DNA from: Pyxicephalus adspersus
Lineage: Eukaryota > Chordata > Amphibia > Anura > Pyxicephalidae
DNA length: 64,000 nt
Direction: 5' to 3'
Assembly (NCBI RefSeq): GCF_032062135.1
Contig: NC_092868.1
Coordinates: 44,272,196-44,336,195, forward strand
The translations under genes were made by a program, and so were the position numbers. Shown one piece after another: positions 1 through 64,000 of the stretch (positions are counted from its first letter, which is position 1; every line of letters begins with the position of its first letter). Under the pieces are notes generated by a model. The model was not told the DNA's origin and did not search any database. It worked only from the letters and a program-made list of their open reading frames with translations.

Positions 1-170
1 CTGCTTTTTATGCTGTTTTTACAGAGCCTGTTCCTGCTTCTGAACTTGTTCCTGGCTCTTGACTCCTGACTTGGCTTCACTTTTAAATCAATCATTGGCT
101 TTTGACCCCTGTCTTGGCTTTGAACCTCCTGCTTGAATGTAACTGAGGGTCTCAATCTGTTGCCTTTTAA
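1..170. repeat. TTCCTG/TTGACC-rich fragment
   Basis: Pyrimidine-biased text (CTTGTTCCTGGCTCTTGAC, GTCTTGGCTTTGAACC) of repeat-like character cut by the window edge; not classified. Confidence 0.25.
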
Positions 171-1197
171 CACTGTAGCATCTGCCCCCTTAGAGAATGT
201 CAAGAAAACCTGAGAGGTTGTTGTTCCTCAACCAACGTAGTGCCAATCAGGCATGCTGGCCTACATCAGCATTGGGAAGATTTTCCAACTGGTGGATTTG
301 ATCTTCTGCATAAAGCAGCATAGAAAAATTAATTCTCCAGCCCTGCCAGATAAGTGTAAATTTTAGAACTGAATGGACATAAATACACATAGTTTGGTAG
401 CACAGCTAGTATCAGCTTCAATACATATTTCTGTGTATTTAGCTATTTGCCTGAAGTTCAGGTTTAACATTGTACAAAAAAAACTACTACAGGAAGAGAC
501 AAATTTAATTGCTGTGCTGTGAAATATGCCAGTGATTTCACAAAGTTTAATGAATATTATTGGAAAATGTTTCCAAGTGGACAAGGTCCATTTTTAGCTA
601 GAATTTAACATTTTACTTTTTTACTGGTTTGGATTCCCTAGCCAAGCACCGTTGGTGTCTGTGGGGGACCTGATGAGCCTACAAGCATGCAGAGAATCCT
701 GTGGAGTTCATAAATCAGCCATATGGCTGAACTGTGGCCATATACTAAAGAAAAAGTAATAAAAAAGCATCCAGTACTATATTAAAGCACTATGGGGGAA
801 GATAGGGGATTTTTACAAAGTTACCTTTTAAATAGCCAAGTTTCTGCCTGGCCATTGGAAAACTTCCTGATCCAAAGATTTGTGGCAATCAAGTTTGGTA
901 ACTGCTGCACCAACTCATCCGCTGCTTTGTGGTTGTGGAAATATAATAAGGCACTGATTCAAATCTGGAGGCCAAGGAAAGACAATACACACATAATCTG
1001 TAGTATTTCACAGCACCACTTGCACAATAGAAACCAAGAACTAAGTGATTTCTCCACGACCTATTGTCAAAGCTGGGTCTGCTGCACTGCTGTATCCATT
1101 ATGAGGGACCTGTTTTTATTACTGATTTTAAATCATGAGAATACAACAGAAGAAGCCTAAACACAGGCTACCCAAGTATTCAAGACATATTGGACAT

Positions 1198-1275
1198 AAT
1201 TTATTAAAACTCTCCAAGACTGGAGAAAATGGACTATTGTGAGTAAACTTGGGTGATCCAGCAAACCTAAAATGT
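1198..1275. mobile_element. Palindromic MITE left-arm fragment
   Basis: AATTTATTAAAACTCTCCAA through GGGTGATCCAGCAAACCT follows the left arm of the family; nothing of the right arm remains. Confidence 0.6.
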
Positions 1276-1279
1276 GGCA

Positions 1280-3120
1280 AAAACAGGTCATCAGAGATTT
1301 TGTTATTATTACATCAACAGTAGCAATATAGAAATGTCCATGTTAAGGTTCTATAAATAATTCTATTTTAATTCTGGTGAAAAATATAGTTATGCAGCCA
1401 GCACAGAATCCTGCTATATGTAGAACACTGAATCCTATAATAATGCTGTATATATTTTATACCTTGTTTCAGAAAATTCTTTTCACTGCGATCCCCCAGA
1501 CAGGATGACATGCTGGCAGGTTGGTTGTCATGCTGAGCTCCTTACTACAAGACACAATGGGTGCTGGTCTGCTATTAGCGCACAGACAGATTACAGGATG
1601 AATGATTGAGTCAGGGGTCAGGATGACATTTCCCTGGTGCTTTTCAGTGGCAGACCTGAAAGTCTCAGTGATAATGTGTCCACAGACAGCGTGATCATTC
1701 TAGAGCATAACATTTCAAGCTGCCTGACACTCTGAGAGGCTTGCAGGTGTAATTTTCTTATGGGAGAAAAAAAAAAAACATATACGCTGAGCAGAAATTG
1801 GATTACATAGCCAGGCAAAAGCTTATGCAACAGCACAATCGTGTGAACATGTATATGCATTTTCAGCTAATAAAGAACAGACTGATCAAAGAAACATTCC
1901 AGGGAAAAACAAAATATACTGTTGGCATTGTATAACATTGATACTTTACTAAAATGTCCTAAAAACAGAATAGCAGTTTAATTTCAAAGAAAACTAGCAC
2001 AGCTCATGTAAAAAATGGAGAAGCTTTTGTTGCAATAGTCACCTTCAAGCCACCATGGCCCTAAAAGGAAATTGTTCTCTTCACCAAGATACTACTATGC
2101 CTCTAACTATATATATAGGCACTCAACCTATATAATAAGGCATAATAAACCTCATTACTTTACTGCTGCTCAGGCCAGGAAGAAGGTCTGCCCTCCACCA
2201 CTACTGATGAAGACAACAAAGGACACACAAAATCCCAGACCAAGACCATCAAAATTGCACAATTTTAAACTGACATGTTGTACCACAGGGTACTTTTTAG
2301 ATCTGTAGTTTCAACCCGCATGGCTACAAACACTATACACAAACACAATAGCAAACTGTACTACACTTTAACCAAATTTGCATGCAGCTGTGGTCACAGT
2401 GTACATCTTAAAGCAACAACCACAAGGCCAACAACAGCTTGTCAAGTGCCACAATCTGCTGCAGCTGCATGTACAAAATGCCATATTTCCAACCTTCATT
2501 TCAGAGGAAGGTCGGGATCACATTTGAGCCCACTGCAGCACAATGTGGGTCTGAAATGGCCCTAAGCTTCATTATATGTATTTATTATTTGCAGAAAACA
2601 AATTAATACATTGTAAAGCATTCTAAAAGCACTGTGGGATAAAAAGATCAGAGCATCACTGCTGGCTCACAGCTGGCTTTGTCTGACTGAAATGTCACAC
2701 TGAGCTGTCTGCTAAGGGATGAATCAGTAGGATGGGTCATTTAGCTCTGTGCATAAATTGCAGTATGTTTGGAAAACATTTTAAAGGAGACTAAAGCTCT
2801 AACCACAAGTGAAAAAATGCAAAATAATAATAGTAAATATTTCCTAATATTTTTTTATTGTATTGTTTATTATTGGCCATGTTTAAAGAAAGAAAACAGA
2901 TACAAGAAAGAACATTTTGAATCATAATTCGGATTAGGTAGAAAAAAAACATCAAAAAGGTATGTGAAAAGGCAATGAAAATTGATACAAAATGGATGCC
3001 CCAGCAGACATTATTAAGCCCTCATTTTAGAAAGCTACAATTATTTCTTTATAGATTTTCAATTCTGTCTCCTTACACATTTGATGTTTTAAATGCTGCT
3101 AATGAGAATCAGTGATTGTT
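1280..3120. other. No gene recognised
   Basis: AT-rich intergenic or intronic sequence. Short ORFs at 1618, 2072 and 2275 lack splice borders or domains. Confidence 0.6.
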
Positions 3121-3131
3121 AAAACCTAAAG

Positions 3132-3436
3132 CAGTGGTCTCCAACCTTTTCAGTCCTAAGGACCACTACATGCACAGTATTCAGACCCTGCATGATGGGG
3201 AGCCGTGTGTCAGAAATTTCCCCCATACTCACGTCATGATGCAAGAACCAGCCCGCCCACCGCCCAAAGCCTGAGATGGGAGAGTGGGCGGATTGTGTCC
3301 ATATGGGGGACATGGTCCATGGCTCTGGCTGGTGCACCCCTCAGCGGGGTTTTTCTGCCAACCCTGTTGAGGGGTGCACCGGCCAGTGCCGCGGACCACC
3401 AAAGTTTTTTTGCGGGCCACCAGTTGGCGACCACTG
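3132..3436. mobile_element. Nonautonomous hAT element, copy 1
   Basis: The ends are inverted repeats: CAGTGGTCTCCAAC at the left and the reverse complement of CAGTGGTCGCCAAC at the right. Flanking 8-mers ACCTAAAG (3124-3131) and ACTTAAAG (3437-3444) match at 7 of 8 positions, the target-site duplication size of hAT transposons. The GC-rich body has no transposase. It is related to 28794-29136 along its length, including GATGGGAGAGTGGG and GGACATGGTC. Confidence 0.85.
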
Positions 3437-3767
3437 ACTTAAAGGGTGCTTTTAGTGGTAATATTAGTACAGAAATTCTTGCTGACTGTGATAATGAAAA
3501 GGTAAGTATGGGCCAAATCAAGGTTAGGATCTGGCTACGATTAGGGGTTGGAAATAAGGTGTAGAGTTTACACTCATTTTGGGTTTGGCTTTTAAGCTAC
3601 ATTTTTAATAAAGATTACATAATAAAGCAGACTTTTCATGAAAATAGAAGAGATGCTCTATTAGAAGTCCCCACCATTTTTAAGGTTATGTTAAGGTTTA
3701 GTCACAGGTGAGAAGCATAAGGGTTAATTTTAACGGGTTAGAACTCAACTGTTATGAGTGGCCTAAA

Positions 3768-4297
3768 GTGGAACTAAAACAAAAAAAATTACACTTACCT
3801 TTAATCCTGCAGGTCCCTCGATGGTGCTGGTCCTTCCAACAATTTGGTCCCGCGTCATCCTGGAATTCCTCTTTCTCCCAGCGCTGAGGAAGCACCGGGC
3901 GCTGCCATCTTCATTCTTCACTTCCATCTTCTTCCTCCATCTTCTTGGCATGTCACCTCATCTCGCACTGCACATGCACATGTGCTAGATCGGGTGATGT
4001 AGCGCGCTGTAAAGGTGAAAAAAAAGAGGGCCGATCTCACTGTACTTGCATGAGATCGGCATCACTTTCCTTTAACAGAAAAAATGCCCCTCCCGGAATG
4101 CATATTGTAGGTATCCAAGGAGGCTCTCTGTGAGGCGATCAAGACAGAAAGGGGAGGTGCTGCACTCTTTTTCTTTTTTTAAAAAAAAAGGTTGTTGCAC
4201 GTATAAAAATAAAAAATGAATACAATTTCTCCTTTACATTTAAGTGTTGTCTACCCTTTTATGTAAAAAGAAAACGTTGAGCTTAGGTATGCTTTAA
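3768..4297. repeat. Dispersed ~500-bp repeat, copy 1
   Basis: Shares ordered blocks with 13084-13555: ACTTACCTTTA, GGTCCCGC, GGGCGCTGCCATCTTC, ATCGGGTGAT, a block with the 10-bp palindromic pair GCCGATCTCA/TGAGATCGGC, and a CCTCC...GGAGG segment. The ACTTACCT boundary mimics a splice donor on the minus strand. No transposase or clear ends. Confidence 0.65.
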
Positions 4298-4311
4298 GTA
4301 TAAGGGATTCA

Positions 4312-4485
4312 TTTGGAGCAACCTTTTTCAACATTTTTATCACAAGGGAACCCTTGCAATAACTTTACAGTCTTAGGGAACCTTTGGGACAATTGTCACC
4401 CTTACAGATACCCTGGGCTTAGAAGCATAAAAACTGCTCAAGGAACCCTGTCAACTATTGGGAGAATTCTGGGGATCCACAGACT
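4312..4485. mobile_element. Diverged fragment of the CAGTGTTTCTC hAT family
   Basis: Words such as GGGAACCCTTGCAATAACTTT, CACCCTTACAGATA and GCTCAAGGAACCC occur in the same order as in the copies at 27648 and 31710. Ends are not preserved. Confidence 0.45.
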
Positions 4486-5179
4486 TCTCATTTGAGAGGT
4501 TAAGTTAAACAGTATTGTCAGTTTGAAAAAGTATAGCATGTTGGTACCAAGAGGAGCGTACATTGCCCTTCATGTGTTTGAATATTAGGCTCTTCTTATC
4601 TTCATTGTAGTTTTACCTTATTGATTTTTCTGTTGGCCAATGATGCAATCCATATCTGTCAGGGGTAAATACATTGCCAGGAGATGCCAAAGCTTTCCCT
4701 GAAGAAAAAGTCTTAATAAACAGATATAGTAGTTTGACTACATTCCTTGGTCCCTTTTGCCCAAAAGCATTCTTTAATTTTAAAAGCCAACTCATACAAG
4801 ACAGTATTAAAGATAAAGATTGGAAAAACATGGAATGGTTTTCATTAAACCTAATTAAAAAAACTTTTTTTTTTAAAGTAAATTCAGCACCATGAAACCC
4901 CCTGAGCCAAAATTTTGCCTGTTCTAGTGCCCTGATTGTTCTCTGAACCCTGACTTTTTTCCCTTTTGTGGCAGATTGAATAATAATGTTGTGCCAGATG
5001 AAATAATGAAATAATCTGTTCCACTATATAAATTTAAATATTTATATATATATATTACCGATAATAATTTATTAGCATATAACATTTATAACATCATTTC
5101 TCTAGACAAAGCAATGTGTGCAAAATACGTAGAGGCACTATGTGTCATGCAGAGATAGACAGGACCACTAGGGAGCGCT

Positions 5180-5875
5180 ACAGCTTGCGCATAGGTGGTG
5201 TGAGCCCTGAAAGGGGTCAGGGTGCAGAGTCTAAGCAGTAACCAGGTCTTTCCCCGAGTCTCTGATGGTGAGGATGTTGCGCCGCTGGGTACTGCCAGGT
5301 TGGGGTCCTTGGGCACACCGAAGTGGGCAAAACATGGTACCAAATCACAAAGCAGAAGGATAGTCGAGGAAGGCCAGGGTCGAGGCAGGCAGCAAGCAAG
5401 AGAGGATGCCAGGGATACAGGAGACAGACACCAGTGACACAGGGGCCACTACGGGCACAGGGAACACAGGAGACACTGGAAGTAACAGGAGGCACAGGTG
5501 ACATATGAATATCCACAGACAGACAGGAACACTGGAACAGAAAAAGGGAAGTTGGCTGGGAACCAACAGACTGGACAACGAGGGGCTAACGCAGGAGATG
5601 GAAAGAGGAAGCACTGAATCAGGCACCAGGTGAACAGGAACTAGCTCAACAGAACCAGGGGCTCAGCACAATGGAGACACGTTGCACGAACACTACGTGC
5701 AGCGTGTGAACTGGCAGAGCTGGTCAAGAGGCTATTTTCTGATTGGCCAGCGGATTGGGAGGAATTGATAAAGCTTGGAAACAGAGGCACGGCCAGCGTC
5801 TTAACTGCCCGCATGCGCAGGAGAGAGGCGTCTACGCTTCAGTGAGGAAGAGGTAAGTGTGACACCATGATGGTT
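5180..5875. repeat. GC-rich unclassified repeat, possibly LTR-derived
   Basis: An abrupt island of CAGG/GACA-rich sequence with many CpGs, ending AGGTAAGTGTGACA. It carries several overlapping ORFs in both strands without a conserved protein. The low-complexity, purine-rich text and TGTCACA border (minus strand) suggest a retroelement terminus, but no paired LTR is present. Confidence 0.35.
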
Positions 5876-5879
5876 AATG

Positions 5880-7320
5880 TAATGTATTTTTACATGTTAC
5901 AATTAAAAAAAGTTTGATAAATGTTTTTATCGTTTGTACCTAAAATCTTCCCAGAATGGTTTCTTTGTATACAAGTCTGTAATTGAATAGGTATGTGGTA
6001 CAAAAAAAAAAGTACCTACACTATTTCTTTTATGCACAATTTTTTAAAACGCTTAATAACTGAAAAGTTTAAAGACAAAAAAGTAAATGTAGGTCAGGAC
6101 AGAAAGTCACAAAATTCCAAATAGAGTTTAAATTTAACCACAGAACATTGTCCTAAATACCAGCATGCTGCTTATATTAGTGACAATGCAGCAGTGGTAA
6201 AGATTTTTTAGAAATCAGAAAGTCTGACAGCACAGCAATCAGAAATCCTAACAATTCAAGCACCATTTCACTTTTTTTTAATCAAATTTGTTATTGTAAA
6301 AAAAACAATAAAAATTGTAAATATCAATCTTTAGTTGTGTTGTGTTGTTATGCCTGCAGAGGCTCTTGAAATATTTTCTATGCCCATTAACAAATTTTTC
6401 AATTTTAATGTTTTTTTTCAGAGGATAGCTGTAGCAGTAAGAATAAGTGTCATGTTTTAGGCGAAAATGATTTAGCTAGAGTGAAAACTGTCAATATCTT
6501 CCTACCAGGGAAATTTGGTGTTAAAAAATCCCTTTAAGTCTTCATTTATTTCATGTTTTTTTGGGGGACATATATAAGGTAGTTTAATTGATCATGTCCA
6601 TCATCACATGTCAATATTTTTTTATGACTATTTTTACTTTTTTGCTCTTTCTCCTTTCATTCTGTGAAAATACCATCAAATAATAAGTCCTATAAAAGCT
6701 ATTTCTTTGGCACAACTGGTTCTAAATAAATGAAAGCAGGTTCCGTAAACCTCACTGACCATGCGCATATCCCGGAGCCCTTCAAACGCTCTACCTGGTA
6801 TATTGTCAACATAACCACAAGGGTAGATATTATTATTTAATATTTATTGTGTATGTTGACAGACATTTGGTACTATCCTGCATGATGGTATTTGTTTCGG
6901 TTTCAACTTGTTTCCCTTTTGATACCCATAATTTTCACACAGACAAAATTCTATGGCAGCAGAAAAATATGACTACATTATGGACGATCTTAGACAAAGA
7001 TACATCTTAGACATCGATAGAATAAAATGGAGAAAAATGCCTCAGAAAATTATATCAAGACTTTTAGATATTTGTGCAAAATCTATTACAGTTTCTATTA
7101 TTTCTAATAACATTTCTTTTCCAATTGATTAGGAACAACACAAACGGTTGTGTTTTGGCAATAAAGACAAAACTCCTGCTTTGTTAGAAAGTGTATTACA
7201 TGTAGAATTTCCAAGGTATTAATTTTTTTTTAATTTATTAGAACTGATTTTCTAGCCTTAAACGTTTAAAAGTGCCAAAAATATATGATTTTTCTCCTTG
7301 CAGCCATGGCAGCAGTACAC
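5880..7320. other. No gene recognised
   Basis: AT-rich unique sequence, no long ORF, no repeat I could classify. Confidence 0.6.
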
Positions 7321-7324
7321 ATTG

Positions 7325-7330
7325 TTTATT
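7325..7330 (-). promoter_or_regulatory. Candidate polyadenylation signal AATAAA
   Basis: AATAAA is read on the minus strand about 30 bases after the stop codon of the candidate terminal exon. The motif is common in AT-rich DNA, so it supports the exon only by position. Confidence 0.25.
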
Positions 7331-7359
7331 CTAAAGTGTACATCCGGACAATTTGTTTT

Positions 7360-7451
7360 TTATAGCTTTGTATAGGGTAGGGAAAAAATAGAACGTCTAT
7401 CAAGGAAGTTTATGCTAAATGCATCAATCCAGGGAGATTTCCCTTCAGTTG
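7360..7451 (-). CDS. Possible 3'-terminal exon of the minus-strand gene
   Basis: On the minus strand a long pyrimidine-rich tract ending TTTTCATAACAG is followed by 2 bases and an open frame with TEGKSPWIDAFSINFLDRR, ending in SLPYTKL and TAA at 7362-7360. An AATAAA signal lies about 30 bases further on. This is the layout of a last exon. The problem is phase: exon D leaves two bases and this acceptor needs one. An unseen exon between them, or the weaker internal acceptor before ACGTTC (which is in phase), would be needed. It may instead be a chance ORF. Confidence 0.3.
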
Positions 7452-8375
7452 CTGTTATGAAAATAAAACATGAAATGACAAGAAGAAATTCATCCCCAAA
7501 ACAGATCCCCCCATCAATGGACTTTTCTGCAGAAATTCCTTTGATGACATTTCTAAATCTTGGATTTCCCATCACTTTTTGTCTTAGAGAATGTTTTTAA
7601 AAATGTTTCTCCTTATGCAACAAAAACTGGACATCATTTGAAGTCTGTTAAATCCCTGCAGTGATAATTTTGCAGAACACAAAAAACAAGCAAAAAAAAA
7701 ATGTGTGCAGAAAGGCAATGGATAAATGATAAGTAAAAAAGAAAATATATTTGATTTTAAATTATTAGTCTTAATAGGTAACGCTGCTTTTCTGGGTGCT
7801 TTGATTTTGTAAGGATGGTCAGGGAGAACACCAAATCTATAAATTCTTTTATGAACATATTCCATTGTACCAGGACATGCTTTTACAAGGTAGTACAGTG
7901 GATGTTACTGCGTACCTATTTTGACCTAGCCACAGAACACTTTGCTTGAGGCAATGAGCAGAATATGAATAATTATCATCGGGCGCAATGAATACCCCAA
8001 CTCGTACAAACCTAATGCCATAATAAACTTTTGGTTTTTTTTTTTACAAAAATGCATCTCCTGCTATGTCCTGTAATATAAAAAAAAACAGAAACATGAA
8101 TCGGTTTTTTTAGGTCTCATGAAATATCATTAATTCATCATGTTTCTTATTATTGTAATATCAAATGAGCCAGTTTGAAATTCACCCTTGTCATGCCAGG
8201 AGGGGTTCCCAAGAAGGTAGTAGAGGGGAGATCTGATTAGTTCTTGGAAGGACACGCTGTTATTTCCCAGAATAGAAGTCTCAGTGAGGAGTCTGTCTTG
8301 CTTGAGGGAAAGTAAGAACAGCATAAGAGGGGAAGTATACCCAGCTGAGTGACAGAAATACTGATTCGCACCTAC

Positions 8376-8458
8376 CTGCTGTCTTCAATCTTTTCTTGTG
8401 AGACTGTCATTTTCTCAGTTTTTTCTGCAGATAGTTTTCCACTTGCTTTCTTCCTGCT
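8376..8458 (-). CDS. Internal coding exon D of the same minus-strand gene
   Basis: The 83-bp exon has an excellent acceptor (TTTTCAACTGCAG) and a good donor (CAG|GTAGGT). Starting in phase 0, as exon C requires, it is open for 27 codons and leaves two bases, AG. The peptide is rich in Lys and Ser: SRKKASGKLSAEKTEKM followed by TVSQEKIEDS, suggesting a charged, probably disordered tail. Intron C-D is about 7.7 kb. The following exon must begin with one base of a codon. The best downstream candidate (7360-7451) does not meet this without another exon or another acceptor. Confidence 0.7.
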
Positions 8459-8627
8459 CTGCAGTTGAAAATATTAAACATATTATAAGGGTGTAAGTAT
8501 ATATGCGTAAAGCATCTACTAGAAAGCACATGTGAACAAAGTGAGAAATGCCATTATTCATGATGTATAGTTAGTGTTATTTAGGTATTTTTATGAAAAC
8601 TGTTTGTCTATCTATCCTACCATCTAT

Positions 8628-8797
8628 GGCCCTGACTTATTAAAGCTCTCCACAGCTGGAGAGGATACACTTTCATCCATGAATCTGGGTGATCCAGCAA
8701 ACCTGGAATGGATCTGGTCCAGGATTAAAAAACATTTGCTAACATTGGCTAACAAATAGCAAAGGACTTTTAAGAAATCCATTCCAGGTTTGCTGGA
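8628..8797. mobile_element. Palindromic MITE copy, right arm truncated
   Basis: GACTTATTAAAGCTCTCCAC starts the left arm. The right arm (CCATTCCAGGTTTGCTGGA) stops before its outer half. Confidence 0.75.
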
Positions 8798-8886
8798 TAT
8801 TTATATATTTTATTTATCCTTGTCTAAAAAAATAAATCTATTTATCTATCCTGATTGATTTTACAAGTATTTTTAGGAGGGGGTGA

Positions 8887-8944
<58 letters not shown>
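8887..8944. repeat. (TATC)n microsatellite
   Basis: Fourteen uninterrupted TATC units; scattered imperfect TATC words continue to about 9020. Confidence 0.97.
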
Positions 8945-8945
<1 letters not shown>

Positions 8946-9735
8946 ATCCAAGTATGTTTGTCATCTAATGATAAAAACTATCTATCTATGCATAACTATG
9001 ATCTCTGGCTATCTCTACATATTCATATCAATGCCATCTGCTGTAATATACCATTTTAAAAATAGCTAAACATTAAATAAAAAAAGGAAAATATCTTGGC
9101 GCATTTTCACCTAAACCAGATAATCGTGAGGTTAACATTTTTAATAATAAATTACTAGTATTTAAACTTTAAAATGAAATGGGATTTATGGTTTAAATTA
9201 AAAGTACATTCTCATACTCGTTTTCAACTTTTTGTATAAACATTCACTTTTCTTTTTTAGTTTACATACCCTATGCTGGGGAAGAATCTTTTTTGCTTTG
9301 ATTTTCATGTTCTTTAAATGGATTTATTATGAACATTTAGACACAGGTATACTAAATATTTCTTGTTATGATATTAGCCTTTCTTCACAGCTACTGACAA
9401 AAACATGAGATTGCAGATAAGGAATATTTCATTCTGGTAACACTCGGGAACGCATTTTTTGTTGAATTAGATCTTACACTTTTTTTTTACTAATTTTTGG
9501 GTAGTGAATCCAGAAACGACCACAGTTTTTTGCTATCGCATCCAGTTTTTACGATACAGGGTGCCCTCCATTTTTGTCAAAAAACATACAAATGTTACAT
9601 ACAATGAAAAAATAATGAAATAAAAACTTGAATGTAGGGTTTATTTAAATTTCTCTTGTTCATACAAAGGATTTATTGTTACTCTATGACATTTTTTTTT
9701 ACAGTAAAAAATTTGCAAATTAATAGGGTAAACAG

Positions 9736-11400
9736 TTAAGGTAAAAATTTACGCTTATAGCTTTTCCTGGAGTGTTCAGTGTTAGGACAATTCCGCTGGA
9801 TGCTCCAACAATAGTCAGCCATCATATGTACATCCCATCTACCCTGATACCGTCCTTCCATGACCTTCAATTCTTGGTGGAAACATTCACCTTGCTCATC
9901 ACTGACTGCACCAAGGTTTTCCGGGAAGTTAGAAAGATGGCTATGTGGAAAATGCGCCTTCATGCTCATGTTGCAACCAAGCATTTTGTAGCTCTCCAAG
10001 ACTTTTTGGACAATTTCTTTGTAATTATTTGCTTGTGTGTTTCCAAGAAAGTCCTTGACAATGGCTTTGAATGATAACCAAGCATTCTTTTCGACATTGT
10101 CCTGATGAAATGTTCATCTCTGATGAGCTGCTGAATCTGTGGACCATCAAACACACCAGCCTTTATTTTTTCAAATGACAGGCTAGGAAATGCCAAAATT
10201 AGGTACTTAAACAGTCTCCTTCAGTTGGCAAAGCGTTAACGAACTGCTTCATCAGACCCAGTTTCATGTACAGAGGCGGCAATATAATATTCTTGTTATC
10301 AACAAATGGCTTATGTAGAATGTTTGGATCACCTGGTTTTATGGCAAGTCTTGGAGGCCAATTCCTTTCTAGCCATTACCTCTATCGAGCTTTGTTTTCC
10401 CACATGCACAGATAACTGGGATACTTGGTGTATCCGCGTTGCTGACTAAGAAGGAATCATACCATTTTAAGGTCAACACAGATGACCCAATTGTGTTGGT
10501 GATATTGCAACAACTCAATGACTCTCTTTATGTCTGCATTATCTTCACAAAGAGAAACTGAATGGCCAATTGGGACTGACCCAAATATATTGCTATTGAA
10601 AAGTAGGGCACACTTTAAGCTCTGCTTTCAGCTATCGATAAATAGTCGCCATTAAGCTGAGTTACAGATTGGAATTCCCAATTCCTCCATTAAACCAGGT
10701 GTGTTATGGCAATACAGAAAGCCACCGTCATTTCTAAAGTACTGCAGAAATGCAATTTCCCTGGTTCAAAAGTACGATACCTTTGTTCTTTTTTCAAGTA
10801 AGTTTTTCTCACGCAGTCTTGATGCTAGGAGTTCTGAAGCCTTCTTCGATTGTCCCAAATCATGTGCCAAATCACTTACATCATGCTGATCAAATCCCTT
10901 ACGAACAGAGTCCTCTTCAAACTCTTCATCATTGTTGTCACCTAGTTCATCACCATAATCATGTTCTTCAAGAAAGGATAGTGTAACAAAAACAGGCACT
11001 GGGATTTCATCTGAATGAGCCACTGGGCGTATAACTGATGGTAGACTAGGATAATCTATGTTACAGTTATTTTTCTTGTTATATCCTGAAGTTTTCATTA
11101 TACAAAAGTAAGTCACTGAAATGATCTTCTGGCTCTCGCCAAACCATAGGTATACCAAATGGCATCTTATCATGTGTTCCCACATTTCCACATCCGTAAA
11201 CCCTCAACACAATGTTTGCACACCTTATGAGGGGCCCAAGACTTATCTTGATCACCAAGTTTAATTTTGAAATATCCCAAATAGGCTTGCTCTACCAATG
11301 TGCTGATGTTCGCCCTTTGACTGAGAATGGTGAAACTGCCATAGATATAACAAAATGAATCAGGGTTGTTTAGGCACTTACAACGAGAGCAGCAGAGCCA
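9736..11400 (-). pseudogene. Decayed gene of a multi-copy animal protein family, probably from a mobile element
   Basis: Reading the minus strand from about 11400 to the TAA just after 9740 gives a nearly collinear protein of about 550 codons, broken by stops and frameshifts. In order: a Cys-rich N-terminus (CKCLNNPDSFCYICGSF, then GDQDKSWAPHKVC and a further Cys), which looks zinc-binding. Then an acidic linker and a longest intact piece at 11191-10766 ending ASELLASRLREKNLLEK. Next RLFIDS near 10650, a block with GSVPIGHSVSLCED, then VICVDLKMV near 10480, CMWENKAR, and LPPLYMKLGLMKQF near 10260. Last are AGVFDGPQIQQLIRD (10196-9966) and GCNMSMKAHFPHSHL with DEQGECFHQ (9999-9736). I recall this motif series from uncharacterised, high-copy proteins of arthropods, cnidarians and fish, but I cannot name the family. 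The two conserved Asp positions could belong to an RNase H-like fold; that is inference. Visible lesions include TGA after FIDS and a stop after DLKMV. No terminal repeats were found. Confidence 0.7.
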
Positions 11401-11679
11401 GACATGATCTGAAAGAAAGGAAGTATGTGTGTAAGTAGAAAAATAAATTTTGCTTATTCACTACGTAGAGCAACGCACAACCTCTGACCACACTGTCTTG
11501 CATGTAAATGAATAGCTTATACAAATCCATGCTGTAGTAATCGCATTAGTATAAGCAGTAGAGAAAAAACCTGACGTGATAGAAAAAAAACTAACTGCAC
11601 TTTCAGAGTGAGCATACCAAAAAATGTTCCCCAGTGTACTATAGGTGTGAAAGAGGAATTTAAAAGTGGATCCACATCG

Positions 11680-11694
11680 CCCCCCCCCCCCCCC
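11680..11694. repeat. C homopolymer (15)
   Basis: Fifteen C followed by A-rich sequence; length likely polymorphic. Confidence 0.9.
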
Positions 11695-11699
11695 GAAAA

Positions 11700-13080
11700 A
11701 AAGAAATGTATCTACTGATGTCTGTGTACTACTGTTAATCTGTCTATCCCTATATAGCTATCTCATGATAATCTAGCTCTTTGAATCTCTCTGCTTCTCT
11801 AAATATCTATCTCTGTATCCACCCATCTATCAATTTACTGTACATTTTTTCAATTCATAACATTATCTCTATTTCGACTTGTTCATATTTTTCTGCATCT
11901 ATCTTTCATTTCCATTCTAATGCTCTTTAAATCCTCACAGTTTACAGATCTCTATCATAGCACTTCTCATCAAAGCTTGTTCTTTTTCTCAAAAATCAGA
12001 CGTGTAAAGTAATCTTCCGACATCATTCTCTGATCAATTTCAGGTGGATTGATGAATGACTGAATAGGAATGACCTCTGTGCACTCCTATGAAGGGGAAC
12101 ACAAAGGGGTGCCTCTTGTTTGTCTTCCTTCCCCAGCCCTCACCATGTGTACAGCACTCATTAGTTCATCTGTTACTGGAAATGATCATGAAAAATTGTT
12201 TCCAGCAAAAAAACATCTGATGTCTATCAGACATCTGTATGGGGCTTATGTTTTTAGGTTGTCTGGTAGTAATGTAAATGATTTTATTTGCACTGTAAAA
12301 TTAATATGAAAAAAAAACACGTTTGCTGCTTGTATTCACTTGTGTATGGGCTTTCTTTAATAAGTTTTCATCTCCTATTTTAGTGGCCACACACAAGCCA
12401 AGATTCCTAGATCTTCATTACAATTTTACTATATACAGAAAGCAAACATCTGGACCAGGGGATCAGTGGTGGTGGTTCATTGACAGGAGTAGGCTTGTAA
12501 ACCAATATGCAAGAAGGACATGGCAAAGAACAGATCACATTATTAAAGTATCCCAATAACGATCCTTTATTACCATGACTTACAAATAAGAAACTCAAAG
12601 TCAAGCGACAAAACTTTAACTACAAAAGCACATAAAGCCTTGTTGCACAACACCAATAATCTGATTATATTTGTATCCCCTGTGTTCATTGCTGTGCTTC
12701 ATGAACCATGATGCCTAGAAGGCATTACATAGGATTCAAAGAAGCACAAATTTGGATCAGCTTGTGATAACATGGTTATGAAACAAGTCGATATAGTCAA
12801 GGATGACAGCTTAAATCCAATGAATGCATCAAGCGTTCCATTGTTGTTCCCAGCCCATCAGGTGATGCTCGGTTTCCTTCACAGCTGTTTCTTGATGTGT
12901 ATTTTCCAAAAACGTTAAACCTGTGTATGTTCGGTGAGTATATTTTTCAAGTTATTGCAACATTTCTCTGAAAATAATTTTGACGTGACTCATATTTTCA
13001 ATAGCTTGCTATTTTATACAAAAGTTTGTTTTTGACCTTTTTAGTGTGCAGCCAGGATTTTTTCTGGAAATGCATTGAAC
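11700..13080. other. No gene recognised
   Basis: Begins with a degenerate TCTATC-rich stretch to about 11830, then unique sequence; ORFs at 12070 and 12323 show no domain. Confidence 0.55.
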
Positions 13081-13083
13081 ACA

Positions 13084-13555
13084 CCAAATAAAGCTGAACT
13101 TCCCTACCACTTACCTTTATAGGTGTAAAGTCCTCGATACCTCCGCAAAACAAGTCCAATAGGTCCCGCACCGCCCTGTCTTTCTTCTTCTTTCCGATGT
13201 GGACAGGACATTGGGCGCTGCCATCTTCTTTCGGAATTCTCTTCTTACGTCAATCGATCTTGCTTTGCACAGGTGTGAAATCGGGTGATTCCCCTTAATG
13301 AAAGTGTAATAAAAATGTGCCAATCTCACTACAGATACCTGAAATCAGCATTTTTTATTACATTTTAGGAAAGCCCTTTCTGCGCATATCTAGAGCAACT
13401 TGCAGCCTCCTAGAATACAATATGTATGTATTCCAGGTGGCTGCAGGTTTGCCATTCAGTCTTTACTGCCAGGCCCTCCTCCCAAAAAATTGTTTATAAA
13501 AAAGTAATAAAAAAAAACAACAATAATATTAAAAGGTTACCTAAGGGTTTGCATG
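13084..13555. repeat. Dispersed ~500-bp repeat, copy 2
   Basis: Same orientation and block order as 3768-4297, more decayed. The palindromic pair has lost its CpG. Confidence 0.65.
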
Positions 13556-14462
13556 CCCACAGAACCCCACAGTATAAGCAAACAAAACCCTATTAACACA
13601 GGCCACTAAAGAAATTCAAGCCTGGACAACTCTACCCCTAAGTTTCGCACTATAAATGATATGTCAGGTATTTTCCATTAAATACAACTAACAATATCAC
13701 ATGTTTTGGAGAAACATAATTTACAACAGTCACAGTTGTAGCAGGTAAAGATTCATGCTATTCCTGACAAATAAAACAAATGCATATAAACAATAAGACC
13801 ACCTTTCAATGACCAGCCTTACCATGAATACTGAAGTCTAGTGTTATGTGAATTGATAGCTACTCATTACAAGATTTATTAGGAGATAAGTGCAATGTAG
13901 TCTGGAGTTCAATAATTGTCACATACTTTCCTGACAATAACCCCTTCTCTGTGCAATAAATCATACATATTAGGCATCATCAAAGTGCGTAGGGAAGAAA
14001 TCCCCTGGGAAAAGGAGCATATTAAGATAAAATGAGGGGTGGTCAGCAGGTTCATTGCTGAATGCAATGTGCAGTCCAGGATATTAGAAATATTATGTTT
14101 ACTACAACTTTCTTTTCTCTATAGGAAATGGTGTGTACCCTAGAAAAAGTTACTTGTATCGTATATTGCAGTGAAACTGATTTCTAGTTAATGAAGTACA
14201 ATGCTTTATCTACATCAAAAAACAGAAATGTATTTTTACTACACATAATGTAGGCAAAAAACAGTTATAGGGGAATTGCTGTCTTCAGGAACAAATAAAT
14301 GGCTTGCTTTAATTGAAAAGTATTATGTGATTGGTTGCTTAGAGTAACATGCTCCCATTTAGCAGTCTGGTGAATGCTAGTTAAATCAGAACTGAACACA
14401 TTAGTGAGTAGTGAGCTTCTGCCGTATCAGCAAGTATGAAAAATATATTTGCATATTATAGC

Positions 14463-14640
14463 ACAGACTTACCTCTTTGCATGTGTTCTGCAGCGATGAC
14501 AAGTCCAGGATCCTGCCAGTCACCGTCGGTCCATGTTGTCCTCTTCGGCCCTTGCATGGCCACTAATGATACAACTACTGTGTGTGTGCCCAAGTGACAC
14601 TGCCCCCAACTGCAAGCTCTACATTACATTGCCCATATAG
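14463..14640. repeat. Probable fragment of a similar dispersed repeat
   Basis: ACTTACCTCTTTGCATG followed by CpG-bearing, GC-richer sequence is like the 3768/13084 repeat in style, but I could not align it throughout. Confidence 0.3.
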
Positions 14641-14644
14641 AGGG

Positions 14645-16190
14645 TCCAAGTAGGGTTCAAACAAAACCTTCACCCCCTCTGTTTATCTTATAACCCTTCT
14701 CAATAGGACCAAAATCGTCTAGGAGGGACATTGTTTGGGTGGCACCCGTCTAGGAGAGGATTTTCCCCAAAGTATGGAGATTTCTACTCATTTTCCTGCT
14801 CTACTTTAAGGACAGCAAGGGAAGAAAAATCTGCCTAGTAAAAGTTTCTTGGTTTCTAAGCATTACCTATTCTACTCAAAAACTAAAATAAGCATTTAGA
14901 CTATGGACATACTGAACTCTAGGCAGATATAATAGACACAATATATTCTATCATATTAAGCCCAAACCTAATATTATTTTAGCAAATGGTTTGACACCCA
15001 AAGCATGAATCCTGCAACCCAACAGAGGCTGTAATTGCCAAGAATATACACTGAGATGTCCATGTATACAGTGTAAATATTTTGATAGAGGAGGTAATCC
15101 TCTATCATTCTGCTTTAATACATAGGTGAATGTATGTTTTAAAATTAAAGCAATATTAGAATGCAAACTGATCTGGTATTAACCTCTTCCAAAGAATTGG
15201 ATTGTGAAAGAATGGAGGAGCAGAATTAACCTACATGTTAATTTGCGAACAAGGAACATGCTAATTGGAGGAGAGGGCAAAAGTAACATCATTACAGTAA
15301 GCGTATTACTTACTGTGCTGCATCTTTTTTAACTGTCCTGTTCTGTGTCAAGGTCCAGAAAGTTTTAGGATTAAAGGAGCAGGTTGAACAGCAGCTAAAT
15401 ATCAAACATCTTGGGATGCAAAAAAAGAAGTAGTGGGTGCAGAGCTCTGGGTTATAATTTTTTTAATGGAATAATTATGTTATCTTCTTTATATGCATAC
15501 ATATATACAATATCTGAAAGCATCAGTAGAACATGACTTGGTACCTTAATGTATCATTTATGCAGCAGAGACATTGGTTACCCTTTATGAAATGGTGTTC
15601 ATGAGCTAGGTGAGCAAAGCCCTATTACCCTGTATAGCCCTAAAGCTAATACAAATGCTGTGTATATTTGTATTCTGAACCTTTCCAAAAATGTATTGGA
15701 AAATTTAATGCCGTATGGACTACATTCCTTAAATACTGATAATATTGTGCTTCCCTATTCCTTTGGCTAATAGAGAGGAAATATCCATGCTAGTGAAATG
15801 TGTCTTTTTTGCTGTTATTCAAAGAAACAGAAGTAGTGAATTCTGCTTTGTTCTCATTCAGTCAATTATCTGTTTTTTGACACCTGCCAACTGCTGTGGT
15901 GATGTGTCTGCTGTTTATTATCTGAATAATCCTTTGTAGGTAACAGGACAAAAAAACAACCATGTTGTTTCACACAGACCTCCTTCAAAGCACAATTCTT
16001 TTTTTTCTCCTCTTGAAGACACATGCTTTCTGATACGTGGTCGGGGGAAGGAGGTATTTATAAATAATTGTGAGAGATGTACTCACCCGAACAAAAGCTT
16101 ATATTTTATTCAGGAGAATGTTGCTTTCCACGAATATGTTCATTCCAGTTTGAAAGATGATAAGACATGTAGCCTATTTACTGATATTGC
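14645..16190. other. No gene recognised in the C-D intron
   Basis: Unique AT-rich sequence within the intron between exons C and D. A minus-strand donor-like GTAAGT near 15305 has an open frame upstream but the phase does not fit either neighbour. Confidence 0.5.
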
Positions 16191-16194
16191 TTAC

Positions 16195-16340
16195 CTTGTC
16201 AGCATCTTCGAGAAGATGGAGGAATCGTGATGGCGTTGGTCCAAACACAACATCTTCAAAAACAGCTTGGCCCATTTCAACTCTTTTATTTGGAGGAGGT
16301 AAAGAGATGTCTTCTTCGTTTATCAAAATCTTGGGATGTT
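16195..16340 (-). CDS. Internal coding exon C of the same minus-strand gene
   Basis: The 146-bp exon is bounded by a pyrimidine-rich acceptor ending TTTCCAAAG and the donor AAG|GTAAGC. The frame is 2 bases followed by 48 complete codons, ending in phase 0. The peptide reads HPKILINEEDISLPPPNKR, then a mixed hydrophobic part containing VFEDVVFGPTPSRFLHLLED, and ends in ADK. It looks more like a folded segment than exon B. The AA at its start joins exon B's final G to give Glu. The intron between B and C is about 33.7 kb and carries many transposons. Additional exons inside that intron cannot be excluded, but none fitting the phase was convincing. Confidence 0.72.
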
Positions 16341-16344
16341 CTTT

Positions 16345-17805
16345 GGAAAAACATGGAAACATTAGGTTGTGTTATTCACAGGAACAAGAAAACATCAGGC
16401 CATAACAGGGGTTTTATTATTGATTAAAAGTGACCCTGAAACCTAACTAAATGGCATTCAGTTTACTAAAGCAGTGTACTTCATTGTTTTTTTTTTGTTT
16501 TTTGCTACAGCCTTTGTTGAATGACTCCCAGAGGAATTTTGGAAACCTGAATCACTAAAAATAAAACTGAAATTTGGATTTGCCCATTCAGCTCTATATA
16601 TTTGGTTTGACTGTATTGCTATCTTAATTCAGGAATTCTACCGTGCAACTGATTTTGAGCGGATGACAAAAAGGACATTTTCATGAGTGTTACTGTGCAA
16701 ATGTAGTCATGACATTGAATGGAAATGTATTTGCACTGCATAAGCCCTGAAACATTTTAAGTTGTGAGATGCCAAAGTTAGTGGCCATTTGGCAGCATCT
16801 TCCTCTAATTTACCTAGGGAAGAGGTTAAAGGTGCTGGATATGGCTGTGGTTAATGGTAGAACCTAAATTTTACAGCTTATTATTTTTTAGGATCTAGGT
16901 CTGGAGTGTATTAAATGGAATGGGTGGACCAAACACTCCATCCCATTCCCAGGCTAGGCTTTGGAGACAGCTCTGCAGCACCTGCCGAATTTCAATAAAA
17001 GAGAATTGATGTTCAGATTGGTGGATGGAGTTGGAGTCTGGAGCCAGGTGTGGCTCAAGGGGACCTAGAAGACGCTTCAGTGGATCTAAGTGCTTAGATG
17101 AGAAAACCAGACAGTGGAGTTTGTAGCACAGACTCTGGGTCCATAGCCTAAAGCTCTCCTGAGGAACAAACTCTGAGTTTGAGACAGTTATCATGGACTA
17201 TTGCCAGGTTGGGACTTTGTTTTGCTGCCTATGTTTTGTTATCAATTCTGTTAAAAAAAAAGCAAAGTTTTCCTTTATTGTACACTAAAGGATGTTTTGT
17301 GTTCAATTTTTTGGACTGTACTGTGTGATGCAGTGATCCTTGTTCCCCCAAATATCACAACCCATATAAAAAGAAAAACTAAAGTTTAGGACTTCCAAAT
17401 AACTATATTCCAGATGTCATTTTTCAAACACAAGCTACAAACAAGAGCCAAAACCTGAACTGTTTCTTTGGCCAAAATCTCAACTTCTTTTTACTTTATT
17501 GGTACACTAGATCTGCATAACCTTTTGCATCCATATGCTGCCTCTAGCCCTTTCTGCCAATACAAACAGATATTAAAACTGGCAGCTGATGTTAAAGATC
17601 ATACCATTCCATTCTCTCCTTTTTAGTATGTGAGAAATACAGCAGCGCAGCGTGAATAACACTTGATAATGTTATCGCTACAATAACAATTCCTTAGGGC
17701 AGTTAACAGATTTACTGCATGTGGGTATAGAGGTATGTGAAAAATGTAAAAACTTGTAATCATTTGATAAAAAGATTAATTGTTCCATGGTTGGTATACA
17801 AAAAT
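16345..17805. other. No gene recognised, start of the B-C intron
   Basis: Unique sequence; ORF at 16895-17194 (minus) has no recognisable domain. Confidence 0.55.
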
Positions 17806-17808
17806 ATG

Positions 17809-18130
17809 TTAAAGCTGAACTCCAGGCAAGCTTTTAAATACATATTTCTAATCCACACAGTTCATACATTTGATCTGCCAAATTATTTGTATTATTGTTC
17901 AACCAGTGTGAGATTAGGACATTCTGCAACATACAACAGCCATGTCCTGGACCTGCTTGGGGACTACAATGCTTGCAATGACACAGCATAGTCCAGTGCT
18001 AGCCCAACAACCAGTTACTGGACCATACAGGAGCCACTTAATAATAAGGAGGTCATCCCTAAGCTCTCAATAATATGTTCTGTCGGTAAAACATACCTGA
18101 CTAGCCCTTTGTACTGCCTTTTTCCTTCCT
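17809..18130. repeat. TTAAAGCTGAACTCC-type repeat
   Basis: Starts TTAAAGCTGAACTCCAGGCA, a head that recurs in variant form at 46620, 56885 and (inverted) 19645. This suggests a TTAA-targeting short element. The right border near 18130 is a guess. Confidence 0.4.
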
Positions 18131-18484
18131 CATTGTTAATGTGCACCAAATTACAAAGGCAACATGAAGACAGATTGAGATGTAAAAATATATGTCACTG
18201 CAAACTTAACATTGACAAATATCTTTAGCAAAAGGAAATTATGAAAAAAAGTTTGGTGATCACCCATTACTCGATCACCTTCAAGAAATACTGAGTGTTC
18301 ATAACCAGGGAACACTTGGTTGTCATTTTATAGGCTTACATAAAAAAACATTCAGCAAACAAAGATTCTGGCAATCCCAGGGTTTGACAGCACATCCCAA
18401 TGCACACATTTACTGGGCAGCTATTGTATGTTCCTCAACTGTGTTTAAAACCTTACTTATACAGTACATACGGTACTTACATAC

Positions 18485-18660
18485 TACGAGCTGCGGTTGA
18501 AGGCAGCTGCATTCAAACCAATGCGAGCTGCTGGCAGCCAAAAGCAACATGTTTCATTTAGCAACCGCAACTGCAGTGCACTACAACAGCAGCGCATGTG
18601 CCTGCACAAATGTCTCCCATTTAGGAGCTGTGGTCAGCTGCAGATCAGAAGTTTGTCTAA
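18485..18660. repeat. Partial copy of the same MITE, directly upstream
   Basis: GCTGCATTCAAACCAATG, CAACATGTTTCATTTAGCAA and CTGCACAAATG follow the core of 18940-19110 in the same order and orientation. Outer ends are absent on the left. Confidence 0.6.
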
Positions 18661-18770
18661 GTGTGCATTTTGCAGAAATAATAGATGAGCAAACACATTT
18701 TTGACCAATGAAGGAACAGCAGCACACCTCTGAGGAGATCAGTAATACTTGTTTAGAGTCTAAGGCCCCT

Positions 18771-19490
18771 TTTAGACTTGCGGTTACAAACCACTGTTAT
18801 TAGCCACTCGCACATCACCCACAGTTCAACCTCAACCTGCATGGCACTTCAGTGCGGCTGAGGGCAGGTGAGGTTATGGTTTGCTGCAGTCCAATGTTTT
18901 TAGGATGTTGATGGATCTTTCTCAGTCCTCTAGCAGCAATAGCTTTCAACCACTTTCCAACCGCTGTGAGCTGCAGGTGGTTGCATTCAAGTCAATGGAA
19001 GCGGCTGGCCATTTAAGGGCAGCCAGAAGCACCATGTTGCATTTAGCAACCATTGCTGTAATGCACCACAACTGCCTGCACAAAGTGGTTCCCAGCTGCT
19101 CCCATTCAGTTAAATGAGGATTGCTAGGATAATGACTGAGGCTAAAGCTCATCTTTCACGATCCTTTCACGATCCTTTCCAACGACAAAGGACTACACGA
19201 TGCATGAACGGTGCTGTACATACAGCACCGTTCTGCTCTATGGAGAGGGGAGGGGGAGAGCGACGGAGCGGCACCCTGCTGCGCGCTCTCCCCCTTCCCT
19301 TTCATTAGGATCGGTCGTCGTTCATCGTCCGTGGATCCGCCAGGACGGTCGTTCAGACGATGGACGACGCCGACTGTACACACGCCAGATTTTCGCCCGA
19401 TATCTGGCTGATGCCGATTATCGGGCGATAAAAATCTGACGTGTGTACGCAGCTTAAGGCGGACGGCTGCGGTCCACTGCAGGTCTGAAA
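18771..19490. mobile_element. MITE with TTTTAGACTTGCGG-type ends, interrupted by a Harbinger-like MITE
   Basis: Left end GGCCCCTTTTAGACTTGCGG; right end the complement of CTAATTTCAGACCTGCAG. The Harbinger-like element at 19146-19454 interrupts it. The core GTTGCATTCAAGTCAATGG to CCAGCTGCTCCCATT is repeated at 18485-18660. Confidence 0.65.
19146..19454. mobile_element. Harbinger-like MITE, second copy in the opposite orientation
   Basis: Reverse-complement relative of 33278-33609. TAA flanks both ends (19143-19145 and 19455-19457). The right end GTGTGTACGCAGCT is intact. The left end keeps only AGCT before jumping to TTTCACGATCC, so most of that terminal repeat and one hairpin arm are deleted. 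A 13-bp perfect hairpin (GAACGGTGCTGTA and its complement) remains near 19205-19232. Confidence 0.8.
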
Positions 19491-20276
19491 TTAGCTTCTC
19501 ATGCTAACCTTACGTCTCCTAGTAGGTGTGAAGGAAGGAGGTTACAGGAAGCAAAACTTACAACAAAATCATATACTTACACTAGCTGCTTTAAAAATGC
19601 CTTTAATAAATATATAATTCTATACATTTTTTTTTCTAACAACCTGGAGTTCAGTTTAAAACAAATAAATTTGAAACAGATAAACAAAGGGGTAAAATTA
19701 AGAAGCCATATTCCCTAAGTGGGCTTGCTGCAGAATATGATCATGGGTCCTAAATATTCACAGCAGAAAAGAACCTTAAATTATAGTACCGTATTTCATT
19801 ACAATCAGAATCATCTCTCTCCATGAAAGGTCTTTATTTTCTAATTGCAATACATTTAAAGAGTGTTAAGCATTTTACAACTACAAGGACATTCTATTCC
19901 ACCATTAGCTTTAGCTGAGGTAGCACTATTAATGCTCTGAGCAATGACTAGGAACCAAATTGCTGGTGGCATAATTGTAATATTCTATTGCACTCCATTG
20001 TCCAAGGAGATGTTACCATTTCTTTCATGTTACAATAAAAAAGTTGGGAACATTAAAATGAACTTCATATTGTTACCAAAAATGTTTGCTTTTTAAAACC
20101 TTTAAACAGACAAGTTTGTTTTATACAAGTTTGTTTCAAATAATGCAGTTATTCACCACTATTGATATGTGCTGAAAGGCTGCAGAGATTTAAAATGCCA
20201 CAAAGCTGGTTGTATTGTTTGGGATCCCCTAATGGTTGGGAAAGACACGAGTCATGCTCTGGTACACACATTAGAT

Positions 20277-20356
20277 TGTGGCATGACTATGGACTTTATA
20301 TGCTGCGTAATATGTCAGCGCTATATAAATACTGTGTAGTAATAATAATAATAATC
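20277..20356 (+). repeat. 5'-truncated SINE tail
   Basis: Matches the 3' part of the SINE at 55101-55392 in the other orientation: GACTATGGACTTT, then GCGCTATATAAATACTGTG and (AAT)n. Confidence 0.75.
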
Positions 20357-21514
20357 ACTGCCCCCACCCCCTTTACTGGCCAAGGCTGTATGCCACGATT
20401 AGGCTACTAGTATATAAAAGGAACCTCATGCAGCTTTCTTTCTGTTTTTTTAATATTTGGTATGCCTAAACAAATGGTGTAGGGTTCACCTTAATTAGCT
20501 CTAGTGGCTTCAACTATAGTTTTAAAGTTTTTCCTATTAACTGTTTGTTATGGGTAAGTGGTATTAATGTACCCCTACACTCAGTGAGTAGATATCTGTA
20601 GCCCTGCCCTGTGGTGACAACTCTGATCCTACATTGATCTAGTGTGGTGAGTAAGCCTTGTTACCCTAGGACAGAAAATGTATTACTTGCAAGATCATCA
20701 GTTGAAAATAAAGGCAACCCACCACATCTAAAACTGTAAGCTACGCCATATAATATTTTGTTGTTTTGGGTTTTCTCGATAGACTTTAAGGATTGCTTGT
20801 TGCCTAATCCAGGTGAATTTTTGGCACTGAACACATCTCAGTTTTTCTTGCAGAATTCCAGGTGCTTTTTAGAGTTGAAGAGACAACGTGTATTGATTTC
20901 TTTACTCCCCAGAGAGATTTATTCCCTTTTAAACATCTGCATCCAACAGCAAGAAAATAAACCTGTCATTTTGCCTATTCAGTTTTCCCTAAAAAGAAAT
21001 CCTTCCCTCTATTACCAACCATTGCCACATTTCCTTTGCCTTCTGGAGCTCTTTAATTATTAGGTAATTACATTTAAAAATAATTTTAGGTAACTATCTA
21101 GTACAAGCGACATTCTTCACTCACCATACAGTGTAATGTATGGTAACTCACCATACAAGCCTAAAATGATCAGGCCCAAACCATGGTAAAGGTTGTTAAA
21201 GCCTTATTTCAGCTAATTTTATTTTTTATTTTTCAAAGACTTAGCATTTCTGATTTTTATTTTAGTCTATTACCCATTTAGGAGATTTACTTTGACTTAC
21301 AGAGACTTTCTGTCACCGTGACACCAGTATCATAAATGGGGGAATTGGTGATCACTGGGAGAAGAAATAGAAAGTAATACAATATTCCCAGAAGCTCTAT
21401 TCTTCCCCATTCTATTTTAGTATACTTACCCTGCTTTACCCTAATAATTTTTATTGATCCAGCAATACAGTGATACCTCGGCTAACGAAGATAATTAGTT
21501 CCGGAGTTATTATT

Positions 21515-22029
21515 ATTATTATTAATATTAATAACAGTTTTTTTATTGCGCCAACATATTATGCAGCGCTGTACATTAACCTCCCCAGCAGTAGATTTCT
21601 TTCCGGTTTTATATGTCTAAAAGCGCTACATTGTTTTTCATAAAAAATTATTTTACAGTATAATATAATAATATCAAAAATCATGTAAAAAGAATAAATG
21701 AAATAAAATGTATATATATATTTATATACATGCGCCGAAGTCACCGGGAACTCCTCCGATGACTCATTGTGTGCAGAAGACACCGGAGGAAGAAGAAAGA
21801 AGACCAGGATCGCGGCGATGGACGACGCAAGACGCCGGCTGGTCAGGTAAGCACTTATTTACTAGCCCTCCAATAGGTTTACCTACCCAGAGTGTAACTC
21901 GGGGTTACAGCTTTCAGCAACTTTTTTCTACCCCGAGTCACACTTGGGGTTACTGCTAAGGAGGTTAAATAGGGGTTGGAAATGACAGATAGATACAGAC
22001 AGTGACATAGGAGGATAGGACCTTGCCCC
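21515..22029 (-). repeat. LINE/SINE 3' end, split by the TTAA element
   Basis: Read on the minus strand, the outer parts join as a body (GGGGCAAGGTCCTATCC to CCCCTATTTAA). It is followed by TGTACAGCGCTGC, AATATGTTGGCGC and an AAT-repeat tail. The tail resembles that of the SINE at 55101-55392, suggesting a shared LINE-type 3' end. Confidence 0.6.
21580..21964. mobile_element. TTAA-flanked piggyBac-type MITE
   Basis: TTAA at 21576-21579 and 21965-21968 flanks terminal repeats CCTCCCCAGCAGTA and the complement of CCTCCTTAGCAGTA. Subterminal CCCGAGTCACACTTGGGG and an AT-rich middle fit a short nonautonomous element. It interrupts a LINE/SINE tail whose halves are at 21515-21579 and 21969-22029. 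Confidence 0.85.
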
Positions 22030-22234
22030 GTTCTGGAATCACACTTGTTAGCTGAAATTTCCGTTAGCAGAAACTATATGAAAATTCAGCTCAACGCGGC
22101 TGCAGTTTGTTATCACGCATCCACTAATGCATTCGTTAGCCAAGTTCATCTTCATTAGCCGAGGCAAAACACAGCGGAAAAAACCTTTGTTAGCTGAAAA
22201 ATTTGTTAGCAGAGTCACTCTTTATCACTGTTTC

Positions 22235-24210
22235 CAAATTACTTCCTATGACAGGTAAATCAAATACAAATCATTGTTTGAAAGGGGGGCATATTAGACA
22301 TCCTTTAGGCAGCAATTATTTCAAAGAATTGAGATATACATCAAACTATTTTTACAATTTTGAATTATGTATGACTAACTATACTGTGTGTTTTACACCA
22401 ATAAAAAACACTGACAAAGCACTGTTAATATACATTCATATTCATTTAACTTGAAGGAAAATTACAACATCCATAACTGTGTTATACCTATGAAGACAAT
22501 GTTACAAAAGTACCATGATTGGGCCATTATTTTTTAATGACTGAGTAATTTGGACTCTCTTGATATCTGTATAGAGATCTTTACAGGAGAAAATGAGATT
22601 ACTAGGTAATTTCTATATAAGCTATTATGTTGGTGATTGTATCCTTTCACTGTTAGTAAAGCTCCACTTCAATAATGTAACTGTATTAAAAAATGTAGAA
22701 TATTACTTTATGATGGTTCTTTTCCATTGATCACCAGGAGACTTCCCAGTCATAGGAACCTTACCATATAAGAAGTGGCACAAAAAATACATTGATGGAA
22801 AGAGTAGTCAGATTAGTATAGGGTGTTTTGGGATTTCTTGTTAGGATTTAAATCACAATGCACAAAGTCCTTTATTGGATAAGACCACAATTCTTCTAAA
22901 AAATCAATTAAAGCGTATCTAAACCTAAAAAGTATATTTATACAATTCCTTGGTGGGAACGGTGGTACATGAATTTTATTTTCCAGGCTCTGAATTTACA
23001 TTTAGAGTTACTAAGTGCAAGAGTCAGAAATGTCAATATACCCCAATCAAATACAGGGAGGTGAAGACCTACTGGAATGTATTTCAAGGTGACTTCTGGG
23101 AAGGACAAGCATCTCACAATATTTTACCCATTTCAGGGTGAAAGGCAATTAAACCCCAATAATTTTTTTGTGGGATACAGGCAGGATTGTGTTTATATTT
23201 CTTTTTTTAGGTTGTCAACATTTAATAGGAAGTTTTTTGGGGCTTTGCCAGGATGAACAGTTTTTGCTAGTACTTTTTGGCTTCTGCTCTTTTGTGCACA
23301 TCTTGGGTTCCTCTTTTAATCATAACAGATTTACTCTAAGGGAGATTTCTGTTGCAGCTAATGATTAGACAGCCAGGTACTAGGCACCTGCTGAGAGGCT
23401 ACTACAAGCTACATCAAAGCGACCTAAGAACCATATGTAACTCCTAAGCCACTGGCTCGAGATCCATGCTGTGTACAGTTAGCTTTACTGCATGTTTATT
23501 AAACTTAAAAAGCAAAGCCTTGCTTCCATATATTATTTCCCTTACTGATTACAAACTACCTTGGTCATGAAATGTTTACAAGTTTGGCTTGGTTCAAGGA
23601 TAGGTTTCCTCTTTTCTTCCCTTTGTGTTAACATTCTATTAAATTTCATTACTCTTGTGAATCAACAAAACAACAAGTAGCTCTTGATCTGGTAACATAG
23701 GCTGTGGGCAGTATGCGCACTTCTGTATAATTCAACAGACAGATAAGACCTTAACAAAAAAAACAACAAAAAAGTAAAGGCTTCAAAAACTTGTATGATA
23801 GACACAGTTTTAAAAAAATATCCGTAGAACACACAGCAAAGGTCATGCACCAATCAGGATGCTGGTGTGCAATACAATTCCTACAATAAGTAAGGAACTA
23901 GTCACTCATTACTCATATTTTACTCCATAAAAGTCTCCAAACCTTGCACTGACAAAGGGTCGGGAAGCCTACATTAATTGTACCTAATTCAGACAAATAG
24001 CTACATTTGCATAGAGAGCAGTTCCAAATGCACAGTTGGCCACTGGAACATAAATGAATGCTTTTATGATTTTGCTCACTGTCCTTAAAGCAGAACAACA
24101 GGTAGATATAAAACACACAAATTGATGCAGCTCTGTATTCCTTAATATATCATCAAATGTATTTTTAAAGCAAACAGCATAGGAAACAGAATTTATGCTG
24201 GTATCAGCCT
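22235..24210. other. No gene recognised
   Basis: AT-rich. Near 22908 a TTAAAGCGTATCTAAACC head looks like another short TTAA-type repeat; an acceptor-like TTTTATTTTCCAG at 22986 leads an open stretch without a strong donor. Confidence 0.5.
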
Positions 24211-24212
24211 CC

Positions 24213-24541
24213 TGGGGCTATTTCAGACCTGCAGTGAGCTGCAGATTTCTGCTGCGGGCTCAACCGCAGTTTCAACCTCTCCCAATCTCTTCAAATGAAT
24301 GGGAAAGGTTGGGAAATACCGGTACTTTTTGCACACGGCACATTGTGGTGCAGCACCCAAAAGCATCAAGACACTTGGCCACATGGTTGTTATTTGAACA
24401 TCTGCAACACCGACACAGTTGCATGTAAATCCAGTTACCTGCAGTGCCATATGCCACTCCTAGGTGCACAGCAAAGGTTTACTGTGTGCCCCTGAGCCAC
24501 CAACCATGCAGTTTTACACCACAGGTGTGAAATGGTCCCTG
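24213..24541. mobile_element. MITE, same end type as 18771
   Basis: Ends GGGGCTATTTCAGACCTGCA and the complement of AGGGACCATTTCACACCTGT are imperfect inverted repeats. The GC-richer body explains the overlapping ORFs on both strands. Confidence 0.65.
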
Positions 24542-24888
24542 GTGTCCAGTATGCTGAGCAAGGCTGAACTATGGGAGGAAGAAAAAGCTTAAGTACCCAA
24601 GAAGTACTGACAAGAGGCATTTTGATAGAAAAACAATGCAAAGTAGCAATGAGATTATCTTTTTTTGTGCGGATTCTGCTTTAATTGTGCAGATACAGTC
24701 TGGGGCTGGTCCATGAGGACCTCACTTTTGAGGAAGCATGGTAAATTATATTACCATCAAGAGGCAAGGGGAAAACTGCTGAATATTGCAGAAAAAGTTG
24801 TTTTTGTAATCTTTTCAATTTCTATTTACTTCTATCTGTTATTTTTTGCTGGATGTCTGCTTCAAAGTATATTCAAAGCCATTTTCTG

Positions 24889-24910
24889 TTTTTTTTTTTT
24901 TTTTTTTTTT
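24889..24910. repeat. T homopolymer (22)
   Basis: Uninterrupted T run; could mark a retroposed tail on the minus strand, but no element body was recognised. Confidence 0.9.
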
Positions 24911-25068
24911 GGATACAGTATGAAATGGTTAAACCCATCCTAGAAAATGAGCGGACATGAGTTACCAGTCTGATTCCAGTGCTACGAAACTCATATTGCC
25001 AACAAACTGGCAGATATCTCATTGGGCCCTTGCAAAATTTCACCCACTCTACTTTACATGGCTAGGGC

Positions 25069-25243
25069 AATATTAAAGCTCTCCAAGGCTGGAGAGGATA
25101 CACTTTCGTCAATGAAGCTGGGTGATTTAGCAAACCAGGAATGGATCTAGTCCAAGATTTAAAACGTTTGCTAGCAAATAGCCAATTACTTTAAGGAAAT
25201 CCATTCCAGGTTTGCTGGATCTTTAATAAGCATTAATAAATCA
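25069..25243. mobile_element. Palindromic MITE copy
   Basis: Left arm TATTAAAGCTCTCCAAGGC complete. The right arm runs from CCATTCCAGGTTTGCTGGAT into TAATAAGC, with its outer part lost. Confidence 0.75.
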
Positions 25244-25689
25244 TTCCCGATGACTATATTCTTGGAGAACTGTAAAAGGATCATTCCTTTTTTATATAGA
25301 GGCAAGTTACAAATCTGTAAAAGGAATAACCAGAAGCTTCAACTCTTGCAAGTGCTTATTATTGATCACAAGGATGCCTCTGCAGTGCCACATTATCATA
25401 AGTGATGCTTGAGTCGTTCAGCTCACTCACAAAAGAATCTATGGGCCTCCTTATGCCACAGATTTACGTCAAGCTCATTATAGCTCACTTGTGCATTTGT
25501 ACTGTAAAGTTTTTGAAACAAACTTCATTAGAACTTGCATTGGTTCTTTCAAGAAAAAAACCCAAATAACAAAACAAAACAGTAGCTAATTTGTACATAC
25601 AAGTATAAAAAATAGCATTGTGGCTGATGACAATAACTAACCATTCAGGCAATAGGCAGTGGGAGAAAGACTTGCCTGATAAGAATCAG

Positions 25690-25980
25690 AATGAAACTAC
25701 AAGCGAGAAGATTAGGTTATATTATTCAGAACAATGAATCAGCAGCCTTATTGTTTTTGAGCTCCAGTCAAACAAAGCCACAGCAAATAATTGCAATTTG
25801 CAATGTCCAGACGCATCAGCGGCAACATTTCAACGGGAAAGCATATGTTAGTCTCTGCCATCCACGAGACATCAAATCCCATAGGGTGAAAGAACGGCAT
25901 TCAATTAAAACAATTTGCTGAAATTATCTCTGTCCATTTCAGACGTAGCCTGTAATTTAAAAGCTAGACATTGAACACTG
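25690..25980. other. Candidate conserved noncoding element
   Basis: Non-repetitive, no stop-free exon, and dense in homeodomain- and octamer-like words (CAATAATTGCAATTTGC, TTCAATTAAAAC) while keeping CpGs. The call is from texture only; no alignment was possible. Confidence 0.3.
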
Positions 25981-26744
25981 TGTTCTTGCCATCAGATCCA
26001 TATATGCCCGTTGTTTGCCTTGTCACATAGATGGATACACACACATATATACATTTACAATCAATTTCATCTCAGGTAACTGACAACTACCTGCTGTTTC
26101 AGGGTGTGATCATAACATGGAAAAAATAACATGGAACTACTTCTTCTTCTTCCAAGGGGTAGGAATTTGATCACCTTTTATGAATACATGTATGGTCCAC
26201 TCTGTTTAGTAAACTTGGTGCAAAATTGTTCACTTTAAGGTCATTATAAATGATAAGGGGCAATCTTTGCACCTAGAAAAAAAAGTTTTATTCTTTGAAT
26301 ATGGGAAGTTTTTTTTTTTTTTTACAGTATTTGCTATGAAAATGTAGAAGAGACTGCTAAAGGAGCTAGTTCTAGCCAGCTCAGCAAGGCTGTTTTAGAA
26401 AGAAACTGAGCAGAATTCATACAATACACGGGAGGAATCCTTTCAAAAAATGTTGGATGAATCCGTCAAACTCTACTTAGGCAAATTCGACAATTTTTTT
26501 CCATTGTGGGAATTTTACATTGAATCTTTAATAAATACACCCCTAACTGTAATTCCTTTACATATACTTTAAAATAGACCATTCATTAAAATGGAAAGCC
26601 TACTTACACTGACCAAGCCCACTCCACCTTCTCAAATTACCAATCATTAGAAGGGGGAAAATGTACCCATAGGGTGTTCAAGGGTGACATTAGAATTATG
26701 CTTACTTTACCCTTGTCTTCCACTTTTCTGGGTGTTCAGTCACT

Positions 26745-26947
26745 GGTCTTAATTTAATAAAGCTCTCCAAGGCTGGTGAGGATACACTTTCATTAGTGAA
26801 GCTGGGTGATCCAGCAAACCTGGAATGAATTTCCTAAAAGTCATTAGCTATTTGACCAGATCCATTCCAGGTTTGCTAAATCACTCAGCTTCATTGATGA
26901 AAGTGTATCCTCTTCAGCCTTGGAGAGCTTTAATAAATCAGTCCTTA
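26745..26947. mobile_element. Palindromic MITE, full copy (AAAGCTCTCCAAGGCTG family)
   Basis: The two halves are inverted: AATAAAGCTCTCCAAGGCTG at the left and its near complement at the right. They include ATACACTTTCAT, GAAGCTGGGTGAT and AAACCTGGAATG. It could fold into one long hairpin. No coding capacity. Related copies are at 1198, 8628, 25069, 27230, 41857 and 55020. Confidence 0.8.
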
Positions 26948-27112
26948 TATCTGACCCTACATTTATAATCCATGACTACCCAGTGTCTTGATAAAAGGAG
27001 AAAAGGAATAGAGGGAAGAAAGTCTGCATATACACTAGGATGCAGTGTATAGTTTTGACAGCACAGGATTTTTAATCTTTACTGAAGAATTTAGCTGATA
27101 AAAAATATGTGC

Positions 27113-27188
27113 CGTATATACCTGAGTATAAGCCGACTTTTTCAGCACCCAAAATGTGCTGAAAAAATCACCCTCAGCTTATACTCTA
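27113..27188. mobile_element. Short hairpin repeat (AGTATAAGCCGA type)
   Basis: CCTGAGTATAAGCCGA and, inverted, CAGCTTATACTCTAGTCAGG surround an inner hairpin TTCAGCAC/GTGCTGAA. I recall similar hairpin MITEs from other vertebrates. Confidence 0.6.
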
Positions 27189-27229
27189 GTCAGGTGCATG
27201 GGATTCCCGCTCCAGCTCCTGATCCGCAA

Positions 27230-27335
27230 CACCTGGGTGATCAAGCAACCCGTGAATGGATTTTTTAAAAATCATTTGCTGTTAGCTGGCACATGTTTTC
27301 AATCCTGGACCAGATCCATTTCAGGTTTTAAAATC
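27230..27335. mobile_element. Diverged core of the palindromic MITE
   Basis: CTGGGTGATCAAGCAACC, GAATGGAT and CAGATCCATTTCAGGTTT match the family's centre. It adjoins another hairpin repeat. Confidence 0.5.
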
Positions 27336-27647
27336 AACACCCCAATTATACTATAATATATTAACCTCTGTCCGACACTAAACTTAGGTAAATGTACACC
27401 CTCCTTATTGTTGCTAAAACAATAGAAGAAGAAACCTGACAGTCCCACTGTGACATCTATTATCTACATTATCTGTACATTTCTCATAAACAAGCTCTTA
27501 AAACATTAAACTGATTACAGTCACTTATGTTTAAACACTCAAGTTTTCCTTGAAACCTTTTTTTGTAAAGGCAAAGCAAAAGTAAAAGCCAAAGGCAAAT
27601 GTGAAAAAGAGGACAATGAATCTCACAAAATTCCACATGGGTCAGCC

Positions 27648-27925
27648 CAGTGTTTCTCGACTTCACATGAGGGATCCCTTGAAAAAACTTTGAGGTCTTC
27701 AGGGTACCCCTACTATAATTGCTATATAAACAGCTCACAGTACATTAGTATGGAGGTCAGTAGGAAGAATGTCTCTTTCATTGCTGTCCAGTGGGAAGAA
27801 TATCACCCTTACAGATAGCCAAAAAGATCATTGGTGTCAGGTAATCTGACCTGAAAGTCACAAATTGCTCATTGCTCAAGGAACCCCAAGCAACCTCTGG
27901 AGGAACCCTGGTTGAGAAACACTTG
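27648..27925. mobile_element. hAT-type nonautonomous element (CAGTGTTTCTC family), near-complete copy
   Basis: Left end CAGTGTTTCTCGAC and right end GTTGAGAAACACTTG are inverted copies of one another, a terminal repeat common in hAT elements. The body shares ordered segments with 31710-31982, such as AGCTCACAGTACATTAG, AGTGGGAAGAA and AAATTGCTCA. No clean 8-bp duplication is left. Minus-strand ORFs here are incidental. Confidence 0.75.
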
Positions 27926-28667
27926 GTTAGAAATAAAAGGCCAGAAATAAAAGCCATCATGATTTTGGGGGTCACCCCTAAAAGTTTATGGGTCCTTTAA
28001 CATTCCCTACTATTGATAATTTTGTTGCTATGCCAATGTAATTTTTTTTTTCTGATTAGGTGTATGGACTAAACAGGGCTTTTTTCATTTTCCTACTTAC
28101 AGAAATATAAGTATTTGCAGAGATGCAAAGAAGGAGTTTAATCACATATCTCAGCAGAATATTTGCACCATTCTCTGTCTATTAATAAAAAATAATGAGG
28201 TATAGAGTATAGATAACAACACAGAGAAAAACTGTGTTTTAATAAGGTTACCTTCCATATGTGAGCTAAAATAATATCTTGTAGATGAACATAATCTTAA
28301 TAAATGTCTGGGAAATTCCCAGACTTTCCATAGGGGAGAAAATACTGATACATTCCATAGTGTCAAAAGTTACCCCCACAGCATACCAGAGTTGTAGGCT
28401 GTCAAGCAATGTTTTCAACGTTAGTGAAGATTACTAATGGGGTCTATCACCAGGAGTTTAGTCTAAGATATCTCACATAATTTAGAATAGGTCTGTTCAA
28501 TTTAAATGTAGAGTTACGCTATAGATTTTTTACAATTTAATTCAGCTTATTTTGTTTTAAACATCCTACATAGTTTTTCTTGCTAAATTACATCCTAATA
28601 AGTATAAATTTTAGAAAAAACAATAGAAAAAAGTGATTGAGATTTAAATTCTATAGAGAATCCTATC

Positions 28668-28793
28668 CCTAAAGGCCTTTTAGATCTTTGCATTGTGGTA
28701 ACATGTGGTAATACATATATGTTGCCATGTTGCAGCACCATTCATTTTGAATGGCAACCTAATGCACTTTCGGTATGCACCTGTTTTGTAGTG
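28668..28793. mobile_element. Left part of a related MITE, host of the hAT copy
   Basis: AAAGGCCTTTTAGATCTTTG and CATTCATTTTGAATGGCA match the TTTTAGAC-end type. The hAT element at 28794 interrupts it. A right end was not found. Confidence 0.45.
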
Positions 28794-29136
28794 CAGTCGT
28801 CACCAACCTTTTCTGACCCAAGGACCACTAAATTTACCTGCCCTGGACCGCGCATGCATGGGAAGCCGGGTGTCACTCAAAGAGGGAAGAAACTTCTCCC
28901 ATAGTGACGTCATAATGCCAGAACCTGCCCACTCTCCCATTGCAGATCTGAGCCTGCGATGGGAGAGTGGGTGGGTTGTGTCCAGAGAGCCTGTGATCCA
29001 TACAGGGGACATGGTCAGTGGCTCTGGCCGGTACACCCACCCAGCGGGGTCTTTCTTCTGACCCCACTTGGAGACTCTTTGGCCAGAGCCGCAGACCACC
29101 AAATTTTTCTTGCGGACTACCAGTTGGCAGCCACTG
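28794..29136. mobile_element. Nonautonomous hAT element, copy 2
   Basis: Same family and orientation as 3132-3436. The ends are CAGTCGTCACCAAC and the complement of CAGTGGCTGCCAAC. Flanks TTGTAGTG and TTGTAGAG (7 of 8) form the 8-bp duplication. It appears to have landed inside another repeat whose left part is at about 28668-28793. Confidence 0.85.
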
Positions 29137-29199
29137 TTGTAGAGTGTTGTGTTGTCTTTGGTTAAGTTGGGCTTTACGTATCCTCTTTAACTATTGTCT

Positions 29200-30420
29200 T
29201 TACTGATTACCCTGGCAATGTTCTCTTAGGGTTGAAGGCTGTTTTTCTATTGCCATTTTTGTATTCAGATAAAGTTTAGGTTTTAGTTGGGTTTTACCAC
29301 TTAAAAAATAAAATAAACCCCTTATCACTGTCAGAAAAAGATTGTCTGCTCCCCTCCTTCACATCTTTATGTTTGCTACATGACAGGTGAGCTAAAAAAT
29401 GACAAAATCAGTCTGTCATAAGTACAATTGTATTGTCATTCGATTTCAGTACACGTAAATCATCTTCTACCTGGAAGTTGTGAATAAGAAGAGCTGGATA
29501 ATATATCAGATGATCTGCTAGAGGCAGAATAGAAAACACACCGGGTTGAGCGTAGCACAAAAACAGAAATGCTTCCATCTCATATTACAGATTGTTGCCA
29601 GGAGGTACCTATGTAATTGTCTGAAAATCTCATATCTACAAGGTTATGCCTTGCATCTCTCAAAGCATTTAAATCCTGTTCTCCAACGCAACTGTTTTAT
29701 CTGATCAGTTCTTTAAAATATATCCTAGCAACACAGGTTTAGCAGATTCATAGTGTGATGCTTTGGAACATGGAATTAATGAAAAAGTTATGAGGCAATG
29801 ACATTCTAAATTGTAAGAAGTCACCCAAAATTTGTTTTTGAAGTTTAGGTAGTGGATGTTGAACTACGTGTGCTATATCTGTCTATAATGAACCCTATGG
29901 TGAGACCTTGTCACCAGTTTTCCTGGCTTTGCCAACACTAGTTTCCTTTCTTCTGGATGCATTTGTTGAAAAGTAAGCATGGAGCGTGAGATGTCAAGCC
30001 AACAGAGGGGACAAATCTATGAAATCAATACCAATAAAAGAAGGTCTTGATACTGGAGTCCTGAAGCCATAAAAAAGTATATGTTCCAATTGCAAGTAAT
30101 CTAAATATCTAAAAAAAAAATTTGGATAGGCTGAGCCCTTTATGACATTTATATTTAAGGTATATAAAATCACAAGATATAAGTTCAGGGAACCATCGAT
30201 GAAGAAAAATTATATCCCTCAGGTTCTCCTCCAAATTAATTGCAGATGTACCCACCGGATATCTATCTATCTATCTGTCTATCTATCTATTATGTTAGGA
30301 AGTTTGATTCCTGTCCACTAAGCAGAATCAATCCTGTTAATAACCAATATATGTATATAAAAAGCGAGAGTCTCTTTGAAATGATGAAAAAAAGCCTGCC
30401 AAGCTCCTCCAGAATCAGTC
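29200..30420. other. No gene recognised
   Basis: Unique AT-rich sequence apart from the short TATC tract. Confidence 0.55.
30256..30290. repeat. Short imperfect (TATC)n microsatellite
   Basis: About eight units with one TGTC interruption. Confidence 0.9.
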
Positions 30421-30429
30421 ATTGAATTA

Positions 30430-31260
30430 CTCGTTAAATCCTGTCATGTCTGTTTTAATGAGAACAATTATGACATGATCAGCAAGATAAAGGTCGTACT
30501 GTTACCATAGGGAGTGAAAGGCAGCGGGATGACAGAGCTTAAAACCAAGAAAGGCCAGACAGATTTCTCAGCAAGCAAAATGTCAATTAATTATCTTTTT
30601 ACAACCAACTCAATTACACTGCACTAATCAGCTGTGTAGGACATCAAGGTGCAAGTTGGGAGGGGGCGGAATAGGCCTAGGAATAAGCAGATCTAACTAC
30701 CAGGATGAATTAGTTCCATCATAAAATCACAAATGCGAGTCTTAATAATAGGGCGTAAATAGAGATTCTGTTTATAACCCAGGCTATGCGCTGTAATACT
30801 TTTGCCTATCTGAGAAACCATTTTTCTCTTTATAATAACCTCTTATGAGTCCTGGGGGTAATACACGCACCATAATAGATTTCTCTTTTTAAAAGGTGAC
30901 CAGACACAGCACATTAGTCTTTAAAGCCAGACTCAATTAGCCACAAAGCCACTTCTACAGAAGAAAAGATGGAAAGATTACAATTTAATACACATGTCGG
31001 GGAGAACTTAGGAGAACTTAGGACATCATAGACATCGACGGCAATCTTGTAATGAGCGCAATTAATATAGTACAGTGAAATTTAGAGGTTAGACGATGGA
31101 AAGTTAAACATTACTGTAGAATATTTTCAATTTGAAAGATAAGTGGAGAGTGGAAAGACAGAGGATAAAGCAAAGTCAAGCTCATCTTAATTTGAACTTC
31201 ATCTCAGTATGAGATAAAAGATGCTGTGGCAAGAAATTAGCATAGCTGGGAAATTAGGTA
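30430..31260. other. Candidate conserved noncoding element cluster
   Basis: Long unique tract without recognised repeats, containing TGTCAATTAATTATC, GACTCAATTAGCC and CGCAATTAATATAG. It lies in the 33.7-kb intron between exons B and C. Inference only. Confidence 0.3.
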
Positions 31261-31571
31261 TTGTAATGTACTAAGATAAAAATTTAGAAGGAGCATTTAG
31301 AAGTAGGTTCAAGTACTTTATATTGAAATTATTTTTTATTCTGCATTCTAAAGAGAGCCATTGTTAACACTTCTGTAGCTCCAGGCCTTGACAGATAGAA
31401 GAGTTTGACAATTTGCGATAAGATTTAAATTTAGAAAATCATCCCGTCTTATTTTGCATCGTTTACTGGAAAGTGTGTATCAAGGCAAATACAAAATTAT
31501 ACACAGTAAATCTGAACAATAGATGCACATTTCTTTATGACTTATTAAAGACACAACAACACCTTTTCTTG

Positions 31572-31709
31572 ACTTTTTTAACATAGAGGAAGCCTTGAAA
31601 TACTTTCCAAGTCTTCAGAAACCCTTACTATAATTAGTATATCCATAGCTCACAGTACATTAGTGTGGACAATTCCAATGAATCTCCCAAAATTCAAAAA
31701 AGGTTAACC
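31572..31709. mobile_element. Partial hAT-family copy placed directly upstream of a fuller one
   Basis: 31572-31665 repeats the first part of the CAGTGTTTCTC family (AACATAGAGGAAGCC through CACAGTACATTAGTGTGG). It then switches to a 40-bp segment (ACAATTCCAATGAATCTCCC) and runs into the next copy. A related segment (GACAATGAATCTCAC) also sits upstream of the copy at 27648. Confidence 0.6.
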
Positions 31710-31982
31710 CAGTGTTTCTCAACCTTTTAACATGTGGGAAGCCTTGAAATAACTTTCAGATCTTCAAGGAACTACTTTTTTAATTAGTACATCCACAGCT
31801 CGCAGTATATAAGTGTGGTGATCACTGGGAAGAATGCCTATTACATTGTTGGCCAGTGGGAAGAACGTCTCCTTTACAGACAAAAAGATCATTAGTGTCA
31901 GGTAATTTGACCTAAGGGCCATAAATTGCTCAATGCTCAAGAAACCCCTAGAAACCTCTGGAGAAACCCTGGTTGGGAAACA
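31710..31982. mobile_element. hAT-type element (CAGTGTTTCTC family), right end damaged
   Basis: Starts CAGTGTTTCTCAACC and follows the copy at 27648 through AGAAACCCTGGTTGGGAAACA, where the terminal bases are lost. It is preceded by a partial copy of the same family. Confidence 0.75.
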
Positions 31983-31999
31983 ATCCTTTACAAGTACAA

Positions 32000-33270
32000 G
32001 AGAATACTTGTCGATCTGCTAACTACATGACTCATTTCCTTTTCTGGATTAACAGCACACAGGATTTGGTATACCTAAAATAACAGGGAATTCTATTACC
32101 AGTACCTGGTCATCTTTTGGTAAACTACTGAATAACATCACCTCTTCCCATCTCTACAGGATAGTAAATAATTGTTTTGTATTCCATATTTAAAACTGAG
32201 AGGGCTTTATGGCTTATTGAGATAACACAGGGAAGTCAGTAGATGGTTCTACAATTCTAAAAACAATAATAGGGATTTTTTTACACTTTTACACAAACAG
32301 ATATATACATGCTTTCAATTTCATATTTTTATATTTTGATGCAATATTCAGATTTCAACCAGAGATTTTTGCCTCATTACCTTTGTACCACTAGGTGTCC
32401 TCAATTTTAGAGGCAGTAAAACCTAACTAGGTACTATTGAGCCCAGGTTGTCCTGGACCCACCTTCGGCCTGTAATGAGCGTATCTCTCTGTGACTCTGT
32501 TTTTCTGCTTACTCCACTTATAAGAATGCTTTTGTCAGAGAATTAACTAAATGACTCCTTATACTGATTCCACCTCTTACACTCTGAGCTCTGATGTACA
32601 GGAATGGAAAGAAGTTGATACCAAGTTAAAAAAATGTATATACATTTTAAAATACATTTTAAACAGCATTATTAATTGCAAGGCTGCATTATTGTCCCTG
32701 CACAGTAAGAAGATTTTTAATTTGATGGAGAAAGCTTCTGGATAACAACTAATTTGATTGTAGGCAAAGAATTTTTTTTCTCACATGTGGAGCTCCATCT
32801 GAAACCTGCTTAATGACTGCTACCAGCATTAACTATACTGTGAAACAGGGGGAATTGTGTTATTTACACAGACAACATCACTTTGGGATGACGACAGATA
32901 GAATAACTACATGGGTTAAAAGGAGTTAGGAGACAGTTTTTTTTCTGCACTTGCCTAACATTGTGTACCATGGTCTAACCTATCAATACATGTACTCCAC
33001 AAGACCTATGAAGATGTCCATAGACATCTTGTGCCAAGACGTGAGACGATCACTTAGGTCCCACTTAGAGAAGCAGAGGAACCCATTTCTCTCCCCATTT
33101 TCCATAAGGGGTCAAGGCCACAGGGTATACTATATACAGGTGTTTAATTAAAAGACTCTATTCTGCCCCCATACATCACAGGTAAAAAGTAAAACACACT
33201 GTAAACAGTCCAAATATATCTTTATTCCTGCATATTAAAACCTTAACATATGCATTTCAGCCTTCACAGA
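32000..33270. other. No gene recognised
   Basis: Unique intronic sequence; ORFs at 32551 and 32951 lack support. Confidence 0.55.
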
Positions 33271-33277
33271 GGCCTTA

Positions 33278-33609
33278 AGCTACGTACACACGTCAGATTT
33301 TTATCGCCCGATAATCGGCATCGGCCAATTATCGGGCGAAAATCTGCCGTGTGTACAGTCGGTGTCGTCCATCGTCCGGACGACCGACCTGCCGGATCCA
33401 CGGACGATGGACGACAGCCGATCCTAATGCAAGGGAAGGGGGAGAGCGCGCAGCAGGGTGCCGCTCCGTCGCTCTCCCCCTCCCCTCTCCATAGAGCATG
33501 AACGGTGCTGTATGTACAGCACCGTTCATGCATCGTGCACTCCCTTGTCGTTGGAAAGGATCGTGAAAGATCCTTTCCAACGACAAAAACTGGAAGTGTG
33601 TACGCAGCT
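33278..33609. mobile_element. Harbinger-like MITE made of five stem-loops, intact copy
   Basis: Ends are AGCTACGTACACAC and the complement of AGCTGCGTACACAC, flanked on both sides by TTA (33275-33277 and 33610-33612). A 3-bp TWA duplication is typical of PIF/Harbinger. The element is GC-rich and composed of successive hairpins. Arms are 33294-33315/33328-33346, 33364-33378/33401-33415 (15 bp, perfect), 33433-33448/33470-33485 (15 of 16), 33496-33512/33515-33531 (17 bp, perfect, 2-base loop) and 33545-33562/33569-33586 (18 bp, perfect). No transposase; ORFs inside are shadows. Confidence 0.85.
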
Positions 33610-34336
33610 TTAGTCACAGCTAAATGCCTACACAACATAATGAATTACAATAATCTCACACACCTGAGTGGAGGAGCAACAGTCACAAATAATAACTGTA
33701 ATCTGATTTATTGAAAGCTGTTGTATTCCGCAGCAACAGGTACAGGAATGTGTATATATTGTAACCTAAGTGAACATAAGATTGTTGTTACATGAAAAAT
33801 ACAGTAACATTACTGGTAATAAATAATTAGGATCCATTATCGATTTATAGCAAATTATATTATAATATCTACATAAAAAACATTAGCCTGATTGGTCAGT
33901 GTTAGACTAAATTGGCTTATAATAAAGGAGTATAGCTGAACTCTCATGATAACTGTTGTTCCATATTCTCAATGTACTGAGCTAATCTTTCTGCTCCTGG
34001 CTTAAAAATAAGTGTGTGAAACATTTGCTAATTTTTCTGACAAATGGTCTCAAATAAGCACTAAATATGGTCTGACTGCAACATCTGTGTCTCTGCATAG
34101 AATAGTAATATGTGTGCCATGAAAAGCAAATACTCAGAAACAATATTATGTATGTTTATGATCGAGTTAAGCCAAACATCTATCTGTACATCTTAGAATC
34201 TTCATGGAACATCTTCCAATATTAGCAGAATGTTTGAGGTGGGCTAAAGTCATGAACTTTCAGAATATGTGAAATTACAATATAGAAATAAAGTCCATCA
34301 CCTTGACGTCAGTGCAAATCACCAAATGCTTTACAG

Positions 34337-34418
34337 TGCTCCACTGTGCATCTGGTGCTTGACCTAATTGAAAAATAAGAAGCTATTCCAAGTGTTGATA
34401 AACATATCAGATGCAAAG
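34337..34418. repeat. ~85-bp repeat with GCATCTG ends, copy 1
   Basis: CACTGTGCATCTGGTGCTTG to ATATCAGATGCAAA; the ends are weakly inverted. A second copy is at 35586-35670. Confidence 0.6.
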
Positions 34419-35585
34419 CTGGTATCCCTTTACACAACCCCATTCAACTTGTTAATCCAAAGTAATAAAAAAAAAGCAAAATGCAAATAACAATGATCAA
34501 AAAGCAACTAAAACAGAGCCTTTGATGGAAAGTATTTTTTACAGTTATAGAAAATGAAGTTAGAAATATACAGAATAACTGTAGATGAAATAGCATATTT
34601 TAGAGTCTTGTTATAGACATCCATTGATATTGTAGGCCCAAATCTATCAGACCTCATTATCTAGATTTTTGTACAGAACAGGAGAAAGGTCAAGACAGGA
34701 AGAAAGGGCCATTACATGATATATTTTTTATTGTTACGTTGCTAACAAGTAGACTTTGAATAGGTCTGTCAAACAATGGAAACTGTGCTTACATTATCAC
34801 AGGCAGCAGGAACTAGAATTCATATATGGAAACTTTGGGGACCAGTGGAATGCAAGAAAATCAAAATCACAAGCAGACAGTATAGGTCTAAACAGCAAAA
34901 AGAGGAATAAGTTGGGGGTCGAAGCCACGCTTGAATAACTGAGCAGACTCCAAGGCAGGAGCTGGAGTGCTTTGGAAATGCTCAGGCACAGCTTCTGCTC
35001 CAGCAAGGAGAACAGCAAGCAACAAAGTAGTGACATTCCTAAATCTGACCCCGAAATTCAAGACTGAATTCAATACTGGTCAGAAGCACAATAATAATAT
35101 TTCTAGAGGTTCACTATAAAATACTGACTGTTCATTTTTCAAGTCCACTATACTCTGAAAGGAACATCATACAACAATAACATACTACAAACCCTTGTAG
35201 TATGGGTTTGTAAAATTCCTTTAAAATTCACAATCCTTTAAAATTCAACAAAATATCAACACATGTCTGTAGGTGTGTTAAAATGTTTCTTTTGTCTGTA
35301 GGTAAATGACAGCAAACATCTGTTTTGTAGACATAAGTGTAAGATTGTAGACACCTTACACAACAGAACAATGCGGCTTTAGGGTCTTGGCAAGTGCAAG
35401 TCCCATAGCAGGTTTCTCGCTATGTGCGGAGGTGAACAACGCACATTAGGCTCATGCTATTTTCATAGCCTGGAAAATGACTGCACACACCAGCACAGGA
35501 AGCAGCAGCAGGTAAGGATCTAAGCAGATGCTATCAGACTGTGTCCCCTGTGTGAGACCATGATTAAAAAACAAACATGTTATGG

Positions 35586-35670
35586 TACTCTACTGTGCAT
35601 CTGGTGCTTGGCTGTTAATTGAGGAGCAAGATGCTCTTCCAAAATGATGATGCACATTATCAGATGCAAA
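35586..35670. repeat. ~85-bp repeat with GCATCTG ends, copy 2
   Basis: TACTGTGCATCTGGTGCTTG to TTATCAGATGCAAA, same orientation as 34337. Confidence 0.6.
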
Positions 35671-36988
35671 CCCAGTTTTCCTTATTAAGGAAAAGGAAAT
35701 AAAAGAAATACATAAGTTAATTAGTTTCTAGAAGTAGTCTACTCTACTTTTACACAATAATAAAATGTGCTTTAATTTCTAATTTGTTTCCAAATGGTAA
35801 TAAGGCAAGTAGTTGACTGTTGGCTTTACTATCAGATTTGATAGATCAAAACCAAAGTGCATGCTATATCCTTCAACCAACTTAGAAACAGTCCTAAGTG
35901 TGTCCAAGGTAAATTCCTTATCTCCATCATTTTTTCTTCCTATTGATGAGCTGTTCTATCTGCAAGGGTGCTAAGCTTCAATAGAAGTTATATTTGTACA
36001 ATGTCCCACTAGCTTGGCAATGTGTTGTTCAGAGGGAAAGCAGCACATTTTTTGAAGGTGATGTAGTATTTGGTGACCATACTGTTTGGTAAAATATCTA
36101 TATTAATGATTTTTTTAATAATTGTAATTGCTTTTTCAGCCTCCTTTCAGGATTTCTGAATAATACTATCCATTCTATGGAGTACACTTCCACCTTCAGA
36201 TTTCTGGATATCACATAATGTGGTTGCCCAGTATCTGTTAGAACATACAGAAAACCATGTAATAGCAATAATTTTAAACATGGCATTAGGCCATAAATCT
36301 TGCCATTCTATTATAAGACATTTTTGCTGAAGGCATATGGCCTGCATTGCCGAGCATGAGCAGCATGGCATTATGTTTCCAAGGAAACCCAACAGTCTAC
36401 AGTAGTGAGGTTGCAGTGAGTAACTTGACTTCTAATGGTGGTCTTAAGTTTTGTGGTTTTAAACCACAAAATGGAAAGCTTGGTGTCCTTATCCTTGGAA
36501 TTTAGTTGACATTTTTGGGAGGCCAGCAGTTCCTGTATAGTGTAAGTCTACAGAGAGGGTGTAAGGCCATTTGCATGCAAAGATCTTAGCAGTCCTCAAA
36601 TGCCTGTAGTGCAGAGTTGTGAATGGGATTTACAGAAAGTCACCACCTTTAACACTAACATTTCATTATCACATTCACCTAGATTTATTGAACAACAACT
36701 TCACTTGTTAGCAAGCATTATATTTGATCTATTTAGCTGCAATCAAAAAATTTTCTCATTAAATATTACATTATTAAGGTGTACCTAAATGGCGATTGAA
36801 TGTACTTAAACTGCACGTGAACTCAAAAACTGAAAATGTACTCCCTTATAGGCAACTTGAACTGTTAATTATTCCTGAAAAGTATAAATAAATCTACCAT
36901 TTTGCTTGGCTTTACCCAGAACATAACAGTGTCAATCCTGCACCCCTAGCCTTCTAGCTATCTATCTGTAGTGTGATATCATCTAAGG

Positions 36989-37185
36989 CAGGGGTGCCCA
37001 ACAGGTGGATCGTGATCTACCGGTAGATCGCAAAGGCAACACGAGTAGATCGCAGAGTCCTGGCTTTCAAAATAAACTCTATCGCGGACAGGAATTATTA
37101 AGTCCAAGTTTTTATTGTTGGTAGATCATTTCGACTTGGTCATTTTAGAAGTAGCTTGCAAGCCAAAGAAATGTGGGCACCCCTG
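36989..37185. mobile_element. Short nonautonomous hAT element of a second family
   Basis: Terminal inverted repeats CAGGGGTGCCCAAC and the complement of CAGGGGTGCCCACAT bound 197 bp. Flanking 8-mers ATCTAAGG and ATCTTAGG match at 7 of 8. Inside are repeated GTAGATCGC-type words and a segment GACTTGGTCATTTTAGAAG, a pattern I recall from widely distributed vertebrate hAT/Charlie-like elements. Confidence 0.85.
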
Positions 37186-37323
37186 ATCTTAGGCAATTCT
37201 GCCTCCAAATGCTTGAGTGGTATTTGGTGATGATACTACTGCGCTGCTTACGGTTTGCCTTGCTGGAGAGAAAGCTGTGACTGTGAACATGTACTGCAAT
37301 TATATCCCTGGGTATGCTCTGAT

Positions 37324-37413
37324 GATTAACAGAGGAATAATCGAGTAGATCAATATTCTGTAGATCTGTGTCATCCGCACCCCTTCTACTACTTGATTAT
37401 TCCTCTGTTAATC
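37324..37413. repeat. Inverted repeat with 25-bp arms
   Basis: Arms 37324-37348 and 37389-37413 pair at 24 of 25 positions around a 40-base loop, and a weaker match continues outside. No terminal duplication was seen. Not part of a repeat found elsewhere in the window. Confidence 0.9.
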
Positions 37414-37659
37414 ATAGATCACTGGTCCTCAGAGATTAGGAAACAAAGTCCTGCCTTTAGCAGGATCTCAACTTTTATGCAACCCTTAAATTATGAAACA
37501 CAAAACCACAAAATACAGATTTTTTGATTTCTTAATTTGTACAGCATTTAAGCACATTTTCTTCCAAACAGGTCCTCCTTAACTGAATTCCGCCATTGAT
37601 ACACATCAATCAGTTGATTTACGTTAACCTGATCACACAAATATCTACAGCAACAACAA

Positions 37660-38215
37660 AAACAGAATAAGTTTCCTTTAAGTGCTTGATACTACAGCAA
37701 ATATTGAACTCATTTTCACTAATGAATATTAACTGATTAAACAACTTAAGCATTTACGGTAATAACAACAGGATAAACAATTATCTATGATTATGCCATC
37801 CTATTCTTGATATTCCTAGTGCGAATGTCATCTGTGTCGTCTGTTTCGATAATGGAGCTCCCATAGCATATTTGCAAGTGCAATCTAAAAATAAATAGCA
37901 TAAAAACCCAGCCAATCTGTCAATAATAAAGGCGTTCTGCAATTATCAGCACCTGCATTATGATGCAATAGGATTAAATTACGGAGGGGCCCTGGCAGAA
38001 CCCCCACTGACAACAATTAGCATAAAAAAATCCTACAATTTGTAGCTGTGGGAGGGAATTATCAAAGGTTAACAGACTAAATATAACTATCGTTTTGTCC
38101 ATAAAATCAATGCGCTTTGTTACTAAATCTGCATTCTGTAATTTAACTGATAATAGTATTATGAAATCTGGAAGGGATCCACCTTGAGAAGATGGGCTTG
38201 TTTGCATTGTTTATT
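37660..38215. other. Candidate conserved noncoding element
   Basis: Unique sequence with AACAATTAGCATAA, GCAATTATCAGCACCTG and ATGATGCAATAGGATTAA; no repeats or exon borders recognised. Inference from composition. Confidence 0.3.
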
Positions 38216-38740
38216 AGAAATGATTTGATCTTAAGTGAAAATTAAGTACAATTTAAGTATCACATGTCAACAAAAGGAGTTTGTACTGTTAAATGAAGAG
38301 TACATTTGCAATTATCTGAGCACAAAACAACATGAATGGAAGAAACAATAACAACATAGATTTTCTTTTTACAGTTACTGTAATAATGACTGTCAGCATT
38401 TATACTGCCGCCCTACAGAAAATATGTATATCCATTCATCAGTTACAAAAAAAATAAAACAATCTTTTAATTCAAATATATTTTCGTTACAAAATTATGA
38501 AAAGTATGTTACATTTAGTTAGTATAAATAAAGCTTTAAAAACATGTTAGCATTGGTTGATATCATTATGGATGGCTCATAAAATGTTCTTTACATTACA
38601 TTTTTTCAGCATAATAAACCATTCCCCTTAACAAACCAATATTTTTAAAGTGAATTAGTTCCCAGACTATTAATATTAAGATATTTGTATACCCTGCAGT
38701 GGAGCTTAAAAACAAACCATCAATGACCATTGTAGATGCT

Positions 38741-39068
38741 TTTAGAGCCATTTCAAAATTGGAGGTTGACCACAGCGTTCTTCTACAGGCTCAACTGCGC
38801 TACTAACCACTCCCATTCAACTGAATGAAAGCAGTTGGAAACCATTTTATACAAGCGGCAGTGTTGGATCATGGCCCAATTTCTGGAAGCGATAGGGCTT
38901 CTGTCCACATGGCTGCTTTTCTTCTTCTGGAGGAAGAACCACACTGCTCAATTGCATGACAATACAGTTGTAAAACACTGTGGCTGATACTAGAAACTGC
39001 ATAGTAGTTGAATGGTGTCTAGTAATGCCTAACTAAGTGTTGTTGACTAGAAGTTTAAAAGGGGCCTA
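38741..39068. mobile_element. MITE, TTTTAGAGCC copy
   Basis: Begins TTTTAGAGCCATTTC and ends GTTTAAAAGGGGCC, the complement of GGCCCCTTTTAAAC. Contains CCACTCCCATTCAACTGAAT as in relatives. Confidence 0.55.
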
Positions 39069-39284
39069 CATTTGAAGTTATTTATTCCCAAAGATCACAG
39101 CAAATATTTCAGATTTGGGTTTTAAGTGGTTTCTAACAGCTTAGAAACACATGTTGGTTGTTTATATTGGGGTCTAGCAGGCTTCCAAGAAATAAGGAAT
39201 TAGGATCTATGTAGTTTCTATGTATCCCCAGCACATATGCTGAGGCTGTGCAAAGTTAAAGGGGATTTTAGGTGCAGATTAGTT

Positions 39285-39760
39285 CCTGACATATTCTGTA
39301 CTCCCATTGACTGCTAGGACTTTATAGACTCTCTGCTCCAAGTCATCACTTCTTGTTGTAGCGTTAAGTTGAGCTGACTTGGTGCTGGTGTCTATTTTGT
39401 TTACTGTTGCTGACCCTGTGGTTGTATGCTGCCTGGACTCACCTTGTGCCAGTGACCCCAACTCTGCTATGTCTTTATCAATGGATACCTCGTCTGGTGC
39501 ACTGATTACCTGTGTATGCCCTCTGGCTATGTATTTTAGACTTGCCTCTGCTGGAATTCTTTGTACTGTGTTATTTGTGAGCTCCTGGTCAGTCTTTCCC
39601 CAGACGGCATCCCTTGTGTGCAAGTCCTGGGGCCAACCCTGGTTTATCTAGCCTCCCAAGGCTGAGCATTGGACTTACTATAGGTGAACTGCACGGTGTA
39701 GATTGGGGGACTGGCGTCTGGTGAGCACTGTTGCTGGACCAGGGACTTACAATAGCAATA
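39285..39760. repeat. Unclassified, retroelement-like segment
   Basis: GC-richer block with ORFs on both strands (114 codons on minus, 90 on plus) and no recognisable domain. CCTGACC/CTGGACC-rich text resembles a decayed LTR. A weakly similar text lies at 1-170. Confidence 0.3.
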
Positions 39761-39764
39761 CATG

Positions 39765-41850
39765 ACCGCACATTGCTCATTAGTGCCATTGTTAAGGTTT
39801 GTTTAAAGTGCCCATACCAATGCCAACCTAACGCATAGAGAGGTTTGTGTTAACACAACACAATAATAGGAATAAGACCTTATTAGGGTTTTTCTCTTCA
39901 AATCAACAATCCAAATTACATCATTTTTGAAAATAAACAAAGAAAATAAATAAAATCTACAAATACTAATCAAAACAGAACAAACAGTATTGATTTTTAA
40001 TTTGAGAATTAAACGATTTTGTAATTGTCATTAAAGCGATCTGCCATAAATTATTGCTTATATTATTTTTAATTTAGTCTAATAAGTAATTAAAAGTTGC
40101 AAATAAAATGACAGTAGATGTGCATAATTTCAGGAGAAAATAATTGCATAAAATTAGGTTTCTTTACAAGTTACACAGCTTGCAGTATTAGACATATTAT
40201 GGTATGTGTAAAAAATATAATTAGTTATTTTCATTATAATAATCTTGCCTTAATTTTTCTAACTTGCATGGGGTTCATACTTTTTTTTATAGCAGTTACA
40301 AAGAATATGGACTCATTTGCATCAAACTCTACCCACAATGCAAGTATAAAAGGGTCATGTACCTATTAGTATAATTTCACTGAATGGACAACGCACCAAC
40401 ATGAAATCTATAAAATTAAAAAAAGAACAGATTATCTCCATGCAAGTTATTTGCTTGGTAGAAATCATCCTCAGGACAAGGCAAGACTGATAACCACTTG
40501 TGTACATGTGCAGGACTTCAAAATTTATAACGCCCTGGCCCTCTGCATAGCACTACATGGAGGAACCTGCTGAGACTTCTTCACACACACCAAGTATTGT
40601 GGTACGTGTTGTTCATTATCATGATCCTTGACCTGATGCAAAACTCTATGGTGGTAAAAAGATCCAGGCCACAATTCTGATTCTGGGAAAACCCCTGTAT
40701 GGGAACTCTGAACTCCACTGAAATGGCTGCCCTGCGAAATGAGGGACACCCAGCAAACTCTCTTCGAAAGTACATCCAACCTGTGGTATATCTCATAATT
40801 ATTCTGAAATTCCAAATCACCTTTATCCCCCAAGGAAGCTTTGCAAAACATGTCAGGAAAATAGGATCAACTTCAGAAAGAATCTAGCCATGTTCCTGAT
40901 ATCTTTTTTACATGAACTCATATAGTACTTGTTGTTGTATGTTATATACACTATTAGAGAGTTGTTTTCTAATAAATATATATACAGTATATGTATTTAA
41001 GGTTTGTATTTTAGTAACAACCTTAAAAACCCCATTCATCCATCAGTCCTAAAACAGCTATATGGGTCTCTTGTCTTTGCTTTTGTTTATTATTTATGGC
41101 CTAGCAAGGGCAAGAAGACAAGAATCGCATGGCAATAATGATGAGGAGAGCCCAGACTTTGCATCGTTGGAGCGCAAATTCTAAGAGATAATTCTGCCCA
41201 ACATGCAAATATCTACAGCATACTTGCACATTATGGAAAGATCTATGGGGACCTGCTGTGGCATAGTTCTACTTTAAAGACTTCTGCATTCCATTGCACC
41301 ATTCTTTATAATTTGATTCTAAAGTTTAGTGGCACATACAACTTTCTGTAGACCAAGAACAATATCTTTAACTTGTTGAAGCTGAAAGAGAGCATTTTTC
41401 TATGTTCAAATTACATATTGTAAAGTCCTCACTTTGATTAATGATGCATTGTGTATTTTTCTTTTTTTTAGGGAGGCTGTATGGACGGTATGCCACCCAA
41501 AATCCAGGATAAATACTGTGACATCGACCCCTCTTGTCTAAGAAGCTTGCCACCATTAATCATCCCAAACCTCATGAGAATAATTCAATTACAGGAATTA
41601 GTTGCCAACTATCTAAGGACATCAGAGGAGACTTAACACTTTGTCTTGTCCCAGGGCCTAAATAAATACAAAAGGAATAGTTGTACTTTTTCCGGCATCT
41701 GCCAAAAGAAAATGAAATATTTTACATAAACCACCAACACATTGAACACAGTTGGTATAAGAGGGTAAAAGATAAAGTACTGAAACATTTTATTAAAGCA
41801 GTACTCTAGCCTACTGGGAATGTTGGAAAGGTTTACAGAAATCACTAAAA
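39765..41850. other. No gene recognised
   Basis: AT-rich; a block at about 40440-40890 is denser in ORFs on both strands and may be an old repeat, not classified. Confidence 0.5.
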
Positions 41851-41856
41851 AACTAC

Positions 41857-41956
41857 CAGATACACTTTCATCAGTGAACCTGGGTGCTGGATCATGTAGC
41901 TTCACCGATGAAAGGTTATTTTCTCTAGCCTTGGAGAGCTTTAATAAATAAGGCCC
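41857..41956. mobile_element. Palindromic MITE, internally deleted
   Basis: Contains ATACACTTTCATCAGTGAAC and, inverted, GCTTCACCGATGAAAGG plus CTTGGAGAGCTTTAATAAAT. The central part is missing. Confidence 0.65.
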
Positions 41957-41959
41957 AAT

Positions 41960-44900
41960 GTACTATGTTTCAATTGCCAAACCAGAGCAGTTAATATGTA
42001 GACAGAGAAATGTGTCTGTACCAAATCTTTACATGAAATTAGGTTGCATGACAACGTAGCTTACACAGACAAAATCAAGAGAAGCTCCTATTACATCAAT
42101 CAAAGGATCTCACTTTTATTTTCAGTTCAGAAAGCAAAGGCAAAGGAGGAGCAGTGGACTGACACAGGTCAGGGATAAAATTGGTTCAATTGTGTTTGAC
42201 TATTCCAAATATAAAGGTTGTTTGTCCATGTTAGTTTTATTTTTTTTTAACTGGATTAAAGCCTGAATTAAAATTATTTCAAACCAAATGTGTACAGACC
42301 ATCCTGTTTCCCTCCAACACTCTTATACACAACCTTGGTCTGCCCAACAGATGAAATTAAACTCTGCTGCTTCATGTTTATGGCAAAGGCTGCTACTCTG
42401 CCTTTTAGTGTTCAGAGTCCAAATGGCTAATTGCCAGGCTCCAATGATGTTACGTTGGAGATATGATAGAGAACAAATATTAACCAACAAATATGGTCAG
42501 TATTTGTATTATATCTATTATATCTATTCAGGGACTGCAGCAAGCACTGGGGAGGTGGGTAGAAGTAGGGGTATATAAGGGCACCAGTGCATTTCTACAC
42601 AGAAAATGTGTTTCTTTGTGTTTTTTATATTAAGTTTATATTGCCATGATATATTGTACAGCCATTGTCTTAAAAATCCCATCCATCCACAAAAGTTAAT
42701 TATTAGGTCACAATAGGTAGGTTGTCTTCTTCTGGCTATGAATGAGGTTCAAGAGGAATCTCCTGGTTTTGACTGATTGGTTATATGTGTTGTTGGTGTA
42801 TAAGCAGTATGTGTGCCTGCTTACTAGCCATTGTGCCACACCTTGGCAGCTTTCAAAATTTCAAACTGGGAAGGTACCCTCCACATAAGATGCACACACA
42901 AAAGTAAAAATGCAAATGTGTACTCAGGACATTGTGTGGAATAGCCCAACTGTATTAAGGTAATCAGCAAAAACACTGCAAAGACCTTCCAAGTGTAGGT
43001 AGGAAGCAGAAACAGACAAACAATATGCAGCTTCTGGAGTTCAGTGTGAAGTAGATGCAGTTTGGAAATAACATCAGCTTCTGCATGTGTGCCAATGCTA
43101 CCATTATTAGGCCAAGACTCGGGGCTGTAGGGGAAGAAGAGGAAGAAAGGTTTTTGGGGCCCAAACCTAGCCATTACACATCAGTAGAGTAAGTATTTGG
43201 AGATCAATGTTGTCTTCAGTGATACATATGTTGGTGATAAAACTACTTGAAAAACCAAAGCCAAAACATAAGCCCAATCACTGCACATCAACCACGGCAG
43301 CATTGAGATTTTTATTGGAGTTTGTCTATTAGCCATACAAAAAGTAAGAATTTAACAAGATTGGCCAGCCACAGACTATAACAGGATTGACCTCAATGTT
43401 AGAGTATGCAAAATTGTAAAACAAGATTCACCAAACCCTTACCAAAACAAACCTGGGCAGATTTACCCATCACTAATCACCAAGACATATACAGAAAGTA
43501 AATCAACCCAGTGGGGACAATAATAAGGAGTTTTTTCTTACTAAAACTAACCAAAAATTGCCTTTTTATACACTCTTAAAAAACAAAACTATGAGTTATT
43601 TTGGAGAAAGGTTCTCAAATATCTAATGATGGGGAGATTAACTCTTGATGCCAATACCTGGTGTGCTGCCTGGGTTAAACTATGCCGATTTACCTTTTAC
43701 AGCAAGCTGAGACCCTTGTAATACACTTCAATTCCAAAGTTCTATAGATCAACCAGGAATGGACAGATGTTGAACATACTGACACAGTCATTAAAACTTC
43801 ATAATGACATCAGGAGTAGTCATATAGGAGAGAAACTTTGAAGAAATCAGGACATTTGATCCTACTATGAACCATTTGTTTAGCATCAGTTCCACCTCAT
43901 GGTTTCTAAGAAACCCACTGTCACTTACTAAACCATAACTCAATACTTAAGGTACAGCTTGAAGAAGTTAGGAGGGAGCGGGGACAACGAAGCTAATGAG
44001 CACATTAAAATTTGTAAGGGGTTCAGGACAGGGGACATTCCACAGCACTATCACCAGATAGGCAGAACATTGTTTTGAAACCAGCTTTGTTGGAAAAAAT
44101 AAACTTGCATTTCAATGATTTCCGCCATGGTACTTTTTTGTAACATGTTTAGTCTGATGGCCTGCATCCTTTAACCCACTTCTGTCTTGGACCAACCCTA
44201 GCCTTGCTGTGCAGAAATTTGAAAAGTATGATACCAGGTCAAATTCAGGCTCTGCTTAACCTTAAAAAAAATAATGATGCGTTCTGGATTACAGAGCTGC
44301 AATATTGTATGTTTTTCATACCTGTATACAGTTTGGCTTTTTTGTTGAATATTTATGTGTGAATACACTCGTAGCCACACTGCCATAATGCTTGCAGTAG
44401 CGGTAGCACACACTTTGCCCCAAAAAAGGATACTCTGACTTGTCTGCAATTTATATAGTGAGAAGGTATTGATTAGCATAATACCAGAACCCTTCTGAGG
44501 ACTGGTGTTGTAGCAGTGTGTTCCTATATGATTTATTGTTTAACAAAAGTTGAACTACGTTTTCTCACACTTGCTCCATACCGAGTTTGGTGCTCTTTCC
44601 TAACCACTTTTAGAATTATCTAGCACTCCATAGAGTTTCTCTTGTTATAGTTCAAATTTAGAGGAATTTACTGAAGAAAATGAAGATTTTGGCCATAGGT
44701 TTATATTGATCTAGCCAGGTACAAATGAAAACAATGTGAAATATTTAGGCACATGACCTGTTGCCCCTAAATCACTCAAAGTGAAAATTTTCCAAGGTAT
44801 GCCAAAGTGTACCCCATAGTCAAAAGAAGTCTTCTATTTTTAATCATAGAATACTACCTGCAAAATCACATGGTTTATATTTCACAATAAAGTCAACGAA

Positions 44901-45460
44901 GGTAATGGGACAACAATTCAAACACCATGACCATCACTTTTTATCATAATCAGTCTTGTCTTTTGAATGTTCTTGTTCAAACCCAAGCTGCATTGTATGT
45001 ACCTGATCTGCAAGAAAAAAATCTGTGGTGTTTCCAGCCATATATATCATTACAAAAACTGCGGACAGTCTTTCAGCTGCTTTACCTACTAAATGGTAAC
45101 GCTCTCTGCTTTAAAAAATATATAGATGACCTAGCATCTCCAAAACAATTCAGAGGGAACATTTTGGCTGTATTTTCACAAGTTTGGATTTAGAAGGGTC
45201 ATTTCTAAATACTTACAGTAAATGTCTTCATAATCCTTGCATTCCACAGATCTGGGCTGTCTTGGAGCCAAGTGCTAGAATGCTGGTTCCAGCATATGGC
45301 TCCAATTTTATGAAGACTCTGTGTGACAGTGATTGAGAGTTTCTAAAGCCCTGGCAGTAGAAGGAAGAAAAGGGACAGAGCAGCAGCACAGGATACAGAC
45401 TTCCGAGCAAAGGTTTTTTTTTCATGACATTAATGTTTATACTTCTCCCATTGAGCAGTC
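41960..45460. other. No gene recognised
   Basis: Mostly unique sequence. Minus ORFs at 42824-43174 and 44198-44479 have no recognised domain. A donor-like GTAAGT (minus) near 45212 adjoins a short open stretch in a repeat-like context. Confidence 0.5.
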
Positions 45461-45467
45461 TTTTTGT

Positions 45468-45690
45468 CCCACACCTCCTGCTAGGCATCACTGTCTGTTC
45501 GGAAACCCCTGCTAGGTACTCCCCCATGCCAAATTGGGCATTATTGTTCACCCCAACCTCAGTTGGGCACTATTGTTCTTCCCAAACCCCTGCTAGAGAC
45601 TATTGTTTTTCCAGTCCTCCATTAGAAACCATTACTCCTGCCCACACCAGCTGGGCACCATTGTTTTCCTCACCCGTCCTTAATACTACT
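45468..45690. repeat. Decayed ~30-bp minisatellite
   Basis: Words like CTGCTAGGTACT, TTGGGCATTATTGTTC, TTGGGCACTATTGTTC, GCTAGAGACTATTG and CTGGGCACCATTG recur every 30 bases or so. The overlapping plus-strand ORF shows a matching 10-residue rhythm and is probably a by-product. Confidence 0.65.
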
Positions 45691-45907
45691 GTCATCGGTA
45701 GTTCTGTAGTGATGTATCAGTCAATGGATAGAACCACAGTGCCCAATGGGAGGTCAACCTATCCAGTACACTAAAATGTGTTGGATAGCAACTATTTTCT
45801 TAGTTTGCAGGAAAATGAAGGTGTTATATACATCCCATAAAAAGGGTAACCATTACAAAAAGGAAACCCTTTTTGTACAACAGCAAGAAACAAGAGGTAT
45901 CTCTCAT

Positions 45908-45960
45908 CTTAGCTGCAAAGTAGGATAGGAAGGTAGCTGCAAAGTAAGATAGGGAAGGTG
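45908..45960. repeat. Short tandem duplication
   Basis: AGCTGCAAAGTAGGATAGGA is followed at once by AGCTGCAAAGTAAGATAGGG. Confidence 0.75.
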
Positions 45961-47859
45961 CCTAAGAAGTAACATAAATATATCACATTTTTCTTCACAT
46001 GCAAAGTGTCTCTCTACCCTTTCCAACGTGTAAAAAGCAAGTCATGGGTGAAACAGAAATATTAACCTACAAAGCAAATCTCATTTTTTCCCAGAAATCA
46101 CAGATGGTAAAACTACACAATTTGCTGATATTATCCCTTGGTGGGGAAAATGAGTGTCTGTAAACTTCCATCTGTATTACTGCCATGGAATGGAATATTT
46201 CGGGCACATGAAAATATTTTCTGAATGAGATTCTGCAGGTGTCGACATTTCAGATAAATATAATGTATAATAATCACTCAAGCCCCTTTGTATGTGGAAT
46301 CTGCAATAGTATCATGTGAATGCCACTGTCAGTGCTTGGTACAAAATTCCTTAGGTGTTTGCTGGCAACAATTATTCACAGTATGACTGGGACCTGCAGC
46401 AGCTCTATAGCACTGGATGCTTAGCTATTCCCAACTTGTAATTCAAAGCTGTGAGTCAGTCTGTGAGTAGGTAGGTCTCGCTGTGACTCAGACAAAATGT
46501 CTGGCGTGGAGGAGGCATAGCAAATGAGGGAGCTGTTCAAGGAGTATATTTAAGCAATGAAAAGAATGTATTTCTGGAAAACAGTGCCCCACAATGAACG
46601 CTTGTGATATTTCCTGATGTATTAAGGCTGAACGCCAGGAAAACAGAAAAACATACTGTTTAAATATAAAATATAGGCTGATACAAAAGACACAAAATAA
46701 TGCTGTAAAGGTTCTGTACTAAGGCAAAGATCATTAAATATATTTTTTAAATTCCAAGCAGTGCCTTGCAGGTAGAACTGAGCTGTACGGCAGGATGTTT
46801 GCATCTCAGGACAGAAGATCATTTTGGCATATATTTGTAGTTGTGTTCAGCTTTGTTTAGCCTTCCCAACCAGAAACCACAGCTCAGGGACTTTACTTTG
46901 TACTGCTACAGTTAGGCGAGACAGCTTTACCTGGTGGGTAATTGGACAAAAAAAGAGAGGCCTTGCATTGGTGAGCAGTGTTGTTTCTTACTTTAAAACT
47001 ATGCACGCTTTTGAAAGAAAAAGCTATAGAAAACCTAGGATCATGCACACTACAGAATGATTTGACTGTGCAAAGCAGTAGTATGCTGATTGACTCAGAG
47101 TATTACTTCTGTCTCTCAGTTTGAGAGTTTGAGGCTCATGTTTATAGGATTACAACAGAATAAGGCTAAAGCTATGGCCAACTTGTATACTGGATACACT
47201 AGTTGTAAATAAAAGTGTATTTCATAATAAATGGTGATTTATATTTTCCTATTATTAAATTAAAGTTTATCAGCTCACTAATGCTGCATTTTTGGGATGT
47301 TTTGAAGATAGTTGGCAGAGGTATAGAATAATGCAAGTCAAAAAGTATGCTAGAGGTCAGATGGCTCAGTGCACACTTTAAACTTAAGTCATGCAGGGTC
47401 AAACTATCTGCTTTGGTTGCCATTTTCTGACACTTCTCCCAGCTGTCTCGCCCACTAAAAAGCAAATACTCTGCAGCACAATAAAAATAAATTCATCTTT
47501 TTCTTTAATAACCCCCAATTTTAATATACAGGGGATGCATCCCAGCCTAGCCAGTGAAGATGGTCAAAAATTACTTCCAGGACAAGAAGACAAAAGAAGA
47601 TGGCAGCATCCTGTTACAGAACAAACACAGGTAAAACCTGGATTAGTTTTAAAATACTCCCCTAGTAGTTTTCTTTAGTGTGTGGCAATACCTCTATTTA
47701 CCAGCTGGTGGCAGTGCAGCAAATATTGTAATTAGAGCTCATGGCACCAAACAAAATGGGAAGGTGCAAAAACACTGAAATGTTCAGTGCTACAACACAG
47801 AAGCATTACAATTAAGGAGTTCAGTCCACAGAATACATTCCTCTTGTGTCAATTTTATA

Positions 47860-48340
47860 TGCTTAATGATCTGCACGTTGGCAGGAATTGACCCATGATC
47901 ATCGCTTTATACATGATTTGTAAATGTAAACGTCTTTAATAATTCCCTGTGTGCTTCAAATAAACAAATTAAAATCAACCCACAGCACCATCAGTTCCTA
48001 GGAATATTTGGTCAGGGCAATTAAAATGTTTGCTTTTTCTCCCCAGAAACAAATATGTTTGTTTTCAATTTCAGCTGGTGATATATAATTCATATATACA
48101 CCTCTGCTCTGTGTTACTGGCAGAAAACTCCAGGGATTTCAACTATTATTCATTCTACCAGAAGTTCAAGTGCTAATATACCTAGGGGATGGGGTACTTT
48201 GAATCATAATATTGAGATTTACTTTTTCATGCAATCTGCTAAATAAATAATACATTAAACACATTAGAGCACCGGAGCCGGTTCCTAGCACACAGCTAGG
48301 ATGCCATTACCTTTTAAAGATCTCTGAATCGTCTTTTTGA
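47860..48340. other. Candidate conserved noncoding element
   Basis: Unique tract with GGCAATTAAAATG and TATATAATTCATATATAC, no ORF of note. Nothing else identified. Confidence 0.25.
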
Positions 48341-49004
48341 ATGGAAGTGTCCCAGTTGCAGAAAAAAATGACATGGCAACATATAAAAAATAAATGCTAT
48401 ATATAATGGAAACAGCCACACAACCCACAAAACAAAATCCATCACATTTTAGAAAAACTACAACTCTTACTCTTAGTATGTGAATGTTTTTTATTCCATT
48501 GTTATTTTAAGATACACATCTGTCAAAAATGAGAACTAAAACTTAAGGCAGAACCAAAGTTTGAAAAAATGCTTTGGAGGAAATGTTTTTCGCAAGAAGA
48601 GAAATAGTGTATATCAGATTATCCACACCAAAATATATACAAAATGTTTTTGCTTTCTGCCAATCCCAAAATATGTTCACAAGGATAAAGAAGAGGATTT
48701 ACCTGATGAACTTTACTTTTTATTATATCTGGTTTTGAGCATAATGTAATTTATTACTTTGTCATGATATGTTACAAACTAGTATTTTGCTAACTCTCTA
48801 TCTCCCTGAGGAAGCCATACAACAAAACGGGTCGGCCATGAGACGACTTTCTTCTCAATTATTCACTTTAAGGTCATTACAAAGGACAAGAAACTTTGCA
48901 TTTGGAGTAACATAAATTAAATATCTGGTTAATAAGGGATTTTTCACTGTAAGGTCTGTGAAAATGTAGAAATCACTCCCACTCCCAAGTTGCGTAGATT
49001 GCTT

Positions 49005-49290
49005 TAAGAAAAAGCTAGATGATTTTTAGAAGCACAGAATATAACTGGGTATTAAGACTTTAAAGTAAAGATACCAGAGACTGTTGATCCGGGGAACATC
49101 CGATTGTCTCATGGAATCAGGAAGGATTTTTTTTTCCCCTGTTGGAGCGAATTGTACCAGGGGTTTTTGCCTTCCTCTTGATCAACATTGTCTATAGGGT
49201 TTTATATCCGGGATACGTTTATTTCCCTATTGGTTGAACTTGATGGACATATGTCTTTTTTCAACTAAACTGACTATATGAATATATGAC
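49005..49290 (+). repeat. Anuran interspersed repeat
   Basis: Contains GGAATCAGGAAGGATTTTTT, TTGCCTTCCTCTTGATCAAC and TTGAACTTGATGGACATATG followed by TCTTTTTTCAACTAAACTGA. I recall this string series from very abundant frog repeats. Family name uncertain. Confidence 0.65.
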
Positions 49291-50013
49291 CATATACCTG
49301 ATATTTTCACAACCCACTTGCTTGTTTAGTTGAATTCTGGTAATATTATGGCTGGTATTTAGGTGTAGTACTCTGTTTGCCTAATAAATAGGCAAAGTTC
49401 ATTATTTTTTGCCACTAAAGCCCCTCTATGTATATCTGCTTCTTTATCCTTTTCCTAGAAGAGGCTTTTTAAAGATTGGTGCAGGAGCTAGATTTTGATT
49501 GCTGGAAATGGTCATTTGTGGTCTTAGGTGCAAATCTAGCATCATTGTCGGTGTCCCACGATGTTGTTTAGCTATCTGCCATGACAGGTCACTAAATGAA
49601 GGACCACTATTATGGACTGTTGTAGTCCTCACAACAGGGTGCTCCCCTTTCCACTCTTTATAGAGCAGACCATGCTGCTAACTTACTGCTGTATCCACAG
49701 CGATCGTTTCTAAAACGTTCACACAAAATGATTACTAATGGCCATTTAGTGATGTGTGACAAACAACATTGCGAGATACCTGTACCAAATTTATATTTTC
49801 ACCCAGGACTATCAAAAACTATCATCTTCAATTATGAAAATCTAGCATTTGTACTGATCTGTTGTAGTATGCATATATGCCATGCTTTGTTTGAAATTCC
49901 CACAACATTGCCATGGTCATGGTCAGCATAACTCTCCTGCAGGCCACAACCTATATGGTTCAAACCAAAGAGTGATAACAAAAAAACTCAGCATGAAGAT
50001 GTCATTAACTCAC

Positions 50014-50189
50014 CATTTTGTCCTGCAGGGAGATCTTCCGCAGCCTCAGAGTGGAGATCACTTTCATCCATTGACAGGTGGGCAGTAGATGATTCCTCTC
50101 CAAGCTTGGTAGATACAGTATTATGGTCGTCCTGCATGAACTTCTCATGGGTCATACATGACAAAGGATAGTTCACACATTCATAGCCG
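50014..50189 (-). CDS. Internal coding exon B of the same minus-strand gene
   Basis: This 176-bp exon starts after a T/G-rich tract ending in TTTGTAG and ends at the donor G|GTGAGT. The open frame is 1 base, 58 codons, 1 base. The peptide is hydrophilic and acidic: it includes GYECVNYPLSCMTHEKF near the start, then a Ser/Glu/Asp-rich part with STAHLSMDESDLHSEAAED, and ends near LPAGQN. This looks like a disordered linker rather than a catalytic domain. It takes one base to finish exon A's last codon and leaves one base (G) that exon C completes as GAA (Glu). Intron A-B is about 1.8 kb. The long open frame, good borders and phase match on both sides make this one of the strongest host coding calls in the window. 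The protein is not recognised. Confidence 0.72.
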
Positions 50190-50687
50190 CTACAAACACA
50201 AACAACTGTTATGTAACATTTATGTATCTTAAAAAAAACAATAAAAGAACTAGAATGCATTTTTAAAACAGGAAAAATCAGAAACTTGAAAATTGGTCCC
50301 TTCGGACCTCATGTATACAATTTTTGAAAGAAAAGCTGTCCAGCCTACAGATCCAATGAATATTCACAATACACTAATGTGGTCTCATGTAACCTTCACT
50401 GCTTTGTAAGTTTCAGAAACTCAGTGAGAAACATGTTCTACAACCTACTGGGACCTAAACCTGAACTTCAGGCAAATATTGAAAAGAAATATCAATTTAT
50501 ACAGTAAAATTATTAAGTATTCTATATGAAATAATGAAATATTTTGTGGAAAAATAGAAATATAATCTGTTTTCACATTAACCTTCTGTAATTCCCCTAC
50601 ACTGTAGGAGGGTTAATACTACAAAGGTCGTACAAAAATTATTTGGACTGAGCCTGGTATTCTGTATGCATAGACAAATGAATATAC

Positions 50688-50721
50688 ATTAAGGTCACCT
50701 GACACAGCTGGTGACCTTAAT
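50688..50721. repeat. Perfect 12-bp hairpin
   Basis: ATTAAGGTCACC at 50688-50699 and its exact complement at 50710-50721, with a 10-base loop. Too short to classify. Confidence 0.85.
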
Positions 50722-51169
50722 GAGTTAATCTTTGGAAATATTGGGTTTGTCTGATCTGAGAGATACCTGCCTTACTGCTTTCTGCTAACCTCTGTGGCCC
50801 ACTTGGTGTGGGTCTGTTTCAGGAGTTTTGCCCCTGAAAAAGTGGACGGGTTCCAAAAAACAGGTCAAGGATACAGCATTGAAATTAATATACTCAATGA
50901 GTGTTGTAATGTATTTTAATTTTTTTAATATTTTGTAAATTTTTAGAAAATTAAAGAATTATGTTTATTGTTATATTAGTGTCAAACTGATTGCCTTTAA
51001 AGTCCCAGTATTTTCTGCAAATTCACATATAATAATAAAATATATTGCAGCATAAACATGTTGACTAAAGAAATAAAGTTGACTATATAAAAGAACATGA
51101 CCCCACAACTGTTCAATCAGCATATTGGGGGTGAAAACTTAAACCAGGCTCTGCTGCTGCTCAATGGAG

Positions 51170-51396
51170 AATACAGATCTAAATGGAGAGTTTATGGATC
51201 CGATGCTTTAATGAAATTTGTTCAAATGGGAAGTTAAATTAGAATGTCAGAAGTATCGGGCATTGCTGGGGAAAGCTGGGGGTGTATACTTGATACTTAT
51301 GATAATATAATAGAATACAGATCTAAAAGGACACTTGATGGCCCTGACCCTAAATTAAGTTTGTTCAAATAGGAAGTTGGATTAGAATCCCGGAAG
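51170..51396. repeat. Direct repeat pair (~85 bp, offset 143 bp)
   Basis: 51170-51252 and 51313-51396 both begin GAATACAGATCTAAA and contain TTTGTTCAAAT, GGAAGTT and ATTAGAAT. They may be an internal duplication of an unrecognised repeat. Confidence 0.7.
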
Positions 51397-52023
51397 AACT
51401 ATGGACTGGTGAGGTAGCAGTCACCTGTGCTTAAGGTTCTGCAAAAACACTATGGATAAAAATCAAAGAAGGAATGAAATACCACACCAAAAATAAAAAA
51501 TGTAAATCTTATTCCATATTCCTGTTGGACATGTGCCCAACAAAAGGACAACTTGAACCAGGGGCCTGAGTGTATAAAATGATGGTATATTCATGCATGC
51601 TCATGACTGCAGCATATGGCTAAAACCTGATGTTATTAAACCTGCCTAGATTTCATCAAAGGAGAAGATTGGTAGCCAAAAAAACAAAATTGAATGACAG
51701 TGATAATACAGTAAGGAGAATTATGGTAGCAAAACCCACAGCAGAAGTTAATATACACCTTGATGTCCTTGATTTCACAAAAATAATGCAGATGGTATGG
51801 TTACAGAAGCTTTAGCTAAATGGGCACCAACAATTTTGCTCATTTTGGAAGTCTGACAAGTCACCCATTTTATTTATCACTTATTTTAACCCCTGGGAAA
51901 CATGTATAACACTGAAGATCAGCCCAGGCAGCACAGTTCAAGAAAGACAACACAACTAAAAAAAAGTCCTACAATACTGGTGTTCACATTATTATGTCCA
52001 CCCCAGTACATCAAGGTACTTAC

Positions 52024-52147
52024 AACGGAGTTTGAAATGGCTTTTCTTCAAAATCTTCAATTAATTCCAGAATGTTTGTACTTGGCAGTTGAGCAGGTGA
52101 TGTGTATTTTATTCCAGCCCTTATTCTTAAAACACGCCCATTTTCCT
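52024..52147 (-). CDS. Internal coding exon A of an unrecognised minus-strand gene
   Basis: The 124-bp segment is preceded on the minus strand by a long T-rich tract ending in AACAG and followed by the strong donor GTAAGTACC. One frame is open through it (2 bases, 40 codons, 2 bases); the frame starting at the third possible offset meets a stop. The peptide contains RVLRIRAGIKYTSPAQLP and ends in an acidic stretch, LIEDFEEKPFQTP. It ends in phase 2 (TT), and exon B begins with the single base C, which completes TTC (Phe). I recognise no domain, signal peptide or membrane segment. That it is a host exon is inferred from splice borders, the open frame and phase agreement with the next three exons. 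A chance ORF is possible but less likely. The exon before it was not found; it must end with one base of a codon. Confidence 0.68.
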
Positions 52148-52149
52148 CT

Positions 52150-55010
52150 GTTAAATCAGAAAAAAAATATTTTAAAAATACATTTATGTGGAAAAACCCA
52201 ATAACACATCCCATAACCCAATTAATGGCTGTATGGCTTGACGCACCCGCATGTCAGTAAATGCTTATTATGAGAGCCACCCATTGGGAAGTAAGGCACA
52301 TCCATTACGTGATGTTCCTGTACAGAACACCAGACACAGCATACATAATTAATAGACAAATGGCGAGGGACCTAAAGAACTTGGCACAGGACTCAGAAAA
52401 TGTGGCTTTGAGAGGTTAGTGGTTTATTTTTAGGGTTGGTTTAATGTTTAAGTGAAGGTTAAGGGGTCTGTTTATAAATGTCACACAATTTTTATCCATG
52501 ATTCACATATTTTTAACTCAAACGGAATCCAAATATGTAAATCCTGGATAGTAAATGAGATAATCATATGTATCTATATATATAAATATTATATTTTATG
52601 TTTTCCTGTGCTTTAGCATGAAATGAAGGACAACCAGATGAACGTGTTTCTGTATTACTTACGTCTTGTGTTAATGATTTATCTTCATATGTGGCCACTG
52701 CCCCATCAGAAAGACCCAAGGGTTCCAATTAATGGTCCCATGGAATTCTAAAGTGGTACAAGCCACATTAGGATTTATTTTAGTCCTGTCCCACTGGGTA
52801 TACATTAAAAAACCCTATCTGACCATTTCCAAGTCAAACAGAGTCGAAAATAATCAACAAGCCACTATAATTCATCACTTGGTAGAGCTACTTACACTTT
52901 AATGATTTTTGTTCTTATATTCTTACGTAATGCAAAACTGATGTGTTTAGTCACCTTGACAAAATTAGAAATGTGTTCTTCTTTCCAAAAAGGGCTTAAA
53001 ACCAAAAAGTCTATAGATTATTCTTGCATAGGATGTCTGAGGGTCTGTAGTAGGAATTAGTGTGTATGACAGGAACAATATTAATAAGGCACCACCATAT
53101 CTAACTTTTAAGGAACCTTATACAATAAAAATAAGTGATCATGGAAATTGAATTATGCTTTCCCTTTATTGTACCAATCTAACAAAGGTGATCTTTTACA
53201 TGACTAAATTGAATTAGCTGCCCCATCAATAATTGTGTACATTTTTAAACCATATTTTCTAAAATTTTAATAGATTTAGTAAATAAAAATCATGCTATAC
53301 TGTGTATACCTTTAAAATTATAACCACATTGTGGCAAGATCCATCGACCTTGCCACTACTGTCATCATATTTGAAAACCTGTGCAAGAACTATGCTTAGA
53401 TATCCAACAGTCTATTAGAAATCTATTTTCTCTTTCTGCCGCTGCATTGTATGGTTCCTGCATTCTTCCATCAACTGGAATTGTATATCTCAGGGTTATT
53501 TATGTATGGGTGGCTGTAGCTAGCTGTTTTCTTTAAGCACCAAAGATGAGTTAGCTTTTGCCATCTCAAAATAGCATTGGAGCACAAATTTTGGTAGAGT
53601 CCGTGAAACATATTTAAAGGCAGTTTATTTATAGCTGGGTTTTGTACAGCCAGAGGAAGTGGTAGTAAAACTCTATTTATGTCGAATCAGAAACGCAAGT
53701 CCTGATGTAATTCTCCTTCCAGTTGCCATTGTAAAACAGGTGCAGGAACCAAAATAGTATGTCTCAGAGACAGCATTGTATTTTTGGTCTTTCCTGGGGC
53801 ACCTTAGAATTTTGGTAGAGTCCGAGGCACCTTAGAATATAATGCATTTAGAATATTTTAGGATATTGTAAATGTAATAAATGCACTCATTTTTTGAATA
53901 GAGCCGCTTTGCAGAGCCTGAAATCATGTAGAGAGCCAGTATTCACAGGTGTACTAGGAGATGTACATGTGCGAGATGAGACCGTCAGATGATCCAGCCA
54001 GGGGAACACTGTGAGATCTCTCTACAATATTAAGTGCCATTTAAGGATAGCAGATTTCCTGTTCTGTTGAAACTAATGGGAATAAAGGAAGTAACACCTT
54101 TCTACTTTTTTACAATAAATCCAGCAGAGGGACTGATGTGAAGAGTATATTGTATATGCAGCTTTATTTTTGGACTTGGAATCCAGTGTAAATTGAGTGT
54201 TCATAGTCTGAACATAAAATGACTTTCAAAGTGTTTTGTTTCACAGACAAAACCTGATGGGAAAAACTTAGGAAGCTTAGAAAGCATTAGTGTGAGAAAA
54301 ACTGCACAGGGGTAATGGTGATTGATGTATTACCACATTAGAGGGGTAATGATGATTGGGGGTTGTATTACCCCTGTATTGATTTTAATTCTTACCATCT
54401 CTTTGCTGCCCATTCGCTCTAAACACCATAAGAGCAATGCCCTGTGTAGGATCTCCCTTTCTTCTACTCCTCCACAGGAGTAGAAGAAAGAGAGTAGAAC
54501 TCATTTACTTTCTTTTCCCTGCCACCCCATTCACCAATGGAAGCAAAACACTGTGTAAGAATTCCCCCTTGCTTCTCCGTCACTCTATTTACTGTATAAG
54601 ATCTCCCATCCCCTGACATTTCTACTGCCCCTTTCACCAATAGGAGCACAGTCCCGTGTTAGAGCTTACACACAATTAGAGTTTATATTGAGCATAGAAT
54701 TATTTCTCTCTACCCCAACATGACAGCCATATGACATAAAAAGAAGGGGAGTGAGTATGATGCAGTCATAATACACTTGGACCTGGTAGTCAAATTAACA
54801 ATCAAACCCTTGGTAATGTGATTAGTAGGGGAGAAAGATTAGAGCATACAGGATACCTTGAAAGTACTTAGATTAGGTTTGTTAGGAATATCTTATATGT
54901 TCAAGGGACAAGTGATTAAAGCAGGAACTACAGCCCTGCATTTGAAAACCACAAATAGGCAGGATTTTATTGCAGAAGGTACAGGAGATCTCTCTTCTGC
55001 AAAAAAAACA
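52150..55010. other. No gene recognised upstream of exon A
   Basis: AT-rich. A strong minus donor GAC|GTAAGT near 52663 is present, but the frame needed for exon A contains a stop. A GGCACCTTAGAAT/TTTTGGTAGAGTCC short duplication lies near 53800. Confidence 0.5.
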
Positions 55011-55019
55011 TACTTATCT

Positions 55020-55444
55020 GCCTGGAATGGAATGATCCAGGATTGGATGAAATGGATAGGAAATCCATTCCAGGGTTGCTGGATCACCCAGCTTCACTGA
55101 TTATTATTATTATTACACAGTATTTATATAGCGCCATCATATTACACAGCGCTGTACAAAGTCCATAGTCGTGTCACTAACTGTCCCTCAAAGGAGCTCA
55201 CAATCTAATGTCCCTACTATAGTCATATGTCATTAATGTAGTCTAAGGTCAATTTTTAGGGGGAAGCCAATTAACCTAACTGCATGTTTTTGGGATGTGG
55301 GAGGAAACCGGAGTACCCGGAGGGATTCAAACCTAGGACCTAGTGCTGCAAAGGACAGAGTGCTAACCCCTGAACTACCGTGCTGCTGCCCCTGTTGAAA
55401 GTGTATTCTCTCCAGCCTAGGAGAGCTTTAATAAATCAGACCTA
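55020..55444. mobile_element. Palindromic MITE interrupted by a SINE
   Basis: The right arm runs to CACCCAGCTTCACTGA at 55100 and resumes at 55393 with TTGAAAGTGTATTCTCTCC, ending CTTTAATAAATCAGACC. The SINE at 55101-55392 sits exactly in the gap. Confidence 0.8.
55101..55392 (-). repeat. tRNA-derived SINE
   Basis: On the minus strand the element starts GGGGCAGCAGCACGG. Box A-like TAGTTCAGGGG lies at 55377-55367 and box B-like GGTTTGAATCC at 55333-55323, one base from the polymerase III consensus. After a middle region containing TGTGGGAGGAAACCGGAG (read on the plus strand) comes a tail GCGCTATATAAATACTGTG and AAT repeats. It is inserted into a palindromic MITE. Confidence 0.8.
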
Positions 55445-56329
55445 AAGAACCGGTTGGATGTCAGGTTTTTAATTCAAAAGATTAGTTCTACCTTAAGCTC
55501 CTTAAATGGTGGATTTTTTTTTTGTTTTTTAAATGTGTTTCCTAATGTGTAGCTACATAAGAAAAAACACAAAAGGATAATGCCTTCCAGGGTGAAAAAG
55601 AACAGTACAATGCAGACCAACCAAAAGCACTTTGGGCAGACAGAAAATGTGTAGCACTGTACAGATCTTGCAGCTGCCTTTAACAACACAAGGAAAGCTT
55701 TGAATAGACCTTAACATCAAATACATGAAAAAAAAAATGGATCCAACCTATTATCAACATAACCTTTACAGTGTGCACATATGCACAGGTTAGGGTATAT
55801 AGGCAATAAATATCGGGCTTGGTGGCACTATAAGTATAGCCGGATAAGGGACTAATGTGGCTCTTCCACACACTTATAGCAGGAATACAGAGAAGAATTC
55901 TGCTCGCTTTGCTCTCTGTAGCTATTTGATTCATGCAAAATAAGTGAGACCTCAAAGTGAACCTGGGAGCAGTGTATACCCAATATGTGACCTCTGGTAC
56001 ACTGGGCATTGCATTTGAAACTTGCACCTATGTAAAGGCTGGAGCACCTTGTATCCAGCCTTTACTTCATATTTTTTTCCTTATATATATTATCATACAG
56101 CCAATACCATGAAGAATTTTTTATGCACTTAAGCTGTGCACCTAAAGTGCTAAGCATAAATAGGCCTTTAAATTTAAAATCTGAAAGGCACTGAAAGGAC
56201 AGGGCAAGGTTAAGAATTATGAAAAAAAAGTAAGTAACACATAATGGGCAAAATAAAACATGGCTCCACAAATGCTACAGCTAGAAAATGTGAAAAAGGT
56301 GAAGTTAGCTTTCAGTTTGTTATAAAAAT

Positions 56330-56720
56330 GATTCCTTGTGAGAGTTTATGTACGATTTATAGAGCCAAGAAAGCCACGCATCCAAGTGAAGATTTAAAAG
56401 GTGACAAATATTTGTATCCGTCCAGCAGAGCAAGGCAAGGCAAGAGCGCACAAAGGAAAGCACCAAACGCATCTCAAAGATGCATAATGAAAATGCATTC
56501 TGACTCTCCTCTCTAATCTCTGTTTATAAATAACCTTGTGAAATTCAAAGAAAAAGCCTGGATTTTTTGCATTTGATTTTCATGCTTCGGCCCTCATTTT
56601 AAATCTTACTTAGCTGCTCGAGGAAAACCTTGACTGAATAAGAATGCTTTTAAGAAGGTGAGGAGGATGAAGTTCTTGCTGTGCAGAGAAAAATGTCAAT
56701 TTACCATATGTGAAATTTAA
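56330..56720. other. Candidate conserved noncoding element
   Basis: Unique, CpG-retaining tract between transposon debris. ATGCATAATGAAAATGCAT at 56480-56498 resembles a paired POU/octamer site. A segment bounded by CTTACTTAG and AAGAAG|GTGAGG has exon-like borders but stops in all frames. Confidence 0.3.
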
Positions 56721-57004
56721 CATTTTCACTACTGGATCTGGAACCCTGCTGCTGTGATCAACACATCCATTAGGAAACAAGAATGCACTTATATCAAATT
56801 ATACATTTTTCTTGTAAATGACCATCTATGTTTTCTACTGCATGTCCTACATTGGATACAAACATATTTTGACAGTTTGACTTTAATGCTAAACTCCAGG
56901 CAAGCAGCAGTTGAAATACAGGTTTAGCTGCTAAAATAACTGTAATGCTGTTCAATACTGTGATCTTGATGTGATCTATCTAAACACATTCAACTAAAGT
57001 TTTT

Positions 57005-57480
57005 GGAAACCATCAAAGGGTATATGCTGCGTGGCCAAAATTAGTCCTTAAGTTTGTGGTGACAGTGTTATGGTCTGGTCAGGTCTGGGTTCGGCAATAT
57101 TTTGTGCCCCACAAATGAGGTCAGCTGACTTCCGCAATATACTGAATAAACGGGTTTTTCCAGTTGTTTAATTTTTCTTCCCTGATGGTATGGACATATT
57201 CCAAGATGACAATGCCAGGATTCATTGGGCTCAGATTGTGAAAGAATGGTTCAGGAAACGTGACATATCATTGTCACACATCAGAACCCAGACCTCAGCC
57301 CCATTAAGAATCTTTGGGATGTACTGGGGAAGACTTAACACAGCAGTCCAACTCTCCCATCATCTGCCATCATTATTACAAGATCTTGGAAAAAAAAATA
57401 CTTCAACTCTGGATAGGAAAAAATGTTGTGACATTGTATAGGCTTATCAAAGATTTTTTTCAATGCTGGAACTTTTAGAT
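57005..57480 (+). pseudogene. Tc1/mariner-type transposase remnant
   Basis: The plus strand carries the C-terminal part of a Tc1-like DDE transposase. A first piece near 57065 reads like the SVMVW region that holds the first catalytic strand. Then MDIFQDDNARIHWAQIVKEW at 57190 holds the second Asp (DDNA). After a deletion and frameshift near 57285 comes NPDLSPIKNLWDVLG. In the family this reads PIEN, so the third acidic residue is Lys here. The protein continues degraded (LPSLLQDLGKK) to about 57441. The N-terminal DNA-binding half is missing. It is a dead copy, identified from motifs known for the family. Confidence 0.75.
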
Positions 57481-57549
57481 ATGTGTGGGGGGGGGGGTTT
57501 ACTTAGGTAACATTTCTTTGGGACACAGACACGTAGAAAAACTTTATGA
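57452..57549. repeat. ~95-bp repeat at the end of the Tc1 remnant
   Basis: Runs from TTTTTTTCAATGCTGGAA through an 11-G run to ACACGTAGAAAAACTTTATG. An almost identical stretch is at 60627-60720. Position suggests the 3' untranslated end of the Tc1-like element. Confidence 0.8.
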
Positions 57550-58159
57550 TACCACAGCAAATGCATGCCATAATCAAAGCTAAATTAAATATTAGCGTGT
57601 GATTTTTCTTTTTGGACAGGCAGAATACATGTTATAAAAATGAAGCAAGACAAGAAAATATTCTACAAGAATATTAGATTTCTAAACCACAACATTCTTT
57701 TACACTGAATTAAAACTTTCTATTTTATCCAACCCATTCTTATACAATCTCATCCAACAAATACATTTAATCCTACCCCGCACATATTTTAAGTTTTCTA
57801 TCCAACTCCATCTAAACGTATAATCAGTTTTTATGCCAACCTCTTTAAACTGATTGGCACAAGTAATGGTAATGCTAAAGCATGGAAACATTTGCAAATT
57901 ATTCCTATATTTGTACATAATATGTGGCTCACCCCCAACCCAGATGTGGTACCACCCTGCAACTTTAGCTTTATTGGAGCAACATCTCCATAAAAACCCA
58001 CGGACCAGGCGGAGAATGCTCCGGCATCTACCGTAGATCTAATGTGGCGTAAAGCTCCTTCAGGTAGACAAAGATGTGCAGAGGGTGATAACTGATGAAA
58101 TTAAGAGTGGTTCTAAAACTAAAATAAATTGTGAACAATCAGCTGGAGGACACAGGCAA

Positions 58160-58420
58160 AGTCTCCTCTGCAATAAAACAAACTTACATGTCAGGTCACA
58201 ATCTTTTCTGCAATGTACACTGAGATGCGCATGTGCAGCTTAGTGTATGATCCTAAAATAGCTGGGTTCCAGGAATGAATGGACTCCTTTGCACATGTGC
58301 ATAAGATACGTTTTTCCTGCCTGGCCAATCAAGGTGGCTGAAGATCCGAAATCCGGAAGAGGACCGGGTGAAGATAACATTACTGGTAAAGGAGCGATGA
58401 GAGGTGAATTTACCTAATCA
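58160..58420. repeat. Unclassified repeat-like, GC-richer segment
   Basis: Contains CTTACATGTCAGGTCAC, inverted GCGCATGTGCAG/TTGCACATGTGC words and AAATCCGGAAGAGGACC, unlike its AT-rich flanks. Probably a MITE; ends not determined. Confidence 0.35.
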
Positions 58421-59131
58421 CGGACAGGCAGAAGTGCAACATTTTGCACAAACCACATCAAATTTTGACATTTCAATCTAACTACACTGATCACTATCTC
58501 ATGGCACACACACCAGCCCATTGCTTCTCCTATATACTCCAACCCTTGTGGTACGTACCTGAACAGCTAGATTGCCAGTCTGGGTCTTTAAAAATTCAGT
58601 GTACAGGCATTGTGCAGAAGCAGGCAATTTATGGGCATTTACAAAGCAAAATTCGATTTTGGCACTGCTATTAACATTTATTGTGCAGTATTTCTTGTAC
58701 AGCTGTATGTCTTTAAAATGGAACTCAAGAGTTAACTGAACTGGTAAGCTCTTTCTTAACACACACTGTATGAGAAAAATATTAAGCCTGGATATGTGGC
58801 TTTTGTTTGTAAGCTGGATCTGATCATTCTTTGTAAGCATCTAGAATTCAATGCCATTGTAGCCATAACCAAGGACAGCTGTGACAAGGATTCCCATCTA
58901 CAAGTATTCCAAGGACAAATCTTGTCTATAAAAGACGGCGTTCACTTTTCACAGATAGTTCTAAATGAATTAGCTAGGGTCAATCATATCATGTCTACGG
59001 AAGGTATATTGCTGCATTACAGGCTTGTCAATCGTAGCCTGCACCCTGCTCTATAACACCAGCTATTTCTTAGTTTCTCATTTATGTGAAGCAATGTTTA
59101 TTTTCAATACTTCTTTGTTCATTTATATCAG

Positions 59132-59175
59132 CCTTGAAAAGAGACATCATAGTAGTGAAATAACTTGCGATCAAG
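59132..59175 (+). CDS. Possible short coding exon on the plus strand
   Basis: A 44-bp segment lies between a strong acceptor (tract TTCTTTGTTCATTTATATCAG) and a strong donor (CAAG|GTAAGG). Only one of three frames is open: 1 base, 14 codons with LEKRHHSSEITCDQ, then one base G. The next plus-strand candidate exon starts with CA, so the junction codon would be GCA (Ala), a compatible phase. The exon is too short for its open frame to be significant alone; the case rests on both splice signals and the phase match. Confidence 0.35.
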
Positions 59176-59179
59176 GTAA

Positions 59180-61420
59180 GGAAGATGGTTACATGATAGG
59201 CACAGCCACCGGCTCTTTACATACATGTTTTAAAGCACACCTGTCAGCTACAGCAAAATATATTGATTGGTGTGATTTGCATGAAAATCTGTTGCTGGTG
59301 GGCTCCATTGGAGCCCCAGAAACATGAGTACTGAAGAATGCTGATCTAATTATTTTCTAGAATTGATGCTAAAGATTATTCACAGGGCATTCGGTAAAGC
59401 ATTGTAAAATCTCAATCTATTAAGAGGTATCCCTCACTGCTTTGTGAAAATGTGCTAATAAAGGAGGAATATTGAAATACCAAACAGATTTTCAGACTAA
59501 TCAGCACTGCATGATTTGCATGTACTTCCTAATTTTACCTGTAACCTATGGTAACTGGTTTGCTTTAAAGTCAGACTAAAGTCAAAATATCTCCCTGTTC
59601 CTACAGTTTTGCCACACTGAGAACAATGAGAACATAATCCTTTTTAAAAAATAATTGCCTGCGGGGGTCAAACTTAAATTTCTCGATGTTAAGCTTCCCA
59701 GAAGCATGCAGGATTTGAATACGGACTGTAAGGAGAATGTTTTTTAACAAGAGAAGATAATTCTAAGAAGCTTCTAACTGCAGTGAAAACAAGCCAGGAA
59801 AGCTGTTGTAACAGACAAAATGACAATGAAAATACTTGAAATGGCTTTATTTCTCACATGTACAGCTCTCACTTTAAAGAGGATAAGATCTAGCTATGCG
59901 ATACAGCTTCTCCCAGCACTAAAATTATTGAGTATAGTTAGACTCCTCTTGTTGTATGGTTTTTGTTGTTAGCCACCCCCTATTTAAATTTGGAAGATAT
60001 GAAGTTATACATACATCTGACATACGCACAACCCCTGGATACGAATGGGGCTTCCCTGCTCCCTGCAGGGCAGAGGCTTGATTGGGGGGACGGGGCAGTT
60101 TGCATGACTTGTAGACAAAATACTTTGCTGTTCTGCAAACTCTTGTAACTCTTTAATGATCAGAACACACTCAGCAGTTGTTTATTTTTGCATATCAAAG
60201 CACAGCTTGCTCCAGAATTTATTGACTACCTGTACATTTATAGAGCCATGGTAACCTGCTCCCATTAATAACCATGGGGTTTGGGTAATCAAACTAGACA
60301 GAAGAAATACTAACTGCATTGTAGAGTAAACGTTTTTTATCACATCAATAAACTATCGTCTGGTAGCCCAACACGTTTCCCCTACTGCCTTCTTTAGGGG
60401 ATATAGACATATGACAGTTGGTTATAAATGTACTACTGTATGTAAATCACATGTAATACCTAAATACAATTTTTTTTATGAAAAAGCCTCTTAAAACCCC
60501 TGGTCTTCTTTGTATAACTTCATTTCTCCCAGCACTAATGTACAGTGCAATATTGTTCTTTAAACAGGGCTGCCAGCAGTAGGGGGACAAGGAGTTCTTC
60601 TGTACCAGGCCCGATAAAAAGAGTTTGATTTTTTTCAATGCTGGAAATTTTGGATATGTGGAGGGGGGGGTTACTTAGGTAACATTTCTTTGGGACAAAG
60701 ACACGTAGAAAAACTTTATGGGCAGTGGGGATCTGGGAGACAGTTTTATTGTGTGCTATTTCAGAATGTAATCCCAAAAAGGTCTCATTTTATTAAATTT
60801 ACAGATATAAAATGATAGGTGAACAAATTTTGTTCTAAGTGATCATCAATATATAGGTAGGAGGAAAGGAGCTTGTAAAATCTTTAAATGTAAACATGTA
60901 TCAAGTATCATTGTTTTTTGGCCCCAAGGGAGTTAATATGCAAAATTGTCATCAATAACACGTGCTTCCTTCTTTGGGTTTCAAACTAGCAGACAGCGAT
61001 TCATTGACAAAGAAAAGACAACATGTATGTCTAAGGTTTCTAAAGTTTGTCATCAATAATTCAGATGAAGTATGAACTGTCAGTGCTGTATACTAGACAG
61101 CCATTTAGGTGGATTTATTAGGCTTGCTGTAAGTTAACATTTTAGGGTATATTTGAAACTTGATTTCTCATCTCTTATGAAAAATTAACTACATTCTGCT
61201 GCCCAGACTCTCTGGTATCTATAAGGCCTTGGGTCAAATGCCAGTGCTTAACCATATGTAATTTCCCAATGTATCACTGTAGTCTTTACCTATACACAAG
61301 CCTCAGCTCAGCCCGGGGGGGATAGTTGTGCCGTCCCAGCACTCAGTTGCCCCCAGGATAAAGGTACACAAGGAATTGCTTTTGGGGGTACAAAGATTTG
61401 GCAAATAACCATTAAAAGGC
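59180..61420. other. No gene recognised between the plus-strand exons
   Basis: Holds the 95-bp Tc1-linked repeat copy at 60627; a GC-richer patch near 60040-60110 may be repeat-derived. Otherwise unclassified. Confidence 0.5.
60627..60720. repeat. Second copy of the ~95-bp repeat
   Basis: Same orientation as 57452-57549 with few differences (GGAAATTTTGGATATG, GGGACAAAGACACGTAG). No transposase precedes it, so this is a solitary end or an internally deleted copy. Confidence 0.8.
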
Positions 61421-61428
61421 AAAGGCTA

Positions 61429-61595
61429 CAGTGCTCAACCCAGAAATTTTTTCAAGCCGGGTGGGAAGAAATTTTAGGTGGGTGGCAGCCCCTGTATTGT
61501 GAACAAACTCTTTGGTAACCACCCAAACACATCTGGGTGGGTGCTGAAAAGTGCTGGGTGGTGCGCCAAGCTAAAAGTGCCTGGGGAGAACCCTG
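61429..61595. mobile_element. Short hAT-like element with 5-bp flanking repeat
   Basis: Begins CAGTGCTCAACCC and ends GGGGAGAACCCTG, imperfect inverted repeats. GGCTA lies directly outside both ends. The body is full of GGGTGGGTGG-type words. A 5-bp duplication is short for hAT, so the superfamily is uncertain. Confidence 0.5.
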
Positions 61596-62160
61596 GGCTA
61601 TATTCTAAGTCCAAATCATTAGGTGATAGCAGCTCAGAAAACAAGGAAAAGGTCATGCATGGAAAAGCCACAAGCCAGGTGAGGTATTCAAAGGGTAGAG
61701 AAGTCTCAAGGTCAGAATACAGGAACAGCTCAGTTCAGGAGGCAGAGGGCAGGTTAGACAAAGTATCAAACACTAAAGCACCCACAGCAGGACAGGAACT
61801 GAATGCAATCACAGGCAATGAGCATCAGGTCTGAGCCTGACTAAATACTAAGATGTGATGTGCCATAAAAAATTAGCAAGTGGGGTTGATCAATGTCTAT
61901 ACCTCCCAGTTTCCAGTGCACTGACAAAACAGCCAGAAGCAAGGAAAAGACAGCTACCTGCTGGAGGACTATAGGTTCCCCTTTGTATATTAATCCCCTT
62001 GCTGGCGCATGCCTGTGTGGCTCCTGTCTGTTGCTAGGTGTCCCCATGGGATTGAGTGAGAGAGGGGGAAAAGTACTGACAGTATCAATGTGATCTATAT
62101 TTGAGAAAGCACAACTTACTCTCCCCTATCTATGTCCTCCTCACAGAAATAGCCTATTCT

Positions 62161-62399
62161 CCTCATCCTTTTCTGTTGCATGCAGTGCCTCATCCCTCTC
62201 CACTGCGTGCAGTGCATCATCCCTCTCCACTGCGTGCAGTGCCTGATCCCTCTCCACTGCGTGCAGTGCCTCATCCCTCTCCACTGCGTGCAGTGCCTCA
62301 TCCCTCTCCACTGCGTGCAGTGCCTCATCCCTCTCCACTGTGTGCGGTGCCTCATCCCACTCCACTGTGTGTGGTGCCTCAGGCCTGTTATGCATAGTG
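62161..62399. repeat. 27-bp minisatellite, eight full units plus a partial unit
   Basis: The unit begins CCTCATCCCTCTCC and ends CGTGCAGTG. Units start at 62161, 62188, 62215, 62242, 62269, 62296, 62323 and 62350; outer units are the most diverged. Because 27 is a multiple of three, several frames on both strands stay open, giving 9-residue repeats such as PHPSPLRAV. No sign of a real gene. Confidence 0.95.
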
Positions 62400-63019
62400 C
62401 TTGTGCCTTTCTGTTATACAAAGCTTTATGATTCCACATTATATGCACATAGTTCCGCATGCCACTGTAATACAGTGTACATTTACAGGAGACGTAAAAT
62501 TACCAATACACACCTATAGGCATTATTGGGCCCCACAAATATATAAATACTGCCAACAGCACCCTAAAATAAACATTTTGTATCAATTTCTCCCTTGTTT
62601 CTATCACTGATGTAATCATCCAATTTGGTAATTCCAAGAAGTTATCCAGGGTTACTAGGAGATATTAAGGATCCCAATCGGAGGCAAAGAATACAGTTTT
62701 CAGCTTATGAACAAAGTAATTCTCAGCTGGGTTCTCATTTACCGCAGCTGACCCACCATTTGTCTCTATTCATTTATCTCTAGCCTACACTGAAGGATCA
62801 CAGAAAACATTACTGTCGCTTGTCATTTTAGAACTCCATGTACAGTATTTGGATTTCCCAAATTCCATTGCACTGAGGACAATGTGCAGGTGGATAATGT
62901 ACATTTATCAACTGTATCTGAAACCTCTCAAGGGCCTAATATGGAGGGCCAGGCATATTCTCCATGGTAATCTACAATTACATGAAATGTATACTACTAC
63001 ATGAGCCATTCAATATGTG

Positions 63020-63330
63020 GAAAATTAAACAACTTAAGTGCACGCTGAGAAAATTAAGACTTTGCCTCTTTTTAATTTCTTCTCTTTAATAAAGTGGATG
63101 TGAAGATTATTAATGATGTGTGAAGACAATGTGAAGAATGTTAAATGTTGATATCAATTGTCAGATCTGAAACACAATCGAGCATGCCGGCATTTATGAC
63201 ACTAAAGTTATAGTGTAGGTTTTACATTTTACAGCGCTCTATTATCCACTCAAAGAAAAATGTCGTAAATGAAAGTAATGTGGAATTTTAAAGTTCTGTT
63301 ACCTTGTGTGCATTAGGAAGGAACAAAAGT
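63020..63330. other. Candidate conserved noncoding element
   Basis: Unique tract upstream of the right-edge exon, with TTATTAATGATG and CTTTTTAATTTCTT words; a minus-strand donor near 63300 is not supported by a convincing exon. Confidence 0.25.
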
Positions 63331-63835
63331 GCGTTGGGAAGCACAAATGATACGTGGATAATAGATTTCACTGAGACTGCCATAAAGGATGAGGTTTTAT
63401 TTTAGCATGTGCATTTTGGAAACAGTTATAGCATGGCATTATTAACTCAGGTTACAGCAGATTTCACTGCGATCTGCTCTCATACTTAATATTCCTTGTG
63501 TACAATAAGGACGTACAAACAGGTGCAGCTCAATGCAGGACTTTCACAAATATGCTTATATAACTCCGCACCTATATCTCTGCATAAACATTTAACATGG
63601 TTAAGGCAGATAAAATCTCATCATTGCTCTATTTATACCATAAAAGCACATTTCTAATAAAAATAAGAGGTAGAAGCAATTGTTTTCTTCAATAATGTAA
63701 GTTTTCCTTATGCTCGGCTTCTAACGAAGCATCAGTCAATGCAATCAGTGCAGACAAGGGTTAAAGCCCTGTACAATTCTTCTCTCTGAAAATGATTGTT
63801 CCTGATCATCTCTAGCAACAGTAGGAATGAAAAAG

Positions 63836-63848
63836 CCCCCCCCCCCCC
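63836..63848. repeat. C homopolymer (13) followed by T5
   Basis: Lies about 40 bases upstream of the acceptor of the plus-strand exon at 63892. Confidence 0.9.
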
Positions 63849-63891
63849 TTTTTATAATCAGGAGTGGGGTGCTTCCTGCTGTTTATTATAG

Positions 63892-63968
63892 CAATCGACG
63901 AGGTATACAGCTGGCACAAGGACATTGACGAAGGAAAGTTTCATATTGCCTTTGGTGGTGCAATCTGG
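63892..63968 (+). CDS. Likely coding exon on the plus strand near the right edge
   Basis: The 77-bp segment follows a pyrimidine-rich acceptor (CTTCCTGCTGTTTATTATAG) and ends at TGG|GTAAGC. One frame is open: 2 bases then 25 codons, IDEVYSWHKDIDEGKF followed by HIAFGGAIW. Both other frames are less suitable; one stops early at TGA. Codon use is richer in GAC, GGT and AAG than the surrounding AT-rich DNA. It ends in phase 0. I do not recognise the protein. The gene would run rightward out of the window, opposite to the four-exon minus-strand gene. Confidence 0.5.
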
Positions 63969-64000
63969 GTAAGCACTGAGCGTTAAAGGTAGGATGGTTC

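What the first reader, a model, noticed from the sequence alone, without database searches (positions are those of the whole stretch)
8376..52147. Four phase-compatible exons of an unrecognised minus-strand gene, with a ~34-kb intron
Exons 52147-52024, 50189-50014, 16340-16195 and 8458-8376 each have good acceptor and donor sites and one open frame. All three junctions agree in phase (TT|C, G|AA and a clean phase 0). By chance the three phase matches alone would occur about once in 27. The joined protein (about 175 residues shown) is acidic and Ser-rich in the middle and Lys-rich at the end. I cannot assign it to a family, so it may be a poorly characterised vertebrate gene.
Basis: partly seen in the sequence, partly recalled or inferred. 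Interest (0 to 1): 0.75.

Follow-up and report, generated by a model that had tools for sequence, protein, structure and literature searches.

The report
Frog MORN1 gene, C-terminal exons
The four exons are real, but they are the later part of an ordinary, already annotated vertebrate gene called MORN1 in the African bullfrog, not an unrecognised gene.

Summary
The four exons exist as described: coordinates, splice sites, single open frames and a 33,673-bp intron. They are coding exons 9-12 of MORN1 (MORN repeat-containing protein 1). Extending the gene 70 kb upstream and 69 kb downstream in the same genome gave a phase-consistent model of 14 coding exons over 182.8 kb. It reproduces, letter for letter, the public protein [quoted passage not shown], whose contig length equals that of the window's contig. 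Scored alone, it finds 27 proteins, this one and 26 from other frogs; 26 of the 27 are named MORN1 by their first source. Rer1-family and Pex2/10/12-type genes flank it, and SKI lies 0.49 Mb from its 3' end, as in mammals. The diagnostic MORN repeats lie in exons outside the window, which is why the gene looked new. The "1 in 27" phase argument is weak: 6,418,570 phase-compatible four-exon chains can be drawn from that strand of the window. MORN1's function in vertebrates is poorly defined; a cytoskeletal or ciliary scaffold role is inference.

The parts
52024..52147 (-). MORN1 coding exon 9 (residues 248-288 of 487)
   Evidence: AG/GT ends and one open frame; phase fits upstream exon 8 at window coordinates 65334-65444, outside the window; exact in P0001
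50014..50189 (-). MORN1 coding exon 10 (residues 289-347), acidic and variable
   Evidence: one match in the whole genome at the tool's sensitivity; median identity to 29 vertebrate relatives 24%
16341..50013 (-). intron of 33,673 bp between coding exons 10 and 11
16195..16340 (-). MORN1 coding exon 11 (residues 348-396)
8459..16194 (-). intron of 7,736 bp between coding exons 11 and 12
8376..8458 (-). MORN1 coding exon 12 (residues 397-423), holding the stretch EKMTVSQEKI, which recurs in many non-mammalian members of the alignment
   Evidence: alignment A1

Best explanation
The four exons are coding exons 9-12 of the vertebrate gene MORN1 in Pyxicephalus adspersus (shown; the confidence given is for this identity). 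The full protein has an N-terminal run of MORN repeats (residues about 25-210), then a moderately conserved segment (exons 8 and 9), then a variable, probably disordered acidic and Lys-rich linker (exons 10, 11 and 13, with an EKMTVSQEKI-like motif in exon 12), and a conserved C-terminal segment (GEYVIMV.D.T.PPFLG, exon 14). Most likely mechanism (inferred, about 0.4): the MORN repeats form a rod used for protein-protein contacts, and the C-terminal part anchors it to cytoskeletal, possibly ciliary, partners.
For: The 14-exon model built from genomic DNA equals P0001 letter for letter. P0001 is named MORN repeat-containing protein 1 isoform X2 [Pyxicephalus adspersus] on a contig of 61,414,313 bases, the length of C11. 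Of 786 proteins at E <= 1e-3, the best 120 were listed, 110 of them named MORN1 or MORN1-like by their first-listed source by my count, from frogs to sharks and mammals. Residues 248-423 searched alone give 27 hits, all frogs. Pfam MORN matches 30 of 30 aligned members. Rer1-family, Pex2_Pex12 and RING domains lie in flanking DNA, and SKI lies on the same contig. The same genes sit together in cattle (PMC9388378, passages), and a wallaby virtual map lists MORN1-RER1-PEX10-PLCH2 (PMC3170641, passage). Trypanosome and apicomplexan MORN1 proteins are reported to show that MORN repeats are protein-protein interaction modules (PMC7725318, abstract). A passage in PMC3689809 writes 'MORN1 (FAP266)' for a Chlamydomonas cilia gene.
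Against: None found against the identity. For the mechanism: no function was tested here. FAP266 matches MORN1 only over the MORN region (profile positions 10-196 and 83-138 of 503), not the C-terminal half. PMC5178083 states that the exact function of MORN1 is not known (passage). No RNA reads could be consulted.
Confidence: 0.98

Rival explanations
1. An unrecognised, separate gene.
For: Alone, the 175-aa segment has no Pfam family above cut-off, no significant solved-structure match (best E 0.4) and no hit in the first protein search.
Against: could not see MORN1: only proteins 0.55-1.75 times the query length are candidates, and MORN1 is 487 aa. With the right length the same segment hits 27 frog proteins, 26 named MORN1 by their first source, and upstream MORN exons join in phase.
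Confidence: 0.01
2. Chance exons: a phase-compatible chain picked from many candidate exons.
For: 6,418,570 phase-compatible four-exon chains exist among 265 candidate exon-frames; the exon at 52024-52147 scores only 39th of 88.
Against: Every residue of the joined translation is in a public MORN1 protein of the same species, and it aligns to 26 other frog proteins at 47-78% identity.
Confidence: 0.005
3. Besides full-length MORN1, a short isoform or nested gene starts within the window and lacks the MORN repeats.
For: Several isoforms are annotated in relatives (labels X1 to X5).
Against: The fragment search, which admits proteins of about 96-306 aa, found none, and the hits are all 445-511 aa. 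No promoter or start-exon scan of the window was made.
Confidence: 0.02

Closest known systems
Vertebrate MORN1 (MORN repeat-containing protein 1)
   Same: Identical to the annotated Pyxicephalus protein; 84% to Aquarana, 63% to Xenopus laevis, 47% to Pan paniscus by BLASTP; same kind of gene neighbours.
   Different: Only sequence drift, mostly in the linker exons; no difference in kind.
FAP266 (Chlamydomonas flagellar protein, PDB 7sqc)
   Same: Similar MORN array and a similar short N-terminal stretch (E 9.6e-43).
Apicomplexan and trypanosome MORN1 (PDB 6t4d, 6t4r, 6t69, 6t6q; which organism each comes from is inferred from PMC7725318)
   Same: MORN repeats.
   Different: Solved chains of 216-220 residues, matched only over MORN repeats; nothing like the vertebrate C-terminal half is matched. 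The shared name does not show orthology.

Membership tests
vertebrate MORN1 | N-terminal run of MORN repeats | tested here: met
   Pfam PF02493 E 9.9e-37, 6 stretches in P0001; 30 of 30 members of A1
vertebrate MORN1 | full-length similarity including the C-terminal half | tested here: met
   model equals P0001; 30-sequence alignment over full length
vertebrate MORN1 | gene order next to RER1, PEX10 and SKI | tested here: met
   compared; Pfam names the Rer1 and Pex2_Pex12/RING families, and PEX10 rather than PEX2 or PEX12 rests on recall and on the neighbourhood
vertebrate MORN1 | spliced transcript joins all exons | not testable with these tools
   no RNA reads available
FAP266 (ciliary) orthologue | similarity beyond the MORN repeats | tested here: not met
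   profile match ends at position 196 of 503
NepR anti-sigma factor (Pfam PF18557) | score above curated cut-off | tested here: not met
   19.3 bits against 25.7; NCBIfam 14.6 against 100; 2 of 30 members match even at E 0.1: chance resemblance

The most novel reading that the evidence does not exclude
The non-MORN half of MORN1 (exons 8-9 plus exon 14, bridged by a fast-evolving linker) is an undescribed conserved vertebrate domain. Exons 8, 9 and 14 have median identities of 57, 54 and 55% across 29 relatives, well above linker exons 10, 11 and 13 (24, 31 and 23%). No Pfam family above its cut-off in this protein and no solved structure covers it.
Probability: 0.35. Interest if true: 0.25.

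Novelty: already known. Interest (0 to 1): 0.07.

Why it matters
It removes a false lead. A real gene looked unrecognised only because its diagnostic repeats are encoded by exons outside the window, and a first fragment search missed it because of a length filter. It also shows how weak a phase-agreement argument is when many candidate exons are available.

Tried and rejected
CDCA2/Repo-Man was my first guess from memory; I ran one paper search for it and dropped it with no sequence support. The NepR matches were rejected as chance. The first protein search with the 175-aa fragment found nothing, because of the length rule. The RER1 exon had no solved-structure match but a clear Pfam match. 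My first model used an acceptor three bases upstream in the last exon (CAGTAG tandem acceptor), which adds one Val; the annotated protein uses the second AG. One search lists further phase-compatible candidate exons inside the window; the annotated protein uses none of them. Of five other long ORFs in the window, four gave no Pfam match and one a match below cut-off. Rfam and tRNA scans of the window found nothing. Two papers whose MORN1 passages I saw added little: PMC9498580 lists one heterozygous MORN1 variant in a heart-defect patient, and PMC5526581 mentions only the apicomplexan MORN1.

Full report
Observation. I re-read the four exons from the sequence. All four lie exactly where stated on the minus strand, flanked by AG and GT. 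Each has one open frame out of three, and the joined translation of 175 residues is uninterrupted. Scored with recalled vertebrate splice matrices, three donors are among the best 0.4% on the strand; the donor at 52024 is in the top 5.1%, and acceptors range from the top 4.3% to 16.8%. None of the four overlaps a repeat found within the 264 kb compared with itself, and exon 50014-50189 has one match in the whole 1.44-Gb genome at the tool's sensitivity.

Is it more than chance? On splice and phase evidence alone, no strong case can be made. The minus strand of the window offers 265 candidate exon-frames at modest cut-offs, and 6,418,570 ordered chains of four are phase-compatible. The four exons rank 39, 2, 9 and 10 of 88 non-overlapping candidates. 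Homology settles the matter instead.

Identification. The window is G000:C11:44272196-44336195. I fetched 100 kb on each side and scanned for exons. Upstream on the same strand were exons with MORN repeats, and further on exons resembling RER1 (plus strand) and PEX10 (minus strand). A human MORN1 sequence that I recalled from memory aligned colinearly to the region. Its MORN-repeat part matched strongly. I then set exon borders from the DNA. Every junction agreed in phase once a further exon at window coordinates -52100 to -52024 and a terminal exon ending at -60652 were added.

Independent confirmation. Searching the resulting 463-residue model found P0001, 100% identical over 100% of the query by the tool's figures, named MORN repeat-containing protein 1 isoform X2 [Pyxicephalus adspersus]. 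It lies on a contig of 61,414,313 bases, the length of C11. P0001 gave the 5' exon, which I located at window coordinates 122075-122147, and showed that the last exon begins three bases later than in my model. With these two changes the 14-exon coding sequence translates to P0001 letter for letter. The gene spans 182,800 bp from start to stop codon. The intron of 33,673 bp is real, but the intron after coding exon 12 is larger, 60,399 bp.

Homologues in other frogs: scored on residues 248-423 alone, 27 proteins reach E <= 1e-3. One is this protein and the other 26 are from other frog species, at 47-78% identity. Twenty-six of the 27 are named MORN1 by their first-listed source; the Eleutherodactylus row is called a hypothetical protein there and MORN repeat-containing by a second source. 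In that search the segment alone reached no non-frog protein; the full-length model did. Splice-junction reads could not be examined.

Why it looked unrecognised. The fragment has no Pfam family above cut-off and no significant solved relative. The first database search could not reach a 487-residue protein from a 175-residue query. The diagnostic repeats are encoded by exons outside the window.

Synteny. Flanking exon translations match Pfam Rer1 (E 3.4e-18), Pex2_Pex12 (E 1.2e-23) and RING zinc finger (E 6.6e-07) families; that the latter two are PEX10 rather than PEX2 or PEX12 rests on recall and on the neighbourhood. A gene with the SKI/SNO domain lies on C11 at 43.72 Mb, plus strand, 0.49 Mb from the MORN1 stop codon, and its best solved relatives are Ski oncogene chains, ahead of Ski-like. 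In cattle a 250-kb region holds FAAP20, MORN1, PEX10, PLCH2, PRKCZ, RER1 and SKI (PMC9388378, passages seen). A tammar wallaby virtual map lists MORN1, RER1, PEX10, PLCH2 in order, in rows that carry human Ensembl ids (PMC3170641, passage seen).

Anatomy and likely function. I aligned this protein with 29 of the 119 other listed hits (120 listed of 786 found). Median identity to this protein is 75% in the MORN part, 57% and 54% in exons 8 and 9, 24% and 31% in exons 10 and 11, 63% in exon 12, 23% in exon 13 and 55% in exon 14. This suggests a repeat rod, a conserved middle segment, a fast-evolving linker with one conserved motif, and a conserved tail. MORN1 proteins of trypanosomes and Apicomplexa are described as showing that MORN repeats are protein-protein interaction modules (PMC7725318, abstract and outline seen). 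One paper writes "MORN1 (FAP266)" among Chlamydomonas cilia genes (PMC3689809, passage seen), and FAP266 is in the PDB; my profile matches it only over the MORN repeats, so orthology is not shown. PMC5178083 (passages seen) says the exact function of MORN1 is not known; the paper searches listed no title on vertebrate MORN1 function that I could use, among the papers they showed. A cytoskeletal or ciliary scaffold is therefore my inference, at about 0.4.

Verdict.

Noticed in passing
window 62177-62381: A 27-bp tandem repeat, about 7.6 copies; long ORFs on both strands overlap it and look like a by-product of the repeat.
   Followed up: no
window 9736-11457 (-): Three long ORF pieces that resemble, from memory, a degenerate transposon-derived protein, lying in the intron between coding exons 11 and 12; no Pfam family matched.
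   Followed up: partly
window coordinates -60536 to -60531 (last MORN1 exon, outside the window): A tandem CAGTAG acceptor that could add or drop one Val; the annotated isoform X2 uses the second AG.
   Followed up: partly
window 16195-16340 (-), residues 372-397 of P0001: A sub-threshold resemblance to the bacterial anti-sigma factor NepR, in 2 of 30 members of the family; taken as chance.
   Followed up: yes
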